64,000 bases of DNA from Pseudokineococcus lusitanus. GTDB lineage: Bacteria > Actinomycetota > Actinomycetes > Actinomycetales > Quadrisphaeraceae. The notes under the pieces are model-generated. The model had not been told where the DNA came from. It did no database searches and saw only the letters and a list, made by a program, of their open reading frames with translations. The translations under genes were made by a program, and so were the position numbers. Shown here piece after piece: positions 1 to 64,000 of the stretch (the first letter of the stretch is position 1; every line of letters starts with the position of its first letter). The stretch lies in contig NZ_RJKN01000002.1 in NCBI RefSeq assembly GCF_003751265.1, positions 186,001 through 250,000 of the forward strand. Direction: 5' to 3'.

Positions 1-475
1 GCCACGTGAGGGCGGCGGCCCAGGCACGGTCGGCGCTCACGGCGACGAGGGCGGTGACGGCGGCCGCGAGGGCGTGGGCGAGCGTCATGGCCGCGGACGG
101 GGCGACGACGTCGGGGCCGACCTCCCCGACCGCGGGCAGCACCGCGGCGCCGTGGAGGTGGACGCCCCCCACGGGCGCCGCGTCGGCGGCGGGCAGCGGC
201 GCGGCCAGGACGGCGAGGGCGTGGTGCAGCGCCCACTGCCCGGCCACGAGGGCGGGGACGAGCGTGCGGCGACGCAGCCGGCGGCGGCCGACGACCGTGG
301 TGGCGGCGAGCGTGACGGCCGCGAGGGCGACGAGGAGGGCCGGCGCCGGCAGCGCGTCACCGGCGAGGACGTGCGCGCCCGCCGCCAGGGACAGCACGAG
401 CGCGGCGAGGAGACCGGCGCGCACGCGCTGCACCGCCCGGCGGCCGTCGTCCCCCACGTCCCGGAGACTACGCAC
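1..475 (-). CDS. small integral membrane protein, 3' part cut by window edge
   Basis: The leftward frame from a GTG at 475 runs off the left edge after about 158 codons, so the C-terminus is missing. After a short basic N-terminus there are hydrophobic stretches at roughly residues 20-40, 45-62, 72-95 and 130-150, which suggests a polytopic membrane protein. His residues cluster near the third segment (QWALHHALAV) and in the following loop (GVHLHG), reminiscent of small actinobacterial membrane proteins near copper-handling genes, but I cannot assign a family. It follows the STAS gene by 43 nt on the same strand and may share its transcript. The start is uncertain because no clear Shine-Dalgarno precedes it; a second GTG lies six codons in. 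Confidence 0.55.
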   Translation of the reverse strand, partial: MRSLRDVGDDGRRAVQRVRAGLLAALVLSLAAGAHVLAGDALPAPALLVALAAVTLAATTVVGRRRLRRRTLVPALVAGQWALHHALAVLAAPLPAADAAPVGGVHLHGAAVLPAVGEVGPDVVAPSAAMTLAHALAAAVTALVAVSADRAWAAALTW

Positions 476-518
476 GGCTCGTGCCGCCGAGGGCGCCCGG
501 GCGCCGACCGCGCCGGGC

Positions 519-896
519 TCAGCCGGGCGCCGGGCCCCCGTCCTCGACGACGTCGACGAGCGCCTCGACCCCGCTGACGCGCAGGACGTGCCGCACCTGC
601 GGCGGCGGGTCGACGACGGTGAGCCGGACGCCGGCGAGGCGGGCGCCGCCCATCGCGGCGGTGAGGCACCGCAGCCCCGTCGAGTCCATGAAGGTGACGC
701 CGCCCGCCTCGACCACGCGGACGCCGCGGAGCGCCTCCCACAGGCCGGTGCCGGCCGCCTCGACGGCGTGGAGGTCGACGTCGCCGGTGAGCCACAGGCG
801 CTCCGGGTCGGCCGGGTCGACGTGGACGGCGGCCCGGAGGGGCTGCTGCTCGGACCCGGTACCCACGCCGGCCGGGTCTTGACCTGCTGCGCTCAT
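519..896 (-). CDS. STAS-domain protein (anti-sigma factor antagonist-like)
   Basis: 125 residues with one STAS fold at about 35-118. Visible hallmarks are the strand LWLTGDVDLHAV and the loop TFMDSTGLRCL, which carries the Ser that partner-switching antagonists (SpoIIAA/RsbV type) have phosphorylated by an anti-sigma kinase. The Asp-Ser-Thr-Gly signature at about 71-74 is intact. No anti-sigma kinase or sigma factor lies beside it, so its partner is unknown. The ATG at 896 was chosen because the conserved domain begins about 20 residues later; reading further upstream gives only Arg/Pro-rich antisense-like sequence. It is co-directional with the membrane-protein gene downstream and the ATP-grasp gene upstream. 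Confidence 0.75.
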   Translation of the reverse strand: MSAAGQDPAGVGTGSEQQPLRAAVHVDPADPERLWLTGDVDLHAVEAAGTGLWEALRGVRVVEAGGVTFMDSTGLRCLTAAMGGARLAGVRLTVVDPPPQVRHVLRVSGVEALVDVVEDGGPAPG

Positions 897-949
897 GGCG
901 CAGGGTCCCAGCAGGACCCCTCCCCCGCCCGTCGGACGGGGAGCCGCCC

Positions 950-1834
950 TCAGCCGGCGACGCGGCGCAGCACCGCGGCGGCGACGGCGTCGGCCGCGCC
1001 CGGCGTGACGTCGAGGAAGAGGGACGGCTCCGCCAGCTCGAGCTCGAGGAGGACCGGGCCGTCCTCGGAGGGCAGGAGGTCCACGCGGGCGTAGAGCGGC
1101 GCCCGGCCGGTGCGCCCGCGGACGACGTCGAGCGCGGCGCGCGCCACCTCGAGCTCGGCCTCCGCCGCCGTGCGGGCGCTGATGTTCTCCTCGGCGAAGA
1201 GGCCCTCGACCCGACCGCCGCCGCGCTCGAGGAGCGGACCCTTGCGGACGGCGTGCACCACCTCGCCGTCGGCGCAGACCACCGCGGTCTCGCCGTCGTC
1301 GTCCACCGCCGCGAGGTAGGGCTGGACGAGAGCCGTCCGCCCCTCGGCGTGCAGGGCGAGCACGTGGTCGGCCGAGCGGCGGGCGCCCTCGGCGTCCGCG
1401 CCGAGGCGCAGCGTGTCCTTGGACCCGGCGGAGACGGTCGGCTTGACGACGTGCTCGACGCCGAGGAAGGGGTGGTCGCCGCCGTCGCCGGGCGCGAGGA
1501 CCGCCGAGGGCACGACGGGCAGGCCGGCGGCGCGCAGGTCCTCGAGGTAGGCCTTGTCCGTGCTCCACCGCAGGAGGTCGGGCGGGTTCTCCAGCCGGGT
1601 GACGGCGGCGACCCGCGCGGCCCACGCGAGGTACTCCTCGCGCCGGGGCACGTAGTCCCAGGTCGAGCGGACGACGACGAGGTCGGCGGCCGCCCAGTCG
1701 ACCTCGGCGTCCCAGACGGCGGGACGCACGTCCGCACCGCGCGCCCGCAGCGCGTCGGCGAGGGCGCGGCTGTCGGCGTCGAGGTCGGCGACCTCCGCGC
1801 AGGTGGCGAGCAGGACGACGGGGGCGGCGGTCAC
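950..1834 (-). CDS. ATP-grasp domain protein (RimK/DcsG-like)
   Basis: 294 residues from a GTG at 1834. The N-terminus (VVLLATCAEVADLDADS) and the VVRSTWDYVPRREEYLAWA segment are typical of stand-alone ATP-grasp proteins related to the cycloserine enzyme DcsG and RimK ligases. The ATP-grasp part spans about 105-290: it has a conserved Lys in HVVKPTVSAGSKD, the STDKAYLEDL motif, and a metal-binding Glu-rich end (VLLELELAEPSLFLD). These enzymes form amide or related bonds through acyl-phosphate intermediates; the substrate cannot be read here. A CAGGAT element lies about 6 nt before the start and could be a -10 box for a leaderless mRNA. No partner biosynthetic genes are adjacent. Confidence 0.75.
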   Translation of the reverse strand: MTAAPVVLLATCAEVADLDADSRALADALRARGADVRPAVWDAEVDWAAADLVVVRSTWDYVPRREEYLAWAARVAAVTRLENPPDLLRWSTDKAYLEDLRAAGLPVVPSAVLAPGDGGDHPFLGVEHVVKPTVSAGSKDTLRLGADAEGARRSADHVLALHAEGRTALVQPYLAAVDDDGETAVVCADGEVVHAVRKGPLLERGGGRVEGLFAEENISARTAAEAELEVARAALDVVRGRTGRAPLYARVDLLPSEDGPVLLELELAEPSLFLDVTPGAADAVAAAVLRRVAG

Positions 1835-1906
1835 GCGCGCATCCTGCCGGAGCGCGGCCCCTGCCCGCCCTCCCCCTCCCGCCCCCTCATCGCCCCTCCC
1901 TCCCCC

Positions 1907-1967
1907 GGTCTTCGTGCGCTTCCACCGCCCTCGAGGCTCTCCACGGCGGTGAAAGGGCACGAAGACC
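1907..1967. repeat. long inverted repeat (possible terminator or attenuator)
   Basis: A 23-nt arm at 1907-1929 is the reverse complement of 1945-1967 except at two positions, with a 15-nt loop. It lies between the ATP-grasp gene start (1834) and the terminator of the TIM-barrel gene. No run of T follows on either strand. It could terminate readthrough from the right or shape the ATP-grasp leader. Confidence 0.6.
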
Positions 1968-2013
1968 AGGGAGGGCAGGCGCGGGAAGGGGCGACGGCGG
2001 GCGGGCGCGGACG

Positions 2014-2058
2014 CGACGACGCCCGGGCCCGCCGGGGTGGCGGGGCCGGGCGTCGTCG
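2014..2058 (-). terminator. hairpin terminator of the TIM-barrel gene
   Basis: A perfect 13-bp stem (2014-2026 with 2046-2058), extended inward by CCCGCC/GGCGGG, begins 8 nt after the stop codon at 2067. The arms are tipped with CGACGACG/CGTCGTCG. There is no U-tract, as is common in high-GC actinobacteria. Confidence 0.7.
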
Positions 2059-2066
2059 TCAGCCGG

Positions 2067-3200
2067 TCAGCGGAGCCGCGACAGGTTCCGGTAGCTCAGC
2101 TTGGCCAGCTCGAGCGACTGGGCCGGGGCGGTGGCGCTGGGCGCGGTGTCCTGCTCCCACATGGCGTTGAGGTCGCCGCCGCGGATCTCGCTGCCGATCC
2201 GCGAGAAGAAGGTCGCGTAGTCGATGTCGCCGAGCCCGAAGGGGACGATGGCGTAGCCGTTGCCGACGCCCTCGGCCTCGCCCGTCGCGTCGCCGTCCTT
2301 CGCGTGGAAGAGCGGGTAGCGCGAGCGGTTGGCCGCGACGAGCGCGGCGGGGTCGAAGACCTTGCGGACGAGCGTGCCGTCCTCGGCCGTGTAGGTCGGG
2401 AAGGAGTGCTGGGCCACGTGCGCCCAGAAGACGTCGAGCTCGAGGTACACGAGCGTCGGGTCGGTGATCTGCAGGAAGTACTCCAGCATCCGGGTGCCCG
2501 TCGAGCGGGTCGGCAGGCCGGCCTCGTCGAGGGGGCCCGCGTCGAGCAGGAAGTTGTAGGCCTGCTGGTGGTTGTGCGTGTACAGCTTGAGGCCCCGCGC
2601 CTTGGCCATCGCGCCCCAGTGCTGCCACACCTCGGCGGCGGCGTCCCAGTCGGCGCGGTAGCGGCTGCGCGTGGGGTCGCTGCCGGTGCCGATGTGCTCC
2701 AGGCCGAGCGTCTGCGCGACGTCCATCGTCGTCTCGAAGGCGGCGGTCGTCTCCGGCGTCACCGTCGCGGGCACGGAGCCGTGGTTGCCCTGGGCGTCGA
2801 GCCCGTACTCGTCGAGCCAGCTCTTGAGCAGGCGGGCGCCCGCGACGTTGTTGACGTCACCGCCCTCGGCGTTGGCGTTCTGCCGGAAGCCGGCGAACTC
2901 GATCTGCTTGTAGCCGATCCTGCTCAGCTCGCGGAGCACCTCGCGGAAGCCGGACGGGAGGTCGCTGGTGAGCGGGTCCCGGGAGATGGCGTCGCGCACC
3001 GAGTACAGGATGATGCCGCGCTTGCTCGGGACGACGAGGGGACGGGCCGCCGCCGGCGACGCGGTCGCCGTGGCGAGGACGGGGACGGCGAGGCCGGCCG
3101 CGGCGGCCGCCATGACCTGGCGGCGGGACAGGCCCAGCGAGGCGCCGAGGGCGGCGTTGCCCTGGAGCTGCGGGTCACCGGTGGTGCGGAACTTCCTCAT
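2067..3200 (-). CDS. Tat-exported sugar phosphate isomerase/epimerase-like TIM-barrel protein
   Basis: 377 residues. The N-terminus carries a twin-arginine signal: RR at 26-27 in LSRRQVM, then an Ala-rich hydrophobic stretch and an ASPAAA cleavage-like site near 52. The mature part matches the xylose-isomerase-like TIM barrel (AP_endonuc_2 family): IGYKQIEFAGF near the start, LGLEHIGTG, KLYTHNHQQAYNF, LVYLELDVFW and PLFHAKDGD, the Glu/His/Asp positions that bind a divalent metal in this family. The ATG at 3200 follows a good AGGAGT Shine-Dalgarno. Exported members often work with secreted sugar dehydrogenases; the two upstream genes fit that. The reaction (epimerisation, isomerisation or keto-glycoside cleavage) is not determinable from sequence. 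Confidence 0.82.
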   Translation of the reverse strand: MRKFRTTGDPQLQGNAALGASLGLSRRQVMAAAAAGLAVPVLATATASPAAARPLVVPSKRGIILYSVRDAISRDPLTSDLPSGFREVLRELSRIGYKQIEFAGFRQNANAEGGDVNNVAGARLLKSWLDEYGLDAQGNHGSVPATVTPETTAAFETTMDVAQTLGLEHIGTGSDPTRSRYRADWDAAAEVWQHWGAMAKARGLKLYTHNHQQAYNFLLDAGPLDEAGLPTRSTGTRMLEYFLQITDPTLVYLELDVFWAHVAQHSFPTYTAEDGTLVRKVFDPAALVAANRSRYPLFHAKDGDATGEAEGVGNGYAIVPFGLGDIDYATFFSRIGSEIRGGDLNAMWEQDTAPSATAPAQSLELAKLSYRNLSRLR

Positions 3201-3273
3201 GGGAACTCCTCGGTCGAGGGGGCCGGCGGGCCGGCCGTGGTGCTCGGAGGTGCTGGCTGCGTGCGCGGTCCCG

Positions 3274-3300
3274 GCCGGCGGCGAGGACGTCGCCGCCGGC
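3274..3300 (-). other. intercistronic hairpin
   Basis: Perfect 11-bp stem (3274-3284 with 3290-3300) around a 5-nt loop, in the 175-nt gap between the repeat-protein gene and the TIM-barrel gene. It could attenuate or stabilise the mRNA inside this leftward operon. Confidence 0.45.
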
Positions 3301-3375
3301 GGGACCCGGTGCTGCGGGGAGGTCGGCGGGACGGGCACGGGCCCGCCCCGCCGACCGGTGGTCCGCCGGGGTCGG

Positions 3376-4353
3376 TCAGACCGCGGCGGGCCCGGCGGCG
3401 GCCGCCGCCGCCGCGCCGGCCGCCGCGCGCTCGGCGGCGCGGTCGGCCACGGCCGCGACGGCCGCGGACCGGTCCGCCGGCACCGCCACGAGGCGCATGG
3501 CCGCCGGCTCGGGCAGCTCGGCGCACTGGCCGGACGCGCTGCCGCGGAAGCGGTTCCCCGTCCCGACCGGTGCCGGCTCGTTGCCGGTGCACCGGACGGC
3601 GCCGCGGACGACGGTGTCGGAGACGCGGACGCCGCCGACGTTGTCCCGCAGGACGAGGTCGCCGGTGAGGAAGTTGGCCCCGCACTCCCCGACCGCCGCG
3701 TCGCCGAGGGACACGAGCCCCTGGGCGCCGCGCACCGTCGTCGTGCCGTCGACCTCGCTCTCGCACACCGCGGCCCCGGCCAGCGGCCCCGTGACGGACA
3801 GGCCCCGCGAGACCCAGCTGTCGTAGAGGTCGGTGAGGGTGCCGCCCGTCGTCGTCACCGCACCGGTGACGACGGAGGACTCGAGGACCGTCTCGCCGTC
3901 GGCGGCCCGCAGGTCGCCGCGGTGGTCGGAGCCCGTCGAGTAGACGAAGCCGCCGCCCGTGGCCCGGACGGCCTGGACGTCGGAGCCGTCGAGCGAGGCG
4001 CCGAAGGCCCCGTTGAGCCGGACCTCGCCGCCGAGCGTCGTGCCCGACGTCTCGAGGTACCCGTCGGTGGCGACGGTGACCGTGCCCGAGACCGAGCCGC
4101 CGTCCATGAGCAGCGTCGCGCCCTGGCGGACGGTGACGGCGCCGCGGACCACGAGACCCGTGGCGTCGCAGGACTGCCCGGCCGGGACGACGAGCGCCCC
4201 GTCGACGATGCCCGCGCCCGCCGTGCCGAAGCACGACGTCGTGAGGGCGGCCTGCGCCGGGGTGGCCATCCCGGCCGCGAGGAGGCCCGTGGCCAGGGCC
4301 CCGGCGGCCGCCGCCGCGACGCGGCGACGGGTGGGGCTGGTGGTCGCGTGCAT
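3376..4353 (-). CDS. secreted repeat protein with Ala-rich tail, function unknown
   Basis: 325 residues from the ATG at 4353, chosen for the GGAGGG Shine-Dalgarno 7 nt upstream. An ATG at 4401 forms an ATGA overlap with the preceding stop and would add 16 residues. A signal peptide is clear: TRRRVAAA, a hydrophobic Ala/Gly/Leu stretch and a PAQA-A cleavage site near 36. The mature part is built of short Gly/Val/Thr repeats of the kind GAVTVRQGATLLMDGGSVSG, suggesting a beta-solenoid like those of polymer-binding or depolymerising proteins. Several Cys are spread along it. The last 30 or so residues are almost pure Ala with a few Arg and Asp. I recognise no catalytic motif. Being coupled to the dehydrogenase gene, it may bind the same extracellular polymer. 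Confidence 0.6.
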   Translation of the reverse strand: MHATTSPTRRRVAAAAAGALATGLLAAGMATPAQAALTTSCFGTAGAGIVDGALVVPAGQSCDATGLVVRGAVTVRQGATLLMDGGSVSGTVTVATDGYLETSGTTLGGEVRLNGAFGASLDGSDVQAVRATGGGFVYSTGSDHRGDLRAADGETVLESSVVTGAVTTTGGTLTDLYDSWVSRGLSVTGPLAGAAVCESEVDGTTTVRGAQGLVSLGDAAVGECGANFLTGDLVLRDNVGGVRVSDTVVRGAVRCTGNEPAPVGTGNRFRGSASGQCAELPEPAAMRLVAVPADRSAAVAAVADRAAERAAAGAAAAAAAGPAAV

Positions 4354-4397
4354 GGTCGTGCCCTCCGTGACGGCGGTGCGGGTGGTGGTGCGGCGGC

Positions 4398-7300
4398 TCA
4401 TCGCGCGGTCCAGCCGGCGACGAGGGCGTCCGCGTCGCGCTGGAAGAGCGCGCGGAGCTCGGGGTCGGCGACCCAGGCCCGGTTGGACGCAGCAGCCTTG
4501 AAGGCCTCCGCGGCCCGGACCGCCTGCGCGGTCCGGCCGGCGTCCTCGTGGCGGACGAGGACGGCGAGGCGCGTCTGGAGCTGGTTCGCGCCGCGGCGGG
4601 ACAGGAGCCCGTCGTCCTCGAAGCGGGACACGAGGGCGACGAGGTCGTCCGTCGAGGTCTCGAGCGTGATCGTCGAGCTCGCCGTCGCCGTGTTGCCGGC
4701 GACGTCGGTGGCCGTGACGACGTACTCGTGCTCGCCGAGCGGGAAGCGCCAGAGCTCGAGCTCCTCGCCCACCGGCACCTCGACCCCGCCGAGCGTGGCC
4801 GTCGTCGTGGCGACGCCGGAGGTGGCGTCGGTGACGTCACCGCCCGGCACCAGGACGTCGGAGTCGCCGAAGGTCGCGCCGTCCTCGACGCCGGTGGAGA
4901 CCACGGGCGCCTCCGAGTCGATCTTCACCTCGAGCGTGCCGACCGCCGAGACGTTGCCGCCCGCGTCGACCGCCCGGTACTGCACCTGCGTGACGCCCTG
5001 CGCGGTGACCTGGAAGGGCGCCACGACCCCGCGGGAGAGGACGTTCGTCCACGTCGCCCCGCCGTCGAGCGAGCGCTCGACCCGGGACAGCGTGCCGTTG
5101 TCCGTCGCCGCCAGCTGGACGGTGACGGGACCGGTCCACCAGCCGCCCTGACCGCTGGGCGCGGTCGGGGTGGTCGTGGCCGTGACCACCGGGGCCGCGA
5201 CGTCGGCGACGCCCGGGCCCTCGAAGGTCATCGAGTCGACGTCGAAGCCGCCGGTGCTCGTGACGTAGAGGACGCCGGAGCCGGTGGGGGCGTCGGCCAG
5301 CGCGACGGTCGTGTCGGTCCACGCCTCCGCGGCGGCGACGGGGACCGTCATGAAGGGCTCCGCGTCGGCGGCGCCCCAGCGGAGCTCGAGGGCGCCGGCG
5401 CCGCCACGGGTGCGGGCCACGACCTCCTCGACGCCGGTGAGGTTGACCGGGTCGTTGGCGATCCAGTCACCGGGCTCGAAGCCGGAGACGTACGCGCGGC
5501 CGCTCGCGGAGGCGTCCTCGACGACCTCCACGCCCTGGGTGGCGTCGTGGTGCTCCGCCTCCTGCGTCTTCGGGTTGAGGGTCAGCGACGCCTCGCCCGT
5601 CGCGCCGGCCAGGCCGTCCGCACCGCGGTCGGTGTAGGTGACGACGACGACGCCGTAGAGCTTCTCGGTGTCACCGTGCTCGGGGGCGTCGGCCGGCGTG
5701 GCCCACGCGCCCTGGCAGCCAGTGCCGAGGATCTCCGGGTGCGCGTGCTCGGCGTGGCCGAGGCCGAAGGTCCAGGAGACCTTCGTGCAGTCGGTCGCGG
5801 TGCCGTCCTCCGGGTCGTCGGTGGTGATGCGGAAGGGCACCGAGTCGCCCCAGCTGAAGAAGCCGCCGTCGGGCGGGTCCTGGATCGTCACCGTCGGGGC
5901 GACGTTGCCGACCGAGATGCGACGGCTCGTGACGCCGACCTTGCCGGAGGCGTCCGTGACGCGGAGGACCGCGGTGAACAGGCCGCGCTCGGTGTAGGTG
6001 TGCGTCGCCGTCGGGCCCTCGGCGTCGACCGTGCCGTCGCCGTCGAAGTCCCAGCCGTAGGTGAGGGCGCTGCCCTCGGGGTCGACCGACGCCGAGCCGT
6101 CGAAGGTGACCTCGAGCGGGGCGTCGCTGCCGGAGACCGGCGTGGCGGTGAAGGACGCCTGCGGCGTCTTGTTGCCCGGCGCCCAGTCGACGCGGTAGAG
6201 GCCCGCGTCGGGGTTCTGGCGGAAGAAGCCGTCGCCGTAGTCCAGGACGTAGAGCGACCCGTCGGGGCCGAACTCGATGTCCATCGGGTTGTCCCACACC
6301 GGCTGCGCCGCGTCGAGGAGGGCGTCGTTCGGCAGGAAGTTCTCGATCTGCGTCACCGGGCCCGCGGGCCAGTCGACGGTGAAGGCCGCCACGTAGTCCT
6401 GGGAGAACTCGGCGAAGAAGGACTTCTGGTCCCAGTGCTCGGGGAACTTCGTCTGCGAGGGGTTCTCGGCGTCGTAGTGGTAGACGGGGCCGCCCATGGG
6501 GCCCTGGCCACCGGGGCCGAAGTCGGTCAGCTCGGGCCACGGCTGGTCGTCGGTGTCGTCGCCGTACCAGAGCGTCGCCGGCGTGGCCGGGGGCACCTGG
6601 TCGAGGCCCGTGTTCCACCGGGAGGTGTTGGTGGGGCCGGCGTCGCAGTCGAACCAGTCGCGCGGGGTCGCGGTGGCGAAGTCCCAGTCGTTGTAGGCCG
6701 ACTGGTCACCGGTGCAGTACGGCCACCCGGAGTTGCCGGGCTGGTCGACGCCGGTGGTGACCCACTCGACGAGGCCCATGGGCCCGCGGGCCGGGTCGGC
6801 CGCACCGGCGTCCGGGCCGTAGTCGCCCCAGCTGACGCTGCCGGTCTCGGCGTCGACGTCCATGCGGAACGGGTTGCGGACGCCCATGTAGAAGATCTCG
6901 GGGCGCGTGCTCTCGGTGCCCGGGGCGAAGAGGTTGTCGTCCGGGGTCGTGTACGAGCCGTCCTCGGCCACCCGGAGCTGGAGCACCTTGCCGCGCAGGT
7001 CGTTCGTGCTGCCGGCGCCGCGACGGGCGTCCAGGCCGGGGTTCATGCCGGGCGCGTCGTTGTTCGGCGCGTAGCCGTTGGCGCCGGGGGTGCCGGCCGG
7101 CGTGTTGTCGCCCGTGGCCAGGTAGACGTCGCCGTCGGCGTCGAAGTCGAAGTCGCCGCCGACGTGGCAGCACTGGCCGCGCTGCACCTCGACCTTGATG
7201 ATCACCTGCTCGGTGGCCATGTCGAAGGTGCGGGCCTCGGCGTCGTACTTGACCCGGCTCAGCTGGTTGTACCCGAGCCACTGCTGCCAGTAGGTCGCGT

Positions 7301-7790
7301 CGTCCGCGCCCGGGGGGAGCGTGGTCGGCGCGGAGCCGGCCGCCGTCGTCGACGGGTAGGGCAGGCCGTTGGTGGCCGTCCCCTCCATCTCCCGCGGCGC
7401 GTAGTAGACGTAGACCCAGCCGCTCTCCTCGAAGTCCGGCGCCAGACCGATGGTCTGCATCCCGTCCTCGGAGTTGGCGTAGACGTCGAAGCGGGCGATG
7501 ACGTCCGTCGTCCCGGCGTCGGGGTCGGTCAGCCGCACGTCGCCGTTGCGGGCGGTGTGGAGCACCTCCCCGTCGGGCAGGACGGCGAGGTCGATGGGCT
7601 CGCCGGTGTCCTTCGTCAGCAGGACGCGCTCGTAGTTGCCCCAGTCGAGCGCGTCGTCGGCGGCCGCGGCGGGCTGGCCGTGGTCGTGCCCGGGGTGCGC
7701 TGCGGCGGGCAGCCCCACGAGCAGCGCGGCGGGCAAGGCGAGCGCTCCGAGCGTCGCCCCCAGCGCCACCCTCGATGACTTCTTCGTCAT
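4398..7790 (-). CDS. secreted glucose/sorbosone dehydrogenase-like protein with PKD, CBM-like, Ig-like and FIMAH domains
   Basis: 1130 residues with a Sec-type signal peptide (cleavage near 31, AAAHPG) and a His-rich mature start. Residues ~45-520 resemble the PQQ-dependent soluble aldose (glucose/sorbosone) dehydrogenase beta-propeller: PIDLAVLPDGEVLHTARNGD, NPFRMDVDAETG, GPDGSLYVLDYGDGF. A PKD domain follows at ~553-630 (DGSASVDPEG, YGWDFDGDG). Residues ~765-858 look like a carbohydrate-binding jelly roll (FEPGDWIANDPVNLTG). Two Ig/bacterial-surface-type segments at ~863-1040 contain RSLDGGATW and YRAVDAGGNVS. The C-terminal ~85 residues match the FIMAH domain (LVSRFEDDGLLSRRGANQL). It is first of a three-gene leftward operon. 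The AGAGGG before the ATG supports the start. Probably an extracellular enzyme acting on a polysaccharide-derived sugar; cofactor and substrate are inferred. Confidence 0.8.
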   Translation of the reverse strand: MTKKSSRVALGATLGALALPAALLVGLPAAAHPGHDHGQPAAAADDALDWGNYERVLLTKDTGEPIDLAVLPDGEVLHTARNGDVRLTDPDAGTTDVIARFDVYANSEDGMQTIGLAPDFEESGWVYVYYAPREMEGTATNGLPYPSTTAAGSAPTTLPPGADDATYWQQWLGYNQLSRVKYDAEARTFDMATEQVIIKVEVQRGQCCHVGGDFDFDADGDVYLATGDNTPAGTPGANGYAPNNDAPGMNPGLDARRGAGSTNDLRGKVLQLRVAEDGSYTTPDDNLFAPGTESTRPEIFYMGVRNPFRMDVDAETGSVSWGDYGPDAGAADPARGPMGLVEWVTTGVDQPGNSGWPYCTGDQSAYNDWDFATATPRDWFDCDAGPTNTSRWNTGLDQVPPATPATLWYGDDTDDQPWPELTDFGPGGQGPMGGPVYHYDAENPSQTKFPEHWDQKSFFAEFSQDYVAAFTVDWPAGPVTQIENFLPNDALLDAAQPVWDNPMDIEFGPDGSLYVLDYGDGFFRQNPDAGLYRVDWAPGNKTPQASFTATPVSGSDAPLEVTFDGSASVDPEGSALTYGWDFDGDGTVDAEGPTATHTYTERGLFTAVLRVTDASGKVGVTSRRISVGNVAPTVTIQDPPDGGFFSWGDSVPFRITTDDPEDGTATDCTKVSWTFGLGHAEHAHPEILGTGCQGAWATPADAPEHGDTEKLYGVVVVTYTDRGADGLAGATGEASLTLNPKTQEAEHHDATQGVEVVEDASASGRAYVSGFEPGDWIANDPVNLTGVEEVVARTRGGAGALELRWGAADAEPFMTVPVAAAEAWTDTTVALADAPTGSGVLYVTSTGGFDVDSMTFEGPGVADVAAPVVTATTTPTAPSGQGGWWTGPVTVQLAATDNGTLSRVERSLDGGATWTNVLSRGVVAPFQVTAQGVTQVQYRAVDAGGNVSAVGTLEVKIDSEAPVVSTGVEDGATFGDSDVLVPGGDVTDATSGVATTTATLGGVEVPVGEELELWRFPLGEHEYVVTATDVAGNTATASSTITLETSTDDLVALVSRFEDDGLLSRRGANQLQTRLAVLVRHEDAGRTAQAVRAAEAFKAAASNRAWVADPELRALFQRDADALVAGWTAR

Positions 7791-8042
7791 GGTCCCTCTG
7801 GTCTCTCGTGCCGGCCCGCGCCCGGACCGGCGCGGGGTACGACGACCACGGGAGCGGGATCAGGGGCATCTGGGCGTGCGGCATCGCCTCGTGGGCCCAC
7901 AGGGGCTCACGGGGGGAGGACGGGTGCCTGGGGCTCTGACCACTGCTCTGTGGCCGGGGCATCGGTCGCCCCACGACGGACTTTTGCAGCCTTCGTGCAG
8001 AAGAGCAAGGACTTCGGGGAAACGTCTCGGCGACCGGGGGCC
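7791..8042. promoter_or_regulatory. upstream region of the secreted-dehydrogenase operon
   Basis: About 250 nt with no plausible gene, between the dehydrogenase start and the prpC terminator. It should hold the leftward promoter. Around 7981-8010 there is an imperfect dyad with arms containing TTGC/GCAA and CTTC/GAAG about GTGCA, a possible operator. I see nothing firmer. Confidence 0.3.
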
Positions 8043-8078
8043 GGTGACGCGCCGTCGCGCCCCTGACCCGGCGTCACC
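8043..8078 (-). terminator. hairpin terminator after prpC
   Basis: An 8-bp stem GGTGACGC (8043-8050) with GCGTCACC (8071-8078) starts 2 nt past the prpC stop. The loop of 20 nt is long, so this is a moderate prediction. Confidence 0.45.
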
Positions 8079-8080
8079 CC

Positions 8081-9214
8081 TCAGGCGCCGGGCAGGTGCC
8101 TCTCCGCCGGGCCGTCGTAGGCCGACAGCGGGCGGATGAGGGAGTTGGCCGCACGCTGCTCCATGACGTGGGCGGTCCAGCCGACCACCCGCGACGCCAC
8201 GAAGAGCGGCGTGAAGGCCTCCGTGTCGAAGCCGAGGAGGCGGTAGGCGGGGCCGCTCGGGTAGTCGAGGTTGGGCTTGATGCCCTTGCGCGCGTCCATC
8301 GCCGCGGCGAGCCGGGCGTACAGCTCGGCCGTGCCGGTGGCGTCGTGCTCGGCGACGAGCCGGTCGAGCGACGCCTCCATGGTGGGCACGCGGGAGTCTC
8401 CGTCCTTGTACACGCGGTGGCCGAACCCCATGATCTTCCGGCCGTCCGCGAGGGCGCCGTCCAGCCAGGCCTCCGCCGCGTCGGCCGTGCCGACCTCGTC
8501 GAGCATGCGGACCACGGCCTCGTTGGCGCCGCCGTGCAGGGGGCCCTTGAGCGCGCCCACGGCGGCGACCACGGCCGAGTGCAGGTCCGCCAGCGTCGAG
8601 GTGACGACGCGCGCGGTGAAGGTCGAGGCGTTGAACGAGTGCTCGGCGTACAGCACCATCGACACGCGGAACGCCTCCGCGGCGACGTCCGTCGGCTCCT
8701 CGCCGAAGGTCGTCCAGAGGAAGTTGCGGGCGTGGTCGAGGTCGTCGCGCGGCTCGACGACGTCCAGGCCCCGTCGCCGGCGCTGGTCGTAGGCGACCAT
8801 CCCCGGGACCGCGGCGAGCAGCCGCTCGGCCTTGGCCAGCTCGGCACGCGGGCTGTCGTCGGCGGCGTCGGGGTCGAGGGCGCCGGCACAGCTGATCGCG
8901 GTGCGCAGCACGTCCATCGGGTGCGCCGTCGTCGGGCAGCGGTCGACGACCTCGCGCACCTGCGGGTGCAGCGCGCGGCCGGCCCGCTCCCGGGCCTCGA
9001 GGGCCGCGAGCTCCTCGGCGGTCGGCAGCTCGCCGTGCCACAGGAGCCACGCGACCTGCTCGAACGAGCACCGCGCCGCCAGCTCCTGCACCGGGTAGCC
9101 CCGGTAGAGCAGCGAGCTCGTCGTCGGGTCGACCCGCGAGATCGCCGTCGTGTCGACGACGACCCCCGCCAGCCCCTTGCGGATGCCGTCCGTCACGTCC
9201 GTGCCCTCGTCCAC
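8081..9214 (-). CDS. prpC: 2-methylcitrate synthase / citrate synthase
   Basis: 377 residues of the citrate-synthase family, short type-I form. Catalytic elements are present: GPLHGGANEAV with the first His near 223, GFGHRVY with the second His near 265, and an Asp in GFDTEAF near 331. The N-terminal stretch (IRKGLAGVVVDTTAISRVD, SLLYRGYPVQEL) is typical of the PrpC/CitZ group. Position right behind prpD and prpB identifies it as the enzyme condensing propionyl-CoA with oxaloacetate to 2-methylcitrate. The GTG at 9214 is favoured by the GAGGAGG sequence just upstream; a GTG six codons later is possible. It is the last gene of the gntR-prpD-prpB-prpC operon and sits 14 nt after prpB. Confidence 0.93.
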   Translation of the reverse strand: MDEGTDVTDGIRKGLAGVVVDTTAISRVDPTTSSLLYRGYPVQELAARCSFEQVAWLLWHGELPTAEELAALEARERAGRALHPQVREVVDRCPTTAHPMDVLRTAISCAGALDPDAADDSPRAELAKAERLLAAVPGMVAYDQRRRRGLDVVEPRDDLDHARNFLWTTFGEEPTDVAAEAFRVSMVLYAEHSFNASTFTARVVTSTLADLHSAVVAAVGALKGPLHGGANEAVVRMLDEVGTADAAEAWLDGALADGRKIMGFGHRVYKDGDSRVPTMEASLDRLVAEHDATGTAELYARLAAAMDARKGIKPNLDYPSGPAYRLLGFDTEAFTPLFVASRVVGWTAHVMEQRAANSLIRPLSAYDGPAERHLPGA

Positions 9215-9228
9215 CGGTGACCTCCTCG

Positions 9229-10140
9229 TCAGCTCGTGCGGTTGTCGCGCAGGTCGAAGGACACGACGCCCTCGTCGAAGGCGGCGTAGCCCGCGTAGTC
9301 GACGAGCTCGTAGAGCCGCGCCCGCGTCTGCATGGTCGGGACCTGGCCGGCGAGCGTCCCCGTGGCGGCCAGCTCGTCGAGGGCCCGCTCGACCGCGCCC
9401 ATGGCGACGCGGAGCATGGACACGGGGAAGATCACCATGTCGACGCCGACGTCCTGCAGCTGCTGGACGGTGAAGAGGTCGCTCCTGCCGAACTCGGTCA
9501 TGTTGGCGAGCAGCGGCACGTCGACGGCGGCCCGCATCGCCGCGAACTCCTCGAGGGAGGCCATGGCCTCGGGGAAGACGGCGTCGGCGCCCGCGTCCAC
9601 GAGCGCCCTCGCCCGGTCGGTGGCGGCCGCCAGGCCGCTCACGCCCCGGACGTCGGTGCGCGCCATGACGACGAGGTCGGGGTCGCGCCGCGCGCCGACG
9701 GCGGCGCGGACGCGCCGCACCGCCGTCGCCTCGTCGACGACCTCCTTGCCGTCGAGGTGGCCGCACCGCTTGGGGTTGACCTGGTCCTCGACGTGCAGCC
9801 CGGCCACGCCGGCGTCCTCGAGCGCCTGCACGGTGCGCGCGACGTTCATCGGCTCGCCGAAGCCCGTGTCGGCGTCCACGAGCACGGGCAGGTCCGTCGC
9901 CGAGGCGACCTGGGTCGCCCGCAGCGCCACCTCGGTGAGCGTCGTCAGCCCGACGTCGGGCAGCCCCAGCTCGTTGGCCATGACGGCGCCCGAGAGGTAG
10001 ACGCCCTCGAAGCCCTTCTCCTGCACCAGCCGCGTGGACAGCGGCGTGAAGGCGCCGGGGAACCGCTGGGTCGTGCCGGAGGCCAGCCCGGCGCGGAAGG
10101 CGCGCCGCTTCTCGGACGGCGTGCGGGTGGAGGACAGCAT
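9229..10140 (-). CDS. prpB: 2-methylisocitrate lyase
   Basis: 303 residues of the isocitrate lyase/PEP mutase superfamily. The catalytic loop KRCGH lies at about 123-127 (PrpB signature KxCGH), with the Mg-binding DADTGFGEP and ED in HVEDQ. It cleaves 2-methylisocitrate to pyruvate and succinate. The ATG at 10140-10138 overlaps the prpD stop by one base (TGATG), indicating coupled translation. The N-terminal segment (SEKRRAFRAGLASGTTQRFPGAF) fits the family, and the length is normal. Confidence 0.95.
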   Translation of the reverse strand: MLSSTRTPSEKRRAFRAGLASGTTQRFPGAFTPLSTRLVQEKGFEGVYLSGAVMANELGLPDVGLTTLTEVALRATQVASATDLPVLVDADTGFGEPMNVARTVQALEDAGVAGLHVEDQVNPKRCGHLDGKEVVDEATAVRRVRAAVGARRDPDLVVMARTDVRGVSGLAAATDRARALVDAGADAVFPEAMASLEEFAAMRAAVDVPLLANMTEFGRSDLFTVQQLQDVGVDMVIFPVSMLRVAMGAVERALDELAATGTLAGQVPTMQTRARLYELVDYAGYAAFDEGVVSFDLRDNRTS

Positions 10141-11636
10141 CAGAACAGCCCTCCCGGCGCCTCGGGCAGCCCTGCCGCCGTGAGGGTCAGCCCGTCCAGC
10201 TCGTCGGGCCGGAGCTCGGGGAGCCGCTCCACGACGGACAGGAAGCGCTCCACCTCCTCGTCGGCGACGACGCCCGCGGCGAGGGTGCGCAGCTTCGCGA
10301 CGTACTCGGCCCTCCCGAAGGGCCGGGCGCCGAGGGGGTGGGCGTCGGCGACGGCGATCTCCTCGACGACGCGGCGGCCGTCGACGAGGTCGATCTCCAC
10401 CCGCCCTCCGAAGGCCTTCTCGGACAGGTCGTCCGAGTGGTAGCGGCGGGTCCACTCCGCGTCCTCCACCGTCTCGACGGTGCGCCACAGCGCCACCGTG
10501 TCCGGGCGCCCCGCCCGCTCGGGCGTGTAGGAGCCCATGTGGTGCCAGGCGCCGTCCTGCAGCGCCACGGCGAAGATGTAGGGCAGCGAGTGGTCGAGCG
10601 TCTCGCGGCTGGCGGCCGGGTCGTACTTCTGCGGGTCGTTCGCGCCGGAGCCGATGACGACGTGCGTGTGGTGGCTCGTGGCCACGAGCACCCGCCGCAC
10701 GTTCGCGGGGTCGCGCAGCTCCGGGTGGCGGCGGCCGAGGGAGCGGGCGAGGTCGATCCAGGCCTGCGCCTGGTACTCGGCGGAGTGCTCCTTCGTGTAC
10801 GTGTCGAGGATGGCGCGCCGCGGCTCGCCCGGCTCGGGCAGCGGCACGAGGTACCGCGCGTCCGGCCCGTCGAGGAGCCGCGCGACGACGCCGTCCTCGC
10901 CCTCCCAGATCGGGGCGGGGCTGGTCTGGCCGCGCAGGGCCCGGTCGACGGCCTCGACGGCGGCCTTGCCCGCGAAGGCGGGGGCGTAGGCCTTCCACGT
11001 CGAGATATCGCCCTTGCGGGACTGCCGCGTCGCGGTCGTCGTGTGCAGGGCCTGGCCGATCGCCTGGTAGGTCACCTCCGGCGGCAGGCCGAGCAGCGTG
11101 CCGATGCCGGCCGCGGCGCTCGGGCCGAGGTGCGCCACGTGGTCGATCTTGTGGGCGTGCAGGCTGATGGCCCGGGCCAGGTCCACCTGCACCTCGTAGC
11201 CGGTGACGATCCCCGCGAGCAGGGCCGCGCCGTCCCGGCCGGCGTGCTGCGCCACCGCGAGCACGGGCGGGACGTTGTCGGCCGGGTGGGAGTACTCGGC
11301 CGCCAGGAAGGTGTCGTGGTAGTCCAGCTCGCGCACCGCGGTGCCGTTGGCCCAGGCCGCCCACTCCGGCGAGAACCGGCCGGGGACACCCATGACCGTC
11401 GCTCCCGGCGTGGCCGGGTGCGCCTCCGCCTGCCCGCGGGCGGCGACGACGGGGGCCCGGTGCAGGGCGGCGACCGCGACGGCCGCGTTGTCGACGACGC
11501 GGTTGACCACCATGTCGGCCACGTCGTCGTCCACCGGGACCGGCTCGGCCGCCAGCCGCGCCAGGTGCCAGGCGAGGTGCTCCTCCCGGGGGAAGTCCTC
11601 CTCGCTGCGCCGTACCCGGACCTCGACCGTCCTCAT
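10140..11636 (-). CDS. prpD: 2-methylcitrate dehydratase (MmgE/PrpD family)
   Basis: 498 residues, the normal length for PrpD. Typical segments are [17 protein letters not shown] near 110-125, [20 protein letters not shown] and [19 protein letters not shown]. It dehydrates 2-methylcitrate to 2-methylaconitate, which PrpD or a housekeeping aconitase then hydrates; no acnD/prpF pair is present. The ATG at 11636 overlaps the gntR stop as ATGA. Located between the regulator and prpB in a fully coupled operon. Confidence 0.95.
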
Positions 11637-12313
11637 GCCGTCTCCTCCTGGCCCCGTGCCGCCGCGAGGGTCACGACGATGGTCTCGAGCGACGCCCGCA
11701 GGTGGACGACCGTCGCCGCCGCCGCCAGCACGGCGTCGCCGTCGGCGACCGCCCGGCAGATCGCGGCGTGCTCGTGCGCGGCGGCGAGCATCCGCGCCGG
11801 GTTGTCGGCGGCGAGCCGCCGGGCCCGGGCGAGGTGCACCCGGGAGCCGTCGAGGGCGGCCTGCAGCGAGCGGCTGCCCACCGCGTCGTCCACCGCCCGG
11901 TCGAAGCGCCGGATGACGCCGTAGTAGGCGTCGACGTCCTCGGTGCCGAGCGCCCGCGCCGACGCGTCGAACGCCTCGGCGAGCGCGGCGAAGACCTCCG
12001 GCCGGCCGCGCCGGGCCGCCAGCCGCGCCGCGTGCACCTCGAGGGCCTCGCGGAGCTCGAAGAGCTCGCGGACGCTCTCCGCCGACACGTCGGGGACGAC
12101 GCCCGTGCGGCCGCGGGACGTGTCCACGAGGCCCTCCAGCGCCAGCCGGGCGAGGGCCGCCCGCAGCGGCGTGCGGGACACCCCGAGGCGGCCCGCCAGC
12201 TCCACCTCGTTGAGGGCGGTGCCGGCCGGCAGGCGCCACGTGAGGATCTCCTCGCGCAGCTGCGCGTAGACGGCGTCGCTCGTCCGGACCTGCTTCGGCA
12301 CGGGCGGCACCAT
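11633..12313 (-). CDS. GntR family regulator (FCD type) of the prp/acyl-CoA region
   Basis: 226 residues. Winged helix at ~8-75 ([40 protein letters not shown] in part) followed by an all-helical FCD effector domain at ~85-210. FCD-type regulators usually bind an acid or CoA-type metabolite through a His/Asp metal site. It is the first gene of the prp operon and faces the thiolase operon, so it probably controls both through the paired sites at 12320-12381. The nearer site begins only 7 nt upstream of the ATG, suggesting autorepression by blocking the promoter; there is no good Shine-Dalgarno, so its mRNA may be almost leaderless. Confidence 0.85.
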
Positions 12314-12319
12314 AGAAGT

Positions 12320-12381
12320 CTGTGTACAGAACGCACAACCTCTTGCCATCCGGAGGCCGAGGAGGGAGGTTCTGTACACAG
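12320..12381. promoter_or_regulatory. paired GntR operators between divergent prp and acyl-CoA operons
   Basis: CTGTGTACAGAAC at 12320-12332 and its exact reverse complement GTTCTGTACACAG at 12369-12381. Each arm also contains a near-palindrome around GTAC. The sites are 49 bp apart centre to centre, close to an integral number of helical turns, and lie in the only gap between the divergent operons. GntR/FCD proteins typically bind short dyads like these. Confidence 0.7.
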
Positions 12382-12405
12382 CACCGCCCCACGAGGAGGT
12401 CGGCG

Positions 12406-12489
12406 ATGACGCCCGCACCCACGCCCGCCCCGACGCGCCCGCGCCCGGCCGCCCCTGCCCGGCCCCCCGCGACGGCGGTGCCGCGGTGA
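12406..12489 (+). CDS. 27-codon proline-rich leader ORF coupled to thiolase
   Basis: ATG at 12406 has an excellent GAGGAGG Shine-Dalgarno six bases upstream, better than any before the thiolase gene. The product is [15 protein letters not shown] followed by 12 more residues, with 10 Pro in 27. Its TGA (12487-12489) overlaps the thiolase GTG (12486-12488) as GTGA. Ribosomes finishing the leader could therefore reinitiate at the thiolase start, and stalling on the proline stretches could modulate this. No known protein is recognised; it could be a translated leader or simply an unusual ribosome landing site. Confidence 0.5.
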
Positions 12490-13658
12490 GGTCCGCCGTC
12501 GTCGTCGACGCCGTCCGGACCCCGTCCGGCCGCGGCAAGCCCGGCGGGCAGCTCGCCCACCTGCACCCCGTCGACCTCCTCGCGACGACGCTCGCCGCCC
12601 TCGTGGACCGGACGGGCCTGGACCCGGCGCTCGTCGACGACGTCATCGGCGGGTGCCTGTCCCAGGTGGGCACCCAGGCCGTCAACGTCACCCGCCACGC
12701 GGTGCTCGCCGCGGGCTTCCCCGAGCACGTGCCCGCGACGACGGTGGACCGCCAGTGCGGCTCGGGCCAGCAGGCGGTCGCCTTCGCGGCCCAGGGCGTC
12801 GTCGCCGGCGCCTACGACGTCGTCGTCGCCGGCGGCGTCGAGATGATGAGCTCGCACCCGATCGGCGTCGCGACGCTGGGCGAGGACGTCGCGGGCCCCG
12901 CGGTGGCCGCGCGGTACGGCGGCCCGCTCGTGGGCCAGGGCGTCTCGGCCGAGCTCGTCGCGGCCCGGTGGGGCCTGTCGCGGGAGCGGATGGACGAGTT
13001 CGCCGCCGCGTCGCACCACCGCGCGGCCGAGGCCGCGGCGGCCGGCGTCTTCGACGACGAGGTCGTGGCCGTGGGGGACGCGGTGCGGGACGAGACCGTC
13101 CGGCCGGGCACGACGGTCGAGGCGCTCGCGGGGCTGCGGCCCGCCTTCGTCGACGCCGCGACCGCCGCCCGCTTCCCGGAGATCTCGTGGAGCGTCACCC
13201 CCGGCAACTCCTCGCCGCTGACGGACGGCGCGTCGGCGGTGCTCGTCATGGGCGACGACACGGCCCGCGACCTCGGTCTGCGGCCCCGGGCACGGCTGCT
13301 CACCTCCGTGGTCGTCGGGTCCGACCCCCTCGAGATGCTCACCGGGGTCGTCCCCGCCACGGAGCGGCTGCTGCGCCGGGCGGGGCTCGGCGTCGACGAG
13401 GTGGACGTCTTCGAGGTCAACGAGGCCTTCGCCTCCGTGCCCCTGGCCTGGCTGGCCGCGACGGGCGCCGACCCGGCGCGCGTCAACGTCCACGGCGGGG
13501 CCATCGCCCTCGGGCACGCGCTCGGCTCCTCGGGCACGCGCCTGCTCACCACGATGATCACCACGCTCGAGCGCACCGGGGGCCGCTACGGCGTCCAGAT
13601 CATGTGCGAGGGCGGCGGGATGGCCAACGCGACGCTCGTCGAGAGGATCCCCGCATGA
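12486..13658 (+). CDS. acetyl-CoA C-acyltransferase (thiolase)
   Basis: 390 residues, standard thiolase length. Active-site Cys91 lies in [10 protein letters not shown], the catalytic His344 in [11 protein letters not shown], and the second Cys374 in CEGGGMA. The N-terminal [17 protein letters not shown] fits degradative or biosynthetic thiolases. It would cleave a 3-ketoacyl-CoA with CoA. Followed by SDR, acyl-CoA dehydrogenase and enoyl-CoA hydratase genes, it probably cleaves 2-methylacetoacetyl-CoA or a related ketoacyl-CoA to propionyl-CoA and acetyl-CoA. The GTG start overlaps the leader ORF stop, and the stop overlaps the next ATG as ATGA. Chain specificity is inferred from context only. 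Confidence 0.92.
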
Positions 13659-14410
13659 ACGTCGAGGGCACCGTCGCGCTGGTGACGGGCGGCGCGTCCG
13701 GCCTCGGGCTGGCCACCACCCGTGCCCTGGTGGACGCCGGCGCCCGGGTGGTCGTCGTCGACCTGCCGGGGCAGGCCGCCGCCGTGGCGGACCTGGGGCC
13801 GTCGGTGACCTTCGCCGCCGCCGACGTCACCGACGAGGAGCAGGTGGCCGCCGCCGTCGCCGTCGCCACGGACCTCGGCCCGCTGCGGGCGGTCGTGCTG
13901 TGCGCCGGGGTGGCCCCGGCGGCCCGCGTCGTCGGCCGCGACGGGCCGCACCCGCTCGACCTCTTCGAGCGGACGGTGCGCGTCAACCTCCTCGGCACCT
14001 TCGCCGTGCTGCGGCTGGCGGCCACGGCGATGGCGGCCACGGCCCCGGTCGACGGCGAGCGCGGCGTCGTCGTCATGACGTCCTCGGTGGCCGCCTTCGA
14101 CGGCCAGGTCGGCCAGGCGGCGTACGCGGCCTCCAAGGGCGCCGTCGCGGCCATGACGCTGCCCGTCGCGCGCGAGCTCGCGGCCCACGCCGTCCGCGTG
14201 GTGTCCGTGGCCCCGGGCGTCTTCGAGACGCCCCTCGTCGCCGGCCTGCGCGACGACGTCCGCGCCTCGCTGGGGAGCCAGGTCCCGCACCCGTCGCGGC
14301 TCGGGCGCCCCGAGGAGTTCGCGGCGCTCGTCCTCCACGTCGTCGCCAACCCGTACCTGAACGGCGAGGTGGTCCGGCTCGACGGCGCCCTGCGGATGGG
14401 CGCGTCGTGA
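13655..14410 (+). CDS. SDR, type II 3-hydroxyacyl-CoA dehydrogenase-like (HSD10-like)
   Basis: 251 residues with the Rossmann motif TGGASGLG at 11-18, the NAD-favouring acidic VVVDLPG after beta-2, an AG-type segment (LCAGVAPA), Ser near 144 in VMTSSVAAF, and the catalytic pair Tyr157/Lys161 in YAASK. The insertion [22 protein letters not shown] is typical of the HSD17B10 / 2-methyl-3-hydroxybutyryl-CoA dehydrogenase group. In this operon it would oxidise the 3-hydroxyacyl-CoA made by the hydratase to the ketoacyl-CoA cleaved by the thiolase. Overlaps both neighbours by 4 nt (ATGA upstream, GTGA downstream). Confidence 0.85.
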
Positions 14411-15585
14411 CGACGGCGGCGGGCGGTCGCACCCCGTGGACGGACCCGGACGTCCTGTCCTACCGGGACCTGCTGCCGGGCCCGGACCGCGCCCGGCTCG
14501 ACGCCGCCCGCGAGGTCTTCGACCGCTGCCTGCGCCCCCTCGTCCCGGCGCACTGGGACGCCGGCACCTTCCCGGACGCCGCCGTCGCCGCGCTGGCCCC
14601 CCTCGACCTCGTCGCGCTCGCGGCCGAGCCGGGCCGGGCCCTGCTGCACGGCCTCGTGCACGTCGAGCTCGCCCGCGTCGACCTGTCGCTGTCGGTCTTC
14701 CTCGGCGTGCAGGGCGTCCTCGTGGCCGAGGCCTTGCGGCGCCTGGGGTCCGACGAGCAGCGGGCGCGCTACCTGCCGGACCTCCGCGCCCTGCGGCGCG
14801 TGGGCGCCTTCGCGCTCACCGAGCCCGAGCACGGCTCGGACATCTCGCGGCACATGGCCACCACCGCCGTGCGGAGCGGCGGCTCGTGGACGCTGCGCGG
14901 GACCAAGCGCTGGATCGGGAACGGCACCCACGCCGACCACCTGCTCGTCTGGGCCCGGGACACCGCCGACGGGGAGATCAAGGGCTTCCTCGTCGACCGC
15001 GGCACGCCGGGGCTCCGCACCTCCCCGGTGGGGCCCAAGATCGGCCTGCGCATCGTGCAGAACGCGGACGTCGTGCTCGACGACGTCGTCGTCGGCGACG
15101 ACCGCCTGCTCGAGGGCGCGACGGGCTTCGCCGCCACGAACGACCTGCTGACGAGCTCGCGCCTGTGGGTCGCCTGGCAGACGGTCGGCCTGCAGTTCGC
15201 GGCGTACGACCAGGCGCTCGCCTACACGCTGGGACGGGTGCAGTTCGGGCGGCCCGTCGCGGCGACGCAGCTGGTGCAGGAGAAGCTCGTCCGCATCCTC
15301 GAGAACGCCACGACGACCCTCGGCCTCCTCGTGCGCCTCGCCCAGCTGCAGGACGAGGGGCGGCTCCGCGCGGAGCACGCGGCCCTGGCCAAGGCGTCGG
15401 GGAGCGCGCGCATGCGCGAGTCGGTGGCCGCCGCCCGCGCCCTCCTCGGCGGCAACGGCCTCGCGACGGCGCACGGCGTCGGACGCACCTTCTGCGACGC
15501 CGAGGCCCTGTACAGCTACGAGGGCAGCCACGAGATCAACACCCTCGTGGTCGGACGGGCCGTCACCGGCCTGTCCGCCTTCTGA
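14407..15585 (+). CDS. acyl-CoA dehydrogenase
   Basis: 392 residues with the three-domain acyl-CoA dehydrogenase layout: helical N-domain ~20-130, FAD-contacting beta domain (AFALTEPEHGSD near 137-148; KRWIGNGTHAD), and helical C-domain. The catalytic base Glu372 sits in SYEGSHEINTLVVGR, the position used by short-chain, branched-chain and glutaryl-CoA dehydrogenases. The N-terminus resembles glutaryl-CoA dehydrogenases, but operon context argues for a short branched acyl-CoA such as 2-methylbutyryl-CoA. Electrons should go to an electron-transfer flavoprotein encoded elsewhere. GTG start overlapping the SDR stop. Confidence 0.9.
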   Translation: MTTAAGGRTPWTDPDVLSYRDLLPGPDRARLDAAREVFDRCLRPLVPAHWDAGTFPDAAVAALAPLDLVALAAEPGRALLHGLVHVELARVDLSLSVFLGVQGVLVAEALRRLGSDEQRARYLPDLRALRRVGAFALTEPEHGSDISRHMATTAVRSGGSWTLRGTKRWIGNGTHADHLLVWARDTADGEIKGFLVDRGTPGLRTSPVGPKIGLRIVQNADVVLDDVVVGDDRLLEGATGFAATNDLLTSSRLWVAWQTVGLQFAAYDQALAYTLGRVQFGRPVAATQLVQEKLVRILENATTTLGLLVRLAQLQDEGRLRAEHAALAKASGSARMRESVAAARALLGGNGLATAHGVGRTFCDAEALYSYEGSHEINTLVVGRAVTGLSAF

Positions 15586-15619
15586 GCCGGCCGCCCCGCC
15601 GTCCGGCAGGATCGCCACG

Positions 15620-16408
15620 GTGACGACCGAGCAGCCCCCCTCCCGCTCCGTCGAGGTCGAGCGGCGCGGCCGGGCGGGGTGGGTCCGGCTCTCGCGGCCC
15701 GAGGCGCTCAACGCCCTCGACGGGGCGCTCGTCGGGGAGCTGGTCGCCGCCGTGCGGGAGCTCGACGCGGACGACGACGTGGCCGTCGTCGTGCTCACCG
15801 GCGCCGGACGGGCCTTCGCCGCGGGCGCCGACATCACGGCCCTCGCGGACCGGACCTACCTCGACATGCACCTGCACGACCCGCTGCGGGCGCTGGAGGA
15901 GGTCGGCCGCCTGCGGACGCCCGTCGTCGCCGGCGTCTCCGGCTACGCGCTGGGCGGCGGCTGCGAGCTGGCGATGATGTGCGACGTCGTCGTGGCCGCG
16001 GAGGGCTCGCGCTTCGGGCTGCCCGAGCTCGGGCTCGGCGTCGTGCCCGGCCTCGGCGGCACGCAACGTCTGCCCCGCGCGGTCGGCAAGGCGCTCGCCG
16101 CCGACATGGTCCTCACCGGCCGGCTCCTCGACGCCGAGGAGGCGCGGCAGGCGGGGCTGGTCTCCCGCGTCGTCCCCGCCGAGGAGCTGCTCGCCGAGGT
16201 GGCCCGCGTCGCCGACGCCGTCGCGGCGCGGTCGCTGCCCGTCCTCGTCTCCGCGAAGGAGGCGCTGCAGGCCGCGCAGGAGACGCCGCTCGCCGAGGGA
16301 CTGCGCCTCGAGCGGCTCGCCTTCGCCGCCACCTTCGCCCTCGCCGACCGGGCGGAGGGGATGGCGGCCTTCCGCGACAGGCGCCCGCCACGGTTCGAGG
16401 ACCGCTGA
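15620..16408 (+). CDS. enoyl-CoA hydratase
   Basis: 262 residues of the crotonase fold. The oxyanion-hole segment AFAAGADITALADRTY and both catalytic Glu are present: Glu116 in GGGCELAMMCD and Glu136 in LPELGLGVVPGLGGTQRL. It hydrates a trans-2-enoyl-CoA. The GTG at 15620 follows a 34-nt gap in which CAGGAT could serve as a -10 element, so the gene might have its own start as well as operon readthrough. With the three genes before it, it completes one full beta-oxidation-type round. Confidence 0.9.
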   Translation: MTTEQPPSRSVEVERRGRAGWVRLSRPEALNALDGALVGELVAAVRELDADDDVAVVVLTGAGRAFAAGADITALADRTYLDMHLHDPLRALEEVGRLRTPVVAGVSGYALGGGCELAMMCDVVVAAEGSRFGLPELGLGVVPGLGGTQRLPRAVGKALAADMVLTGRLLDAEEARQAGLVSRVVPAEELLAEVARVADAVAARSLPVLVSAKEALQAAQETPLAEGLRLERLAFAATFALADRAEGMAAFRDRRPPRFEDR

Positions 16409-16445
16409 GCCGGGCGCCCGGCCGGGGTCGACGCCCGTCGCGGGG

Positions 16446-19289
16446 TCACGGCAGCGGCCGGGTCGCGATCTCGAGCAGCTCCAGCACGTGCTGGTACGGA
16501 CGCCCGGTCGCCCGCGTCATCCCCAGCTCGCAGGTGCGGTTCGCCGAGACGTGCGCGTCGTACGCGCGCCCGACGACCTCGGCCGCCTCCCGCGCGGTCG
16601 CGCTGGCGGTGAGCTCCGGGTGCAGCAGCCCGCGGTCCCCGGCGTAGGCGCAGCAGCCCCAGGCGTCCGGGACGACGACCTCGTCGGCCACGGCGCGGGC
16701 CAGGGCGACCATGGCGCCGGTGGTGCCGAGCGCCGTCGTCGAGCAGGTGGGGTGCACGACCACCGAGCCCAGCCGGCGGGTGACGACGAGGCGGTCGAGC
16801 AGGTGGTCGGCCACGAACTGCGTGGCGTCCACGACCGTGAGGGCCGGCTCCGCGCCGGCGGCCGTCCCCGTGAGGCCCTCGGTGCAGGAGGCGGCGTCGC
16901 AGACCACGGGCAGGACGCCGCCGCGGGTGGCCCGCTGCAGCGCGGGCAGCACGCGGGACGCCATCGCGGCGTGCCCCGTCGCGAGCCCCTTGGACTTCCA
17001 CGGGGTGCCGCAGCAGAGGGAGCCGAGGCCCTCGGGCGTCACCAGGGCCACGCCCGCGCGCTCGGCGAGGGCGACGAGCGCCGCGGTCGCCCCGGGCGCC
17101 CCGGCCTCGTCGGGGCCGAACATCGTGCCGATGCAGGCGGCGAAGAGCACCGCCGCGGGCTCGGTGGCGGGCGTCAGCGTCGGTCGGCGCCGTCCTCCCC
17201 CGGGCAGCTCCGCCGCGTAGGAGGGCACGCGGTCGGCGCCGAGCACCGCGCGGGCCGCCGTCGTCGTCGCCCGCACGATGGGCGCGGGCAGCACCTTGGC
17301 CGCGGACAGGGCCGCGCCGCCGGCGCGGGAGGCCGCGCCCCAGTGCCGTGCCGCCACGGCCCAGCCCGCGTCGAGCGCCGCGGGCGCCGCCTCCGCGCGC
17401 AGGCGGCGGACGAGGTCCCCGGTGTTGATGTCCACCGGGCAGGCCTGCGCGCACAGCCCGTCGACCGCGCAGGTCTGCAGGCCGGCGTACTCGTAGTCGC
17501 GCTCCAGCGACGCCGCCAGCCCCTCGTCGCCGGCGGCCCGGGCCGCGGCGGCGTCGCGGCGCAGCACGATCCGCTGCCGCGGGGTGAGGGTGAGGTCCTT
17601 GCTGGGGCAGGCGGGCTCGCAGTACCCGCACTCCACGCAGCGGTCGACCTCCGCCTCGACCGGGGGCACCGACTTGAGGTGGTGCAGCCACGCGTCGGCG
17701 TCGGGCTCGATGACGACGCCCGGGTTGAGCAGCCCGCCCGGGTCGAGCAGGCGCTTGACCTCGACCATGAGCGCGTAGAGGACGTCGCCGTACTGGAGGC
17801 GGACGAACGGCGCCATGATCCGGCCGGTGCCGTGCTCCGCCTTGAGCGAGCCGCCCGCGGCGAGGACGAGGTCCACGAGGTCGGCGGTGAAGCGCTGGTA
17901 GCGGGCCAGGCTGGCCGGGTCGTCGAAGCGCTCGTTGACGAGGAAGTGCAGGTTGCCGTCCTTGGCGTGGCCGAAGATCACCGACCCCTCGTAGCCGTGC
18001 TCGTCGAGCAGGCGGGTCAGGCGCTCGCAGGTGGGCAGCAGGGCGTCGACGGGGACGACGACGTCCTCCAGCAGCGCGGTCGTCCCGGACGGTCGCGCCC
18101 CGGCGACCGCGGTGTAGAGCCCCTTGCGGACGTGCCACAGCGCGGCGCGGCCGGCGGGGTCGCTCGTCAGCACCGCGCCGACGGTGAGGGGCAGCGACGC
18201 GAGCAGCGGGGCCGCCGCCTCCCGCGCGGCGGCCAGCCCGTCGGCGGTGGCGGCCTGGAGCTCGACGAGCAGCGCCGCGTGGCCGTCGACGTCGACCGCC
18301 GCGATCTCGGGCGGGACGTCCGACAGGCCCTGGGCGACGACGAGGGCGGCGGCGTCGAGCAGCTCGGCGGTGGCCACCCCCTGCGCCACGAGGGCGGGGA
18401 GGGCCCCCGTGGCGGCGGCGAGGCTCGGGAAGACGAGCAGCCCCGTCGCGACGTGCGGGTGCACGGGCACGGTGTCGAAGGTCGCCTCGGCGACGAAGGC
18501 GAGCGTGCCCTCGCTGCCCACGAGCAGGTGGGCGAGGACCTCGACCGCGCTCGTGTGGTCGAGGAACGCGTTGATGCCGTAGCCCATGGTGTTCTTCATC
18601 GAGAACTGCCGACGCACCTCCGCCACGGCGGCCGGGTCGGCGAGCAGCCGCTCCCGCAGCGCCAGCAGGCCGGCGTGGACGTCGGGACGGTCGGCGCGCA
18701 GCCGCTCGTCGGCGTCGGGGGCGCCCGTGTCGACGACGGTGCCGTCGGCCAGCACCGCGACGAGGGACCGCAGCGTCCGGTAGGTGTTCTCGGTGGTCCC
18801 GCAGGCCATCCCGCTGGAGTTGTTGGCGACGACACCGCCGACGGTGCAGGCGACCTCGCTGGCCGGGTCCGGCCCGAGCCGGCGACCGTGCCGCGCGAGC
18901 CGGGCGTTGACGTCGCGCACGGTGGCCCCCGGCTGGGCGGTGACGACGAGGCCGCCGGGGCCGACGTCGACGCGCCGGAAGCCCGCACGCGTGTCGAGCA
19001 GCAGGCCGTCGGACTGGGCCTGCCCGGACAGGCTCGTGCCGCCCGAGCGGAAGGTGACGGGCAGCCCGCGGGCGCTCGCCCCCGCCAGCGCCGCGGCCAC
19101 GCCCGCCGCGTCGCGCGCGGTGGCCACCACCTGCGGCAGGAGGAGGTAGTGCGACGCGTCGTGCGCCCGGGCGTGCCGGTCGAGGTCGCGGCGGCTGGCG
19201 GTGACGCCGTCGGCCCACACCTCCGCCCGGTCCCGCGGCAGGGCCTCGAGGGGGGTCGTCGGGGCGCTGGGGGCGTCGGTGCCGGTCAC
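16446..19289 (-). CDS. FAD-linked oxidase / Fe-S protein fusion (D-lactate or 2-hydroxyacid dehydrogenase-like)
   Basis: 947 residues joining a GlcD-type flavoprotein and a GlcF-type Fe-S protein. FAD-binding_4 covers ~40-215 (FRSGGTSLSGQAQSD; VVANNSSGMACGTTENT), the C-terminal oxidase cap ~260-530 (GSVIFGHAKDGNLHFLVN; LKAEHGTGRIMAPFV). Two ferredoxin-like clusters follow: CVECGYCEPAC near 550 and CAVDGLCAQACP near 606, then CCG-type cysteine pairs near 759 and 879. Proteins of this build oxidise D-lactate, D-2-hydroxyglutarate or related 2-hydroxyacids and pass electrons to the respiratory chain. GTG start overlaps the DUF4432 stop as GTGA, so it is the third gene of the kinase-isomerase operon; a 2-hydroxyacid from that pathway is the likely substrate. 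Confidence 0.85.
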   Translation of the reverse strand: MTGTDAPSAPTTPLEALPRDRAEVWADGVTASRRDLDRHARAHDASHYLLLPQVVATARDAAGVAAALAGASARGLPVTFRSGGTSLSGQAQSDGLLLDTRAGFRRVDVGPGGLVVTAQPGATVRDVNARLARHGRRLGPDPASEVACTVGGVVANNSSGMACGTTENTYRTLRSLVAVLADGTVVDTGAPDADERLRADRPDVHAGLLALRERLLADPAAVAEVRRQFSMKNTMGYGINAFLDHTSAVEVLAHLLVGSEGTLAFVAEATFDTVPVHPHVATGLLVFPSLAAATGALPALVAQGVATAELLDAAALVVAQGLSDVPPEIAAVDVDGHAALLVELQAATADGLAAAREAAAPLLASLPLTVGAVLTSDPAGRAALWHVRKGLYTAVAGARPSGTTALLEDVVVPVDALLPTCERLTRLLDEHGYEGSVIFGHAKDGNLHFLVNERFDDPASLARYQRFTADLVDLVLAAGGSLKAEHGTGRIMAPFVRLQYGDVLYALMVEVKRLLDPGGLLNPGVVIEPDADAWLHHLKSVPPVEAEVDRCVECGYCEPACPSKDLTLTPRQRIVLRRDAAAARAAGDEGLAASLERDYEYAGLQTCAVDGLCAQACPVDINTGDLVRRLRAEAAPAALDAGWAVAARHWGAASRAGGAALSAAKVLPAPIVRATTTAARAVLGADRVPSYAAELPGGGRRRPTLTPATEPAAVLFAACIGTMFGPDEAGAPGATAALVALAERAGVALVTPEGLGSLCCGTPWKSKGLATGHAAMASRVLPALQRATRGGVLPVVCDAASCTEGLTGTAAGAEPALTVVDATQFVADHLLDRLVVTRRLGSVVVHPTCSTTALGTTGAMVALARAVADEVVVPDAWGCCAYAGDRGLLHPELTASATAREAAEVVGRAYDAHVSANRTCELGMTRATGRPYQHVLELLEIATRPLP

Positions 19290-20341
19290 GCGTCACCTCG
19301 GGGGGCGGGAGGCAGCAGGGGCAGGGAGAGGACGGTCACGGCGACGGTGTGCTCGCGCCGCCCACCAGGGTCCAGGACGGGGGCGCCGGCGTGCGCACCG
19401 GCCCCCGGCCCGTCGCGGTCCGGGCCGAAGAGCGGCGCGGTGGCCGGCTCGAGCGCCAGCGCCCAGCGGCCGCGCGTCGGCAGGACCCACTGGTGGAGGC
19501 GGGGCAGCGTCGCGGCGCTCCAGCCGACGCGCACGCGGAAGCCGTCCGGGCTGGTGACGACGGCGCTCGCCGTCCCCGCCGCGGCCCGCACGCCGCGGTG
19601 CTCGGCGACGGCCTCGACCAGCTCGTCGCAGGGCTCGGGGAGGACGCCGACGTCGGGCACCTGCGGGCACGGCTCCCGCAGGACCACCTCGTCCGCCGCG
19701 ACCTCGACCGTGGTGCCGGGCACGACGAGCGGGGCGCCGAGGTTGACGTGGTAGAGCACGGCGACCGGGCAGGGCACGGACCCGGTGTTGACCACCGTGT
19801 CGTGCACGACGACGCGCGGGCGGCCGTCGTCGTCGAGGTCGACGGTGACGCGCCGCTCGGTGCGCAGCGACGGGCCGAAGAGGCCCGCGCGCTCCACGTC
19901 GGCCTCCAGCACCGCCCGCGCGGCGCCGCGCGACGGCTGGACGCGCACCCGCCGGGCGGGGGTGTGGTGGTGGTCGCCGTGCAGCCCGTGCCCCGCCCGC
20001 GGCGGGCCGGTGCTCAGCGGCCCGCAGGTGGTGAGGAGCCCGCCGAGGAAGCGGTCCGCCCAGGCGGTGCCGCTCGGGACGTCGAGGGAGCGCGCGTCGG
20101 AGGAGGCGGAGCGCCACGACAGCGGCAGCCCGCCCACCCACGCGTCCCCGAGGTCGAAGCCGCGGGCCGGCAGGACGTCGAGCGCGAGGGCTCCCCCGAC
20201 GCGCGCGTGCAGCACGCGGGGGTGGCCCTCGCCCGGCACGCCGTGGTGCTCGACCACCTCGGCCACCGGGTCGTCGCTCGCCAGGAGGCCGCGCGCGCGC
20301 AGGCCCGCGAGGCCTCCCGGCACCGGGGCCGGGGTCGTCAC
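19286..20341 (-). CDS. DUF4432 family protein (aldose 1-epimerase-like fold)
   Basis: 351 residues. The segments DVLPARGFDLGDAWVGG, WADRFLGGLLTTCGPLS and GLHGDHHHTPARRV match the DUF4432 family, related to galactose-mutarotase folds. A His/Asp/Glu-containing centre (HGDHHHTPA; VLYHVNLGAPL) could act on a sugar ring, but no reaction is established that I can name. GTG start overlaps the stop of the kinase-isomerase fusion as GTGA, and its own stop overlaps the FAD/Fe-S gene in the same way, so the three proteins are made together. A mutarotase or epimerase role on the sugar entering this pathway is the reasonable inference. Confidence 0.75.
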   Translation of the reverse strand: MTTPAPVPGGLAGLRARGLLASDDPVAEVVEHHGVPGEGHPRVLHARVGGALALDVLPARGFDLGDAWVGGLPLSWRSASSDARSLDVPSGTAWADRFLGGLLTTCGPLSTGPPRAGHGLHGDHHHTPARRVRVQPSRGAARAVLEADVERAGLFGPSLRTERRVTVDLDDDGRPRVVVHDTVVNTGSVPCPVAVLYHVNLGAPLVVPGTTVEVAADEVVLREPCPQVPDVGVLPEPCDELVEAVAEHRGVRAAAGTASAVVTSPDGFRVRVGWSAATLPRLHQWVLPTRGRWALALEPATAPLFGPDRDGPGAGAHAGAPVLDPGGRREHTVAVTVLSLPLLPPAPRGDA

Positions 20342-22446
20342 GGCCGCGGCGGGCGGGCGACGAGCACCCGGCCGCGGCCCGTGAGGGCGACGCGGCCGGC
20401 CGCGGCGGCGACCAGCGCCGTCGCCCCGCGCGCGAGCGTGGTCGACCCGCCCGCCCCGGTGGCCCGCACGGCACCCTCGACGCCGAGGAGCACGGCGAGA
20501 CCCGCGTCGAGCGCCACGGCGTCGGCCCCGGCGCCTCCCACGGGGGTGTCCACCACCACCTCCTCGAGGCGGAAGAAGGGCTCGGTGCCGGGCGCCAGAC
20601 CCCGGAGGGCGCCGCCGGACGGCGCGCCGCGGTCCGTGGCGCGCACCACGAGCCGTGCCACGTCGTCGGGGGTCAGCGCCCGGCGGTCCACCGCCGCCAG
20701 CGCCGTGCCGAAGCCCAGCCCCAGGTGGCCGTCGGCCGCGCCGTCGAGCGCGAAGTCGCGCCACTCCAGGAGGATCGACAGGTCCTCGGGCTGCTGGACC
20801 TCCAGGAGCAGCACCCCCTCGCCGACCGCGTGCAGGGTGCCGGCCGGCACCGAGACGGAGTCGCCGGCGGCCACGGGGACGGCGTGCAGCAGGTCCAGCA
20901 GCGCCTCGCAGTCCTGCTCCGCGACGAGGGAGTCCAGCTCGTCGGCCGTCACGTCGCGGCGCAGGCCCACGTGCACCACCCCCGGCTCGAGGACGTGCCA
21001 CGCCTCCGCCTTGCCGTGGGCTGCCCCGAGGTGGTGCGCGGCGAAGGCGTCGTCGGGGTGGGCGTGCACGGGCAGCCGCTGCCCGGCGTCGAGCAGCTTG
21101 ACGAGCAGCATCGGGTCGGCGCCCCACCGGTCGACGTGCTCCTGCCCGAGCCAGGCGACGGGGTCCGCGGCGAGCGCGTCGCGCAGGAGCCGGCCGTCCG
21201 GCAGCGTCGTCAGCCCGGTGGCCGGCTCCCCGCGCACCGTCGTGGCCGAGGCCACCCAGTCCTCGGGGGTGCGGGGGGCCGCGACGCCGTCGCCGCGCAG
21301 GTCGGCGATGCGCTGCCCGCCGCGGTAGAAGCGGTCGGCCGGCTGGTTGGCCGGCAGGAGCAGGGGCGAGTCCGGGGCACCCTGCGGCGCAGGCTGTCCC
21401 GCGAGGAGCCCGGCGAGCGACGGGTCGAGCTCCACGACCCGCGCCGGCGTCGGGCGCGTCCCCGCGACGACCGCCGCGGCGCACGCGGAGGCCAGGCGGA
21501 CGGCCTGCTCGGGCGTCGCCCCCCGGGCGAGCGCGTGCAGCAGCCCGGCGGTGGAGGCGTCCCCGGCGCCGTTGGTCGTGGTCGCCTGCGGCACCGGCAG
21601 GGCCGGCAGCCGCACCCGCCGGTCCGCCCACGTCCCGGCGAGCGGGGCCAGCGCCCGGCCGCCGGCCCGGAGCCGGTCGGCCCCGGCCGTGCGCAGCAGG
21701 GCCCCGCGCTCGCCGTCGGAGAGCAGGACGACGGCGGCGCCCCAGCCCAGGAGCCGGTCCGCCAGCTCCTCGGCCAGCGCGGCGGCGTCCGCGGCGGTGG
21801 CGGGCGTCGGCAGCCCCAGCGCGCTCGTGAGGTCGTCGAGGCTCGGCGACAGCACGTCCGTCTCGGCGGTCGTCCGTGCCAGCAGCGCGTGCCAGTCGAG
21901 CCGGCCGACGTCGGTGCCGGGGTCGACGACGACGAGGTCGACCGAGGTCGTCGTCCCCTGCGCCCGGGCCGCGGCCAGCAGCGCCGCGAGCGGGGCACCG
22001 CCGTCGACGAGCAGCGCCGGCAGGAGCGCCGGGTAGCCCACGTGGAGGAGGTCGACCGGCCCCGCGGGGCCGGTGAGGTCGAGGCCGCTGCCGTCGAAGG
22101 CGGCGTTGGCCCCGGTGTGGTGCCAGAAGACCCGGTCGACGCCGGGCGGCTGCACGACGACGGAGTAGGAGGTGGCGGCGTCGAGCACCTGCAGCCGCGG
22201 GGTGACGAGCGGCCCCCGCAGGCCGGCCTGGACGAGGCGCCCCAGCTCGTCGTCGCCGACGCCGGCGTGCACGGTCACGGGGTGCCCCAGGTCGACGAGG
22301 GCGCCGGCCGTGTTGGCGACGCACCCGCCCAGGGAGAAGGCCAGCGGGCCGACCTCGACGAGGGCTCCCGGGTCGAGGCGGGGGGTCCCGCCGAGGGCCG
22401 GCGTGAGGTCCGCGCAGACGTGGCCGGCGAGGGCGGTGGTGAGCAC
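20338..22446 (-). CDS. fusion of PfkB-family carbohydrate kinase and class I phosphomannose isomerase-like domain
   Basis: 702 residues from the GTG at 22446, chosen for a GGGGAGG Shine-Dalgarno 8 nt upstream; upstream in-frame ATGs at 22479 and 22515 lie in or beside the operator. Residues ~1-340 are a ribokinase/PfkB kinase: HVCADLTPALGG at the start, LGGCVANTAGALVDLGHPV, and the anion-hole and base motif TTTNGAGDASTAGLL with the catalytic Asp. Residues ~350-702 match type I mannose-6-phosphate isomerase: GADPMLLVKLLDAGQRLPVHAHPDD, the metal-binding Gln/His-x-His, a Glu in KAEAWHV, VPAGTLHAVGEGVLLLEVQQPED. Such a fusion implies direct transfer of a phosphorylated sugar from kinase to isomerase. 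It heads a leftward operon controlled by an ACAACGTTGT operator. Substrate unknown. Confidence 0.85.
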   Translation of the reverse strand: MLTTALAGHVCADLTPALGGTPRLDPGALVEVGPLAFSLGGCVANTAGALVDLGHPVTVHAGVGDDELGRLVQAGLRGPLVTPRLQVLDAATSYSVVVQPPGVDRVFWHHTGANAAFDGSGLDLTGPAGPVDLLHVGYPALLPALLVDGGAPLAALLAAARAQGTTTSVDLVVVDPGTDVGRLDWHALLARTTAETDVLSPSLDDLTSALGLPTPATAADAAALAEELADRLLGWGAAVVLLSDGERGALLRTAGADRLRAGGRALAPLAGTWADRRVRLPALPVPQATTTNGAGDASTAGLLHALARGATPEQAVRLASACAAAVVAGTRPTPARVVELDPSLAGLLAGQPAPQGAPDSPLLLPANQPADRFYRGGQRIADLRGDGVAAPRTPEDWVASATTVRGEPATGLTTLPDGRLLRDALAADPVAWLGQEHVDRWGADPMLLVKLLDAGQRLPVHAHPDDAFAAHHLGAAHGKAEAWHVLEPGVVHVGLRRDVTADELDSLVAEQDCEALLDLLHAVPVAAGDSVSVPAGTLHAVGEGVLLLEVQQPEDLSILLEWRDFALDGAADGHLGLGFGTALAAVDRRALTPDDVARLVVRATDRGAPSGGALRGLAPGTEPFFRLEEVVVDTPVGGAGADAVALDAGLAVLLGVEGAVRATGAGGSTTLARGATALVAAAAGRVALTGRGRVLVARPPRP

Positions 22447-22478
22447 GGTGGCGACCTCCCCTGCCAGAGCGGCAGGCA

Positions 22479-22508
22479 TAGACAACGTTGTCCCGACGTG
22501 CGTACTGT
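22479..22508 (+). promoter_or_regulatory. promoter and LacI-type operator, divergent sugar operons
   Basis: The perfect palindrome GACAACGTTGTC lies at 22481-22492. On the plus strand TAGACA (22479-22484) and TACTGT (22503-22508), 18 nt apart, look like -35 and -10 boxes for the aldolase operon, so the operator covers the -35. The leftward kinase-isomerase gene starts 35-45 nt to the left, so one site can silence both directions. The same core recurs at 31302-31311. Confidence 0.65.
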
Positions 22509-22586
22509 CGCACACGCAGCGCTGCGGTGACCAGCCCCGGCGCGATGGGACCCCGAGGGCCGACGACGGCCAGCAAGGCAGGAGCG

Positions 22587-23441
22587 ATGACGCTGTTCCG
22601 GCTCAACCGCCTCTTCAACCCGCGCTCGGGGAGGGCCCTCGACGTCGCCGTCGACCACGGCTTCTTCGGCGAGCGCTCCTTCCTCACCGGCATCGAGGAC
22701 ATGCGCTCGGTGGTCGCCACGCTCGTCGAGGCGAACCCCGACGCGGTCCAGCTGACGCTCGGCCAGGCCCGCCACCTGCAGTCCGTGCCGGGCCGCGCGA
22801 AGCCCGCGCTCGTGCTGCGGACCGACGTCGCCAACGTCTACGGCAACCCCCTGGACCCGCACGTCTTCAGCCACCACGTCCCGCACGCGATCGAGGAGGC
22901 CGTCCGCCTCGACGCCGTCGCGGTCTGCGTCAACCTCATGCAGCTGCCCGGGCGCCCCGAGATCCGCGAGGCGTGCATCCGCTCCATCACCGCGCTGCGG
23001 GCCGAGGCCACGCGCTACGGCATGCCGCTCATGGTCGAGCCGCTCGTCATGGCGGACAACGCCACCTCCGGCGGGTACATGGTCGACGGCGACGTCGACA
23101 AGATCATGACGCTGGTGCGCCAGGCCGTGGAGCTCGGCGCCGACCTCGTCAAGGCCGACCCGTGCGACGACGTCGAGGAGTACCACCGGGTCGTCGAGGT
23201 GGCCGGCGACGTGCCGGTGCTCGTCCGCGGCGGCGGCCGGGTGCCCGACGGCGAGCTGCTCGAGCGGACCGCCGCCGTGCTGCGCGCCGGCGCCTCCGGG
23301 ATCGTCTACGGCCGCAACGTCGTCCAGCACCCCGACCCGGCCGGCATCACCGCCGCCCTCATGTCCGTGCTCCACGACGGCGTCGCCCCCGCCGACGCCC
23401 TCGCCACCCTGCAGGCGCGCACGGCGGGGGGCGACCGATGA
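22587..23441 (+). CDS. LsrF/FbaB-like class I aldolase
   Basis: 284 residues. The start FRLNRLFNPRSGRALDVAVD resembles LsrF (sequence family of DeoC/archaeal-type class I FBP aldolases), as do the HGFF segment, VLRTDVANVYG and VLVRGGGRVPDGELLERT. Lys189 in GADLVKADPCDD is at the position of the Schiff-base lysine. It would cleave or thiolyse a phosphorylated keto-sugar. The ATG at 22587 is preceded by AGGAGC. It is the first gene of a rightward operon and overlaps the oxidoreductase gene as ATGA. The resemblance to LsrF is at family level only; no other AI-2-specific gene is present. Confidence 0.8.
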   Translation: MTLFRLNRLFNPRSGRALDVAVDHGFFGERSFLTGIEDMRSVVATLVEANPDAVQLTLGQARHLQSVPGRAKPALVLRTDVANVYGNPLDPHVFSHHVPHAIEEAVRLDAVAVCVNLMQLPGRPEIREACIRSITALRAEATRYGMPLMVEPLVMADNATSGGYMVDGDVDKIMTLVRQAVELGADLVKADPCDDVEEYHRVVEVAGDVPVLVRGGGRVPDGELLERTAAVLRAGASGIVYGRNVVQHPDPAGITAALMSVLHDGVAPADALATLQARTAGGDR

Positions 23442-24631
23442 GCACCACCGCCGAGCAGGCCCCCGGGCAGGCCGGGCGGCAGGAGCCGCAGCAGGTCGGC
23501 GTCGCCATCGTCGGCGGCGGGCTCATGGGCCGGGAGATCGCCGCGGCGCTCGCGCGCTGGCCCGCGCTCGTCGACCACCCGGTCCGTCCGCGGCTCGTCG
23601 GCGTCGCCGACGTCAACCCGGCGGCGCTGGAGTGGTTCTCGGAGATCGGCACCGTCGAGATCCTCACGGCCGACTACCGCGAGCTGCTCGCCGACGACCG
23701 CGTCGACGTCGTCTACGTGGCCGTGCGCCACGACCTGCACGAGCAGATCTACGTCGACGTCGTCGAGGCCGGGAAGTCGCTGCTGGCCGAGAAGCCGTTC
23801 GGCATCGACGGCGACGCCGCCCGCGCCGTCCTCGCCGCCGTGGAGGCCCACCCGGAGAGCTTCGTGCGGTGCTCCTCGGAGATGCCGTACTTCCCCGGGG
23901 CGCAGATGGCGGTGCGCTACATCGAGTCCGGCGCGCTGGGCGAGGTCGTCAGCGCCCGGTGCTCCTTCCTCCACGCGAGCGACCTCGACCGCGCGAAGCC
24001 GTCGAGCTGGAAGCGGGTCGCGAAGTTCTGCGGCGAGGCCGGCGTCCTCAACGACCTCGGCATGCACACGTGGCACGTGCCGCTGCGGCTCGGCTGGCGC
24101 CCCGAGCGGGTCTACGGGGTGCTGCAGGACGTCGTCACCGAGCGCCCGGGCCCCGACGGCACCCCCGTGCCCTGCGACACCTGGGACAACGCCACCATCC
24201 ACAGCTGGGTCGCCCAGCCGGGCGCCAAGGCCTTCCCGCTGACGACCGAGACCCGGCGCATCGACCCGGGGCAGAAGAACACGTGGGAGCTCGAGGCGAT
24301 CGGGATGGACGGCAGCGTCCGGTTCTCCACGAAGAACCCCAAGCTCGTCGAGGTCTTCGGCCTCCTCGACGTCCCGGGCACGGGCCGCGAGCAGGTGTGG
24401 CACCACCTGGACGCCGGCAGCCAGGCGAGCTGGCCGACGGTCACCGGGCCCAACTTCGAGAGCGGCTTCTCCGACGCCATCCTCCAGATGTGGGCCGTGT
24501 TCCTCGCCGAGCGCGCCGGCGCGCTCGGGGACCGCTTCGGGGCGGTGCGCCCGGAGGAGGCGGCCCTGACGCACGAGATCTTCCGCGCCGCCGTCGCGTC
24601 GCACGAGGAGCAGCGGGCGGTCGCCCTCTGA
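23438..24631 (+). CDS. Gfo/Idh/MocA family oxidoreductase
   Basis: 397 residues. N-terminal Rossmann domain with GGGLMGREIAAAL at ~26-38 and the family signature AEKPFG, with catalytic-type Glu118-Lys119, then the alpha/beta dimerisation/substrate domain with LNDLGMHTWHVPLRLGW. Members oxidise or reduce hydroxyls of cyclic polyols and sugars with NAD(P). Translation is coupled to the aldolase gene (ATGA). In this cluster it could interconvert a hydroxyl and keto group on the sugar before cleavage. Length is at the upper normal range because of a Gln-rich N-terminal extension. Confidence 0.88.
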   Translation: MSTTAEQAPGQAGRQEPQQVGVAIVGGGLMGREIAAALARWPALVDHPVRPRLVGVADVNPAALEWFSEIGTVEILTADYRELLADDRVDVVYVAVRHDLHEQIYVDVVEAGKSLLAEKPFGIDGDAARAVLAAVEAHPESFVRCSSEMPYFPGAQMAVRYIESGALGEVVSARCSFLHASDLDRAKPSSWKRVAKFCGEAGVLNDLGMHTWHVPLRLGWRPERVYGVLQDVVTERPGPDGTPVPCDTWDNATIHSWVAQPGAKAFPLTTETRRIDPGQKNTWELEAIGMDGSVRFSTKNPKLVEVFGLLDVPGTGREQVWHHLDAGSQASWPTVTGPNFESGFSDAILQMWAVFLAERAGALGDRFGAVRPEEAALTHEIFRAAVASHEEQRAVAL

Positions 24632-24643
24632 GGACCCGCCCGG

Positions 24644-24657
24644 GACCACCGATGTCA
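24644..24657. promoter_or_regulatory. weak copy of the TGACACCGRTGTCA operator
   Basis: The half ACCGATGTCA is intact and 11 of 14 positions fit the dyad seen at 26810, 31137 and 31178. It lies 40 nt before the first LacI-family gene, so it may mediate auto- or cross-regulation. Confidence 0.4.
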
Positions 24658-24695
24658 CCCGCGGGGGGCGCGCGCCGTCCGGGAAGGGGTATGCA

Positions 24696-25727
24696 GTGAC
24701 CGTGCTCCCCCGCCCGGCCGCCCGCGCGCGCCCCACGATGAACGACGTCGCCCGCGAGGCCGACGTCGCGCTGAAGACGGTCTCGCGGTACGTCAACGGC
24801 GAGCAGAACATCAACGCGGCGATGGCCGAGCGCATCGCCGACGCCATCGCGCGGCTCGGCTACCGCCGCAACCTGTCCGCGGCGAGCCTGCGCCCCGGGC
24901 GGTCCAGCCGGACCGTCGGCCTCGTCATCAGCGACCTGGCCAACCCGCACTGGGCGGCGCTGGCACGGGGGGCGGAGCGCGCCGCGACCGACCGCGGCTA
25001 CCTCCTCGTCACCGGCAGCTCGGAGGAGGACGGCGCCCGCCACGACGCCCTCGTGGACCGGATGCTCGACCAGCGCCTCGACGGCCTCGTCGTCGTGCCG
25101 CCCCGCGAGCCGGGGCGGCCGTGGAGCGCCCTGGTGCCCCCCGTGCCCCCGGTCGTCTTCGTCGACCGGCCGCTCGACACCCCCGGGGCCCACGCCATCC
25201 TCGCCGACGACCGCGACGGCGCCCGCGCCGCCGTCGCGTCCCTCGTGCGGGCGGGGGCCCGGCGCGTGGCCCTCGTCGGGGACTCCTGGCTCATCCCCGC
25301 GATGGCCGCCCGGCGGGAGGGGTACCGCGACGCCCTGGCCGACGCGGGCCTGCCCGACGACCCCGCCCTCCAGCACGACGGCGCCCACTCCCTCACGCAG
25401 GCGCAAGAGCTCGTGGCCGGCCTCCTCGGCACGCCCGCGGGCGGCGCCCCGCCCGTCGACGCCGTCTTCGCCGCGAACAACCGCGCCTCGCTCGGCGCGC
25501 TCCACGCCTTCCGCGACGCCGGCCGCCGCCTGCCCCTCGTCGGCTTCGACGACTTCGAGGCCGCCACCCTGCTGGACCCGCCGGTCTCGGTGGTCGCCCA
25601 GGACGTCGGCGGCATGGGCGCCGCGGCCGTCCACCTGCTGCTGGACCTCCTGGGCGGCACCGCCGACGTCCCCTCCCGCGTCGTGGTGCCGACGACCCTG
25701 CACCTGCGGGGCTCGGAGCGGCCCTGA
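24696..25727 (+). CDS. LacI family transcriptional regulator (first of two)
   Basis: 343 residues. The LacI helix-turn-helix is at ~14-40 (NDVAREADVALKTVSRYVNG) with the hinge helix RRNLSAASLR, then a periplasmic-binding-protein-like sensor domain (VGLVISDLANPHWAALARG; VGFDDFEAATLLDPPVS). The GTG at 24696 follows AAGGGG; an ATG 14 codons later, right before the HTH, is possible. It comes 64 nt after the oxidoreductase gene and ends 9 nt before the convergent ROK-kinase stop. It probably senses a sugar of this pathway; which of the two operator types it binds cannot be told. Confidence 0.9.
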   Translation: MTVLPRPAARARPTMNDVAREADVALKTVSRYVNGEQNINAAMAERIADAIARLGYRRNLSAASLRPGRSSRTVGLVISDLANPHWAALARGAERAATDRGYLLVTGSSEEDGARHDALVDRMLDQRLDGLVVVPPREPGRPWSALVPPVPPVVFVDRPLDTPGAHAILADDRDGARAAVASLVRAGARRVALVGDSWLIPAMAARREGYRDALADAGLPDDPALQHDGAHSLTQAQELVAGLLGTPAGGAPPVDAVFAANNRASLGALHAFRDAGRRLPLVGFDDFEAATLLDPPVSVVAQDVGGMGAAAVHLLLDLLGGTADVPSRVVVPTTLHLRGSERP

Positions 25728-25736
25728 GCGCCGGCG

Positions 25737-26633
25737 TCAGCCCTCGAGCAGGTCCGCCGCGGCGCTGAGGGCGCCGACGACGCCGGAGGCGTCGCCCAGC
25801 CCGACCGGCACGACGAGCCGCCCGGCGTCGTCGGCCAGCGGGGACGGCCCGTACCCGGCGGCGAGACGGCCGACCTGCCGGCGGACCTCGTGGAGGAGGC
25901 CCGGCGTCTTGAGCACGCCGCCGCCGAGGACCATGCGCTGGGTCCCGACGAAGAGTGCTGTCGCGCAGACGAGCTGGGCGACGTAGAAGCCGAGGACGGG
26001 GACCGCGGCGGCGCGGGCGGCGTCGTCCATCGACGAGGCGTCCCGGCCCCACCGGCCGATGACGGCGGGCCCGGCCGCGAGCCCCTCGAGGCAGTCGCCG
26101 TGGAAGGGGCAGCTGCCGGCGAAGTCGTCGTCGGGATGACGGCGCACGAGCAGGTGACCGGCCTCCGGCCAGCCCGAGCCCCCCACGACCCGGCCGTCGA
26201 CGACGAGACCCACCCCGATGCCCGTGCCGACCGTCGCGTAGGCGGCGTGGCGCGCGCCGCGGGCCGCGCCCCACCGCTGCTCGCCGAGGGCCGCGGCGGC
26301 GACGTCGTGGAGGAAGGCCACGGGGACGTCGCCGGCGGCGTCGACCGCCCGCAGGACGTCGATGTCGCTCCACCCGGCCTTGGGGGTGCTCGTGATCCAC
26401 CCGTAGCGGCCGCTCCGGCGGTCGGTGTCGACCGGCCCGAACGAGGCGATGCCGAGCGCCTCCACGGGCTCCCGCTCGGCGCAGCGCCGGACGAAGGCGT
26501 TGATGCGGGCGAAGGTCTCCTCCGGCCCGGTCGTGGGGAAGCGGTCGACCTCCTCGACGACGTCCGGGGACGTCCGGGACGCGACCCCGCAGACGATCTT
26601 CGTGCCCCCGGTCTCGACGCCGATGACGCTCAA
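25737..26633 (-). CDS. ROK family sugar kinase, fructokinase-like
   Basis: 298 residues starting at a TTG (26633) with a GAGGAG Shine-Dalgarno six bases before it; no ATG or GTG is placed sensibly. Nucleotide-binding ETGGTKIVCG at 7-16, RFPTTGPEETFARINAF, GTGIGVGLVVDG and the zinc-site segment GSCPFHGDCLEGLAAGPA match ROK fructokinases (GmuE/ScrK type). It would phosphorylate fructose or a similar hexose at C6. It is divergent from the FGGY kinase gene across a region with two operators. Fructose 6-phosphate is also a substrate or product of the isomerase domain encoded 4 kb away, which makes a fructose-level intermediate plausible. Confidence 0.85.
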   Translation of the reverse strand: MSVIGVETGGTKIVCGVASRTSPDVVEEVDRFPTTGPEETFARINAFVRRCAEREPVEALGIASFGPVDTDRRSGRYGWITSTPKAGWSDIDVLRAVDAAGDVPVAFLHDVAAAALGEQRWGAARGARHAAYATVGTGIGVGLVVDGRVVGGSGWPEAGHLLVRRHPDDDFAGSCPFHGDCLEGLAAGPAVIGRWGRDASSMDDAARAAAVPVLGFYVAQLVCATALFVGTQRMVLGGGVLKTPGLLHEVRRQVGRLAAGYGPSPLADDAGRLVVPVGLGDASGVVGALSAAADLLEG

Positions 26634-26945
26634 CAGCCGCTCCTCGTCGTGGCCCGCCCGGTGCGGCGACCGGTGCGCGGACCGCCGCCGCGGAGTGTGG
26701 GACGGCGTCGGCCCCGGCGTCAAGGACACGGCCCACGCCCGACGGCGCGCGTGACGAGCCCCTCGACCGCGGCGGACCGGTCCACGGCAGAACCCACCCT
26801 TGACAGCCGTGACACCGATGTCATAGACAGTCACCGCGCCATGGCACCGGTGTCACGACGCGAAGCCCCTCCCACCGACCGTGGGGAGCGCGGTGCCGCG
26901 CGGGCCGACCAGGTGAGCCGTCCCCGGACGGAGGAGGGAGCGCCC
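26634..26945. promoter_or_regulatory. divergent promoter region with two TGACACCGRTGTCA-type operators
   Basis: This 312-nt gap separates the ROK and FGGY kinase genes. TTGACA at 26800-26805 and a TAGACA/ATAGAC box at about 26823 form a rightward promoter with TGACACCGATGTCA (26810-26823) placed between -35 and -10. A second site, TGGCACCGGTGTCA, is at 26842-26855, 32 bp (three turns) downstream. The part left of 26800 shows nothing else definite. Confidence 0.65.
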
Positions 26946-28373
26946 GTGGTGACCGGCAGCGTGCACGTGGGCCTGGACGTGGGCTCGACCCGGACCAAGG
27001 CCGTCGCCTACGACGGGGCGGGCCGGCCGGTGGCCGAGCACCACGTGGCGACGCCGTGGACGACGAGCGCGCAGGGGCGCACCGAGACCTCGGGAGCGGC
27101 CCTGCTGGCCGGCGCCCTCGCCGCCGTCCACGGCCTGCTCCCCCGGCTGGGCGACCCCTCGCGGCGCGTGGCCTCGCTCGGGGTGACCGGGATGGCCGAG
27201 TCCGGGGTGCTCCTGGACGCGACGGGCGCGGAGTCCGCCCCGGTGGTCGCCTGGTACGACCCCCGCGGCGCCGAGGAGATGGCGGCGCTGCCGGGCTGCG
27301 TCGCCGCCGCCTTCACCGCCACGACGGGGTTGCGCGCCGACGCGCAGCCCAGCGCCGCCACGCTCGCGTGGGGCCTGCGCCACGGCTGGCGCGTCACCCC
27401 GGCGTCGACCTGGCTGACGGTGCCCGAGCACGTCGTCGCGGCGCTCGGCGGCGACCGGGTGGCCGAGCCCTCGCTGGCCTCGCGCACGGGGCTGCTCGAC
27501 ACCACCCGCCTCGTCCCCGCCGACGACCTGGCCGACGCCCTCGGCCTGCCCCGCACCCTCCTGCCGCCGCTGCGCCGGGCCGGGACGAGCGCCGGCCGGG
27601 TCACGCTCGCGGACGCCGACCCCCGCCTCCGCGGCGCCGTGCTCACCGTCGCGGGCCACGACCACCCGGTGGGGGCCGTCGGGGCGGGCGCCACCGGCGC
27701 CGCGCACCTCTTCAACGGCGCCGGCACCGCCGACGTGCTGCTGCGCTCCGCGGCCGGCCCGGTCGCCGCGGCCGACCGCGCCCGGCTGGCCGCCGCGGGG
27801 GTCTCCGTCGGCGCGCACGTGCTCGAGGACCTGTCGGCGGTGGTGGGCGGCGTCAGCGCCGGCGTGGTGCTGCGCCGGGTCCTGTCGCTCGTGGGGGCCG
27901 TCGACGGCGCGCGCCGCGACGCCGTCGACGCGGCCGCGGCGCTGGTCCCCCGGCCGGTGCCGGGCGTCACCGTGCGCGCCGGCGGCCGCGGCGGGGACGA
28001 CGTGCAGGTCGTCGTCACGCGCGAGGCCGAGCCGGCCGAGCTGCTGGCCGCCGCGCTCCACCACGTCGGGGAGCAGACGTCCGCCCTCGTCGACCTCATG
28101 ACCTCCGCCGTCGGCCCCCACACGGCCGCGCTGTGCGTGGGCGGGTGGACGCGGATGGCGAGCGTGCGCGCCCTCAAGCAGGACGTGCTGCCGGGCGTCG
28201 AGCTCGCCGACGTCGCGCTGCCCGGCTGCCGCGGCGCCGCCGCCCTCGGGGCCCTCGCCGCGATGGGCGCGCACGACCAGCACGACCTCACCGACCTGCT
28301 GGCCGCTTGGGGCACCCCCCTGCCGGCCGGCGTCCGACCACCCCACCCCGCCCCCTCCGGAGGAGCACTGTGA
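26946..28373 (+). CDS. FGGY family carbohydrate kinase
   Basis: 475 residues. N-terminal ribonuclease-H-like phosphate motif HVGLDVGSTRTKAVAYD, then ESAPVVAWYDPRG and a C-terminal ATP domain with HDHPVGAVGAG, FNGAGTADVLLR and CVGGWTRMASVRALKQD. FGGY kinases phosphorylate polyols and ketoses such as xylulose, ribulose, glycerol or erythritol; substrate not evident. GTG 26946 (or the adjacent GTG 26949) follows GGAGGGAG. It is coupled by GTGA to the LacD-like aldolase, implying kinase then aldolase in one pathway. Distinct from the PfkB and ROK kinases, so the regulon has three sugar kinases of unrelated families. Confidence 0.85.
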   Translation: MVTGSVHVGLDVGSTRTKAVAYDGAGRPVAEHHVATPWTTSAQGRTETSGAALLAGALAAVHGLLPRLGDPSRRVASLGVTGMAESGVLLDATGAESAPVVAWYDPRGAEEMAALPGCVAAAFTATTGLRADAQPSAATLAWGLRHGWRVTPASTWLTVPEHVVAALGGDRVAEPSLASRTGLLDTTRLVPADDLADALGLPRTLLPPLRRAGTSAGRVTLADADPRLRGAVLTVAGHDHPVGAVGAGATGAAHLFNGAGTADVLLRSAAGPVAAADRARLAAAGVSVGAHVLEDLSAVVGGVSAGVVLRRVLSLVGAVDGARRDAVDAAAALVPRPVPGVTVRAGGRGGDDVQVVVTREAEPAELLAAALHHVGEQTSALVDLMTSAVGPHTAALCVGGWTRMASVRALKQDVLPGVELADVALPGCRGAAALGALAAMGAHDQHDLTDLLAAWGTPLPAGVRPPHPAPSGGAL

Positions 28374-29278
28374 ACGAGCTCACGACCCTCGAGAAGCGCG
28401 CCCTGGCGCGCGTCAGCACCGCGGACGGCCACATGCTCATCGTGGCCGCCGACCAGCGCAACGGCATGAAGGCCGTCATGAAGGACGGCCCCGGCGGGCC
28501 CGACGCGGTGACCCGCGAGCAGCTCGCGGACGCCAAGGGCGACCTCGTGCGCCACCTGGCCTCGCACGCCCCGGCGATCCTCCTCGACCCCGAGGTCGCG
28601 CTCCCGCAGCTCGTCGACGAGGGGGTGCTCGACGCCGGGGGCACCGCGCTCGTCGTCGGCATGGACGCCTCGGGCTTCGACACCGTCGACGGGCTGCGGC
28701 ACACCCGCTTCAGCGCCGGCGTCACCCCGCGCACCGTCCGCGACCTGGGCGGCGACGCCGCGAAGATGCTCTGGTACCTGCGGCCCGACCGCCAGGACGC
28801 CGGCTCCGACGTGGTCCGCCAGATCCACGAGCTCGTCGAGGCGTGCACCGCCGAGGGCGTGCTCCTCATCGTCGAGATCCTCACCTACCGGCTCGAGGAC
28901 GAGACCGAGGAGCAGTACGCGGAGCGCTTCCCGCAGCTCGTCGTCGACGCCACGCGCCTGTCGGTGGAGGCCGGCGCGAAGGTGCTCAAGCTCCCCTACC
29001 CGGGCTCGGCGGAGGCGTGCGCCGCCGTCACCGAGGCCGCGGCCGGCGTGCCGTGGGCGGTCCTGTCGGCCGGCGTCGACCACACGACCTTCATCGAGCA
29101 GGTCCGCACCGCGGTGGCGCACGGCGCCGGCGGCGCCATGGCCGGGCGCTCGCTGTGGAAGGACGCGCTGTCGGTCTCCCCGGCGGTCCGCGAGGAGCTG
29201 CTCACCACGCGCGCCCTCCCGCGGCTGCGCGAGCTCCGGGCGGCCGTCGACCGCGCCGACGTGCCCGTCGGCGCCTGA
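28370..29278 (+). CDS. LacD/YihT-like class I aldolase
   Basis: 302 residues. MLIVAADQRNGMKAVM, APAILLDPEVALPQLVDEGV, AKMLWYLRPD, LLIVEILTY and PWAVLSAGVDHTTFIEQV follow the same order as in tagatose-1,6-bisphosphate aldolase LacD and sulfofructose-phosphate aldolase YihT. Lys207 in VLKLPYPG matches the Schiff-base lysine. It would split a ketose phosphate to a three-carbon phosphate plus an aldehyde. A GGAGGAGC Shine-Dalgarno precedes the GTG, which overlaps the FGGY stop. Substrate could be a ketose 1-phosphate made by that kinase; this is inference from coupling. Confidence 0.82.
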   Translation: MNELTTLEKRALARVSTADGHMLIVAADQRNGMKAVMKDGPGGPDAVTREQLADAKGDLVRHLASHAPAILLDPEVALPQLVDEGVLDAGGTALVVGMDASGFDTVDGLRHTRFSAGVTPRTVRDLGGDAAKMLWYLRPDRQDAGSDVVRQIHELVEACTAEGVLLIVEILTYRLEDETEEQYAERFPQLVVDATRLSVEAGAKVLKLPYPGSAEACAAVTEAAAGVPWAVLSAGVDHTTFIEQVRTAVAHGAGGAMAGRSLWKDALSVSPAVREELLTTRALPRLRELRAAVDRADVPVGA

Positions 29279-29281
29279 GCA

Positions 29282-29320
29282 CCCCGCCCCCGGGCCGCGC
29301 AGGGCGGGTCGGGGGCGGGG
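29282..29320. terminator. hairpin between convergent aldolase and P-loop kinase genes
   Basis: CCCCGCCCCC (29282-29291) pairs with GGGGGCGGGG (29311-29320), 19-nt loop. It starts 3 nt after the aldolase stop and 19 nt before the opposing stop, so it could serve both strands. Confidence 0.55.
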
Positions 29321-29338
29321 CCACCACCCCGGACGGCG

Positions 29339-29923
29339 TCAGCCGCGCAGCGCCGCCGCGAGGCCCTCGAGGTCGAGCGGCGCCGACGTGTCGACGGCGA
29401 CGTGCGGGGCCACCGGCGGCGTGAGGTCCAGCCGGGACAGGTGGGCGTCGAGGTCGGCCAGCTTGGCGGCGTCACGACCCGCTCCGCGCCGGACGAGCCT
29501 CTCGCGCAGCACCTCCCGCGGGGCGTGGGCCCACACGAGCGTGGGGCGGCCGCCCGCCCCGGCCAGGCGCCCGCCCAGGCCCGCCCACGCCGGCCCCGAC
29601 GCCCGCTCCGCGGTGAAGGGGGCGACGAGGACGACGGGCGTCCCGCAGCGGAGGCAGTCCTCCGCGACGGCGAGCAGGACCTCGTAGCGGGCCGCACGGG
29701 TGGCGCCGGCGAGCGCGGCGCCGTCGAGGTCGTCGCTGCCGAGCAGGCCCGCCACGACCTCCACCAGCGGTGCGGTGGCCGTGTCGAGGTCGAGGAGCGC
29801 CGCCCCCAGGCGGGCGGCGAGCGTCGCGGCGAGGGTGGTCTTGCCGACGCCCGCGGGCCCGGCCACCACGGCGGCGGTCGGGACGACGCCCCCGCTCGAC
29901 TGATCGCGTGTCATCGGTGTCAT
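29339..29923 (-). CDS. P-loop kinase-like protein (AAA/gluconate-kinase-like)
   Basis: 194 residues. Walker A GPAGVGKTT sits at about 21-29, followed by LAARLGAALLDLDTATAP, which resembles the LID/Asp region of small-molecule kinases (shikimate kinase, gluconokinase, uridine kinase groups), and a basic lid region REVLRERLVRRGAGRDAAKL. It probably phosphorylates a small metabolite, perhaps a sugar acid, or is a predicted nucleotide-loop kinase of unknown target. Start ATG 29923 or 29914; both fall in an operator-like dyad, and no strong Shine-Dalgarno is present. Divergent from the second LacI gene. Confidence 0.65.
   Translation of the reverse strand: MTPMTRDQSSGGVVPTAAVVAGPAGVGKTTLAATLAARLGAALLDLDTATAPLVEVVAGLLGSDDLDGAALAGATRAARYEVLLAVAEDCLRCGTPVVLVAPFTAERASGPAWAGLGGRLAGAGGRPTLVWAHAPREVLRERLVRRGAGRDAAKLADLDAHLSRLDLTPPVAPHVAVDTSAPLDLEGLAAALRG
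29909..29922. promoter_or_regulatory. operator-like dyad at the P-loop kinase start
   Basis: TGTCATCGGTGTCA differs at one position from the TGACACCGRTGTCA family (read on the minus strand TGACACCGATGACA). It overlaps the first codons of the leftward gene, so coding constraint may explain part of the match. Confidence 0.4.
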
Positions 29924-30017
29924 GGTGCCGTGCCGGCCTCCGTGACGCCACCCCCGGCGCCGGGCGGACCGGCGCTGTGGCAGGTTCGGGGGTCGAGCAG
30001 CAGGAGGAGGGTCACCG

Positions 30018-31100
30018 GTGGCGACCATGCGCGAGGTGGCGCTCCGTGCCGGGGTGAGCGTCAAGACCGTCTCCCGGGTCTTCAACGACGACCCCCACGT
30101 GCTCCCGGACACGCGCCGTCGGGTGCAGGAGGCCCTCGCGGGCCTCAACTACACCCCCAACTCGCTGGCGCGGACCTTCCGCGACGGGCGCGCGCCCGTG
30201 GTGGGCGTGGCCGTGCCGAGCATCTCCGACCCCTTCTTCGCCGCCATCGCCGGCGGCGTGGAGGAGGTGGCCTCGCGGCACGACATGTCGGTCGTCGTCA
30301 CGAGCCTCGGGGAGGACGGCGACCGCGAGCGGGAGCTGGTGGAGTCCCTCCTGCAGCGCCAGGTGGGCGCCCTCGTCATGACCCCGGTGGCGGCCGACCA
30401 GTCCTACCTGGCGCGGTGGGCGGCGAGGACGCCGGTCGTCGTCGTCGACCGCCCGGCGCGGGGCGTGGACGTCGACTGCTTCGTCGAGGACGACCTCGGC
30501 GGCGCCCGCGCCGCGACGGCGCACCTGCTGGCCCGCGGGCACCGACGGGTCGCCTTCGCGGGCGACCGCGAGTCGGTGCCGACCACGGCCAACCGCCTCG
30601 CCGGCTACCGCGCCGCCCTGGAGGAGGCGGGCCTCGAGGTCGACCCACGCCTCGTGCAGCTCGGCGCCTCGGACCCCGACGGGGCCGCCGCGGCCGCACG
30701 CCGCCTGGCCGCCCTCGACCCGGCCCCCACGGCGCTGTTCTCCTCGGACGCGCGGACCACCATGGTCCTCGTCCCCGCACTGGCGTCCCGCCGGATGGCC
30801 GTCACCGGCTTCGGCGACTTCCCCATGGCCTCAATGCTGTCGCCGGCGCTCACCGTCGTGGACCAGGACCCGGCCGCGCTGGGCCGCCGGGCCGCCGAGC
30901 GCGCCATGCGGCGGCTGGACGGCTCGGTCGAGGGAGCGGGCGAGCACGTTGTCCTCCCGGTGCGCCTGCTCGAGCGCTCGTCGTGCCGCCCGCCGGACCG
31001 GCTGCTCGAGCTGTTCCCCTGGACCGTGCCCGCCGGCGCCGAGCGCGTCGTGTGGTCGTCCGCGCCGTCCGGCGCCCCCACGGCGCCCGCCCGCGGCTGA
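30018..31100 (+). CDS. LacI family transcriptional regulator (second)
   Basis: 360 residues. HTH at ~3-25 (MREVALRAGVSVKTVSRVFN) and hinge NYTPNSLARTF, then a sensor domain with VGVAVPSISDPFFAAIAGG and FGDFPMASMLSPALTVVDQD. The C-terminal ~30 residues after a Cys-containing turn extend beyond most family members. GTG start at 30018 has AGGAGGAGGG upstream. It directly precedes the importer operon, whose promoter has two TGACACCGRTGTCA dyads, so it is the leading candidate to bind that motif. Both regulators share KTVSR in the recognition helix, so their operators may be partly alike. Confidence 0.9.
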   Translation: MATMREVALRAGVSVKTVSRVFNDDPHVLPDTRRRVQEALAGLNYTPNSLARTFRDGRAPVVGVAVPSISDPFFAAIAGGVEEVASRHDMSVVVTSLGEDGDRERELVESLLQRQVGALVMTPVAADQSYLARWAARTPVVVVDRPARGVDVDCFVEDDLGGARAATAHLLARGHRRVAFAGDRESVPTTANRLAGYRAALEEAGLEVDPRLVQLGASDPDGAAAAARRLAALDPAPTALFSSDARTTMVLVPALASRRMAVTGFGDFPMASMLSPALTVVDQDPAALGRRAAERAMRRLDGSVEGAGEHVVLPVRLLERSSCRPPDRLLELFPWTVPAGAERVVWSSAPSGAPTAPARG

Positions 31101-31135
31101 GACGCGCGTCACGGGGCGTCCACCACGGACGGCCC

Positions 31136-31191
31136 TTGACACCGGTGTCAGGGGCTGGTTCTCTCCTCTCATCAGCGTGACACCGATGTCA
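31136..31191 (+). promoter_or_regulatory. ABC importer promoter with two TGACACCGRTGTCA operators
   Basis: TTGACA at 31136-31141 and TTCTCT 17 nt later could be -35/-10. The perfect palindrome TGACACCGGTGTCA (31137-31150) overlaps the -35 and TGACACCGATGTCA (31178-31191) lies 41 bp on, about four helical turns, a spacing that allows co-operative binding on one DNA face. Confidence 0.65.
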
Positions 31192-31300
31192 CGGGCGTGA
31201 CGGCCGCCCCCGCGAGGACGGCTCAGCGCCCGCGCCGCACCACCACCACCCGCACGAGGTCCTTGACAGCCCCGACGCTGCGACGGACCCTTGCGGACGG

Positions 31301-31312
31301 AACAACGTTGTT
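31301..31312. promoter_or_regulatory. ACAACGTTGT operator before the ABC importer
   Basis: Perfect 12-bp palindrome AACAACGTTGTT, 19 nt before the importer ATG. Its 10-bp core is identical to the site controlling the divergent operons at 22.48 kb. A TTGACA at 31263-31268 upstream could mark a second promoter. Confidence 0.65.
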
Positions 31313-31330
31313 TCCGACCTGAGGAGCGTC

Positions 31331-32098
31331 ATGTCAGAGCCTCTGCTGAGGGCCACCGGCCTCACGAAGCAGTACGGCCAGGTCAAGGCCCTGCAGGGGG
31401 CGGACTTCGACGTCCACGCCGGCGAGGTCGTCGCCCTCATCGGCGACAACGGCGCCGGGAAGTCGACCCTCGTGCGGATGCTGTCGGGCAGCGAGCAGGC
31501 CGACGAGGGCACCGTCGAGTTCGACGGCCGGACGGTCGAGCTCACCGACCCCATCGCCGCCCGCCGCCTGGGGATCGAGACGGTCTTCCAGGACCTCGCC
31601 CTGGCCCCCCACCTCGACCCCATCCAGAACCTCTTCCTGGGGCGGGAGGTGATGCGCAAGGGCCTGCTCGGCCGGCTCGGCTTCATGGACACCGCGGCGA
31701 TGCGGGCGTCCGGCCGGAAGAGCTTCGACAGCCTCGGCTCGACGGTGCGCAGCTTCAGCACCCCGATCGGCGCGATGTCCGGCGGCCAGAAGCAGTCCAT
31801 CGCCGTCGCCCGGGCCGCCGCCTGGGCCAGCAAGGTGATCTTCCTCGACGAGCCCACCGCGGCCCTCGGCGTCGTCCAGACCAAGGGCGTCCTCGACCTC
31901 ATCCGCCGCGTGCGCGACGAGGGCATCGGGGTGGTCTTCATCAGCCACTCGATGCCGCACGTCCTCGAGGTCAGCGACCGGGTGCAGGTGATGCGCCACG
32001 GGCGCCGGGTGGCCACGTACGCCGCCCGCGACAGCAGCGTCGAGCAGCTCGTCGGCGCCATGACCGGCGCCCTCGACGTCCGCGAGCCGGCGGCGTGA
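31331..32098 (+). CDS. sugar ABC importer ATPase (FrcA-like, single domain)
   Basis: 255 residues. Walker A GDNGAGKST at 38-46, Q-loop IETVFQDLAL, signature MSGGQKQSIAVARA, Walker B KVIFLDEPTAAL and H-loop FISHSMPHVLEV are intact. Unlike RbsA/XylG, which carry two ATPase halves, this is one half, as in the fructose importer FrcA, whose style (DPIAARRLGIETVFQ) it also shares. It energises import with the next two gene products. GAGGAGC precedes the ATG. Its stop overlaps an in-frame GTG that could start the permease. Confidence 0.9.
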   Translation: MSEPLLRATGLTKQYGQVKALQGADFDVHAGEVVALIGDNGAGKSTLVRMLSGSEQADEGTVEFDGRTVELTDPIAARRLGIETVFQDLALAPHLDPIQNLFLGREVMRKGLLGRLGFMDTAAMRASGRKSFDSLGSTVRSFSTPIGAMSGGQKQSIAVARAAAWASKVIFLDEPTAALGVVQTKGVLDLIRRVRDEGIGVVFISHSMPHVLEVSDRVQVMRHGRRVATYAARDSSVEQLVGAMTGALDVREPAA

Positions 32099-32160
32099 GC
32101 GCCCCGGTGCGGCACCCGGCCCCCCCGACCGCGACCCCGCGATCCGCGAAGGACCCCTCC

Positions 32161-33243
32161 GTGACCACGACCTCCCCCGCGGCGGCGCCCGCCCCGGCCG
32201 CTGCCGCCGGCGGGCCGAACCGCCTCCAGCGGGTGCTCGGCCTCCAGGCGCTGCAGATCGTCCTCATCCTGGCGGTGATCGTGGCCATCTTCGGCACGCT
32301 CGCGCCGGAGTCGTTCCTCTCGGCCTTCAACATCCGCAGCATCGTCATCAACACGTCGATCCTCGCCGTGCTGGGCGTCGGCATGACCTTCGTCATCATC
32401 ACCGGCGGCATCGACCTCTCGGTCGGCAGCGTGCTGGTGTTCTCCGGCGTCGTCGCCAGCAAGGTCATGGTCGCCGTCGGCGGCGAGGGCTGGGGCGTCG
32501 CGCTCGTCGGGCTGCTGGCCGCCTGCCTCAGCGGGCTCGGGTGGGGGCTCGTCAACGGGCTGGTCATCTCGCGGCTGAAGGTGCCGCCGCTCATCGCCAC
32601 CCTCGGCACCTTCGGCGCGGCCCTCGGCTTCGCGCAGATCATCACCGGCGGCATCGACCTCCGCGACGCGCCCCAGGTGCTCGTCGACACCGTCGGCTTC
32701 GGCAACGTCGTCGGCCAGGTGCCGGTGCTCTCCGTCGTCGCCGCCCTCGTGGTGGTGCTCGGCATGGTGCTGCTGCACCGGACGCGCTTCGGCCTCTACA
32801 CCTACGCCATCGGCTCCAACATCGAGGCCGGCCGCCGCACGGGCGTCAAGGTCGACCGGCAGACCCTCAAGGTCTACGCCTTCGCCGGCCTGCTGTCCGG
32901 CTTCGCGGGCCTGCTCAACCTGGCCTTCTTCCAGTCCACCACCATCGGTGGCCAGTCGAACACCAACCTCAACGTCATCGCCGGCGTCGTCATCGGCGGG
33001 ACCAGCCTCTTCGGCGGGTTCGGCACCGTGTTCGGCACCGTCATCGGCCTCTTCATCCCCACCACCCTGCAGAGCGGCTTCGTGATCATCGGGGTCCAGC
33101 CGTTCTGGCAGCAGGTCGTGGTCGGGGTGGTCCTCATCGCCGCTGTCTGGCTCGACCAGCAGCGAAGGGCGAGCGCCCAGTCGGGCAAGCCTCGTCGATC
33201 GCTCCTCGCCCGCCGTGGGCGCGGCTCCTCGAAGGGAATCTGA
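32161..33243 (+). CDS. sugar ABC importer permease (RbsC/FrcC-like)
   Basis: 360 residues from the GTG at 32161, which has GAAGGA 8 nt upstream; a GTG at 32095, overlapping the ATPase stop as GTGA, would add 22 residues and is a real alternative. About ten membrane segments are visible. The family motif ITGGIDLSVGSVLVFSGVV and the cytoplasmic EAA-like loop YAIGSNIEAGRRTGVKVDR are present. The C-terminus ends in a basic Arg/Ser tail. It forms the membrane channel of the importer for a pentose, hexose or polyol. Confidence 0.9.
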   Translation: MTTTSPAAAPAPAAAAGGPNRLQRVLGLQALQIVLILAVIVAIFGTLAPESFLSAFNIRSIVINTSILAVLGVGMTFVIITGGIDLSVGSVLVFSGVVASKVMVAVGGEGWGVALVGLLAACLSGLGWGLVNGLVISRLKVPPLIATLGTFGAALGFAQIITGGIDLRDAPQVLVDTVGFGNVVGQVPVLSVVAALVVVLGMVLLHRTRFGLYTYAIGSNIEAGRRTGVKVDRQTLKVYAFAGLLSGFAGLLNLAFFQSTTIGGQSNTNLNVIAGVVIGGTSLFGGFGTVFGTVIGLFIPTTLQSGFVIIGVQPFWQQVVVGVVLIAAVWLDQQRRASAQSGKPRRSLLARRGRGSSKGI

Positions 33244-33244
33244 G

Positions 33245-34255
33245 ATGCGCAGGAACAACGTCGTCCTGACCGTCGGCATGGCTGCCGCCCTCGTCATGAC
33301 CATGAGCGCCTGCGGGGCGGCGGAGGGCAACGCGCCCGCCGGCTCCACGGGGGCCTCCGCCGGGGGCGACGACGGCGAGGCGAAGAGCATCACGTTCATC
33401 CAGGGCGTGGCGGGTGACAACTTCTACATCTCCATGCAGTGCGCCGCCGAGGCCGCGGCCGAGGCCGCCGGCGCCGAGCTGGACACCCAGGGCCCGCAGA
33501 AGTTCGACCCGACGCTGCAGACGCCCATCCTCACCTCGGCCATCGCGGCCGGCCCCGACGCGATCATGATCGCGCCGACCGACGTGACGGCCATGCAGCA
33601 GCCGCTGCAGCAGGCCGCCGACGCCGGCATCAAGGTGGTCCTCGTCGACACCACCGTCAGCGACCCGTCGATGGCGGTCTCGCAGATCTCCTCCGACAAC
33701 GTGGGCGGCGGCGAGGCGGCGTTCGACGCGATCAAGCAGCTGGCGCCCGACGGCGGCAAGGTGCTCGTCATCGACAACCAGCCGGGCATCAGCACCACCG
33801 AGGCGCGCACGAAGGGCTTCACGGAGGCGGCCGCGGCGGACGGGAGCTACCCGAGCGTCGGCGTGCAGTACTCCAAGAACGAGCCCGCCGTCGCCGCCCA
33901 GCTCGTGACCGCCGCGCTGGCCAAGGACCCCGACATCGTCGGCATCTTCGCCACCAACCTCTTCTCCGCGGAGGGCGCCGCCACCGGCGTGCGCCAGGCC
34001 GGCAAGGACGGCGAGGTGAAGATCGTCGGCTTCGACGCCGGGCCCGACCAGGTCGAGGCGCTCGAGGCGGGCACCGTCCAGGCGCTCATCGCCCAGCAGC
34101 CGGGCACCATCGGCGAGGACGGCGTCGAGCAGGCCCTCGCGGCGATCGACGGCGAGCCGACCGAGGCCGAGATCCAGACGGGCTTCACCATCATCACCGC
34201 CGACAACCTGGACTCCCCGGAGAGCCAGGCCGCCGTCTACAAGGCGAGCTGCTGA
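33245..34255 (+). CDS. sugar ABC importer substrate-binding lipoprotein
   Basis: 336 residues. A lipoprotein signal peptide ends in MTMSAC with Cys23 as the lipidation site, followed by a Gly/Ser/Asp linker. The mature part is a type I periplasmic-binding fold (ribose/galactose group): SITFIQGVAGDNFYISMQC, GPDAIMIAPTDVTAMQQPLQQA, IKVVLVDTT, VGIFATNLFSAEGAATGV, KIVGFDAGPDQ. It captures the imported sugar outside the membrane. ATG 33245 lies one base after the permease stop. A strong terminator follows at 34282. Confidence 0.92.
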   Translation: MRRNNVVLTVGMAAALVMTMSACGAAEGNAPAGSTGASAGGDDGEAKSITFIQGVAGDNFYISMQCAAEAAAEAAGAELDTQGPQKFDPTLQTPILTSAIAAGPDAIMIAPTDVTAMQQPLQQAADAGIKVVLVDTTVSDPSMAVSQISSDNVGGGEAAFDAIKQLAPDGGKVLVIDNQPGISTTEARTKGFTEAAAADGSYPSVGVQYSKNEPAVAAQLVTAALAKDPDIVGIFATNLFSAEGAATGVRQAGKDGEVKIVGFDAGPDQVEALEAGTVQALIAQQPGTIGEDGVEQALAAIDGEPTEAEIQTGFTIITADNLDSPESQAAVYKASC

Positions 34256-34281
34256 CCCGGCAGCCCCCGCCCGACGCCTGA

Positions 34282-34324
34282 GCAGGCCCCCCGCGCCCGT
34301 GCACCACGGGTGCGGGGGGCCTGC
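34282..34324 (+). terminator. terminator of the importer operon
   Basis: Perfect 13-bp stem GCAGGCCCCCCGC (34282-34294) with 34312-34324, and a further CCCGT/ACGGG pairing inside the loop. It starts 27 nt after the binding-protein stop. Confidence 0.8.
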
Positions 34325-34422
34325 CGCGTCACCCGGGTCGCCGGCCTTGCCCGCGACCTGCTGACCCACCGCCACCCGTCACCGACGCCCGCCCGAGGGG
34401 CGGGCACCACCGAGGAGCCCTC

Positions 34423-35175
34423 ATGAGCACGCCCACCACCACCGTCGGCGCCGGACTCGCCGGCCGCACCGTCCTCGTCACGGGGGCCGCCGGGGGCATC
34501 GGCGGCGCGATCGTGCGGCGGCTGGTCGCCGCCGGGGCCGACGTCGTCGCCGCCGGCCGGGACGAGGCCGGGCTGGCGGCGATCGTGGCCGAGACCGGCG
34601 CCCGCCCCCTCGCCTTCGACGTCGAGCACGAGGAGAGCGTCCGCGGCGCCCTCGAGGGCCTCGACCTCTACGGCGTCGTCAACTGCGCCGGCTTCGGCGG
34701 CGAGATCGCCACGCCCATGGACACCGACATCGACGTCTTCGACCGGGTGGTCCGCATCAACGCGCGCGGCGCCCTGCTCGTCCTCAAGTACGCCTCGCGG
34801 TCGATGGTCCGCCTGGGCCGCGGCGGCGCCGTCGTCAACGTCTCGAGCCAGGCGAGCCTCGTGGCCCTGCCCGGCCACATCTCCTACGGCTCGTCCAAGG
34901 CGGCGCTGGACAACATCACGCGCGTCGGCGCCCTGGAGCTCGGGGGCCACGGCATCCGCGTCAACGGCGTCAACCCGACGGTCGTCATGACGCCCATGTC
35001 CGCCTGGTACTGGGGCCGGGAGGACGTCGAGACGCCCTTCCTCGAGGCGATGCCGCTCCACCGCTGGGCCACCGAGGACGAGATCGCCGCCCCGGTCGTC
35101 TTCCTGCTCAGCGACGACGCCTCGATGATCACCGGCGTCTCGCTCGCGGTCGACGGCGGGTACAGCTGCCGCTGA
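34423..35175 (+). CDS. SDR, L-xylulose reductase (DCXR)-like
   Basis: 250 residues. Rossmann motif TGAAGGIGGAIV near 21-32, DVEHEESVRGAL, NCAG, catalytic Ser in NVSSQASL, Tyr-x-x-x-Lys in YGSSKAAL, and VNPTVVMTPMSAWYW, a signature shared with L-xylulose/carbonyl reductases (DCXR group). It probably interconverts a ketose and a polyol with NAD(P)H. GAGGAGC precedes the ATG. It is downstream of the importer terminator, so it is likely transcribed separately, but its position suggests the same sugar or polyol pathway. Confidence 0.85.
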   Translation: MSTPTTTVGAGLAGRTVLVTGAAGGIGGAIVRRLVAAGADVVAAGRDEAGLAAIVAETGARPLAFDVEHEESVRGALEGLDLYGVVNCAGFGGEIATPMDTDIDVFDRVVRINARGALLVLKYASRSMVRLGRGGAVVNVSSQASLVALPGHISYGSSKAALDNITRVGALELGGHGIRVNGVNPTVVMTPMSAWYWGREDVETPFLEAMPLHRWATEDEIAAPVVFLLSDDASMITGVSLAVDGGYSCR

Positions 35176-35190
35176 GCCCGCCGGGCCCAC

Positions 35191-35242
35191 GACGGACGAA
35201 GCCCCCGACCCGCGCGTCCGCGGGTCGAGGGCTTCGTCCGTC
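35191..35242. terminator. strong bidirectional terminator
   Basis: A 14-bp perfect stem (35191-35204 with 35229-35242) extended by GACCCG/CGGGTC after a two-base mismatch, loop of 8 nt. It ends the SDR gene and also lies 14 nt beyond the 3' end of the leftward tRNA-Arg. Confidence 0.8.
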
Positions 35243-35256
35243 GCTGTCTCAACGAG

Positions 35257-35329
35257 CGCGCCCGGAGGGACTCGAACCCCCAACCTTCTGATCCGTAGTC
35301 AGATGCTCTATCCGTTGAGCTACGGGCGC
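35257..35329 (-). tRNA. tRNA-Arg (anticodon ACG)
   Basis: 73 nt folding into a full cloverleaf on the minus strand: acceptor GCGCCCG/CGGGCGC, D stem GCTC/GAGC, anticodon stem TCTGA/TCAGA with loop CTACGGA giving ACG at 34-36, T loop TTCGAGT. Discriminator G; CCA is not encoded. A34 would be modified to inosine, reading CGU, CGC and CGA. Confidence 0.95.
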
Positions 35330-35548
35330 AGCGGCCTGGCGAGCAGGCCGGGAGGAACAGTACCTGCAACCGGCCGAGGGCCGAAATCGAGATCCGTGGA
35401 CCGGCGGCGGACGCAACGACCCGAACGCAAGCCCTTGCTCGCTATCTGCAAGAACACGTCATCGAGCCTGTGACCTGCGTCTCGACCGGCCCTCGACCGG
35501 CCCTCAGCGGTACCTCCGGACGCGCCGCGGTCCCTAGCGTCCCGCCGC
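35330..35548 (+). promoter_or_regulatory. pckG upstream region with TAGCGT box
   Basis: 219 nt without a gene. TAGCGT at 35535-35540 ends 8 nt before the pckG ATG, so transcription could begin at or very near the start codon. No Shine-Dalgarno is visible. The left part should also contain the leftward tRNA-Arg promoter. Confidence 0.5.
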
Positions 35549-37387
35549 ATGACGACCACCGAGCACCGCCCGACGGCCGCCACCCCCTCCTCCCTGCACG
35601 GCACCTCGCACGCCCCCCTCGCGGCGTGGGTCGCGGAGGTCGCCGAGCTGACGCAGCCGGACGCCGTGCGCTGGGCCGACGGCTCCGAGACGGAGTGGCG
35701 CGGGATCACCGACGCCCTCGTCGCCGACGGCACCGCCCTGCGCCTCGACCCGGCCCGCAAGCCCGACAGCTTCCTCGTCCGGTCCGACCCGGACGACGTC
35801 GCCCGCGTCGAGGACCGGACCTTCATCTGCTCGCGGGACGAGCGGGACGCCGGCCCCACGAACAACTGGGTCGACCCCGACGTCATGCGCGCCGAGCTCA
35901 CCGGGCTGTTCCGGGGCTCGATGCGCGGCCGGACGATGTACGTCGTCCCCTTCGTCATGGGGTCGCTGCAGGCCGACCCGCCGATGTTCGGCGTCGAGAT
36001 CACCGACTCCCCCTACGTCGTCGCCTCGATGCACGTCATGGCGACGGTGGGCGCGGACGTGCTCGCCGAGCTCGAGCGCCGCGAGGCGGACTTCGTCCCG
36101 TGCCTGCACTCCGTCGGCGCGCCGCTCGAGCCGGGCCAGGAGGACGTCCCGTGGCCGTGCAACGAGACCAAGCGGATCGTCCACTTCCCCGAGGAGCGCT
36201 CGATCTGGAGCTTCGGCTCGGGCTACGGCGGCAACGCCCTGCTGGGCAAGAAGTGCTACGCGCTGCGGATCGCCTCGGTCATCGGGCGGGACGAGGGCTG
36301 GCTCGCCGAGCACATGCTCGTCCTGCGCCTCACCAGCCCCCGGCAGGAGGTCCACCACCTCGCCGCCGCCTTCCCCAGCGCCTGCGGCAAGACGAACCTC
36401 GCCATGCTGCAGACGACGCTGCCCGGCTGGACGGCGGAGACGGTCGGCGACGACATCGCGTGGATCCGGCCGGACGGCGAGGGCGGCCTCACGGCGGTCA
36501 ACCCCGAGGCGGGCCTCTTCGGCGTCGCCCCCGGCACCGGGTGGTCGACCAACCCGACGGCGATGCGCGCCGTCTCGGCCGGGCGGTCGATCTTCACCAA
36601 CGTCGCGCTGACCGACGACGGCGACGTGTGGTGGGAGGGGATGACCGACGAGCCGCCGGCGCACCTCGTCGACTGGCGCGGCGAGAGCTGGACGCCGGAC
36701 GCGGGCCGGCCGGCCGCGCACCCGAACTCGCGGTTCTGCACGCCGATCCACCAGCTGCCGGGCCTGGCCGCCGAGTACGACGACCCGCGCGGCGTGCCGC
36801 TGTCCGCGGTGCTCGTCGGCGGTCGTCGGCGAACGACCGTGCCGCTCGTCGTCGAGGCGCGGGACTGGCGCCACGGCACCTTCCTCGCCGCCACGCTGTC
36901 GTCCGAGACGACGGCCGCCGCGACCGGGGAGGTCGGCGTGGTCCGCCGCGACCCCGTGGCGATGCTCCCGTTCATCGGCTACGACGCGGGCGACTACCTC
37001 TCGCACTGGCTCGCCGTCGGCGAGGGCACCGACCCGGCCCGGAGGCCGCGCGTGTTCTGCGTCAACTGGTTCCGCCGCGGCGACGACGGCCGCTTCCTGT
37101 GGCCGGGCTTCGGGGAGAACACCCGGGTGCTGGCCTGGGTCGTCGACCGGCTCGAGGGCCGCGGCGAGGCCGTCGAGACACCCGTCGGCCTCGTCCCGCC
37201 GGCCGGGGCGCTCGACCTCTCGGGCCTCGACGTGGACCCGGCCGACGTCACGGCCGCCCTGGCGGTCGACGTCGAGGAGTGGCGGGCCGAGCTGCCGGAG
37301 ATCGAGGCGTGGCTCGACCTGCTGGGCCCGACCGTGCCGCAGGCCCTCCACGACGAGCTGGACGGCCTCCGGCGCCGCCTGCGCTGA
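35549..37387 (+). CDS. pckG: phosphoenolpyruvate carboxykinase (GTP)
   Basis: 612 residues, typical for the GTP-dependent enzyme. The P-loop with reactive Cys279 is in [12 protein letters not shown], the metal-binding [10 protein letters not shown] follows, and [26 protein letters not shown] and the C-terminal [22 protein letters not shown] are diagnostic. It converts oxaloacetate to PEP, the first committed gluconeogenic step, needed when growing on acids such as the propionyl-CoA-derived ones handled near 8-16 kb. Starts close to a TAGCGT box, ends at a strong hairpin. Confidence 0.97.
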
Positions 37388-37396
37388 CACCGCCCC

Positions 37397-37469
37397 GACG
37401 ACGACGCGGCGCCGCCCCTCGACAGGGGCGGCGCCGCGTCGTCGTCAGGGGCGGCGCCGCGTCGTCGTC
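37397..37469. terminator. terminator with tandemly duplicated right arm
   Basis: A perfect 23-bp stem (37397-37419 with 37424-37446) around a 4-nt loop, followed at once by an exact second copy of the right arm at 37447-37469. It separates convergent pckG and the chemoreceptor gene, 9 and 11 nt from their stops. Either right-arm copy can pair with the single left arm. Confidence 0.85.
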
Positions 37470-37480
37470 AGGGACCGCGG

Positions 37481-39088
37481 TCAGCGGCGCCCCGCGAAGG
37501 CGTGGGCCATGTGCGCCTGCTCCTGCAGGACCGCGCCGATCCGCTCCTGCACCGAGCCGAGCCGGCTGATGAGCTCGCTCGTCTCGAGGATCCCGGCCGA
37601 GACCTCGCGGCTCGAGTCCTGGATGGTGCGGACCTGCTCGGAGACGCGGTCGGTGGCGGTCGCCGTCTCGCGGGCCAGCTGCTTGACCTCGCCGGCCACG
37701 ACGGCGAACCCGCGGCCGACGTCGCCGGCACGGGCCGCCTCGATGGTGGCGTTGAGCGCGAGGAGGTTGGTCTGCGCCGCGATTGAGGAGATGACGTCGA
37801 TGACGTCGCTGACGGCCGTCGACGCGCTGCCGAGCGCCTCCACGTCGGCGGTGAGGGTGGTGGCGCGGGCGACGGCCGCCTCGGCCGCCTCCCACGCCTC
37901 GGCCGTCGCCTGGCGCACCCGGTCGACCGTGCCCATGAGCTCGGAGGCGCTGCGGACGTCCTGCTCGGCCCGCCGGATCAGCGCGAGGTGCTGGGAGACG
38001 AGCTGGCCGACGCTGCGGAGCGCCTCCACGCGGGACGCGCTCAGCGCGCGGACGTCGTCGTGCGTGAAGAAGTCCATGGTGCCGACGACCTCGTGGTCGA
38101 CGACGAGCGGCAGGCAGACGCCGGAGCGGACCCCGGCGCGGACGGCGGCAGGCGCCCGGACGCAGTCGGTGTCGCCGAGGTCGCGCACGAAGACGAGGTC
38201 CCGGTCGCGCCAGACCTGCCCGGCCAGCCCCTCCCCCCGGCGGAAGACCGCGGCCCGGGTGACGCGGCGGAACTCCTCGGCCTCCGACCCGGCCTCGACG
38301 CCGAAGCGGAGGACGTCGTCGTCGACGACGAAGTGCGAGGCGTAGACCCACCCGAAGGCCGAGCGCACCGACTCGAGGGCCCGGCGGACCGCCGTCTCCT
38401 CGTCGCGGGCGTCGCCGACGGCCTCGACGACCGTCGTCACGGCGTGCCGGTCGCTGGCCGTCGCGGTCAGCTCGGCCGAGGCGACGGCGCCGCGCCGGGC
38501 CTGGGAGGCGATGCGCCACAGCGCCGCCCACTTCTCGCCGCGGGCGCCCGCGAAGGGCATGGCGCCGTCGGTGTAGTACTCCTGCAGCGCCACGACGCGG
38601 CCGTCCTCGACGACCGGCACGCAGCACCCCGAGGTCATCCCGGCGGCCTCGGCGGCGCGCCAGCGCGGGCACAGGACGGGGTCCTCGGTGGAGGACAGGA
38701 CGGTGCGGTGGGCCACGAGCGCCCGCTGCAGCAGGCCCTCCGGGGCCGTCTCGAGCGGGCCGGCCAGGACGCCGACGAGGTCGCCGGCCTCGGCGGCACG
38801 GCGCCAGCGGCCCTCGGCGGCGGGCAGCCAGAGCGCGCCGTAGCGCAGCGACAGGGCGGGGACGAGCGTCGTGACGACCCGCGCGTGGGCGTCGACGTCG
38901 TCGCGCACCCCCGCGTCGAGCGCGACGATGACCTCCTCGAGGGCCTCGACGTCGCGCGGCGGCGTGAAGGGGCGACCGGCGGGCGCGGCGCTCCCGGGCG
39001 CCGGGGAGGGCGCACCGGGGGCCGTGGCCGTCCCCGGGGTCGCGGGCACGGCGCCCGGACGGTGCTTCCTCGAGCGGTGGCGCAGCAC
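37481..39088 (-). CDS. soluble GAF-GAF methyl-accepting chemotaxis-type receptor
   Basis: 535 residues, no transmembrane segment or signal peptide. GAF-like domains at ~60-195 ([36 protein letters not shown]) and ~215-350 ([37 protein letters not shown]). The C-terminal ~130 residues are the chemoreceptor coiled-coil hairpin with the conserved tip [20 protein letters not shown] and [14 protein letters not shown]. It should signal to CheA/CheW from the cytoplasm in response to a bound small molecule or redox state. No other che gene is near. GTG 39088 has AAGGGGAACC upstream; the N-terminal ~45 residues are Pro/Ala-rich and may start later. Confidence 0.85.
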
Positions 39089-39219
39089 GGTTCCCCTTCC
39101 CGGGCCGACGGCAGGGGACCACCGACCTCCGCGGGAGGCATCGGCACACGGGGCCACGACCTGCAGCCCTGCGGGAGGCGTATTGCGGGGCGCCGCCGGG
39201 CGTCTGTACCCTCGCCCGC

Positions 39220-39313
39220 GGAGGCGTCGCCTAGTCAGGTCTATGGCGCCCGCCTGCTAAGCGGGTTTGGGGCCAAAACCCCATCGCGGGTTCAAATCCC
39301 GCCGCCTCCGCCA
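39220..39313 (+). tRNA. tRNA-Ser (anticodon GCT)
   Basis: Class II tRNA with a long variable arm. Acceptor GGAGGCG/CGCCTCC, anticodon stem CCCGC/GCGGG with loop CTGCTAA giving GCT, T loop TTCAAAT. The body is 39220-39310, and 39311-39313 encodes CCA. TACCCT at 39207-39212 is a plausible -10 box. Confidence 0.96.
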
Positions 39314-39399
39314 CGGCCCCCAGCGCCCGCCCCCGAGGCGGGGCTGGGGGTTCCTCGCGTCGGGGGCCGGGCGTCCGGAGCGTCCCGGCCGGAGGGGCC

Positions 39400-40896
39400 T
39401 CAGCTGGCGGCGCAGATGTCCTCGGCGCCGGAGCGCGCCTCGATGGTGGCGGCCGCGGTGGGCTCCGCCTCGGCCCGGTCCGGCAACGGCTGGTCGCCGA
39501 GGCGGTTGGGGACCTCGACGACGGCGGGCGCCCCCGTGCCGAGCGTGACGACGAGGGTGCCGGTCAGGCTCGGGTCCTCGACGACGTTCGCCCCGGGGAA
39601 GGCGGCGGCCACGGTCTCGGCCGCGGCCTCGGCCCCCGTCGGGTAGGTGACGCGGACGCCGTCGAACGCGCCCGCCTCGGCGTTGCCGAGCGCGCCGATG
39701 CCGAAGCCCTGCAGCGCCAGGTCCTCGGCCGCCTCGCCGGCCTTCCCCCCGAGACCCGTGCCGTTGAGGACGTCGACGACGACGTCGGCCGGGGAGACGG
39801 TGAGCGGCTCGGGCGTCGCCGCGGGCGTCGGCTCCGGCTCGGGCTCCGAGCCGGGCAGCGGGGAGTCGGTACGGATGGCGGCCCAGAGGTCCGCGGCCGC
39901 GGGCGCCCACTGGAGGCGGTTGGGGTCCGGCGCGTACTCCTCGAAGGGCACGGTGACGAAGGAGACGTCGTCGGGCCGCAGCGAGGACATGCTCTGCGCC
40001 AGCCCGGTGAGGTCGCCGATGCTCGCGAGCCCGGGGTCGGTTGTCAGGGAGCTCGTCGCGGCGTCGAGGAAGCGGAAGAGACGGTCCGGCCGCAGGAGGA
40101 TGCCCGCGCTCGTGACCTCCTGGACCATCGAGGAGAGGAACTGCTGCTGGCGGCCGATGCGGCTCACGTCGCTGCCGTCGCTGCCCGCGAAGTTGTAGCG
40201 GGCGCGCACGTACGCCAGCGCCTGGTCGCCGGACACCCGGCTGATCCCGGCGGGCAGGTCGAGGTGGCTCTTCTCGTCCTGGACGGCCTCGGGCAGGCAC
40301 ACGTCCACGCCGCCGAGGGCGTCGACCATGTCCTGGAAGCCGTCGAAGTCGACGACGGCGAAGTGGTCGATCCGGATGCCGGTGTTGTCCTCGACGGTCT
40401 GGATGGCGCACGCCGGCCCGCCGCCCGCGAGGGCCGAGTTGAACATCGCCGTCCGCGGCTCGCCGTCGGGGTTGCCCCGGGCGCAGCCGGGGACCTCCAC
40501 CATCGAGTCGCGGGGGATGCTCACGGCCACGGCGCTCTTCCGGTCGCCCGCGACGTGGACGAGGAGCGTCGTGTCCGACCCGCCGCCGCCGATGTCCCCG
40601 CCGAAGGACCCGCTGTCGCGCAGGCCCGACCGGTCGTCCGACCCCATGACGAGGATCTGCAGCGGCTCGTACGTGGTGTCGCCCGCCGCCTCGTCGACCG
40701 GGCGGTCGCCGCCCAGCTGGGCGTCGACGTCGACCGACGTGATGTTGCTCCCGAGCCGGGAGACCACGGCCGCGCCGGCCGCACCGCCGACCACCGTGAC
40801 CCCGACGACCGCGGCGGCGGCACCGGCGACGACGCGTCGCGCGGTGGACCGGGGACGGACGTGGCGGCCGGCGGCCGTGCGGGCGGCGGGACTCAT
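39400..40896 (-). CDS. LytR-CpsA-Psr (LCP) family cell wall ligase
   Basis: 498 residues: basic cytoplasmic N-terminus, one membrane anchor at ~22-45, LCP catalytic domain ~75-250 (ILVMGSDDRSG; AVSIPRDSMVEVPGC; GGVDVCLPEAV; LAYVRARYNFAGSDVSR-type Arg/Asp motif), and a C-terminal LytR_C domain ~365-450 (VVVDVLNGTGLGGKA). LCP enzymes transfer undecaprenyl-phosphate-linked glycopolymers to peptidoglycan. A Pro/Glu-rich linker connects the two domains. Divergent from the penicillin-binding protein gene, so a 280-nt shared upstream region serves two cell-wall genes. Confidence 0.92.
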   Translation of the reverse strand: MSPAARTAAGRHVRPRSTARRVVAGAAAAVVGVTVVGGAAGAAVVSRLGSNITSVDVDAQLGGDRPVDEAAGDTTYEPLQILVMGSDDRSGLRDSGSFGGDIGGGGSDTTLLVHVAGDRKSAVAVSIPRDSMVEVPGCARGNPDGEPRTAMFNSALAGGGPACAIQTVEDNTGIRIDHFAVVDFDGFQDMVDALGGVDVCLPEAVQDEKSHLDLPAGISRVSGDQALAYVRARYNFAGSDGSDVSRIGRQQQFLSSMVQEVTSAGILLRPDRLFRFLDAATSSLTTDPGLASIGDLTGLAQSMSSLRPDDVSFVTVPFEEYAPDPNRLQWAPAAADLWAAIRTDSPLPGSEPEPEPTPAATPEPLTVSPADVVVDVLNGTGLGGKAGEAAEDLALQGFGIGALGNAEAGAFDGVRVTYPTGAEAAAETVAAAFPGANVVEDPSLTGTLVVTLGTGAPAVVEVPNRLGDQPLPDRAEAEPTAAATIEARSGAEDICAAS

Positions 40897-41177
40897 GCGG
40901 GGCGACCTCTTCCGCTGGGGGGCAGGACGGCGGTGCGTCGGTGCGGGGGTGCGGCGCCGGCGGTCACGGGCGGGGCCGGTGGCACGCGCGGGCGCGCCGA
41001 TGGTACGACCGGACCCTGCGAGGACGCTGTGCCGGACGAGGAGCCGGGCCCGGTGCTCGCCCGTCCGGCGGCCGCGGCGGCCCCGCAGCGCCCGCGCTCC
41101 GCACGGGACCGGCTGCGCACGACGGCCTCCCGCCGCGTCCTGCCCCGCGACCGGCCGCGGGGTGGCACTCTCGCCCC
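40897..41177. promoter_or_regulatory. shared upstream region of LCP and PBP genes
   Basis: 281 nt between divergent cell-wall genes. An open frame continues upstream of the PBP start but codes for Arg/Gly-rich sequence with no membrane anchor, so I leave it unannotated. No clear operator seen. Confidence 0.3.
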
Positions 41178-43184
41178 GTGCCGTCTCCCTCGCGCCGGAC
41201 CGTCGCCGTCGCCGTCAGCGCCCTCCTCGTCGTCGGCCTCGGGGTCGGCGGCGCCGTCGCCCTCGCCGGCCGCGCCGACCGCGAGCGCGACGACGCCGCG
41301 CGGGCCGCGGCCGAGGCCGTCGTGGCCGCCTGGACCGCCGACGACCTGTCGGCCGCGCCCGTGCGGCCGGCGGGGGGCGGGGGCGGCGCCGACGAGGTCG
41401 CCGCCGCCTACGCCGCGACCGTCGAGGGCGTGGGCGACCTGCGGCCCGAGGTGACGCTCGTCGACGTCGTCCGCCCCGAGGGCTCCGAGGGCACGGGGGC
41501 CACCGCGACGGCGACCCTGCGGCTCTCGTGGGCGGTCGGCCCCGGCCGCACGACGGAGACCGAGCTACCGCTGACCGCCACGGGCGACGACCGCGAGACG
41601 TCGGGGTGGACGGCGGAGTGGTCCGCCGGCGTCGTCGACCCGGCGCTCGCCGAGGGCGACGCGCTCGGCCTCGACCGCACGCCCGCGGTGCGCGGCGACG
41701 TCGTCGACCGGAAGGGCGAGCCGCTCGTCGAGGAGCGCCCGGTCGTCGACGTGCAGGTGAACCCGGCGCTCGTCGAGGACGTCGACGCACTGGTCGCCCG
41801 GCTGTCGGCCGAGCTCGGCGTCGACGGCGCGTCCCTCGCCGAGCGCATCGCCGCGGCGCCGGAGGGGCAGGCGGTCGAGGTCATCACGCTGCGGCAGGCC
41901 GCCTGGGAGGAGGTCCGCGACCGCGTCCGCCTCCCCGGGGTGCAGACGCTCGCGGGCACGCGCCCCCTCGCGCCGACGGCCGCCTTCGCCCGCGGCCTCC
42001 TCGGCACCGTCGGCGAGGCGACCGCCGAGGTCGTCGAGCAGTCGGAGGGGCGGGTGGCGGCGGGCGACGTCGCCGGGCTGTCCGGCGTGCAGCGGCAGTA
42101 CGACGAGCGGCTCGCCGGCACGGCCGGCACCGCGCTGGTCCGGGTGCCCGGCGGCGCGCTGCCCGTCGAGGAGGGCGCCGACGCCCCCGCGGGCGAGCCG
42201 TCGGTGCTCGTGGAGTCCGCGCCGGTGGACGGGCAGGACGTGCAGCTGTCCCTCGACGTCGACGTGCAGCTGGCGGCCGACGCCGCCCTCGCCGCGGCGG
42301 GCGCGAGCGGGGCCCTCGTCGTCGTCGACGTGGAGAGCGGGGACCTGCTCGCCGTCTCGAGCGCCCCGTCCACGGGCGCCGACCTCGCGCTGACGGGTCA
42401 GTACGCGCCCGGCTCCACCTTCAAGGTCGTGACGACGCAGGCGCTGCTCGCGGCGGGCCTCTCCCCCGACGAGACCGTCGACTGCCCCGCGACGGCGACC
42501 GTGGACGGCCGCTCCTACGGCAACGCCGAGGGCGGCGAGCTGGGCGCGGTGCCCTTCTCGCTCGACTTCGCGCGCTCGTGCAACACGGCCTTCGTGTCGC
42601 TGCGGGACCGGCTGGGGCCCACGTCGCTCGCCGAGGCGGCGGCGCCGCTCGGCCTCGGCGGCGACTGGGAGGTCGGCGTGCCGCTCTTCACGGGCGACGT
42701 CCCGACGACGGAGGGCGAGACCGACCTGGCGAGCTCGATGATCGGCCAGGGCCGCGTGCTCGCGAGCCCGGCGGCCATGGCCGTCGCGACGTCGACCGTG
42801 GCCCGCGGCTCCTGGCTCGCGCCCCGCGTCGTCCTCGACCCGGCGCCGGCGGAGGCCGCCGCACCGCCGGGGCCGGTGGCGGACCTCGCCGTCGTGCGCG
42901 ACCTCATGCGCCTCGTCGTCACCGACGGGACGGCGTCCGCCCTCGCCGACGTCCCGGGCGAGCCCGTCGTCGCGAAGACCGGCACCGCCGAGACGGGCGA
43001 GCCGGGCCCCGACGGCACCCTCCCGACGAACGCCTGGACGGTGGCCGCCCAGCCCGGCGCCGGGCCCGGCGCGGACGGCGTGGCCGTCGCCGCGCTCGTC
43101 GAGGGCGGTCGGGCGGGCGGCGCCGTCGCGGCCCCCGTCGTCGCGGACCTGCTCACGCAGCTGTCCGGCGCCGAGCAGGGCTGA
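41178..43184 (+). CDS. class B penicillin-binding protein with NTF2-like N-terminal domain
   Basis: 668 residues. A signal anchor follows immediately (RRTVAVAVSALLVVGLGV). Residues ~40-150 look like the NTF2/MecA_N domain, ~155-300 the PBP dimerisation region (GDVVDRKGEPLVEERPVVD), and ~345-660 the transpeptidase. Catalytic motifs: S413-x-x-K416 in PGSTFKVV, S467-C-N469, and K600-T-G in AKTGTAE. It crosslinks peptidoglycan; the MecA_N type sometimes gives low beta-lactam affinity. GTG 41178 is chosen because it places the anchor about 10 residues in. Confidence 0.9.
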   Translation: MPSPSRRTVAVAVSALLVVGLGVGGAVALAGRADRERDDAARAAAEAVVAAWTADDLSAAPVRPAGGGGGADEVAAAYAATVEGVGDLRPEVTLVDVVRPEGSEGTGATATATLRLSWAVGPGRTTETELPLTATGDDRETSGWTAEWSAGVVDPALAEGDALGLDRTPAVRGDVVDRKGEPLVEERPVVDVQVNPALVEDVDALVARLSAELGVDGASLAERIAAAPEGQAVEVITLRQAAWEEVRDRVRLPGVQTLAGTRPLAPTAAFARGLLGTVGEATAEVVEQSEGRVAAGDVAGLSGVQRQYDERLAGTAGTALVRVPGGALPVEEGADAPAGEPSVLVESAPVDGQDVQLSLDVDVQLAADAALAAAGASGALVVVDVESGDLLAVSSAPSTGADLALTGQYAPGSTFKVVTTQALLAAGLSPDETVDCPATATVDGRSYGNAEGGELGAVPFSLDFARSCNTAFVSLRDRLGPTSLAEAAAPLGLGGDWEVGVPLFTGDVPTTEGETDLASSMIGQGRVLASPAAMAVATSTVARGSWLAPRVVLDPAPAEAAAPPGPVADLAVVRDLMRLVVTDGTASALADVPGEPVVAKTGTAETGEPGPDGTLPTNAWTVAAQPGAGPGADGVAVAALVEGGRAGGAVAAPVVADLLTQLSGAEQG

Positions 43185-43240
43185 CCGGGGCCGTCGCCCC
43201 GCCGCCGGGCTCGGGGCCCCTCGGCGAGCGCGGCCCGGCC

Positions 43241-43304
43241 CCCGACGTGCGACCTCGTCGGGCCCCGTGATCGCTCACGGGGCCCGAGGAGGTCGCACGT
43301 CGGG
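43241..43304. terminator. 28-bp-stem bidirectional terminator
   Basis: A 16-bp stem (43241-43256 with 43289-43304) continues, after a 2-nt mismatch, in a 12-bp perfect inner stem (43259-43270 with 43275-43286), with tetraloop TCGC. Lies between convergent PBP and glgX, 8 nt from the glgX stop. Confidence 0.85.
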
Positions 43305-43312
43305 GGGGGTTG

Positions 43313-45361
<2,049 letters not shown>

Positions 45362-45431
45362 AGGCGTCGATCCTGCGTGGTCGCGCCCGCCCCCGCGATC
45401 CGGCGCCGTGCGGGGGCGGGGCGGGACGCCC

Positions 45432-46775
45432 TCAGCGGAAGGCGAAGACGGGCGGGAGGACCACGACGACGACCGCGGCCCACACCACCAGCACGGGCAG
45501 GTAGGCCGTCTGCCAGCGCGCCGGGCGGTCCGCGCCCGCCCGGCCCGCGAGGAAGCGGACGGCCAGCACCGCGGCCACGACGAGGTCCACGAGCAGCACG
45601 GCGTTGAGCCCCAGCGCCGCGACCCGGTTGGGCGTGGGCCCCAGCTCCCCGAGCCGTCCGAGCAGCGACGCCAGCACGAGGGCGTCGAGCACGAGCGCGC
45701 TGACGACGGCGACGAGCTGCACCCGGTCCATGACGCCGGGCCGGCGCGTCGGCTCCTGGGCGGAGAGGGCGTAGAGGACCAGGCCGAGCACGACGAGCAG
45801 CAGCAGGTCGAAGCCGAGGAGGAGGTCGCGGTCGAAGTCGGCCGCGAGGCCCGTCGTCGCGTAGACGACCGCCGAGGCGGCCAGCACGAGCGCCACGAGC
45901 GGCGTGAAGACCGCCGTCAGCACCGGTGCCATGTTCTCGACGACCTGCTGCTTGGCCTCGACGAGCCAGGCGGCCACGACGACGGCGCCCGCCGCGCCGG
46001 AGGGCACGAGCCACAGCAGGACCTGCTCGAGGACGGGCTCCCCGGCGGGCTGGAGCAGCAGCACGGTGAGGCCGACGACCACACCGCCGCCCAGCGCGAC
46101 GAGGGCGTAGTAGACGACCCACTCGCCGGTGAAGCGGACGACGTCCATCCGCGCCTCGTGCGAGCGCCACCGCCCCCCGGCGTGCGCGTGGCCGACGGCC
46201 GCCCACAGCAGCACGGGCAGGTGGAGGACGACGAGCACCTCGGTCGACGAGCCCTCCGCCCAGGGCGGCGCGAGGACGGCGACCGCCCCGACGACGAAGG
46301 GCACCGCCGCGACGAGCCACCCGCGCGGGCCGAGGGCCGCGCCGGCCCGCGTGCCGACGAGCACGACGAGGAACGGCAGGACGAGCAGCACGAGGAGACC
46401 GAGGTCGGCCGGCCGCTCGACCCCCGCGCCGAGCAGCCGCGGCACCTGGACGGCGAGCCCCGCCCCGACCGCCAGCAGGAGGGCCTGCCGGAGCCGGCCG
46501 CGCGAGCGGCGGTCCTCCGCCGGCGGCGCCAGCACCAGCTGCTTCCACAGCCGGTCGCCGTGCTCGCGGGCGTACTCGGCGGACAGCCCGTCGACGGCGC
46601 CGAGGCGCCGCACCGCCACGAGGAAGGCCTCGTCGTCGTCGAGCCCCACGCGCCGGAGGTCCTCGACCTGGTCGCGCAGGTGGCTCTCGAGCTCCTCGAC
46701 GTCGACGCCCGCCACGGCCGGCGACCGGCCGACGTGGGTGCGCCACTCCGCGAGCCGCTGCTCGAGGACGTCCAT
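45432..46775 (-). CDS. multi-pass membrane protein with permease-prefix-like N-terminus
   Basis: 447 residues. Residues ~1-75 form a soluble helical domain (VEELESHLRDQVEDLRRVGLDDDEAFLVAVRRLGAVDGLSAEY) like the 'permease prefix' and HAAS-type domains that go with PadR regulators. About ten membrane helices follow, with a conserved RSHEARMDVVRFTGEWVVYYALVALG segment. Function unknown; such proteins are controlled by the adjacent PadR. The ATG overlaps the PadR stop as TGATG. Confidence 0.75.
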   Translation of the reverse strand: MDVLEQRLAEWRTHVGRSPAVAGVDVEELESHLRDQVEDLRRVGLDDDEAFLVAVRRLGAVDGLSAEYAREHGDRLWKQLVLAPPAEDRRSRGRLRQALLLAVGAGLAVQVPRLLGAGVERPADLGLLVLLVLPFLVVLVGTRAGAALGPRGWLVAAVPFVVGAVAVLAPPWAEGSSTEVLVVLHLPVLLWAAVGHAHAGGRWRSHEARMDVVRFTGEWVVYYALVALGGGVVVGLTVLLLQPAGEPVLEQVLLWLVPSGAAGAVVVAAWLVEAKQQVVENMAPVLTAVFTPLVALVLAASAVVYATTGLAADFDRDLLLGFDLLLLVVLGLVLYALSAQEPTRRPGVMDRVQLVAVVSALVLDALVLASLLGRLGELGPTPNRVAALGLNAVLLVDLVVAAVLAVRFLAGRAGADRPARWQTAYLPVLVVWAAVVVVVLPPVFAFR

Positions 46776-47137
46776 CACGCACCCCCGGGGGCGGGCAGCG
46801 CCGCCGACGGGAGCGAGGGCCAGACGCCCTCGAGCGCCCGGACGACGGCGCCCCACTGCCGCCGCTGCTCGGCGAGCGCGGCCCGCCCCTCGGGCGTGAT
46901 CGCGTAGTACTTGCGCCGTCGACCGCCGGGCGGGGTGCGCCAGTCCGCCGTCACCCAGCGCTGCCGCTCGAGCCGGTGGAGCAGCGGGTAGAGCATGCCG
47001 TCCGCCCACTCCATGTCCCCGCCGCTCACCTCGCGGACTCGCTGCAGGAGGGCGTACCCGTAGGTCTCGCCCTCGCAGAGGATCGCCAGCACGAGCGGCG
47101 ACGCCGAGGCCGCCACGAGGTCCTTGTCGATGCGCAC
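46775..47137 (-). CDS. PadR family transcriptional regulator
   Basis: 120 residues. Winged helix typical of PadR: PLVLAILCEGETYGYALLQRV, MEWADGMLYPLLHRLERQRWV, RRRKYYAITPEGRAAL. The GTG at 47137 follows GGAGGAGGG with ideal spacing; a GTG at 47161 is an alternative. It probably represses itself and the coupled membrane protein through the palindrome at 47170-47181. Confidence 0.9.
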   Translation of the reverse strand: MRIDKDLVAASASPLVLAILCEGETYGYALLQRVREVSGGDMEWADGMLYPLLHRLERQRWVTADWRTPPGGRRRKYYAITPEGRAALAEQRRQWGAVVRALEGVWPSLPSAALPAPGGA

Positions 47138-47169
47138 CGCGCCCTCCTCCGTCCCTGACACCTGGTAGC

Positions 47170-47181
47170 GCTATGCATAGC
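47170..47181. promoter_or_regulatory. palindromic PadR operator candidate
   Basis: Perfect 12-bp palindrome GCTATGCATAGC about 33 nt before the PadR start. TATGCAT inside it could be the -10 box, so binding would block transcription. Confidence 0.55.
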
Positions 47182-47262
47182 ACCGCGAGGTGCCGGTGTC
47201 GCCGACCCGAGGAGGTCTCCCAGGGACTTCCCGGGGAGCGGGCGGGGCGCCACCATCGGGCC

Positions 47263-47646
47263 ATGGCCGACGACGCCCTCGCCGCCCGGGTCCGCGCGCT
47301 GCTCGCCGACGGGCCGGACGCGGCCGACGTCGACGAGCGCCGCATGTTCGGCGGCGTGGCCTTCCTCGTCGGCGGACGGATGGCCGTGGCGGCGAGCGGG
47401 CAGGGCGGGCTCATGGTCCGCGGCGCGCCGGAGGACGCCCGGATCTGGCAGGCCGAGCCGGGCGTCGGACCGCTGCTCATGCGCGGGAGCCCTTCCCGCG
47501 GCTGGGTCCTCGTCGACGTCGACCCCCTCGACGACGACGCGCTCGAGGCGTGGGTGGCCCGCGGCGTCGCCCACGTCCGGGTGCTGGCGGCCGAGGGCGC
47601 GCCCCGTGGGTCGAGGGGCCGTCGCGCGGCGGGACGCGCAGGCTGA
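47263..47646 (+). CDS. TfoX N-terminal domain protein
   Basis: 127 residues with the TfoX_N core: RRMFGGVAFLVGGRMAVAAS, GGLMVRGAPEDA, MRGSPSRGWVLVDVDPLDDDALEAWV. The domain is shared with Sxy/TfoX competence activators, but stand-alone actinobacterial members have no proven role. The C-terminus is Arg/Gly-rich. It precedes the LigD polymerase-domain gene by 4 nt, so the two are likely cotranscribed. Confidence 0.8.
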   Translation: MADDALAARVRALLADGPDAADVDERRMFGGVAFLVGGRMAVAASGQGGLMVRGAPEDARIWQAEPGVGPLLMRGSPSRGWVLVDVDPLDDDALEAWVARGVAHVRVLAAEGAPRGSRGRRAAGRAG

Positions 47647-47650
47647 TCCC

Positions 47651-48607
47651 GTGCCTCCCCGCGCCGAGCCCGACGAGACCCGCCACGGCGTCGCGCTCCA
47701 CCACCTCGACGACGCGCTCTTCGACGGCGCCGGCGCGACGAAGCGCGACCTCGTCGACCACGTCGAGGCCTTCGGCGACCGCCTCCTGCCCGCGCTGGCC
47801 GGACGGCCGCTCACGGTCGTGCGCGTCCGCCCGGGGCAGCGCCCCTTCGTCCAGAAGAACGCGCCGGCGTCGGCCCCGTCGTGGCTGCGGGTGCAGGAGG
47901 TCTGGTCGCCGGCGTCCCGCCGCACCGTCCGCTACCCCGTCGTCGAGCACGTGCGGGACCTCGTGTGGCTGGCCGGCCAGCGCGCCGTCGAGCTGCCCCC
48001 CACGGTCCTCGACGGCGAGGGACGGGTGACCCACCTCGTCCTCGACCTCGACCCGCCGGAGGGCGCAGCGGTCGGGGCCGTCGTCCACGCGGCCCGGCTC
48101 GTGCGCGCGGCGCTCGACGCGGCGGGCCTCGACGCGGCCGTGAAGACGAGCGGGGCGAAGGGCCTGCACGTCGTCGTGCCCGTCCGCGACGTCGAGCCGG
48201 GCGACGCCGCGGCCGCCACCCGGGCGCTGGCGGCCCGGGCCGAGCGGCTGGACCCGGACGCGGCCACGACGGCGTTCGTCGTCGCCGACCGCGGCGGCCG
48301 CGTCTACCTCGACCCGACCCGCGCCGGCGGGGCCACGCTCGCCTGCGTCTGGTCGCCGCGCGCCCGCCCCGGCACGCCCGTCGGCGTGCCGGTGGCGTGG
48401 GACGCGCTCGACGACGTCGTGCCCGGCACTCCGACCGTCCGCACCGCGGCGTCCGTGGTCGGCGACGGCGACCCGTGGCGCGCCGCGCTGCCGGCGCCGC
48501 AGGCGGTACCGGCCGGGCTCGTCGCCGAGGGGCACGATCTCCCGCCGCCCCGGGTGGCGGCGATGCACGAGGGGCGGCGGCGCGCGAGGGAGGCCGGGAG
48601 GTCCTGA
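47651..48607 (+). CDS. LigD-type DNA polymerase/primase domain protein
   Basis: 318 residues of the archaeo-eukaryotic primase fold used in bacterial end joining. The metal-binding DxD is Asp132/Asp134 in LDLDPPEG, and KTSGAKGLHVVVPV (Lys165, His173) is the nucleotide-binding motif. RPFVQKNAP and VYLDPTRAGGATLACVWSPR are also conserved. The ligase and phosphoesterase domains of full LigD are absent and no Ku gene is adjacent, so it is a free-standing polymerase domain. Could fill or extend ends in non-homologous end joining or another repair path. Confidence 0.88.
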   Translation: MPPRAEPDETRHGVALHHLDDALFDGAGATKRDLVDHVEAFGDRLLPALAGRPLTVVRVRPGQRPFVQKNAPASAPSWLRVQEVWSPASRRTVRYPVVEHVRDLVWLAGQRAVELPPTVLDGEGRVTHLVLDLDPPEGAAVGAVVHAARLVRAALDAAGLDAAVKTSGAKGLHVVVPVRDVEPGDAAAATRALAARAERLDPDAATTAFVVADRGGRVYLDPTRAGGATLACVWSPRARPGTPVGVPVAWDALDDVVPGTPTVRTAASVVGDGDPWRAALPAPQAVPAGLVAEGHDLPPPRVAAMHEGRRRAREAGRS

Positions 48608-48645
48608 GCCGCCCCTGGCCCGGCGCGCGCCGGCGCGGGGGCGGC
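48608..48645. terminator. convergent terminator between LigD-pol and RNase J
   Basis: GCCGCCCC (48608-48615) pairs with GGGGCGGC (48638-48645), with a CGGCGCGCGCCG palindrome in the loop. Directly abuts the LigD-pol stop and lies 7 nt from the RNase J stop. Confidence 0.6.
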
Positions 48646-48651
48646 CGCCCC

Positions 48652-50376
48652 TCAGGCGTCCATGACGACGGGGATGATGAGCGGGCTACGCCGGTGCGTG
48701 CGGTGCGCCCAGGTGCTGATGGCCCTGGCGACCAGCTGCTCGAGCTGCTCCTGGTCGTCGACGCCGTCGCGGGCGGCCTTGGCGAGGACCTTCTCGATCG
48801 CCGGGACGACGGCGTCGAAGGTGGTCTCGTCCTGCACGAGCCCGCGGGTGAGGAACTCCGGCCGCTCGACCGACAGCCCCGTGTCGGGGTCGACGGTGAC
48901 GAGGACCGTGATGACACCCTCGGCGGCGAGGGTCCGCCGCTCGGCCAGGGAGTCCTCGGTGGCCCCGCCGACGGTGTTGCCGTCGACGTAGACGTGGTGC
49001 GACGGGACCTTGCCGGTCGCGGCGACCCGGCCGCCCACGAGGTCGATGACGACGCCGTCCTCGGCGACGACGACCCGGTCGGGCTCGACGCCCGTCTTGA
49101 TCGCCAGGTCGGCGTTGGCCCGCAGGTGCCGCCACTCGCCGTGGACGGGCATGACGTTGCGCGGCCTCACGAGGTTGTAGCAGTACACGAGCTCGCCGGC
49201 GCTGGCGTGGCCGGAGACGTGGACCTTGGCGTTGCCCTTGTGGACGACGTTGGCGCCCCACTTGGTGAGCCCGTTGATGACGCGGTAGATCGCGTTCTCG
49301 TTGCCCGGGATGAGCGAGCTGGCGAGCAGCACCGTGTCGCCCTCGCCGATGCGGATCACGTGGTCACGGGTGGCCATCCGCGAGAGCGCGGCCATGGGCT
49401 CGCCCTGGGAGCCGGTGCAGACGAGCGCCACCTTGCGGTCGGGCAGCTTGTCGAGGTCCTTGAGGTCGACCACGAGGCCGTCCGGCACCGTGAGGTAGCC
49501 GAGGTCCCGGGCGATGCCCATGTTGCGGACCATCGAGCGGCCGACGAAGGCGACCTTGCGGCCGTGCGCGTGGGCCGCGTCGAGCACCTGCTGGATGCGG
49601 TGCACGTGGCTGGCGAAGCTCGAGACGACCACCCGTCGCGGCGCGGTGCGGAACACCGTCTCGATGGCCGGCGTGAGCTCCTGCTCGGACAGCGTGAAGC
49701 CCGGGACCTCGGCGTTGGTCGAGTCGGTGAGGAAGAGGTCGACCCCCTCCTCGCCCCAGCGCGCGAAGGCGCGCAGGTCGGTGATCCGGCCGTCGAGGGG
49801 GAACTGGTCCATCTTGAAGTCGCCCGTGTGCACGACGAGGCCCGCCGCGGTGCGGATGCCCACCGCCAGGCTGTCGGGGATGGAGTGGTTGACGGCGGCG
49901 AACTCGAGGTCGAAGGGCCCCAGGTCGCGCCGCTCGCCCTCGCGGACCTCGACGGTGACCGGGCGGATGCCGTGCTCCTGGAGCTTCGCCGAGACGAAGG
50001 CCAGCGTCAGCCTCGACCCCACCAGGGGGATGTCACGCCGCTCGCGCAGCAGGTAGGGCACGCCGCCGATGTGGTCCTCGTGGCCGTGCGTCAGCACGAG
50101 GCCGACGACGTCGTCGAGGCGGTCCCGGAGGAAGGAGAAGTCCGGGAGGATCACGTCGACGCCGGGCTGGTGCTCCTCGGGGAACAGCACCCCGCAGTCG
50201 ACGACGAGCAGCTTCCCGGCGTGCTCGAAGACGGTCATGTTGCGGCCGATCTCGCCGAGCCCGCCCAGCGCGACGACGCGCAGGCCGTCGCGGGGCAGGG
50301 GCGGCGGGGTGCCGAGGCGGGAGTGGGGCTGGGTCTGGGGGAAGGCCTGGCGGCCGCCTCGTCGGGAACGGGTCAT
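48652..50376 (-). CDS. rnj: ribonuclease J
   Basis: 574 residues, metallo-beta-lactamase plus beta-CASP. Zinc motif LTHGHEDHIGG near 98-108, VVDCGVLFPEEH, HTGDFKMDQFP, DSTNAEVPG and the beta-CASP/KH-side motif SGHASAGEL are diagnostic. It is a combined endo- and 5'-3' exoribonuclease for mRNA decay and rRNA processing. Start ATG 50376 is favoured over an ATG 12 codons upstream by the basic N-terminus typical for actinobacteria. Confidence 0.96.
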   Translation of the reverse strand: MTRSRRGGRQAFPQTQPHSRLGTPPPLPRDGLRVVALGGLGEIGRNMTVFEHAGKLLVVDCGVLFPEEHQPGVDVILPDFSFLRDRLDDVVGLVLTHGHEDHIGGVPYLLRERRDIPLVGSRLTLAFVSAKLQEHGIRPVTVEVREGERRDLGPFDLEFAAVNHSIPDSLAVGIRTAAGLVVHTGDFKMDQFPLDGRITDLRAFARWGEEGVDLFLTDSTNAEVPGFTLSEQELTPAIETVFRTAPRRVVVSSFASHVHRIQQVLDAAHAHGRKVAFVGRSMVRNMGIARDLGYLTVPDGLVVDLKDLDKLPDRKVALVCTGSQGEPMAALSRMATRDHVIRIGEGDTVLLASSLIPGNENAIYRVINGLTKWGANVVHKGNAKVHVSGHASAGELVYCYNLVRPRNVMPVHGEWRHLRANADLAIKTGVEPDRVVVAEDGVVIDLVGGRVAATGKVPSHHVYVDGNTVGGATEDSLAERRTLAAEGVITVLVTVDPDTGLSVERPEFLTRGLVQDETTFDAVVPAIEKVLAKAARDGVDDQEQLEQLVARAISTWAHRTHRRSPLIIPVVMDA

Positions 50377-50466
50377 CCCGTGATCGTCCCGGTCCGGGGT
50401 CCCACCGTCCACGTCGGGGGGCGCGCCCAGGCCGTCCGGACCTCGACGCGTCCCCGTCCGCGGTCG

Positions 50467-51477
50467 TCAGCCGCGGCTGACGACGACCTTCCCGACGACC
50501 CGCGAGGACTCCACCAGCAGGTGCGCCGCGCGCAGCGCGTCGGCGTCCAGGGGCGTCAGGTGCTCGGTCATCGTGGTGCGCACGCGGCCGGCGTCCACGA
50601 GGCGGGCGACCTCCTCCAGCAGGTGGTGCTGGTAAGGGTCGTCGGGCAGGGACAGCGGCCGGGTGAACATCAGCTCCCAGTGCCAGGTCTGGCTCTTGGC
50701 CTTGAGCGGGAGCAGGTCCAGCCCGACGGGGTCGTCGACGGCCACCACCGCGCCGTGGACGGGGAGCAGCTCGGCGTAGGCCTCGACGTTCCCGTCGGAG
50801 AAGGCGCTGACGACGTGGTCGACGCCGCCGGGCGCGACCTCCCGCACGGACGCGACGAGGTCGCGGTGGTCGACGACGTGGTGCGCGCCCATCTCGGTCG
50901 CCCAGCGCTCCGACTCCGGGCGGGCAGCGGTGGCGACGACGGTGAGCCCGGTGAGGGCACGGGCCAGCTGGACGACCATGGACCCCACGCCACCGGCACC
51001 ACCGACGACGAGGAGCGTCCCCGTGCTCCCCGCGGTCAGGCGGAGGCGGTCGAAGAGGACCTCCCAGGCCGTGATCGACGTCAGCGGCATCGCGGCGGCC
51101 TCCGCGAAGGACAGCGTCGACGGCTTCGGCCCGACGACCCGCTCGTCGACCAGGTGCAGCGCCGCGTTCGTCCCCGACCGGGCGACGGAGCCGGCGTACC
51201 AGACCTCGTCACCGACGGCGAAGGAGTCGACCTCCGCGCCCACGGCGACGACGACGCCGGCCGCGTCGTAGCCCAGGACCTTGGGGGCGTCCGCGACGTC
51301 GAAGGAGGTCCGCACCTTGTGGTCGACGGGGTTGACCGACACGGCCCGGACCTCGACGAGCAGGTCGTGCGGTCCCGGCGGGTCGAGGGCCACCTCCACC
51401 GGCACGAAGGAGTCGGGGTCCTGCGCCCGTCCGGGCCGCAGGCTGGCGATGGCGGTCGTGGTGCGGGGGGTGGTCAC
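50467..51477 (-). CDS. zinc-type alcohol dehydrogenase-like / quinone oxidoreductase family protein
   Basis: 336 residues of the MDR superfamily. GroES-like half: VRAVSVNPVDHKVR and LGYDAAGVVVAVG. Rossmann half: LLVVGGAGGVGSMVVQLARAL. The catalytic-zinc Cys/His set is missing, as in quinone oxidoreductases, so it likely reduces an enone or quinone with NADPH. GTG start. Alone on its transcript, as far as I can see. Confidence 0.88.
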   Translation of the reverse strand: MTTPRTTTAIASLRPGRAQDPDSFVPVEVALDPPGPHDLLVEVRAVSVNPVDHKVRTSFDVADAPKVLGYDAAGVVVAVGAEVDSFAVGDEVWYAGSVARSGTNAALHLVDERVVGPKPSTLSFAEAAAMPLTSITAWEVLFDRLRLTAGSTGTLLVVGGAGGVGSMVVQLARALTGLTVVATAARPESERWATEMGAHHVVDHRDLVASVREVAPGGVDHVVSAFSDGNVEAYAELLPVHGAVVAVDDPVGLDLLPLKAKSQTWHWELMFTRPLSLPDDPYQHHLLEEVARLVDAGRVRTTMTEHLTPLDADALRAAHLLVESSRVVGKVVVSRG

Positions 51478-51524
51478 GGAGACTCCCCAGCGGCGATCGG
51501 GTGGGCGCTATTCCTGGTCCGGCG

Positions 51525-52850
51525 TCAGGCCCGCCAGAGCGGCCGTGTCCGCCACACCTGCTGCAGCGGCAGCACCAGGACCCCGCGCGCGGCGAGGTCC
51601 CGCCGCGCCTGCCGCCGGGTCCGCACGACCATGACGAGCCCCAGCGCCCACCCGACGTACTGGACGGCGAAGGCCCAGCGGAAGTCGGCGAGGGTCGGCG
51701 TCGACGTCCCCGCGAGCAGGTCGAGCACGACGCCGACCGCGAGCACCGTCAGCAGCGACGCCGTGAAGCCGCCCGTGTTGACGAGGCCGGTGGCGCTGCC
51801 GAGGCGGTCCGGCGGGTTGTAGGTGCGGGCGAGGTCGAAGCCGACCATCGAGCCCGGGCCGCCGGCCGACAGGACGAGCACGAGGACGACGAGCAGCACC
51901 GGCGGGACGCCGCCCGGCCACAGGAGGACGAGCGTCCACACGACGACGGTGACGCCGACGATGCCGAGGACGAGGTTCGAGCGGCGGAGCGGGTGCAGCG
52001 CCGTCAGTCGACCGAGCACCGGACCGGCCGCCACGGCCCCGCCGACGAGGACGGTGAGCATCGAGCCGGCCGCCACCGTCGACAGGCCGAGCCCCTGCGT
52101 CATGAACGGGAATCCCCACAGCAGGGCGAAGACCATGCCCGCGAACTGCGAGGAGAAGTGGCACCAGAAGCCGAGCCGCGTCCCGGGCTCGCGCCACGCC
52201 GACGCCAGCTCGCCGCGGACCTGACGGACGGTGCGGTGCGTGCGGACGACGACGGCGTCCGGCGGCGAGTCCCGCAGCGCCACGAGGACGAGGACGGCCA
52301 CGAGCGCGCCCACCGCGGCGGCGCCGCCGAAGGCCACCGACCACCCGGGGCCGGCGAGGACGGCGGCCAGCGGCACGGCCGAGAGCACCTGCCCCAGCTG
52401 GCCGACCATCCCCGTCACCTGCGTGAGGACGGGCACGCGCTGCGGCGGGAACCACGCCGGCACGAGGCGGAGCACGCTGATGAAGGTCATGGCGTCGCCG
52501 AGGCCGACGAGCACGCGGCCGGCGAAGGCGCCGGGCACCGCGGTCGTCACGGCGAGGACGGTCTGCCCCGCCACCATGACCAGCGCGCCCGCGAGGAGGA
52601 GGCGCTTGGTGCCGAAGCGGTCGAGCAGCACCCCGACGGGGATCTGCATCGCCGCGTAGACGACCAGCTGGACGACGGCGAAGGTCGACAGGACCGCGGC
52701 GCCCGTCGAGAAGCGCTCCAGCGCGGACGGTCCCGCGACCCCGAGCGACGTCCGGTTGAAGATCGCGATGATGTAGGCCAGCAGCCCGACGCCCCACACG
52801 AGGTACGCCCGGCCCGACGCGCGCCGGCCGACGGCGACGGCCGCGCTCAC
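51525..52850 (-). CDS. MFS transporter
   Basis: 441 residues with about 12 hydrophobic segments. The A-like motif after helix 2 is GVLLDRFGTKRLLLAG. The central loop RDSPPDAVVVRTHRTVRQV is basic. Substrate unknown. It is coupled by GTGA to the GntR regulator gene, which should respond to the transported acid or sugar. Confidence 0.88.
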   Translation of the reverse strand: MSAAVAVGRRASGRAYLVWGVGLLAYIIAIFNRTSLGVAGPSALERFSTGAAVLSTFAVVQLVVYAAMQIPVGVLLDRFGTKRLLLAGALVMVAGQTVLAVTTAVPGAFAGRVLVGLGDAMTFISVLRLVPAWFPPQRVPVLTQVTGMVGQLGQVLSAVPLAAVLAGPGWSVAFGGAAAVGALVAVLVLVALRDSPPDAVVVRTHRTVRQVRGELASAWREPGTRLGFWCHFSSQFAGMVFALLWGFPFMTQGLGLSTVAAGSMLTVLVGGAVAAGPVLGRLTALHPLRRSNLVLGIVGVTVVVWTLVLLWPGGVPPVLLVVLVLVLSAGGPGSMVGFDLARTYNPPDRLGSATGLVNTGGFTASLLTVLAVGVVLDLLAGTSTPTLADFRWAFAVQYVGWALGLVMVVRTRRQARRDLAARGVLVLPLQQVWRTRPLWRA

Positions 52851-53521
52851 CGGGCGTCCCGCAGGACGTCGCGCGCGCTGCGGACGTGCTCGCGCGTCAG
52901 CCGCCGGAAGGCCGGGCCGTCACCGGCCGCGAGCGCGGCGAGCAGGCCCTCGTGCTCGCGCACCGCCCGCTCGCGGCGGGGCGGGTCCATGTCCATCGCC
53001 GCGGCGCCCATGCACAGCTGGCGGTCGCGCAGCGAGGCGTAGAGGCGGGACAGGACGGCGTTGCCGGCGGCCTCGACGACGGCCTCGTGGAAGGCGCGGT
53101 CCGCCTCGACGAGCGCGGCGGCGTCGTCGGCCGCCAGCGCCGCGCGCATCGCCGCCAGGTGCTCCTCCAGCGCGGGCACGAGCCGGGCGGACCGCTCGAG
53201 CGCCCGCGGGGCCGCCCACTCCTCGACGAGCTCCCGGGCCTCGAGGACGTCGCGGGCCTCGGCGTCGGTGACCGCGAGGACCAGCGCGCCCCGCTTGGGG
53301 AAGAGCTCGACGAGGCGCTCGGCCTGCAGCCGCAGCAGCGCCTCGCGGACCGGGGTGCGGGAGACGCCGACCCGCTCGGCCACCTCGCCCTCGGTGACGA
53401 GGGTGCCGCCCGGGTACGTGCGGTCGAGGACGCCGCGCTTGAGGTGGGCGTAGGCCCGCTCGGAGGCCGGCGCGCCCTCCGCGGTCTCGGCGGGGTCGGC
53501 GACGGCGGGGCTGGGGCGCAT
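52847..53521 (-). CDS. GntR family regulator (FCD type) of the MFS transporter
   Basis: 224 residues. Winged helix ~22-85 (AYAHLKRGVLDRTYPGG; VAERVGVSRTPVREALLRLQ), FCD domain ~95-215 with EADRAFHEAVVEAAGNAVL. First gene of a two-gene leftward operon. GATGCATC (53522-53529) abuts the ATG and may be its operator, giving autoregulation; the divergent LLM gene could be under the same control. Confidence 0.88.
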   Translation of the reverse strand: MRPSPAVADPAETAEGAPASERAYAHLKRGVLDRTYPGGTLVTEGEVAERVGVSRTPVREALLRLQAERLVELFPKRGALVLAVTDAEARDVLEARELVEEWAAPRALERSARLVPALEEHLAAMRAALAADDAAALVEADRAFHEAVVEAAGNAVLSRLYASLRDRQLCMGAAAMDMDPPRRERAVREHEGLLAALAAGDGPAFRRLTREHVRSARDVLRDAR

Positions 53522-53610
53522 GATGCATCCATGGTGCGTCCCGGACGTGTCCCGGTGGGGCGCCGTCTCAGCGCGCGGGACACCCGACGCCGCCCCTAGC
53601 GTCCGGCGCC
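53522..53610. promoter_or_regulatory. divergent gap: GATGCATC dyad and TAGCGT box
   Basis: Palindrome GATGCATC at 53522-53529 touches the GntR start. On the plus strand TAGCGT at 53597-53602 ends 8 nt before the LLM gene ATG, a likely -10 for a leaderless mRNA. Confidence 0.5.
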
Positions 53611-54678
53611 ATGACGGTCGTCGGCTTCCACGCCTCGCACGAGCAGATACCCCCCAGCCGCCTCCTCGAGGACGTCGTGCACGCCGAGGAGGTCGGGTTC
53701 TCGGCGGCGATGTGCTCCGACCACATCACCCCCTGGGGCACCGACCAGGGCCAGTCCGGCTTCGCCTGGAGCTGGCTGGGCGCCGCGCTCGCCCGCACCG
53801 ACCTCACCTTCGGCGTCGTCCACGCCCCCGGGCAGCGCTACCACCCGGCCGTCTCCGCGCAGATGGTCGCGACGCTCGCCGAGATGTTCCCGCAGCGCTT
53901 CTGGGCCGCGCTCGGCACCGGCCAGTACATGAACGAGCACGTCACCGGGCAGGGCTGGCCGGAGAAGACCGAGCGCGACGCCCGGCTCGCCGAGACCGTC
54001 GACGTGATGCGCCGGCTGCTGGCCGGCGAGGAGGTCACCCACGTCGGCCGGGTCGTCGTCGACCGCGCGAAGGTCTGGAGCCGCCCGCCCGCCGCGGCGG
54101 CGCCGGGCCTGCTCGCCGCCGCCATCACCCCCCGCACCGCGGGCTGGGCCGGCTCGTGGGCCGACGGGCTCATCACGGTCAACTCCTCGCCCGACGTCCT
54201 GCGCGAGGTCCTCGGCGCCTACCGCGAGGGCGGCGGCACGGGCCCGGCCTGCCTGCAGGTCCACGTCGCGTGGGCGCCCACCCACGACGAGGCGCTGGCG
54301 ACGGCGCACCACCAGTGGCGCACCAACGTCTTCGGCTCCCACGTGCTCGCCGACCTGGCGACGCCGGACCAGTTCGACGACGTCGGCCGCCAGGTGCAGC
54401 CGCCGGGCGTCGACGGGCCCGTCGTCGTCGAGCACGACCTGGGCCGGCTCGCCGAGCGGCTCGTCGAGATGCGCGACGTCGGCTTCGACCGGCTCTACCT
54501 CCACCACGTCGGCCAGGACCAGCGCGCCTGGCTCGACGCCGCGGGGACGCACCTGCTGCCGCAGCTCGACGTCACGGCCCCCGAGCCGCTCGTCGGCCGG
54601 GTCGGCCCGGGCACGACGGCGCGGGCGCTCGCCGGGCGCAGCCGGACCTCGCGCCTCGACGTGCCGGTGGGGGGCTGA
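53611..54678 (+). CDS. luciferase-like flavin oxidoreductase (TIGR03885-like)
   Basis: 355 residues, LLM TIM-barrel. VVGFHASHEQIPPSRLLEDV, GFSAAMCSDHITPWG, GQYMNEHVTGQGWP and WADGLITVNSSPDVL resemble the 'probable non-F420 flavinoid oxidoreductase' group, which I recall lying beside GH13 genes, as here. Substrate is unknown. It is followed after 1 nt by the GH13 gene, so coexpression is certain and a link to an alpha-glucan or trehalose metabolite is possible. Confidence 0.8.
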   Translation: MTVVGFHASHEQIPPSRLLEDVVHAEEVGFSAAMCSDHITPWGTDQGQSGFAWSWLGAALARTDLTFGVVHAPGQRYHPAVSAQMVATLAEMFPQRFWAALGTGQYMNEHVTGQGWPEKTERDARLAETVDVMRRLLAGEEVTHVGRVVVDRAKVWSRPPAAAAPGLLAAAITPRTAGWAGSWADGLITVNSSPDVLREVLGAYREGGGTGPACLQVHVAWAPTHDEALATAHHQWRTNVFGSHVLADLATPDQFDDVGRQVQPPGVDGPVVVEHDLGRLAERLVEMRDVGFDRLYLHHVGQDQRAWLDAAGTHLLPQLDVTAPEPLVGRVGPGTTARALAGRSRTSRLDVPVGG

Positions 54679-54679
54679 C

Positions 54680-56314
54680 GTGCGGCTCACGACGACCGCG
54701 GACCAGTGGTGGACGACGGGCATCGGCTACTGCCTCGACGTCGCCCGCTTCGCCTGCTCCACCGGGGACGGGCACGGGGACCTCGTCGGCCTCGGCCGCC
54801 GGATCGACCACCTCGAGCGGCTGGGGGTCGGCTTCGTCTGGCTCCAGCCCTTCTACCCCTCCCCCGAGGGCGACGACGGCTACGACATCAGCGACTACTA
54901 CGCCGTCGCCGAGGACGTCGGGACGCTCGGGGACCTCGTCGAGGTGGTGCGGGCGCTGCGCGAGCGCGGCATCCGCGTCCTCGTCGACCTCGTCGTCAAC
55001 CACACCTCCGACACGCACCCGTGGTTCCGGGCCGCCCGCGCCGACAAGGGCTCGCGCTACCGCGACTGGTACGTCTGGCGCGACGAGCCGGACCCCGCCG
55101 ACGCCGACGCGCAGAACGTGTTCCCCGACGCCGAGGACTCGGTCTGGTCCTACGACGAGGAGGCCGGCCAGCACTACCGGCACCGCTTCTACGGCCACCA
55201 GCCGGACCTCAACACCTCGAACGCCGAGGTCCGGGACGAGATCCTCAAGATCATGGGCTTCTGGCTCCAGCTGGGCGTCGCCGGCTTCCGCGTCGACGCC
55301 GTCCCCTTCTTCGTCGAGACCGCGGCCCGCGACGGCGACGCCGACGACGCGGGCGCGCCCGACGGCGAGGACGAGGCCGACGGCGGGCAGGGCGGCGAGG
55401 GCGGCGAGCACCTCGGCGAGTCGATGCAGATGCTCGACGTCATGCGGGAGTTCCTCGCACGCCGCAGCAGCGAGGCGCTCATGCTCGGCGAGGTCAACCT
55501 GCCGTACGAGCAGCAGCAGGAGTTCTTCGGCGACCTCGGCGACCGCATGACCATCAACTTCGACTTCCCCCTCAACCAGGCGCTGTACCTGTCGCTGGCG
55601 CGCGGCTCGAGCGCGCCGCTGCGGGGGACGCTGGAGAGCCGGCCGGTCCTCCCGGAGGGCAAGGCGTACGGCGTCTTCGCCCGCAACCACGACGAGCTGA
55701 CGCTCGACCAGCTGTCGGACGACGAGCGCGCCGAGGTCATGGCCGCCTTCGGGCCGCGAGAGGACCAGCAGCTCTTCGGACGGGGCCTGCGGCTGCGGCT
55801 GCCGACGATGCTCGACGGCGACCTCGACCGGCTCGAGATGGTCTACAGCCTCGTCTTCTCCGTGCCGGGCACGCCCGTCCTCTACTACGGCGAGGAGGTC
55901 GCCCAGCGCGAGGACCTCTCGGCGCCCGGGCGGGTCGCCGTCCGGACGCCGCTGGACTGGGGCGACGGCGAGGCCGGCGTCGCGGCGCAGGACGCCGACC
56001 CGGCGTCGATGCTCCACCGGATGCGCCGGCTGACGACGCTCTACAAGCAGCGGCCCGAGCTCGGCCGCGGTGCGCTGCGGCTCGTCGACGTCGGCGACGA
56101 GCGCGTCCTCGCCCACACGTGCACGTGGGACGGCCGGACGACCCTGGCGCTGGCCAACCTCGGCGACGAGCCCGTCGAGGTGCGCGTGCCGGGCGGGCTG
56201 CTCGCCGGCCGCGTCACCGAGCTGTTCTCGGCCGAGCCCGTAGCGGCGCCGGAGGAGGGGATCGCCGTCACGCTGCCGCGCTACGGGCGGGCCTGGTACG
56301 CCGAGCACCGCTGA
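54680..56314 (+). CDS. alpha-amylase family GH13 enzyme (trehalose synthase-like)
   Basis: 544 residues, GTG start. GH13 motifs: VLVDLVVNHTSD, nucleophile in GVAGFRVDAVPF, acid/base in ALMLGEVNLPYEQQ, transition-state His-Asp in FARNHDELTL. Overall design (SPEGDDGYDISDYY, WYVWRDEPD) is that of trehalose synthase/alpha-glucosidase-like members. There is no signal peptide, so it acts inside. A low-complexity Asp/Gly/Glu insert (~215-245) sits between the nucleophile and the acid/base. Could rearrange or hydrolyse maltose-type sugars; exact activity is unclear. Confidence 0.87.
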   Translation: MRLTTTADQWWTTGIGYCLDVARFACSTGDGHGDLVGLGRRIDHLERLGVGFVWLQPFYPSPEGDDGYDISDYYAVAEDVGTLGDLVEVVRALRERGIRVLVDLVVNHTSDTHPWFRAARADKGSRYRDWYVWRDEPDPADADAQNVFPDAEDSVWSYDEEAGQHYRHRFYGHQPDLNTSNAEVRDEILKIMGFWLQLGVAGFRVDAVPFFVETAARDGDADDAGAPDGEDEADGGQGGEGGEHLGESMQMLDVMREFLARRSSEALMLGEVNLPYEQQQEFFGDLGDRMTINFDFPLNQALYLSLARGSSAPLRGTLESRPVLPEGKAYGVFARNHDELTLDQLSDDERAEVMAAFGPREDQQLFGRGLRLRLPTMLDGDLDRLEMVYSLVFSVPGTPVLYYGEEVAQREDLSAPGRVAVRTPLDWGDGEAGVAAQDADPASMLHRMRRLTTLYKQRPELGRGALRLVDVGDERVLAHTCTWDGRTTLALANLGDEPVEVRVPGGLLAGRVTELFSAEPVAAPEEGIAVTLPRYGRAWYAEHR

Positions 56315-56317
56315 CGG

Positions 56318-56363
56318 ACGACGACGCCCCGCCCGGTCGGTGGACCGGGCGGGGCGTCGTCGT
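56318..56363. terminator. 21-bp perfect-stem terminator
   Basis: 56318-56338 pairs perfectly with 56343-56363 around a GGTG tetraloop, 3 nt after the GH13 stop and 16 nt before the convergent photolyase-like stop. Arms are tipped with ACGACGACG/CGTCGTCGT. Confidence 0.85.
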
Positions 56364-56379
56364 GCGGCGGGCGGGGTGG

Positions 56380-57915
56380 TCAGGGGGCGTCGCCTCCGCG
56401 GGCCCGCTCCTGCTCCACGAGGGCCTCGAGGTCCTTGAGCCGGTGCCGCCCGTCGAGGGCCCGCTTCATGCGGAAGTTGCCCTCGAGCCGCTCGGCGTTG
56501 CGGTCGAGGAACCACCAGTAGCCGGCCGTGAAGGGGCAGGCGTCGTCGCCGACGCGGACGGTGGGCTTGTACCGGCAGCCGCCGCAGTGGTCGGTCATCC
56601 GGTTGATGTAGGCACCGCCGGACGCGTACGGCTTCGTGGCCATGAGGCCGCCGTCGGCGTGCTGGCTCATGCCGACGACGTTGGCGGCCATGACCCAGTC
56701 GTAGCCGTCCACGAAGCTGCGCTGGAACCACGCCGTCAGCTCGCCCGGGTCCCAACCGCGCTGGAGCGCGTAGTTGCCGAGCACCATGAGGCGCGGGATG
56801 TGGTGGACCCACCCGCGGTCGCGGACCCCGCGCAGCGCCCACGACAGGCACCGGGCCTCGACGGCGTCGGCGTCCAGCTCGGAGAACCACTCCGGGATCG
56901 GCTCGTGCGCCTCGAGGGCGTTGCGCCTCGTGTAGTCCGCGCCCGCGTACCAGTACACGTGCCAGATGTAGTCGCGCCAGCCGATGAGCTGCCGCACGTA
57001 GCCCTCGACCGAGGCGAGCGGGGCGTCGCCGTCGCGGTAGGCCTGCTCGGCGCGCTCGACGCACTCGAGCGGGTCGAGCAGCCCGAGGTTCATCGGTGCG
57101 GAGAGCATCGAGTGCGCCATCCACTCGTCCTCCTCGAGGACGGCGTCCTCGTGCGGCCCGAAGGTCGGCAGCCGCCGGGTGACGAAGTCGTCGAGCGCCG
57201 CGAGCGCCTCCGTCCGCGACGCGGCGAAGACCCGCGGGCCGTCGGTGCCGACGAAGGAGACGTCGCCGTCGGCCTCCCAGCGGTCGAGGTCCGCGCGCAC
57301 CTCCTCGTCGATCTCGTCCTCCTCCGCCAGCCACGGCGTCGGCAGCCCGAGGGTCTTCTGCTTCTTGGGCGGGGGCTCGCGGTTCTCGTGGTCGAAGTTC
57401 CACCGGCCGCCGACGGGGTCCGCGCCCTCCATGAGGACGCCGTGCGCCCGCCGGGCGCGGCGGTAGAACTCCTCCATGAGCAGCTGCTTGGTGCCGTCGG
57501 CCCAGCGGCGGAAGTCCTCCCGCGGCGTCGCGTAGCCGCGGGCGGGCAGCACCTCGACGGCCGGCAGGTCGCCCGAGCCGTCGAGCCCGCGGACGAAGTC
57601 CTCGGCGGGCCGCGACGTCGGCGAGCAGACGCTCAGCGGCAGCGCCTTCTTCGGCAGCCTCGCCAGCCCCTCGCCGTAGGTGCCGGTGCGGTAGTAGGTG
57701 CACCGGTCCCCCAGCTCGGCGGCGCGGTGGCGCATCGCCGAGACGATGAGGTGGGCCTTCTGGCGGTGGAAGCGACGCCGCCCGAACACCTTCCGCGACT
57801 CGATGATGACGACGGGCTGCTCGCCGTCGTCGGCGTGGTGCCCGGGCTCGCCGAGGAAGTGCGGGCCCAGCTGGTCCCCGAAGAGCCAGCGGGTGGGGCC
57901 GGGTGCGGTCGCCAT
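56380..57915 (-). CDS. cryptochrome/photolyase-related protein (FeS-BCP type)
   Basis: 511 residues. N-terminal TRWLFGDQLGPHFL, ESRKVFGRRRFHRQKAHLI and the FAD domain segments EGYVRQLIGWRDYIWHVYW, PRLMVLGNYALQ, MAANVVGMSQHADGGLMATKP match the bacterial cryptochrome/(6-4) photolyase group. Four Cys (EARCLSW; DHCGGCRY; DDACPF) are at the positions that bind a [4Fe-4S] cluster in this group. Likely repairs UV (6-4) photoproducts or acts as a light sensor. ATG 57915. Confidence 0.92.
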   Translation of the reverse strand: MATAPGPTRWLFGDQLGPHFLGEPGHHADDGEQPVVIIESRKVFGRRRFHRQKAHLIVSAMRHRAAELGDRCTYYRTGTYGEGLARLPKKALPLSVCSPTSRPAEDFVRGLDGSGDLPAVEVLPARGYATPREDFRRWADGTKQLLMEEFYRRARRAHGVLMEGADPVGGRWNFDHENREPPPKKQKTLGLPTPWLAEEDEIDEEVRADLDRWEADGDVSFVGTDGPRVFAASRTEALAALDDFVTRRLPTFGPHEDAVLEEDEWMAHSMLSAPMNLGLLDPLECVERAEQAYRDGDAPLASVEGYVRQLIGWRDYIWHVYWYAGADYTRRNALEAHEPIPEWFSELDADAVEARCLSWALRGVRDRGWVHHIPRLMVLGNYALQRGWDPGELTAWFQRSFVDGYDWVMAANVVGMSQHADGGLMATKPYASGGAYINRMTDHCGGCRYKPTVRVGDDACPFTAGYWWFLDRNAERLEGNFRMKRALDGRHRLKDLEALVEQERARGGDAP

Positions 57916-58082
57916 GGGCCGATGCTGCGCGAGGCGGCGGGCGGGCGCCCGTCGACCGACGGACCTGCGCCGCCGTGCTGCAGGAGATGGTCGACCCACC
58001 GGGTGGCGTCGGGCCGCTGACCAGGGAGAACACGGAGGCCGCAGGAGCAACTCCTGTCGCCGTGCGGGAACGGCGTCGGCGG

Positions 58083-59246
58083 TCAGCTCTCGACGACGAG
58101 GCGGACGTCGTCCGCGCCCCGCGCGCGGGCGACGACGAGTGCCTCCTCCGCGACGGCGCCCGCCTCGGCGTCGGCCCACGGCGCCCACGGCGTCACGACG
58201 ACGTCGTCGCGGCGACCCGCCGACCGGCGCGGCCCGGCCTTCGCGCGCCACGTCCCGACGGCCTCGCCGGCCGCCAGGACGACGCCGGGGCTGCCGAGCG
58301 GCCGCCACACCTGCTTCCGGCGGCCCGGGTCGGGGACGGTGAGGGCGCGGTCCCGCGACTGCAGCCACGGGTCGCCCGGAGGCAGGAGGCGCACCGAGCC
58401 GGCGGCGCGCTCCTCGACGCCCGGGTCCTCGAGGAGGGCGACGAACCAGGGCGTCGCGAGGGCTGCACGGCCGTCGACCTCGACGGGCACGAGGTCGGCG
58501 GGCAGCAGGCCGTGGACGACGCGCGCCGAGGTGCCGACGAGCGCCGCCAGGTCGCCGGGTGCGACCGGCCCGTGGAGGTCGACGAGGCGGCGCAGCAGCG
58601 CGCCGACCGCGGCCGGGTCCGGGACGCCGAGGTCGTCCGGCCAGCCGGGCAGCGACCGCAGGACGAGCGCCCGCGCCGTCGTGTCGAGCACGAGGCCCGC
58701 CTGGAGCCCGGCGGGCTGGAACGTCAGGGCGCTGACGTGCTGGGCGTCGCACGGGTCGCACCGGTGGGTGAGCGACGCCGGGACCCGGTCGCTGACCTCG
58801 CGGCTGAGGTCGCCCTTCGCGACGACGCCCCCGTGCGCGGCGGCCACCGCCCGCACGGCCGCCGTGACGAGCCGCCACGCCTCGAGCCCGAGCTCCCGCG
58901 CCCCTGCGGCCTGCGGGGACACGAGGCGGGCGCGGACGTCGTCGTCCGAGACGGGGTGGACGGCACGGCCGACCGTCGGCAGGTCGACGGCGCGGTGCAC
59001 GTGCGGGGCCCCGCGGACGGTCCACGCGGTGGGCAGGGGCCCGTCGTGGCGGCCGACGTCGTCGACGGGACCGGTCGTCCGCGCCGCGGCGGCGACCCGG
59101 GCCGCGCCGTAGGGGCTGTCGGCGAGCCCGACGTCGAGGACGGCGAGCGCCGCGACGTCGGGCCCGCGCGCGTCCAGCCCCTGCGCCACGAGCCGCGCCG
59201 CGAGCGCGCGACGGCGGGAGACCCGGAGCACCGCGCCGCCGACCAC
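58083..59246 (-). CDS. winged-helix DNA-binding protein (AlkZ/YcaQ-like, HTH_42)
   Basis: 387 residues. RRRALAARLVAQGLD, DSPYGAARVAAAART, TAWTVRGAPHVHRAVDLP, ALTFQPAGLQAGLV and TPWFVALLEDPGVEERAAG fit the winged-helix family that includes crosslink-repair glycosylase AlkZ/YcaQ. The catalytic QxQ-type residues of true AlkZ are not evident, so glycosylase activity is uncertain. GTG 59246 is 7 nt after a TAGCGT box. Lies next to the photolyase-like gene, suggesting a DNA-repair pair. Confidence 0.75.
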   Translation of the reverse strand: MVGGAVLRVSRRRALAARLVAQGLDARGPDVAALAVLDVGLADSPYGAARVAAAARTTGPVDDVGRHDGPLPTAWTVRGAPHVHRAVDLPTVGRAVHPVSDDDVRARLVSPQAAGARELGLEAWRLVTAAVRAVAAAHGGVVAKGDLSREVSDRVPASLTHRCDPCDAQHVSALTFQPAGLQAGLVLDTTARALVLRSLPGWPDDLGVPDPAAVGALLRRLVDLHGPVAPGDLAALVGTSARVVHGLLPADLVPVEVDGRAALATPWFVALLEDPGVEERAAGSVRLLPPGDPWLQSRDRALTVPDPGRRKQVWRPLGSPGVVLAAGEAVGTWRAKAGPRRSAGRRDDVVVTPWAPWADAEAGAVAEEALVVARARGADDVRLVVES

Positions 59247-59253
59247 GGCGGCG

Positions 59254-59259
59254 ACGCTA
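59254..59259 (-). promoter_or_regulatory. TAGCGT box of the winged-helix gene
   Basis: TAGCGT on the minus strand ends 7 nt before the GTG at 59246; likely -10 of a leaderless mRNA. Confidence 0.5.
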
Positions 59260-59282
59260 GACCTGCCGTGGACGTCCGCGGC

Positions 59283-59366
59283 CGGACCTGCACAGCTCCT
59301 CGGCGCCCGGCGTCGTCCCAGGTCAGCGCCCCGCCGGTCGACGCCGCCACGAGTTGTGCAGGTCCG
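59283..59366. repeat. 16-bp inverted repeat in a divergent gap
   Basis: CGGACCTGCACAGCTC at 59283-59298 and its reverse complement, with one mismatch, at 59351-59366. The two arms lie upstream of the two divergent genes. Could bind one regulator in both promoters or form a hairpin. Confidence 0.6.
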
Positions 59367-59412
59367 TGCGCGCCGCACCACGCCGTCGGCCCCGCCGGGG
59401 ACGCCCGCGGCC

Positions 59413-59418
59413 TAGCGT
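59413..59418 (+). promoter_or_regulatory. TAGCGT box of the second LLM gene
   Basis: TAGCGT followed by exactly 6 nt and the ATG at 59425, ideal for a transcript beginning at the start codon. Confidence 0.55.
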
Positions 59419-59424
59419 CACGGC

Positions 59425-60408
59425 ATGCGCTTCGGTCTCTTCGTCCCCCAGGGCTGGCGGCTCGACCTCGTGGGCGTCGAGCCCGCCGACCAGTGGTCGG
59501 TGATGAAGGGCATCGCGCAGCGGGCGGACGCCGGGCCGTGGGAGTCGCTGTGGGTCTACGACCACGTCCACACCGTGCCGGTGCCGACCGAGGAGGCGAC
59601 CCACGAGGCGTGGACGCTCATGGCGGCCTTCGCGGCCGTCACCGAGCGGGTCCGGCTCGGGCAGATGTGCACGTGCATGGGCTACCGCAACCCCGCGTAC
59701 CTCGCGAAGGTCGCCGCCACCGTCGACGTCGTCTCCGGCGGCCGGGTCGAGATGGGCATCGGCGCCGGCTGGTACGAGCACGAGTGGCGCGCCTACGGGT
59801 ACGGCTTCCCCCGCGCGGGCGAGCGGCTGGCGATGCTCGAGGAGGGCGTCGAGATCATGCGGCAGCTGTGGACCCAGGGCGTCGCGACGCTCGACGGCGA
59901 GCACTACCGGGTCGACGGCGCCCTCTGCCGGCCGCTGCCGCTGCAGGAGGGCGGCATCCCCCTCTGGGTCGCCGGCGGCGGCGAGAAGAAGACGCTGCGG
60001 ACGGCCGCGCGTTACGCGGCGTGCACGAACTTCGACGGGTCGGCCGAGGGCTTCGCGCACAAGTCGTCGGTGCTCGAGGGGCACTGCCGCGACCTCGGGC
60101 GCGACTACGACGCCATCACCCGCAGCGCCAACTACAACGTCGTCGTCGGGCGGGACGAGGCCGAGGTGGCCGACCGCCTCGAGCAGGTCCGCGCCCGGGT
60201 GGCGTCCGTCGCGCCGGACAGGGCCGACGAGGTCGTCGAGGGCCTGCGCTCGGGGCCGGCCGTCGGCACGCCCGAGCAGGTGGTCGAGGCGCTGCGCGCC
60301 GTCGGCGACCTCGGGATGACCTACGCCATCACGTACTTCGCCGAGGCGGCGTACGACACCTCCGGGATAGAGCTCTTCGAGCGCGAGGTCGTCCCGGCGC
60401 TCGCCTGA
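59425..60408 (+). CDS. LLM class flavin (F420-type) oxidoreductase
   Basis: 327 residues. MRFGLFVPQGWRLDL, ESLWVYDHVHTVPVP, RLGQMCTCMGYRNPAYLAK, GGRVEMGIGAGWYEHEWRAYG and PLWVAGGGEKKTL are typical of F420-dependent LLM proteins (TIGR03560-like). Cofactor F420 is an inference from the family; the substrate is unknown. Monocistronic by position: convergent with the tetR gene 25 nt further on. Confidence 0.88.
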   Translation: MRFGLFVPQGWRLDLVGVEPADQWSVMKGIAQRADAGPWESLWVYDHVHTVPVPTEEATHEAWTLMAAFAAVTERVRLGQMCTCMGYRNPAYLAKVAATVDVVSGGRVEMGIGAGWYEHEWRAYGYGFPRAGERLAMLEEGVEIMRQLWTQGVATLDGEHYRVDGALCRPLPLQEGGIPLWVAGGGEKKTLRTAARYAACTNFDGSAEGFAHKSSVLEGHCRDLGRDYDAITRSANYNVVVGRDEAEVADRLEQVRARVASVAPDRADEVVEGLRSGPAVGTPEQVVEALRAVGDLGMTYAITYFAEAAYDTSGIELFEREVVPALA

Positions 60409-60433
60409 GACGCCCGCCCGGGGCCGGGTGCGG

Positions 60434-61009
60434 TCAGGGGACGAGCGCCCGCGCGACGACCCGTCGCAGCGTGCCGCGCCGCCGCTCGTGGTCGGCCTCG
60501 TCGTCGTCGGGCGTCGCGACGTGCACGCCGCTCACGGGCGACCACGCGCCGGCCAGCGCGATGACGAGCGCGTACACGTCCTCCGGGCGGACGTCGTCGA
60601 CGACGAGCCCGGCCTCCTGGGCCCGGACGACGCCGTCGAGCTTCGGGCCCGTCCACACCTCGGTGCCCGTGCGGAGGAGGGGGCCCGACCGGACCCGCTC
60701 CAGCCGGTGCCAGCTCGTGAGCCGGATGAGGTCCGGCGCGGCGAGGTAGCTGTCGTAGAGGCGTACGGCGTAGCCGGGCAGGTCCTCGGGGGTGAAGGGC
60801 ACCGTGTCGACGATGCGGTGCAGCTGGTCGTCGAAGACGGCGTCGAAGAGCCCGTCCTTCGAGCCGAACCACCCGTACATCTGCGCCTTGTTGACCCCGG
60901 ACGCCGCGGCGATGCGGTCCACGCGCCCGCCGGCCAGGCCGTGCTCGCCGAACTCGGCCGTGGCGGCGTCGAGCAGCCGCCGCCGGCTCGCCTCCCCGTC
61001 CCTCGCCAC
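60434..61009 (-). CDS. TetR family transcriptional regulator
   Basis: 191 residues, GTG start. HTH ~10-55: RRRLLDAATAEFGEHGLAGG, IAAASGVNKAQMYGWFGSKDGLF. The ligand domain is unremarkable; its C-terminus contains an Asp/Glu-His-Arg-rich stretch. Divergent from an SDR gene across a 20-bp operator, so it most likely represses both. Confidence 0.92.
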   Translation of the reverse strand: MARDGEASRRRLLDAATAEFGEHGLAGGRVDRIAAASGVNKAQMYGWFGSKDGLFDAVFDDQLHRIVDTVPFTPEDLPGYAVRLYDSYLAAPDLIRLTSWHRLERVRSGPLLRTGTEVWTGPKLDGVVRAQEAGLVVDDVRPEDVYALVIALAGAWSPVSGVHVATPDDDEADHERRRGTLRRVVARALVP

Positions 61010-61036
61010 GGCGCCACCCTACGCACCTCTTGCGGA

Positions 61037-61056
61037 GTAACCAACTGGTTGGTTAC
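61037..61056. promoter_or_regulatory. TetR operator
   Basis: GTAACCAAC-TG-GTTGGTTAC: two perfect 9-bp arms around a 2-nt centre, 8 nt upstream of the SDR ATG and 28 nt from the tetR start. It is AT-richer than its surroundings and typical of TetR sites; it may also serve as the -10 region. Confidence 0.8.
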
Positions 61057-61064
61057 CTACTCTC

Positions 61065-62033
61065 ATGACACGGATCACGAGCCCCTTCGGCAGCACCTCC
61101 ACCGCGCTCGAGGTGGTCGACGGCGCCGACCTCACCGGGCGCCGCGCCGTCGTCACCGGCGCCTCCTCCGGCATCGGCGTGGAGACCGCCCGTGCCCTCG
61201 TCCACGCGGGCGCCGACGTGACGCTCGCCGTCCGCGACACGGCGGCCGGCGAGCGCACGGCCGCGGACCTGCGCCGCACGAGCGGCCGGGACGACGCCGT
61301 GCACGTGGCCGCCCTCGACCTCGCCGACCTCGCCTCCGTCGACGCCTTCACCGCCGCGTGGGAGGGCCCGCTCCACGTCCTCGTCGCGAACGCCGGCGTC
61401 ATGGACACCCCGCGGGGCACGACCGCGCAGGGCTGGGAGACCCAGCTCGGCACCAACCACCTCGGGCACTTCGCCCTCGCGACCGGGCTCCACGACGCGC
61501 TGGCCGCGGCCGGCGACGCCCGGGTCGTCGTCGTCTCGTCCAGCGGCCACGCGGCCTCCCCCGTCGTCCTCGACGACCTCATGTTCGAGCACCGCGCGTA
61601 CGACGGGGGCCTCGCCTACGGGCAGTCGAAGACGGCGAACGTCCTCTTCGCCGTGGAGGCGACGCGGCGCTGGGCGGGCGACGGGATCACCGCCAACGCC
61701 CTCATGCCCGGCGGCATCTGGACGCCGCTGCAGCGGCACTGGAGCGCCGAGCAGCGCGCGGCGGCCGAGCGGCAGTCGGAGCAGGCCGAGGCCGCCGGCC
61801 TCTTCCGCATGAAGTCGACGGAGCAGGGCGCCGCGACGTCCGTCTTCCTCGCCACCTCCCCGCTCGTGGCGGGGGTCGGCGGCCGCTACTTCGAGGACTG
61901 CCACGAGGCCGAGGTGGTCGAGCAGCTCGACGGGCTCCACGGCGTGCTGCCGCACGCGCTCGACGCCGACGACGCCCGCCTGCTCTGGGACGTCAGCGAG
62001 GAGCTGCTCGCCGCCGCCCGCGCGCAGGGCTGA
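61065..62033 (+). CDS. SDR, retinol dehydrogenase/WW-domain oxidoreductase-like
   Basis: 322 residues. Cofactor motif TGASSGIGVETARAL at ~32-46, VANAGVMDTPRG, GTNHLGHFALATGL, catalytic Ser in VVSSSGH and Tyr-x-x-x-Lys in YGQSKTANVLF. The longer C-terminus is typical for this group. Substrate unknown; a lipophilic carbonyl compound that induces via TetR is plausible. Its last 41 nt overlap the 3' end of the opposing kinase gene. Confidence 0.9.
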   Translation: MTRITSPFGSTSTALEVVDGADLTGRRAVVTGASSGIGVETARALVHAGADVTLAVRDTAAGERTAADLRRTSGRDDAVHVAALDLADLASVDAFTAAWEGPLHVLVANAGVMDTPRGTTAQGWETQLGTNHLGHFALATGLHDALAAAGDARVVVVSSSGHAASPVVLDDLMFEHRAYDGGLAYGQSKTANVLFAVEATRRWAGDGITANALMPGGIWTPLQRHWSAEQRAAAERQSEQAEAAGLFRMKSTEQGAATSVFLATSPLVAGVGGRYFEDCHEAEVVEQLDGLHGVLPHALDADDARLLWDVSEELLAAARAQG

Positions 62034-63558
62034 CGGCGACCTCCGCCGGCGCCGCGGGCGGTACCGCCGCGGCGCCGGGCAGCACCACGCGGAAGGCCGT
62101 GCGCCCGGGCCGTGACGCGACCCCGACGGTCCCGCCGTGCGCCTCGACGACGGCCCGCGCGATCGCGAGCCCGAGCCCCGTGCTGCCGGCCGCCCGCGAG
62201 CGCGAGGTGTCGGCCCGGGCGAAGCGCTCGAACACCGTGGGCAGCACGGCCGGGTCCACGCCGGGCCCGTCGTCCTCGACGACGACCTCGGCCCCGCCGT
62301 CCACCGCGCGCAGCCGCGTCGTCACCGTCGTGCCGGGCGGCGTGTGGGTCCGCGCGTTGGCCAGCAGCCCCGCGAGCACCTGGTGCAGCCGGGCCGCGTC
62401 GCCCGGGACGACGAGCGCCTCGCCGTCGTCCTCGTCGTCCCCGCCCTCGGGCAGGTCGAGCACCCAGCGGTGGTCGGGCCCCGTCACCTGCGCGTCGCTG
62501 ACGGCCTCGACGACGAGCAGCGGCAGCTCGACCTCCTCGCGCTCGAGCGGCCGCCCGGCGTCCAGCCGGGCGAGGAGCAGGAGGTCCTCGACGAGCCCGG
62601 TCATCCGGGTGGCCTGCGACTCGACGCGCTCGACGGCGTGCGCCACCTCGGGCGGGAGGTCGTCGCGCCGGCGCAGCGCCAGCTCGGCGTACCCGCGCAC
62701 CGACGCGAGCGGCGTCCTCAGCTCGTGGCTCGCGTCGGCGACGAACTGGCGCACCTGCGTCTCGCTGCGGTGCCGCGCGTCGAGCGCGGAGCCGACGTGG
62801 ACGATGAGCCGGTCCAGCGCGGCGCCGACCTGCCCCACCTCGGTGGACGGGTCGGTGTCCCGCGGCGGCACCCGCACCGGGAGGTCCACCGCGCCGCGGT
62901 CGAGGGGCAGGCGCGAGACCGCCGTCGCCGTCGCGGCGACGCGGCGCAGCGGCCGGAGGCCCCGGGCGAGGACGGCGTTGGTCGCCAGGACCGCGGCGAG
63001 GATGCCGAGCGCGGCGAGCAGCAGGACGGCCACCGCGAGCTCGCGCACGACGGTGGTCGTCGGCTCCAGCGGCTGCCCGACGAGCACGCTGCCCGCGTCC
63101 GTGGCCGTCGCCGCCACGCGGTACTCGCCGAGCCCGGGGACGTCCACGGTGACCGGCTCGTCGAGGGGGACGGCCGCGAGCGGGGCGGCCTGGTCGGCGT
63201 CGAGGTACTGCTGCTGCGGAGGCCCCGCGCGGTTCCCGACGAGCGTCGCGGCGACGATCTGCCCGTCCTCGACGCGCGCGCCGAGGGACCCGACCCCGAG
63301 CCCACGCAGCAGGAAGTCCGGCTGGTCCTGATCCCGAGCCGGACCGCCCGGTCCCGGGGGCCCGTCGCCGACCCCCGCCTGCGCCACCTCCGACCGCACC
63401 TGCTGGTCGACCTGCCCGACGAGCACCCGGTCGACGACGAGCAGCGTGACGCCGCCCGTCAGCAGGAGGACGCCCACGAGGACGGCGCTCAGCCCGGCGA
63501 GGAGGCGCGCGCGCAGCGTCCACGGCCGCCGGCCGGCCCGGCGCCCGCGGCGGCTCAT
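61993..63558 (-). CDS. two-component sensor histidine kinase
   Basis: 521 residues. Membrane helices at ~20-43 and ~172-195 enclose an extracytoplasmic sensor of ~125 residues. HAMP follows (~195-260), then HisKA with phospho-acceptor His278 in DASHELRTPLASVRGY, N box (LANARTHTPPG), G1 (VVVEDDGPGV), F and G2 (GSTGLGLAIARAVVEAHGG). The intact set suggests an active OmpR-partner kinase. ATG overlaps the response-regulator stop as ATGA. The signal sensed is unknown. Confidence 0.94.
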   Translation of the reverse strand: MSRRGRRAGRRPWTLRARLLAGLSAVLVGVLLLTGGVTLLVVDRVLVGQVDQQVRSEVAQAGVGDGPPGPGGPARDQDQPDFLLRGLGVGSLGARVEDGQIVAATLVGNRAGPPQQQYLDADQAAPLAAVPLDEPVTVDVPGLGEYRVAATATDAGSVLVGQPLEPTTTVVRELAVAVLLLAALGILAAVLATNAVLARGLRPLRRVAATATAVSRLPLDRGAVDLPVRVPPRDTDPSTEVGQVGAALDRLIVHVGSALDARHRSETQVRQFVADASHELRTPLASVRGYAELALRRRDDLPPEVAHAVERVESQATRMTGLVEDLLLLARLDAGRPLEREEVELPLLVVEAVSDAQVTGPDHRWVLDLPEGGDDEDDGEALVVPGDAARLHQVLAGLLANARTHTPPGTTVTTRLRAVDGGAEVVVEDDGPGVDPAVLPTVFERFARADTSRSRAAGSTGLGLAIARAVVEAHGGTVGVASRPGRTAFRVVLPGAAAVPPAAPAEVAVSPARGRRRAAPR

Positions 63559-64000
63559 GCGCCGTCGTCGGGGGCGGCCCCCGGCTTGATGACGTAGCCC
63601 GCCCCCCGGAGCGTGTGGATCATCGGCGCCCGGCCCTTGTCGACCTTGCGGCGCAGGTAGGAGATGTAGAGCTCGACGACGTTGGCCTGGCCGCCGAAGT
63701 CGTAGCTCCAGACGCGGTCGAGGATCTGCGCCTTCGACAGGACACGGCGCGGGTTGCGCATGAGGTAGCGCAGCAGCTCGAACTCCGTGGCGGTGAGCCG
63801 GACCTCCTCGCCGCCGCGGCGCACCTCGTGGCTGTCCTCGTCGAGCTCGAGGTCGCCGACGACGAGGACGCTGTCGGGGGCCGAGCCGGTCGCGCCCGTC
63901 CGGCGCAGGAGGGCACGGACCCGCGCGACGACCTCCTCGAGGCTGAAGGGCTTGGTGACGTAGTCGTCGCCGCCGGCGGTGAGGCCGGCCACCCGGTCCT
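63555..64000 (-). CDS. OmpR-family response regulator, N-terminal part cut by window edge
   Basis: About 148 codons are visible; the start and the phospho-acceptor Asp lie beyond the right edge. The receiver end DRVAGLTAGGDDYVTKPFSLEE, with the conserved Lys, leads to a winged-helix DNA-binding domain (DSHEVRRGGEEVRLTATEFELL; RRVLSKAQILDRVWSYDFGG; VELYISYLRRKVD; TLRGAGYVI). First gene of the regulator-kinase operon. Resembles the TcrA/MprA actinobacterial regulators by sequence style, no closer call possible. Confidence 0.93.
   Translation of the reverse strand, partial: DRVAGLTAGGDDYVTKPFSLEEVVARVRALLRRTGATGSAPDSVLVVGDLELDEDSHEVRRGGEEVRLTATEFELLRYLMRNPRRVLSKAQILDRVWSYDFGGQANVVELYISYLRRKVDKGRAPMIHTLRGAGYVIKPGAAPDDGA

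Follow-up and report, generated by a model that had tools for sequence, protein, structure and literature searches.

A candidate two-armed sugar regulon around a common importer in Pseudokineococcus lusitanus

Introduction

The rhizobial FrcBCA importer of fructose, mannose and ribose works with a single-domain ATPase. In the sulfo-EMP pathway, each slot is filled by interchangeable non-orthologous enzymes (PMC9594981). The GH188 enzymes bind the sulfonate through Arg166, Leu170 and Lys172 and have Tyr136, Lys107, Glu189 and His193 as catalytic residues (PMC10755693).

Here, we analyzed a region of 15 genes and about 19 kb (16446-35175) within the window, that is, the whole 64,000-nucleotide stretch of P. 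lusitanus DNA. An initial annotation had read it as a candidate regulon with, as a working model, one linear sugar or polyol pathway, entered by oxidation or epimerisation, continued by phosphorylation and aldol cleavage and leading to a 2-hydroxyacid such as D-lactate. The sugar regulon and the succession of phosphorylation and aldol cleavage are retained below; the single linear pathway, the entry step and D-lactate are not.

Results

Profile searches of the region's proteins recovered every gene family that had been named there (Table 1). On the 3' side lie a tRNA-Arg and a gene read as PEPCK, and the preceding genes were read as propionate/acyl-CoA genes; given these neighbours, we judged the boundaries sensible. 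In the same genus, one genome (G006) carries other genes at the tRNA-Arg site and the contig of another (G004) ends there, so the region is possibly an insertion (island) at this tRNA.

Table 1. Genes and predicted operator sites of the region (positions in the window).
Feature	Position	Strand	Evidence or remark
FAD-binding/Fe-S 2-hydroxyacid dehydrogenase-like protein, GlcD + GlcF/GlpC architecture	16446-19289	-	PF02913, PF01565, Fer4; last gene of left operon
DUF4432 protein, aldose-1-epimerase (mutarotase)-like	19286-20341	-	PF14486 2e-61; weak match to PDB 3ty1
PfkB sugar kinase (N-terminal) fused to divergent class I mannose-6-phosphate-isomerase (PMI)-like cupin (C-terminal)	20338-22479	-	PF00294, residues 31-339
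Predicted operator 1 site AGACAACGTTGTCC	22480-22493		Divergent PfkB/LsrF promoter
LsrF-like class I (Schiff-base) aldolase, DeoC/LsrF-like	22587-23441	+	PF01791 8e-32
Gfo/Idh/MocA oxidoreductase, levoglucosan-dehydrogenase-like fold	23438-24631	+	PF01408
LacI1, assigned to operator 1	24696-25727	+	ALKTVSR-helix orthologues accompany operator 1
ROK sugar kinase, ScrK-like	25737-26633	-	PF00480
Predicted operator 2 sites	26810-26823 (exact); 26842-26855 (one mismatch)		ROK/FGGY divergent promoter
FGGY sugar kinase	26949-28373	+	PF00370
LacD/YihT-like class I aldolase	28370-29278	+	PRK12858 155 bits; PDB 8tnf and YihT entries
P-loop (AAA_33) kinase	29339-29923	-	PF13671 4e-16; alternative start 29869 possible
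LacI2, assigned to operator 2	30018-31100	+	Orthologues accompany operator 2
Predicted operator 2 sites (two, exact)	31137-31150; 31178-31191		Ahead of importer
Predicted operator 1 site GAACAACGTTGTTT	31300-31313		Ahead of importer
FrcA-type single-domain sugar ABC ATPase	31331-32098	+	Importer
Sugar ABC permease, CUT2 type	32161-33243	+	Importer
Sugar-binding lipoprotein	33245-34255	+	42.8% identity to PDB 5dkv over 285 residues
SDR dehydrogenase, polyol type (GolD/DthD, DCXR-like)	34423-35175	+	PF13561

Genome-neighbourhood comparison, the check proposed with the initial annotation, did find a conserved core, syntenic in dozens of genomes, but this core splits into two separable arms. Arm A comprises the LsrF-like aldolase and Gfo/Idh genes, divergent from the PfkB-PMI fusion, which is followed by the DUF4432 and FAD/Fe-S genes; arm B comprises the ROK, FGGY and P-loop kinases and the LacD/YihT-like aldolase. 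The FrcA-type importer and the SDR make up the rest of the set. Arm A occurs without arm B in more than 30 loci (Microbacteriaceae, actinobacteria of 1.2-1.5 Mb, Rhizobium, Thioclava). Its core is syntenic in 16 loci, and LsrF and Gfo are found together in 36 loci, class-wide and plasmid loci included. Arm B stands without arm A in L036 and L037. Instead of one linear pathway with redundant kinases, the genes form two cassettes, and either is conserved in the absence of its partner. The recurrence with synteny and the rare operator palindromes described below are together more than chance.

Within arm A, the kinase slot is held by PfkB or FGGY depending on the locus, and the isomerase slot by three cupin families of the D-mannose/D-lyxose type: a PMI-like protein in 19 loci, a D-lyxose/D-mannose isomerase-like protein in L028 (182 bits to NF051472), L029 and L031, and a protein with a weak match to the D-lyxose isomerase family PF07385 in L064, of which the L062 protein is by inspection a close sequence relative. 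Roughly one arm A locus in three lacks an isomerase within reach. Paralogues of LsrF accompanied by DhaK/DhaL-like genes (L079-L081) or by other partners (L082-L084) have no Gfo and were treated as belonging to other pathways.

The PfkB-PMI fusion of the window is 713 aa long. Residues 387-572 match PDB 1qwr and 1zx5 as well as TIGR00218, for which the score (48 bits) stays under the cut-off of 116. A Pfam search at E 0.01 detected no PMI family in the fusion protein, and a PF20511 search of the genome returned only the canonical PMI on contig C10. In the PMI-like domain, the usual glutamine of the QxHP metal site is a His. Kinase and PMI-like domains are also fused in L011, L013, L014 and L022 and are separate genes elsewhere; in L013, L014 and L022, the DUF4432 gene immediately follows PMI. 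The structure weakly matched by the DUF4432 protein is annotated 'hypothetical aldose 1-epimerase'. As the PMI-like half was absent from the initial annotation, aldose-ketose isomerisation is a likelier entry step than the oxidation or epimerisation proposed there.

For the LsrF-like aldolase, K189 aligns with the lysine of LsrF and FBP aldolase, and 90 positions are at least 95% conserved among 34 aligned sequences. The lsrF-like and gfo genes overlap and are almost inseparable across loci, and the Tyr/Arg of archaeal FBP aldolase are missing from the protein. Both observations would suit a route in which oxidation comes first: the product of Gfo or of the kinase would be oxidised to a diketose phosphate, the LsrF-like enzyme would release DHAP and a hydroxyacid by thiolase or hydrolase chemistry, and the FAD/Fe-S enzyme would oxidise the hydroxyacid. 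We consider this route very improbable, since the protein matches LsrF no better than MJ0400, its invariant VEP motif resembles the catalytic Glu of LacD-type enzymes and appears compatible with an aldolase, and the FAD/Fe-S gene is seldom present. Of the 17 most closely related loci, counting the window, only 3 have that gene with arm A; in L011 and L013, its arm A-linked homologues show 62-63% identity. In profile searches, its product scored below the GlcD, YdiJ and GlpC cut-offs, and far under those of the glycolate and 2-hydroxyglutarate dehydrogenase profiles. With so rare a gene and such low scores, D-lactate is not indicated as a product. A putative phosphorylation of the sugar followed by aldol cleavage is supported.

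In the Gfo/Idh protein, K119, D206 and H210 are invariant in the alignment. The AF2 model, for which plasmid-derived rows were left out of the alignment, has 6a3g and 6a3j as nearest structures, and the score against the levoglucosan dehydrogenase equivalog NF052479 (86 bits) missed the cut-off of 650. Relatives sharing the Gfo fold oxidise C3 or other hydroxyls of the ring, and sulfo-EMP, which has the same layout, is gated by an NAD-dependent sulfoquinovosidase (PMC10755693). Arm A might accordingly degrade a glycoside or modified mannose, with Gfo opening the route, as a (C3-oxidising) glycosidase or dehydrogenase that depends on NAD, before the isomerase, kinase and aldolase convert the freed modified sugar to an unusual aldehyde. 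This would account for both a dedicated aldolase and an additional PMI being maintained. K119 and H210 are the equivalents of the GH188 Lys and His, but the Tyr is apparently replaced, invariant S147/E148 seeming to occupy a position near it as estimated from the alignment, in which the sulfonate residues are aligned without confidence. Levoglucosan and inositol dehydrogenases are also closer than GH188 (84 against 36 bits; Foldseek ranks 1-28 against 31 onward). We regard this reading of arm A, as a route for a glycoside or modified mannose with Gfo first, as rather unlikely.

Arm B proteins likewise fell short of curated profiles: the ROK kinase of the ScrK fructokinase profile NF045550 (216.6 of 400 bits), and the LacD/YihT-like aldolase of PRK12858 (cut-off 184 bits) and of the LacD equivalog TIGR01232 (57 of 432 bits). 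Homologues of this aldolase were found in L036 (76%) and L037 (70%), where FGGY relatives stand next to it; other FGGY relatives lie next to arm A in L065-L077. Three rhizobial loci encode the P-loop domain and ROK as one fusion protein, next to LacD and an importer of the same type; a plasmid search with the P-loop kinase gave no match. The importer ATPase has homologues in L036, L110 and rhizobia, there too together with this permease and binding protein. The 42.8% identity of the binding protein to 5dkv is weak ground for naming its ligand.

Two palindromic operators, AGACAACGTTGTCT (operator 1) and TGACACCGRTGTCA (operator 2), were assigned one to each LacI. LacI1 orthologues in L011, L013, L014 and L022 come with operator 1 in loci that have no LacI2; LacI2 orthologues in L036 and L037 come with operator 2 in loci that have no operator 1. 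The AGACAACGTTGTCC site is kept exactly in the same PfkB/LsrF promoter of ten related loci, placing isomerase, kinase and aldolase under common control. Each palindrome occurs at only 3 places in the 3.8-Mb genome, with about 1e-4 to 2e-4 expected per 64 kb from base composition. Five of these six places are inside the region, to which the operators are thus nearly exclusive in this genome. With its own repressor and operator, and being found without the other, each arm could belong to an independent pathway, the two serving unrelated sugars and being neighbours by chance. That is distinctly unlikely, as the importer promoter carries both operators and two genes that belong with arm B in L036, SDR and LacI2, stand beside arm A in Herbiconiux (SDR homologues 70-77% in the Herbiconiux loci and L036, with operator 2 close by). 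The two operators and their joint presence at the importer support one regulon, as initially proposed.

Mannosidase-type enzymes make up most of the glycosidases adjoining arm A (GH130/GH2 in L014, GH2 in L021, GH92 in L025 and, in the operon of L062/L064, a GH38-like one), several next to operator 1 sites; GH42 and arabinofuranosidase-like neighbours occur too. In Embleya, the importer homologue (L110) adjoins a fructokinase-like PfkB and a D-mannose isomerase that scores 477.6 bits against a cut-off of 600. The imported simple sugar is probably mannose- or fructose-like. A sulfoquinovose or other sulfosugar pathway was considered, since YihT, which cleaves sulfofructosephosphate, is close to the LacD/YihT-like aldolase and an NAD-dependent sulfoquinovosidase (GH188) can stand in for the classical one. 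It was rejected for its missing partners and is hardly credible: among the 15 genes there is no sulfolactaldehyde reductase or dehydrogenase, no sulfoquinovosidase of GH31 or GH188 type and no YihS-type protein, and mannosidases are among the neighbours.

Discussion

We infer the substrate class, the reaction order, the phosphate positions and the roles of the Gfo, SDR and FAD/Fe-S enzymes as follows. The importer would take up a simple hexose of the mannose or ketohexose type. In arm A, under LacI1 and operator 1, DUF4432 may accelerate the mutarotation of a manno-configured aldose, which the PMI-like domain would convert to the ketose; the fused PfkB domain would phosphorylate this ketose, most likely at C1, and the LsrF-like aldolase would cleave the ketose phosphate to DHAP and an aldehyde. 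Gfo/Idh would carry out a single oxidation or reduction, either of the sugar or of its product, and the FAD/Fe-S enzyme may oxidise a 2-hydroxyacid arising from this arm. In arm B, under LacI2 and operator 2, ROK or FGGY would add a first phosphate and the P-loop kinase a second, the LacD-like aldolase would split the ketohexose bisphosphate, and the SDR would feed in the matching alditol. Taken as a whole, and jointly with the reading of the genes as one sugar regulon with two arms and a common importer, we give this scheme an even chance of being right. Against it count that plain mannose would need no dedicated aldolase, second PMI or Gfo, as well as the arm A loci with no isomerase, the GH42 and arabinofuranosidase-like neighbours, the His of the PMI-like domain and the 5dkv identity.

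More tentatively, and with doubt prevailing, arm A, in which the kinase and the manno-type isomerase can be exchanged, could represent a hitherto undescribed branch of glycolysis that serves a modified mannose or a common sugar of manno configuration in Microbacteriaceae, streamlined actinobacteria of 1.2-1.5 Mb, rhizobia and Rhodobacterales. Since this module of interchangeable parts recurs in streamlined actinobacteria and soil bacteria alike, its sugar is likely to be a common one in nature. Once the sugar is named, functions could be given to proteins now labelled class I aldolase, Gfo/Idh oxidoreductase or DUF4432. The substrate question can be addressed with few enzymes thanks to the operators, the two fusions (kinase-isomerase and rhizobial ROK/P-loop) and the Embleya locus. 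In the open-access literature, we found no description of the cluster, of DUF4432 or of the LsrF/Gfo/PfkB combination, which is weak evidence of absence as only open-access papers were covered.

No described system matched the set, which would be of the isomerase-kinase-aldolase kind. Of its two parallel routes of phosphorylation and cleavage, one has no published description that we could find, although it recurs in many soil and streamlined bacteria. Curated cut-offs for the inositol, Lsr and sulfoquinovose pathways were not reached, in agreement with the initial annotation. The region shares an LsrF-like fold with Lsr (AI-2), but the Lsr-defining partners are absent from the 15 genes (LsrF PRK08227, 110 of 297 bits; LsrK PRK10939, 38 of 528). 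An IolC-like PfkB and the Gfo/Idh fold recall inositol catabolism (IolC, 61 of 300 bits; IolG, 47 of 355), of which the defining iolB/D/E do not occur among the 15 genes. Luteolibacter has an L-glucose/L-galactose pathway (PMC12632266) that was rejected as it uses other enzymes. The logic of arm A is that of L-rhamnose/L-fucose and fructose-1-phosphate type pathways (isomerase, ketose kinase, ketose-1-phosphate aldolase), but the region has an LsrF-like aldolase and Gfo in place of the RhaA/FucI, RhaD and FucA families. Arm B resembles the tagatose-6-phosphate (lac) pathway in its LacD-family aldolase and kinases and differs from it in having three kinases of other families and an ABC importer. 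Like FrcBCA, the importer has a single-domain ATPase, and the same type adjoins LacD in rhizobial plasmids; the binding protein has diverged, and the window has no FrcK-type kinase. The D-mannose isomerase and fructokinase route, paired with this importer type in Embleya, follows a similar logic from mannose to ketose and would make a ketose phosphate for glycolysis, but in L110 the isomerase is of the AGE family and no aldolase lies within reach. Sulfo-EMP (YihS, YihV, YihT, YihU; GH188 SqgA in Arthrobacter) likewise clusters an isomerase and a PfkB kinase with an aldolase of class I and an enzyme of the Gfo/Idh fold and, as in the module described here, swaps non-orthologous enzymes in each slot; arm A differs in drawing its isomerase and aldolase from other families, with manno-type isomerases and mannosidase neighbours.

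Gene content of the region

The window sits on contig C2 of a 3.84 Mb genome that is 98% complete; the window itself has a G+C content of 76%. The gene list of the initial annotation, which had proposed a sugar or polyol catabolic regulon at 16446-35175, proved correct gene by gene. Its PfkB call was right for the kinase but overlooked a C-terminal cupin resembling mannose-6-phosphate isomerase (PMI), so that the gene encodes a fusion. The top curated match of the PfkB domain was IolC kinase (61/300 bits), and the PMI-like domain is an additional copy, with a canonical PMI on contig C10. By their coordinates, the genes of the left operon (pfkB-pmi, DUF4432 and FAD/Fe-S) overlap by 4 nt, as do lsrF-gfo and FGGY-lacD.

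By eye, a complete-looking 2-methylcitrate (propionate) cluster (PrpC-, PrpB- and PrpD-like, with a GntR-type regulator) lies to the left, and genes resembling those for thiolase, SDR and enoyl-CoA hydratase come next. On the right, the region ends with a long hairpin and a tRNA-Arg. In the same-genus genome G006 (locus L112), the tRNA-Arg neighbours on that side differ, and the 19 kb block may therefore be a variable insertion.

Coordinates of fusion genes, the outlying operator site and neighbouring gene sets (window positions unless a locus is named)
Feature	Position	Strand	Remark
PfkB + divergent PMI-like cupin, 713-aa fusion	20338-22479	minus	curated profile matches
ROK + P-loop AAA_33 fusion	L027:5161-6624; L030:5256-6689; L032:5173-6630		beside tagatose-bisphosphate aldolase
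P-loop kinase + HAD-type hydrolase fusion	L016:934-2133; L037:13304-14497
Operator 1 site beyond the region	L097 (G000 C3:463500-483400), locus 9773		between second CUT2-type sugar importer and divergent LacI
Prp-like cluster	8081-12313		by eye
Thiolase-like and following genes	12486-16408		by eye
Hairpin and tRNA-Arg	35184-35329
Gfo relative, Subdoligranulum	L085:6457-13128
Mannitol/arabinitol-dehydrogenase-like gene set	L089:9172-14002 (G000 contig C7)

Arm A, a conserved module

Arm A (LsrF-like aldolase, Gfo/Idh/MocA protein or Gfo, PfkB-PMI, DUF4432, FAD/Fe-S protein and the repressor LacI1) is a conserved module. With the fusion protein as query, a search of 84,980 species genomes yielded 16 loci, the majority in Microbacteriaceae, and in all 16 an LsrF-like aldolase (57-81% identical) adjoined a Gfo/Idh protein (47-75%), both near the PfkB gene. 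The PMI-like part was joined to PfkB in four of them (L011, L013, L014 and L022) and was a gene of its own nearby in eight; none was seen in the four Herbiconiux loci. DUF4432 directly followed PMI in L013, L014 and L022. Close LsrF relatives occurred in 24 of the 395 genomes of the class, with Gfo alongside in 18 (own genome counted in both); five of the 18 (L071-L074, L077) belong to one family and are 1.2-1.5 Mb in size. The pair was also present on Rhizobium megaplasmids and a Thioclava plasmid, and 36 loci besides the window hold both genes.

Several slots of the module are exchangeable. The isomerase slot was PMI-like in 19 loci, a D-lyxose/D-mannose-isomerase-like cupin in Thioclava and Rhizobium (NF051472, 182/350 bits for Thioclava) and a third, small cupin with a weak PF07385 D-lyxose isomerase match in L064; the L062 cupin was assigned likewise through its near-identical sequence. 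The kinase was PfkB or FGGY, and the mutarotase-type gene was DUF4432, a weak DUF4432 relative (L011) or RbsD/FucU (L071). Since families swap within the isomerase slot, it is best explained as conserving one reaction, the conversion of a lyxo- or manno-configured aldose to the ketose, which would then be phosphorylated. L085, a distant locus from a Firmicute, combines a Gfo relative (43%) with FGGY, a class II aldolase, a protein resembling arabinose isomerase and a class III aminotransferase.

The AF2 model of Gfo (mean pLDDT 88.6) most resembled levoglucosan dehydrogenase and scyllo-inositol/L-glucose dehydrogenase, with DgpA and NAD-dependent sulfoquinovosidases only after these. K119, D206 and H210 are invariant, and their putative roles are read by analogy with PMC10755693. 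The LsrF-like aldolase has kept the GRN phosphate loop and, at the aligned position, the Schiff-base lysine (K189); an invariant EPL (E151-P152-L153) occupies the strand that bears Tyr and Arg in archaeal FBP aldolase, a replacement that would favour a mono-phosphate substrate. LsrF-like paralogues without Gfo were found beside DhaK/DhaL-like genes and a CUT2 importer (L079-L081) or beside FGGY, alcohol-dehydrogenase-like and BtpA-like genes (L082-L084), and probably represent further undescribed sugar pathways.

Arm B, a second module

Arm B (ROK, FGGY and P-loop kinases, a LacD-like aldolase and LacI2) is a second module. Locus L036 combines the importer, SDR (77%), LacI2 (60%), LacD-like aldolase, FGGY and P-loop kinase with a mannitol/arabinitol/fructuronate-type dehydrogenase, in a genome where no close LsrF relative was found; L037 holds LacD, FGGY, P-loop and LacI2. 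The nearest relatives of the LacD-like aldolase were 8tnf (DUF2090) and YihT. On three alphaproteobacterial plasmids, ROK is fused to a P-loop AAA_33 domain (under the Pfam cut-off in L032) in one gene, annotated just as 'ROK family protein', adjoining a LacD-like aldolase and a window-type importer. This fusion links the ROK and P-loop genes, which are separate in the window, and suggests that the sugar is phosphorylated twice in succession and then split as a bisphosphate. The P-loop kinase domain was also seen fused to a HAD-type hydrolase.

Operators linking the two arms

Arms A and B form a single regulon. The PfkB/LsrF promoter contains operator 1, with an exact copy at the equivalent promoter in ten related loci; operator 2 occurs in the ROK/FGGY promoter at two sites, of which one is exact and the other has a mismatch, and the importer promoter carries operator 2 twice plus one copy of operator 1. 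The operator 1 core RACAACGTTGTY and operator 2 each occur in three places genome-wide, and reversed-pattern controls for both gave zero matches in the whole genome. A core scan allowing three mismatches was uninformative, because G+C-rich coding repeats match. The only operator 1 site beyond the region is on contig C3 and makes L097 a likely further regulon member; by eye, the L097 binding protein resembles those of L012, L017 and L018, all of them arm A loci. Loci with the ALKTVSR recognition helix and without LacI2 carried operator 1 only (L011, L013, L014 and L022), and loci with LacI2 carried operator 2 only (L036 and L037). From this co-occurrence it follows that LacI1 is the predicted partner of operator 1 and LacI2 that of operator 2.

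Candidate substrates

Three lines of evidence, the isomerase families, the glycosidase neighbours and an Embleya locus, point to a mannose/ketohexose-type sugar. Arm A genes neighbour GH130 and GH2 (L014), GH2 (L021) or GH92 (L025), and a GH38-like protein lies upstream of LsrF in L062 and L064; several of the arm A glycosidase neighbours adjoin operator 1 sites. In Embleya (L110), a D-mannose isomerase (477.6/600 bits) and a fructokinase-like PfkB lie beside homologues of the importer (62, 55 and 49% identical). In Herbiconiux, where no isomerase was seen, a polyol-type dehydrogenase and the SDR are present instead, and these could produce that ketose starting from an alditol. With PDB 5dkv, which we take to be a D-tagatose complex, the binding protein shares 42.8% identity. 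D-lyxose, D-talose and substituted mannoses are further candidates; the retention of Gfo, a second PMI and a dedicated aldolase would be easier to account for if the sugar were a modified one. Elsewhere in the genome, a separate mannitol/arabinitol-dehydrogenase-like gene with an apparent CUT1 importer (L089) is probably the organism's own hexitol operon.

Comparison with known systems

No published description was found in the open-access literature, and subscription journals may hold one. Curated cut-offs failed for every characterised family considered. Sulfo-EMP (PMC9594981, PMC10755693) is the closest system in layout, whereas its sulfosugar-specific partners are absent here. Overall, the system appears to work like the isomerase-kinase-aldolase pathways, while being a member of none of those compared.
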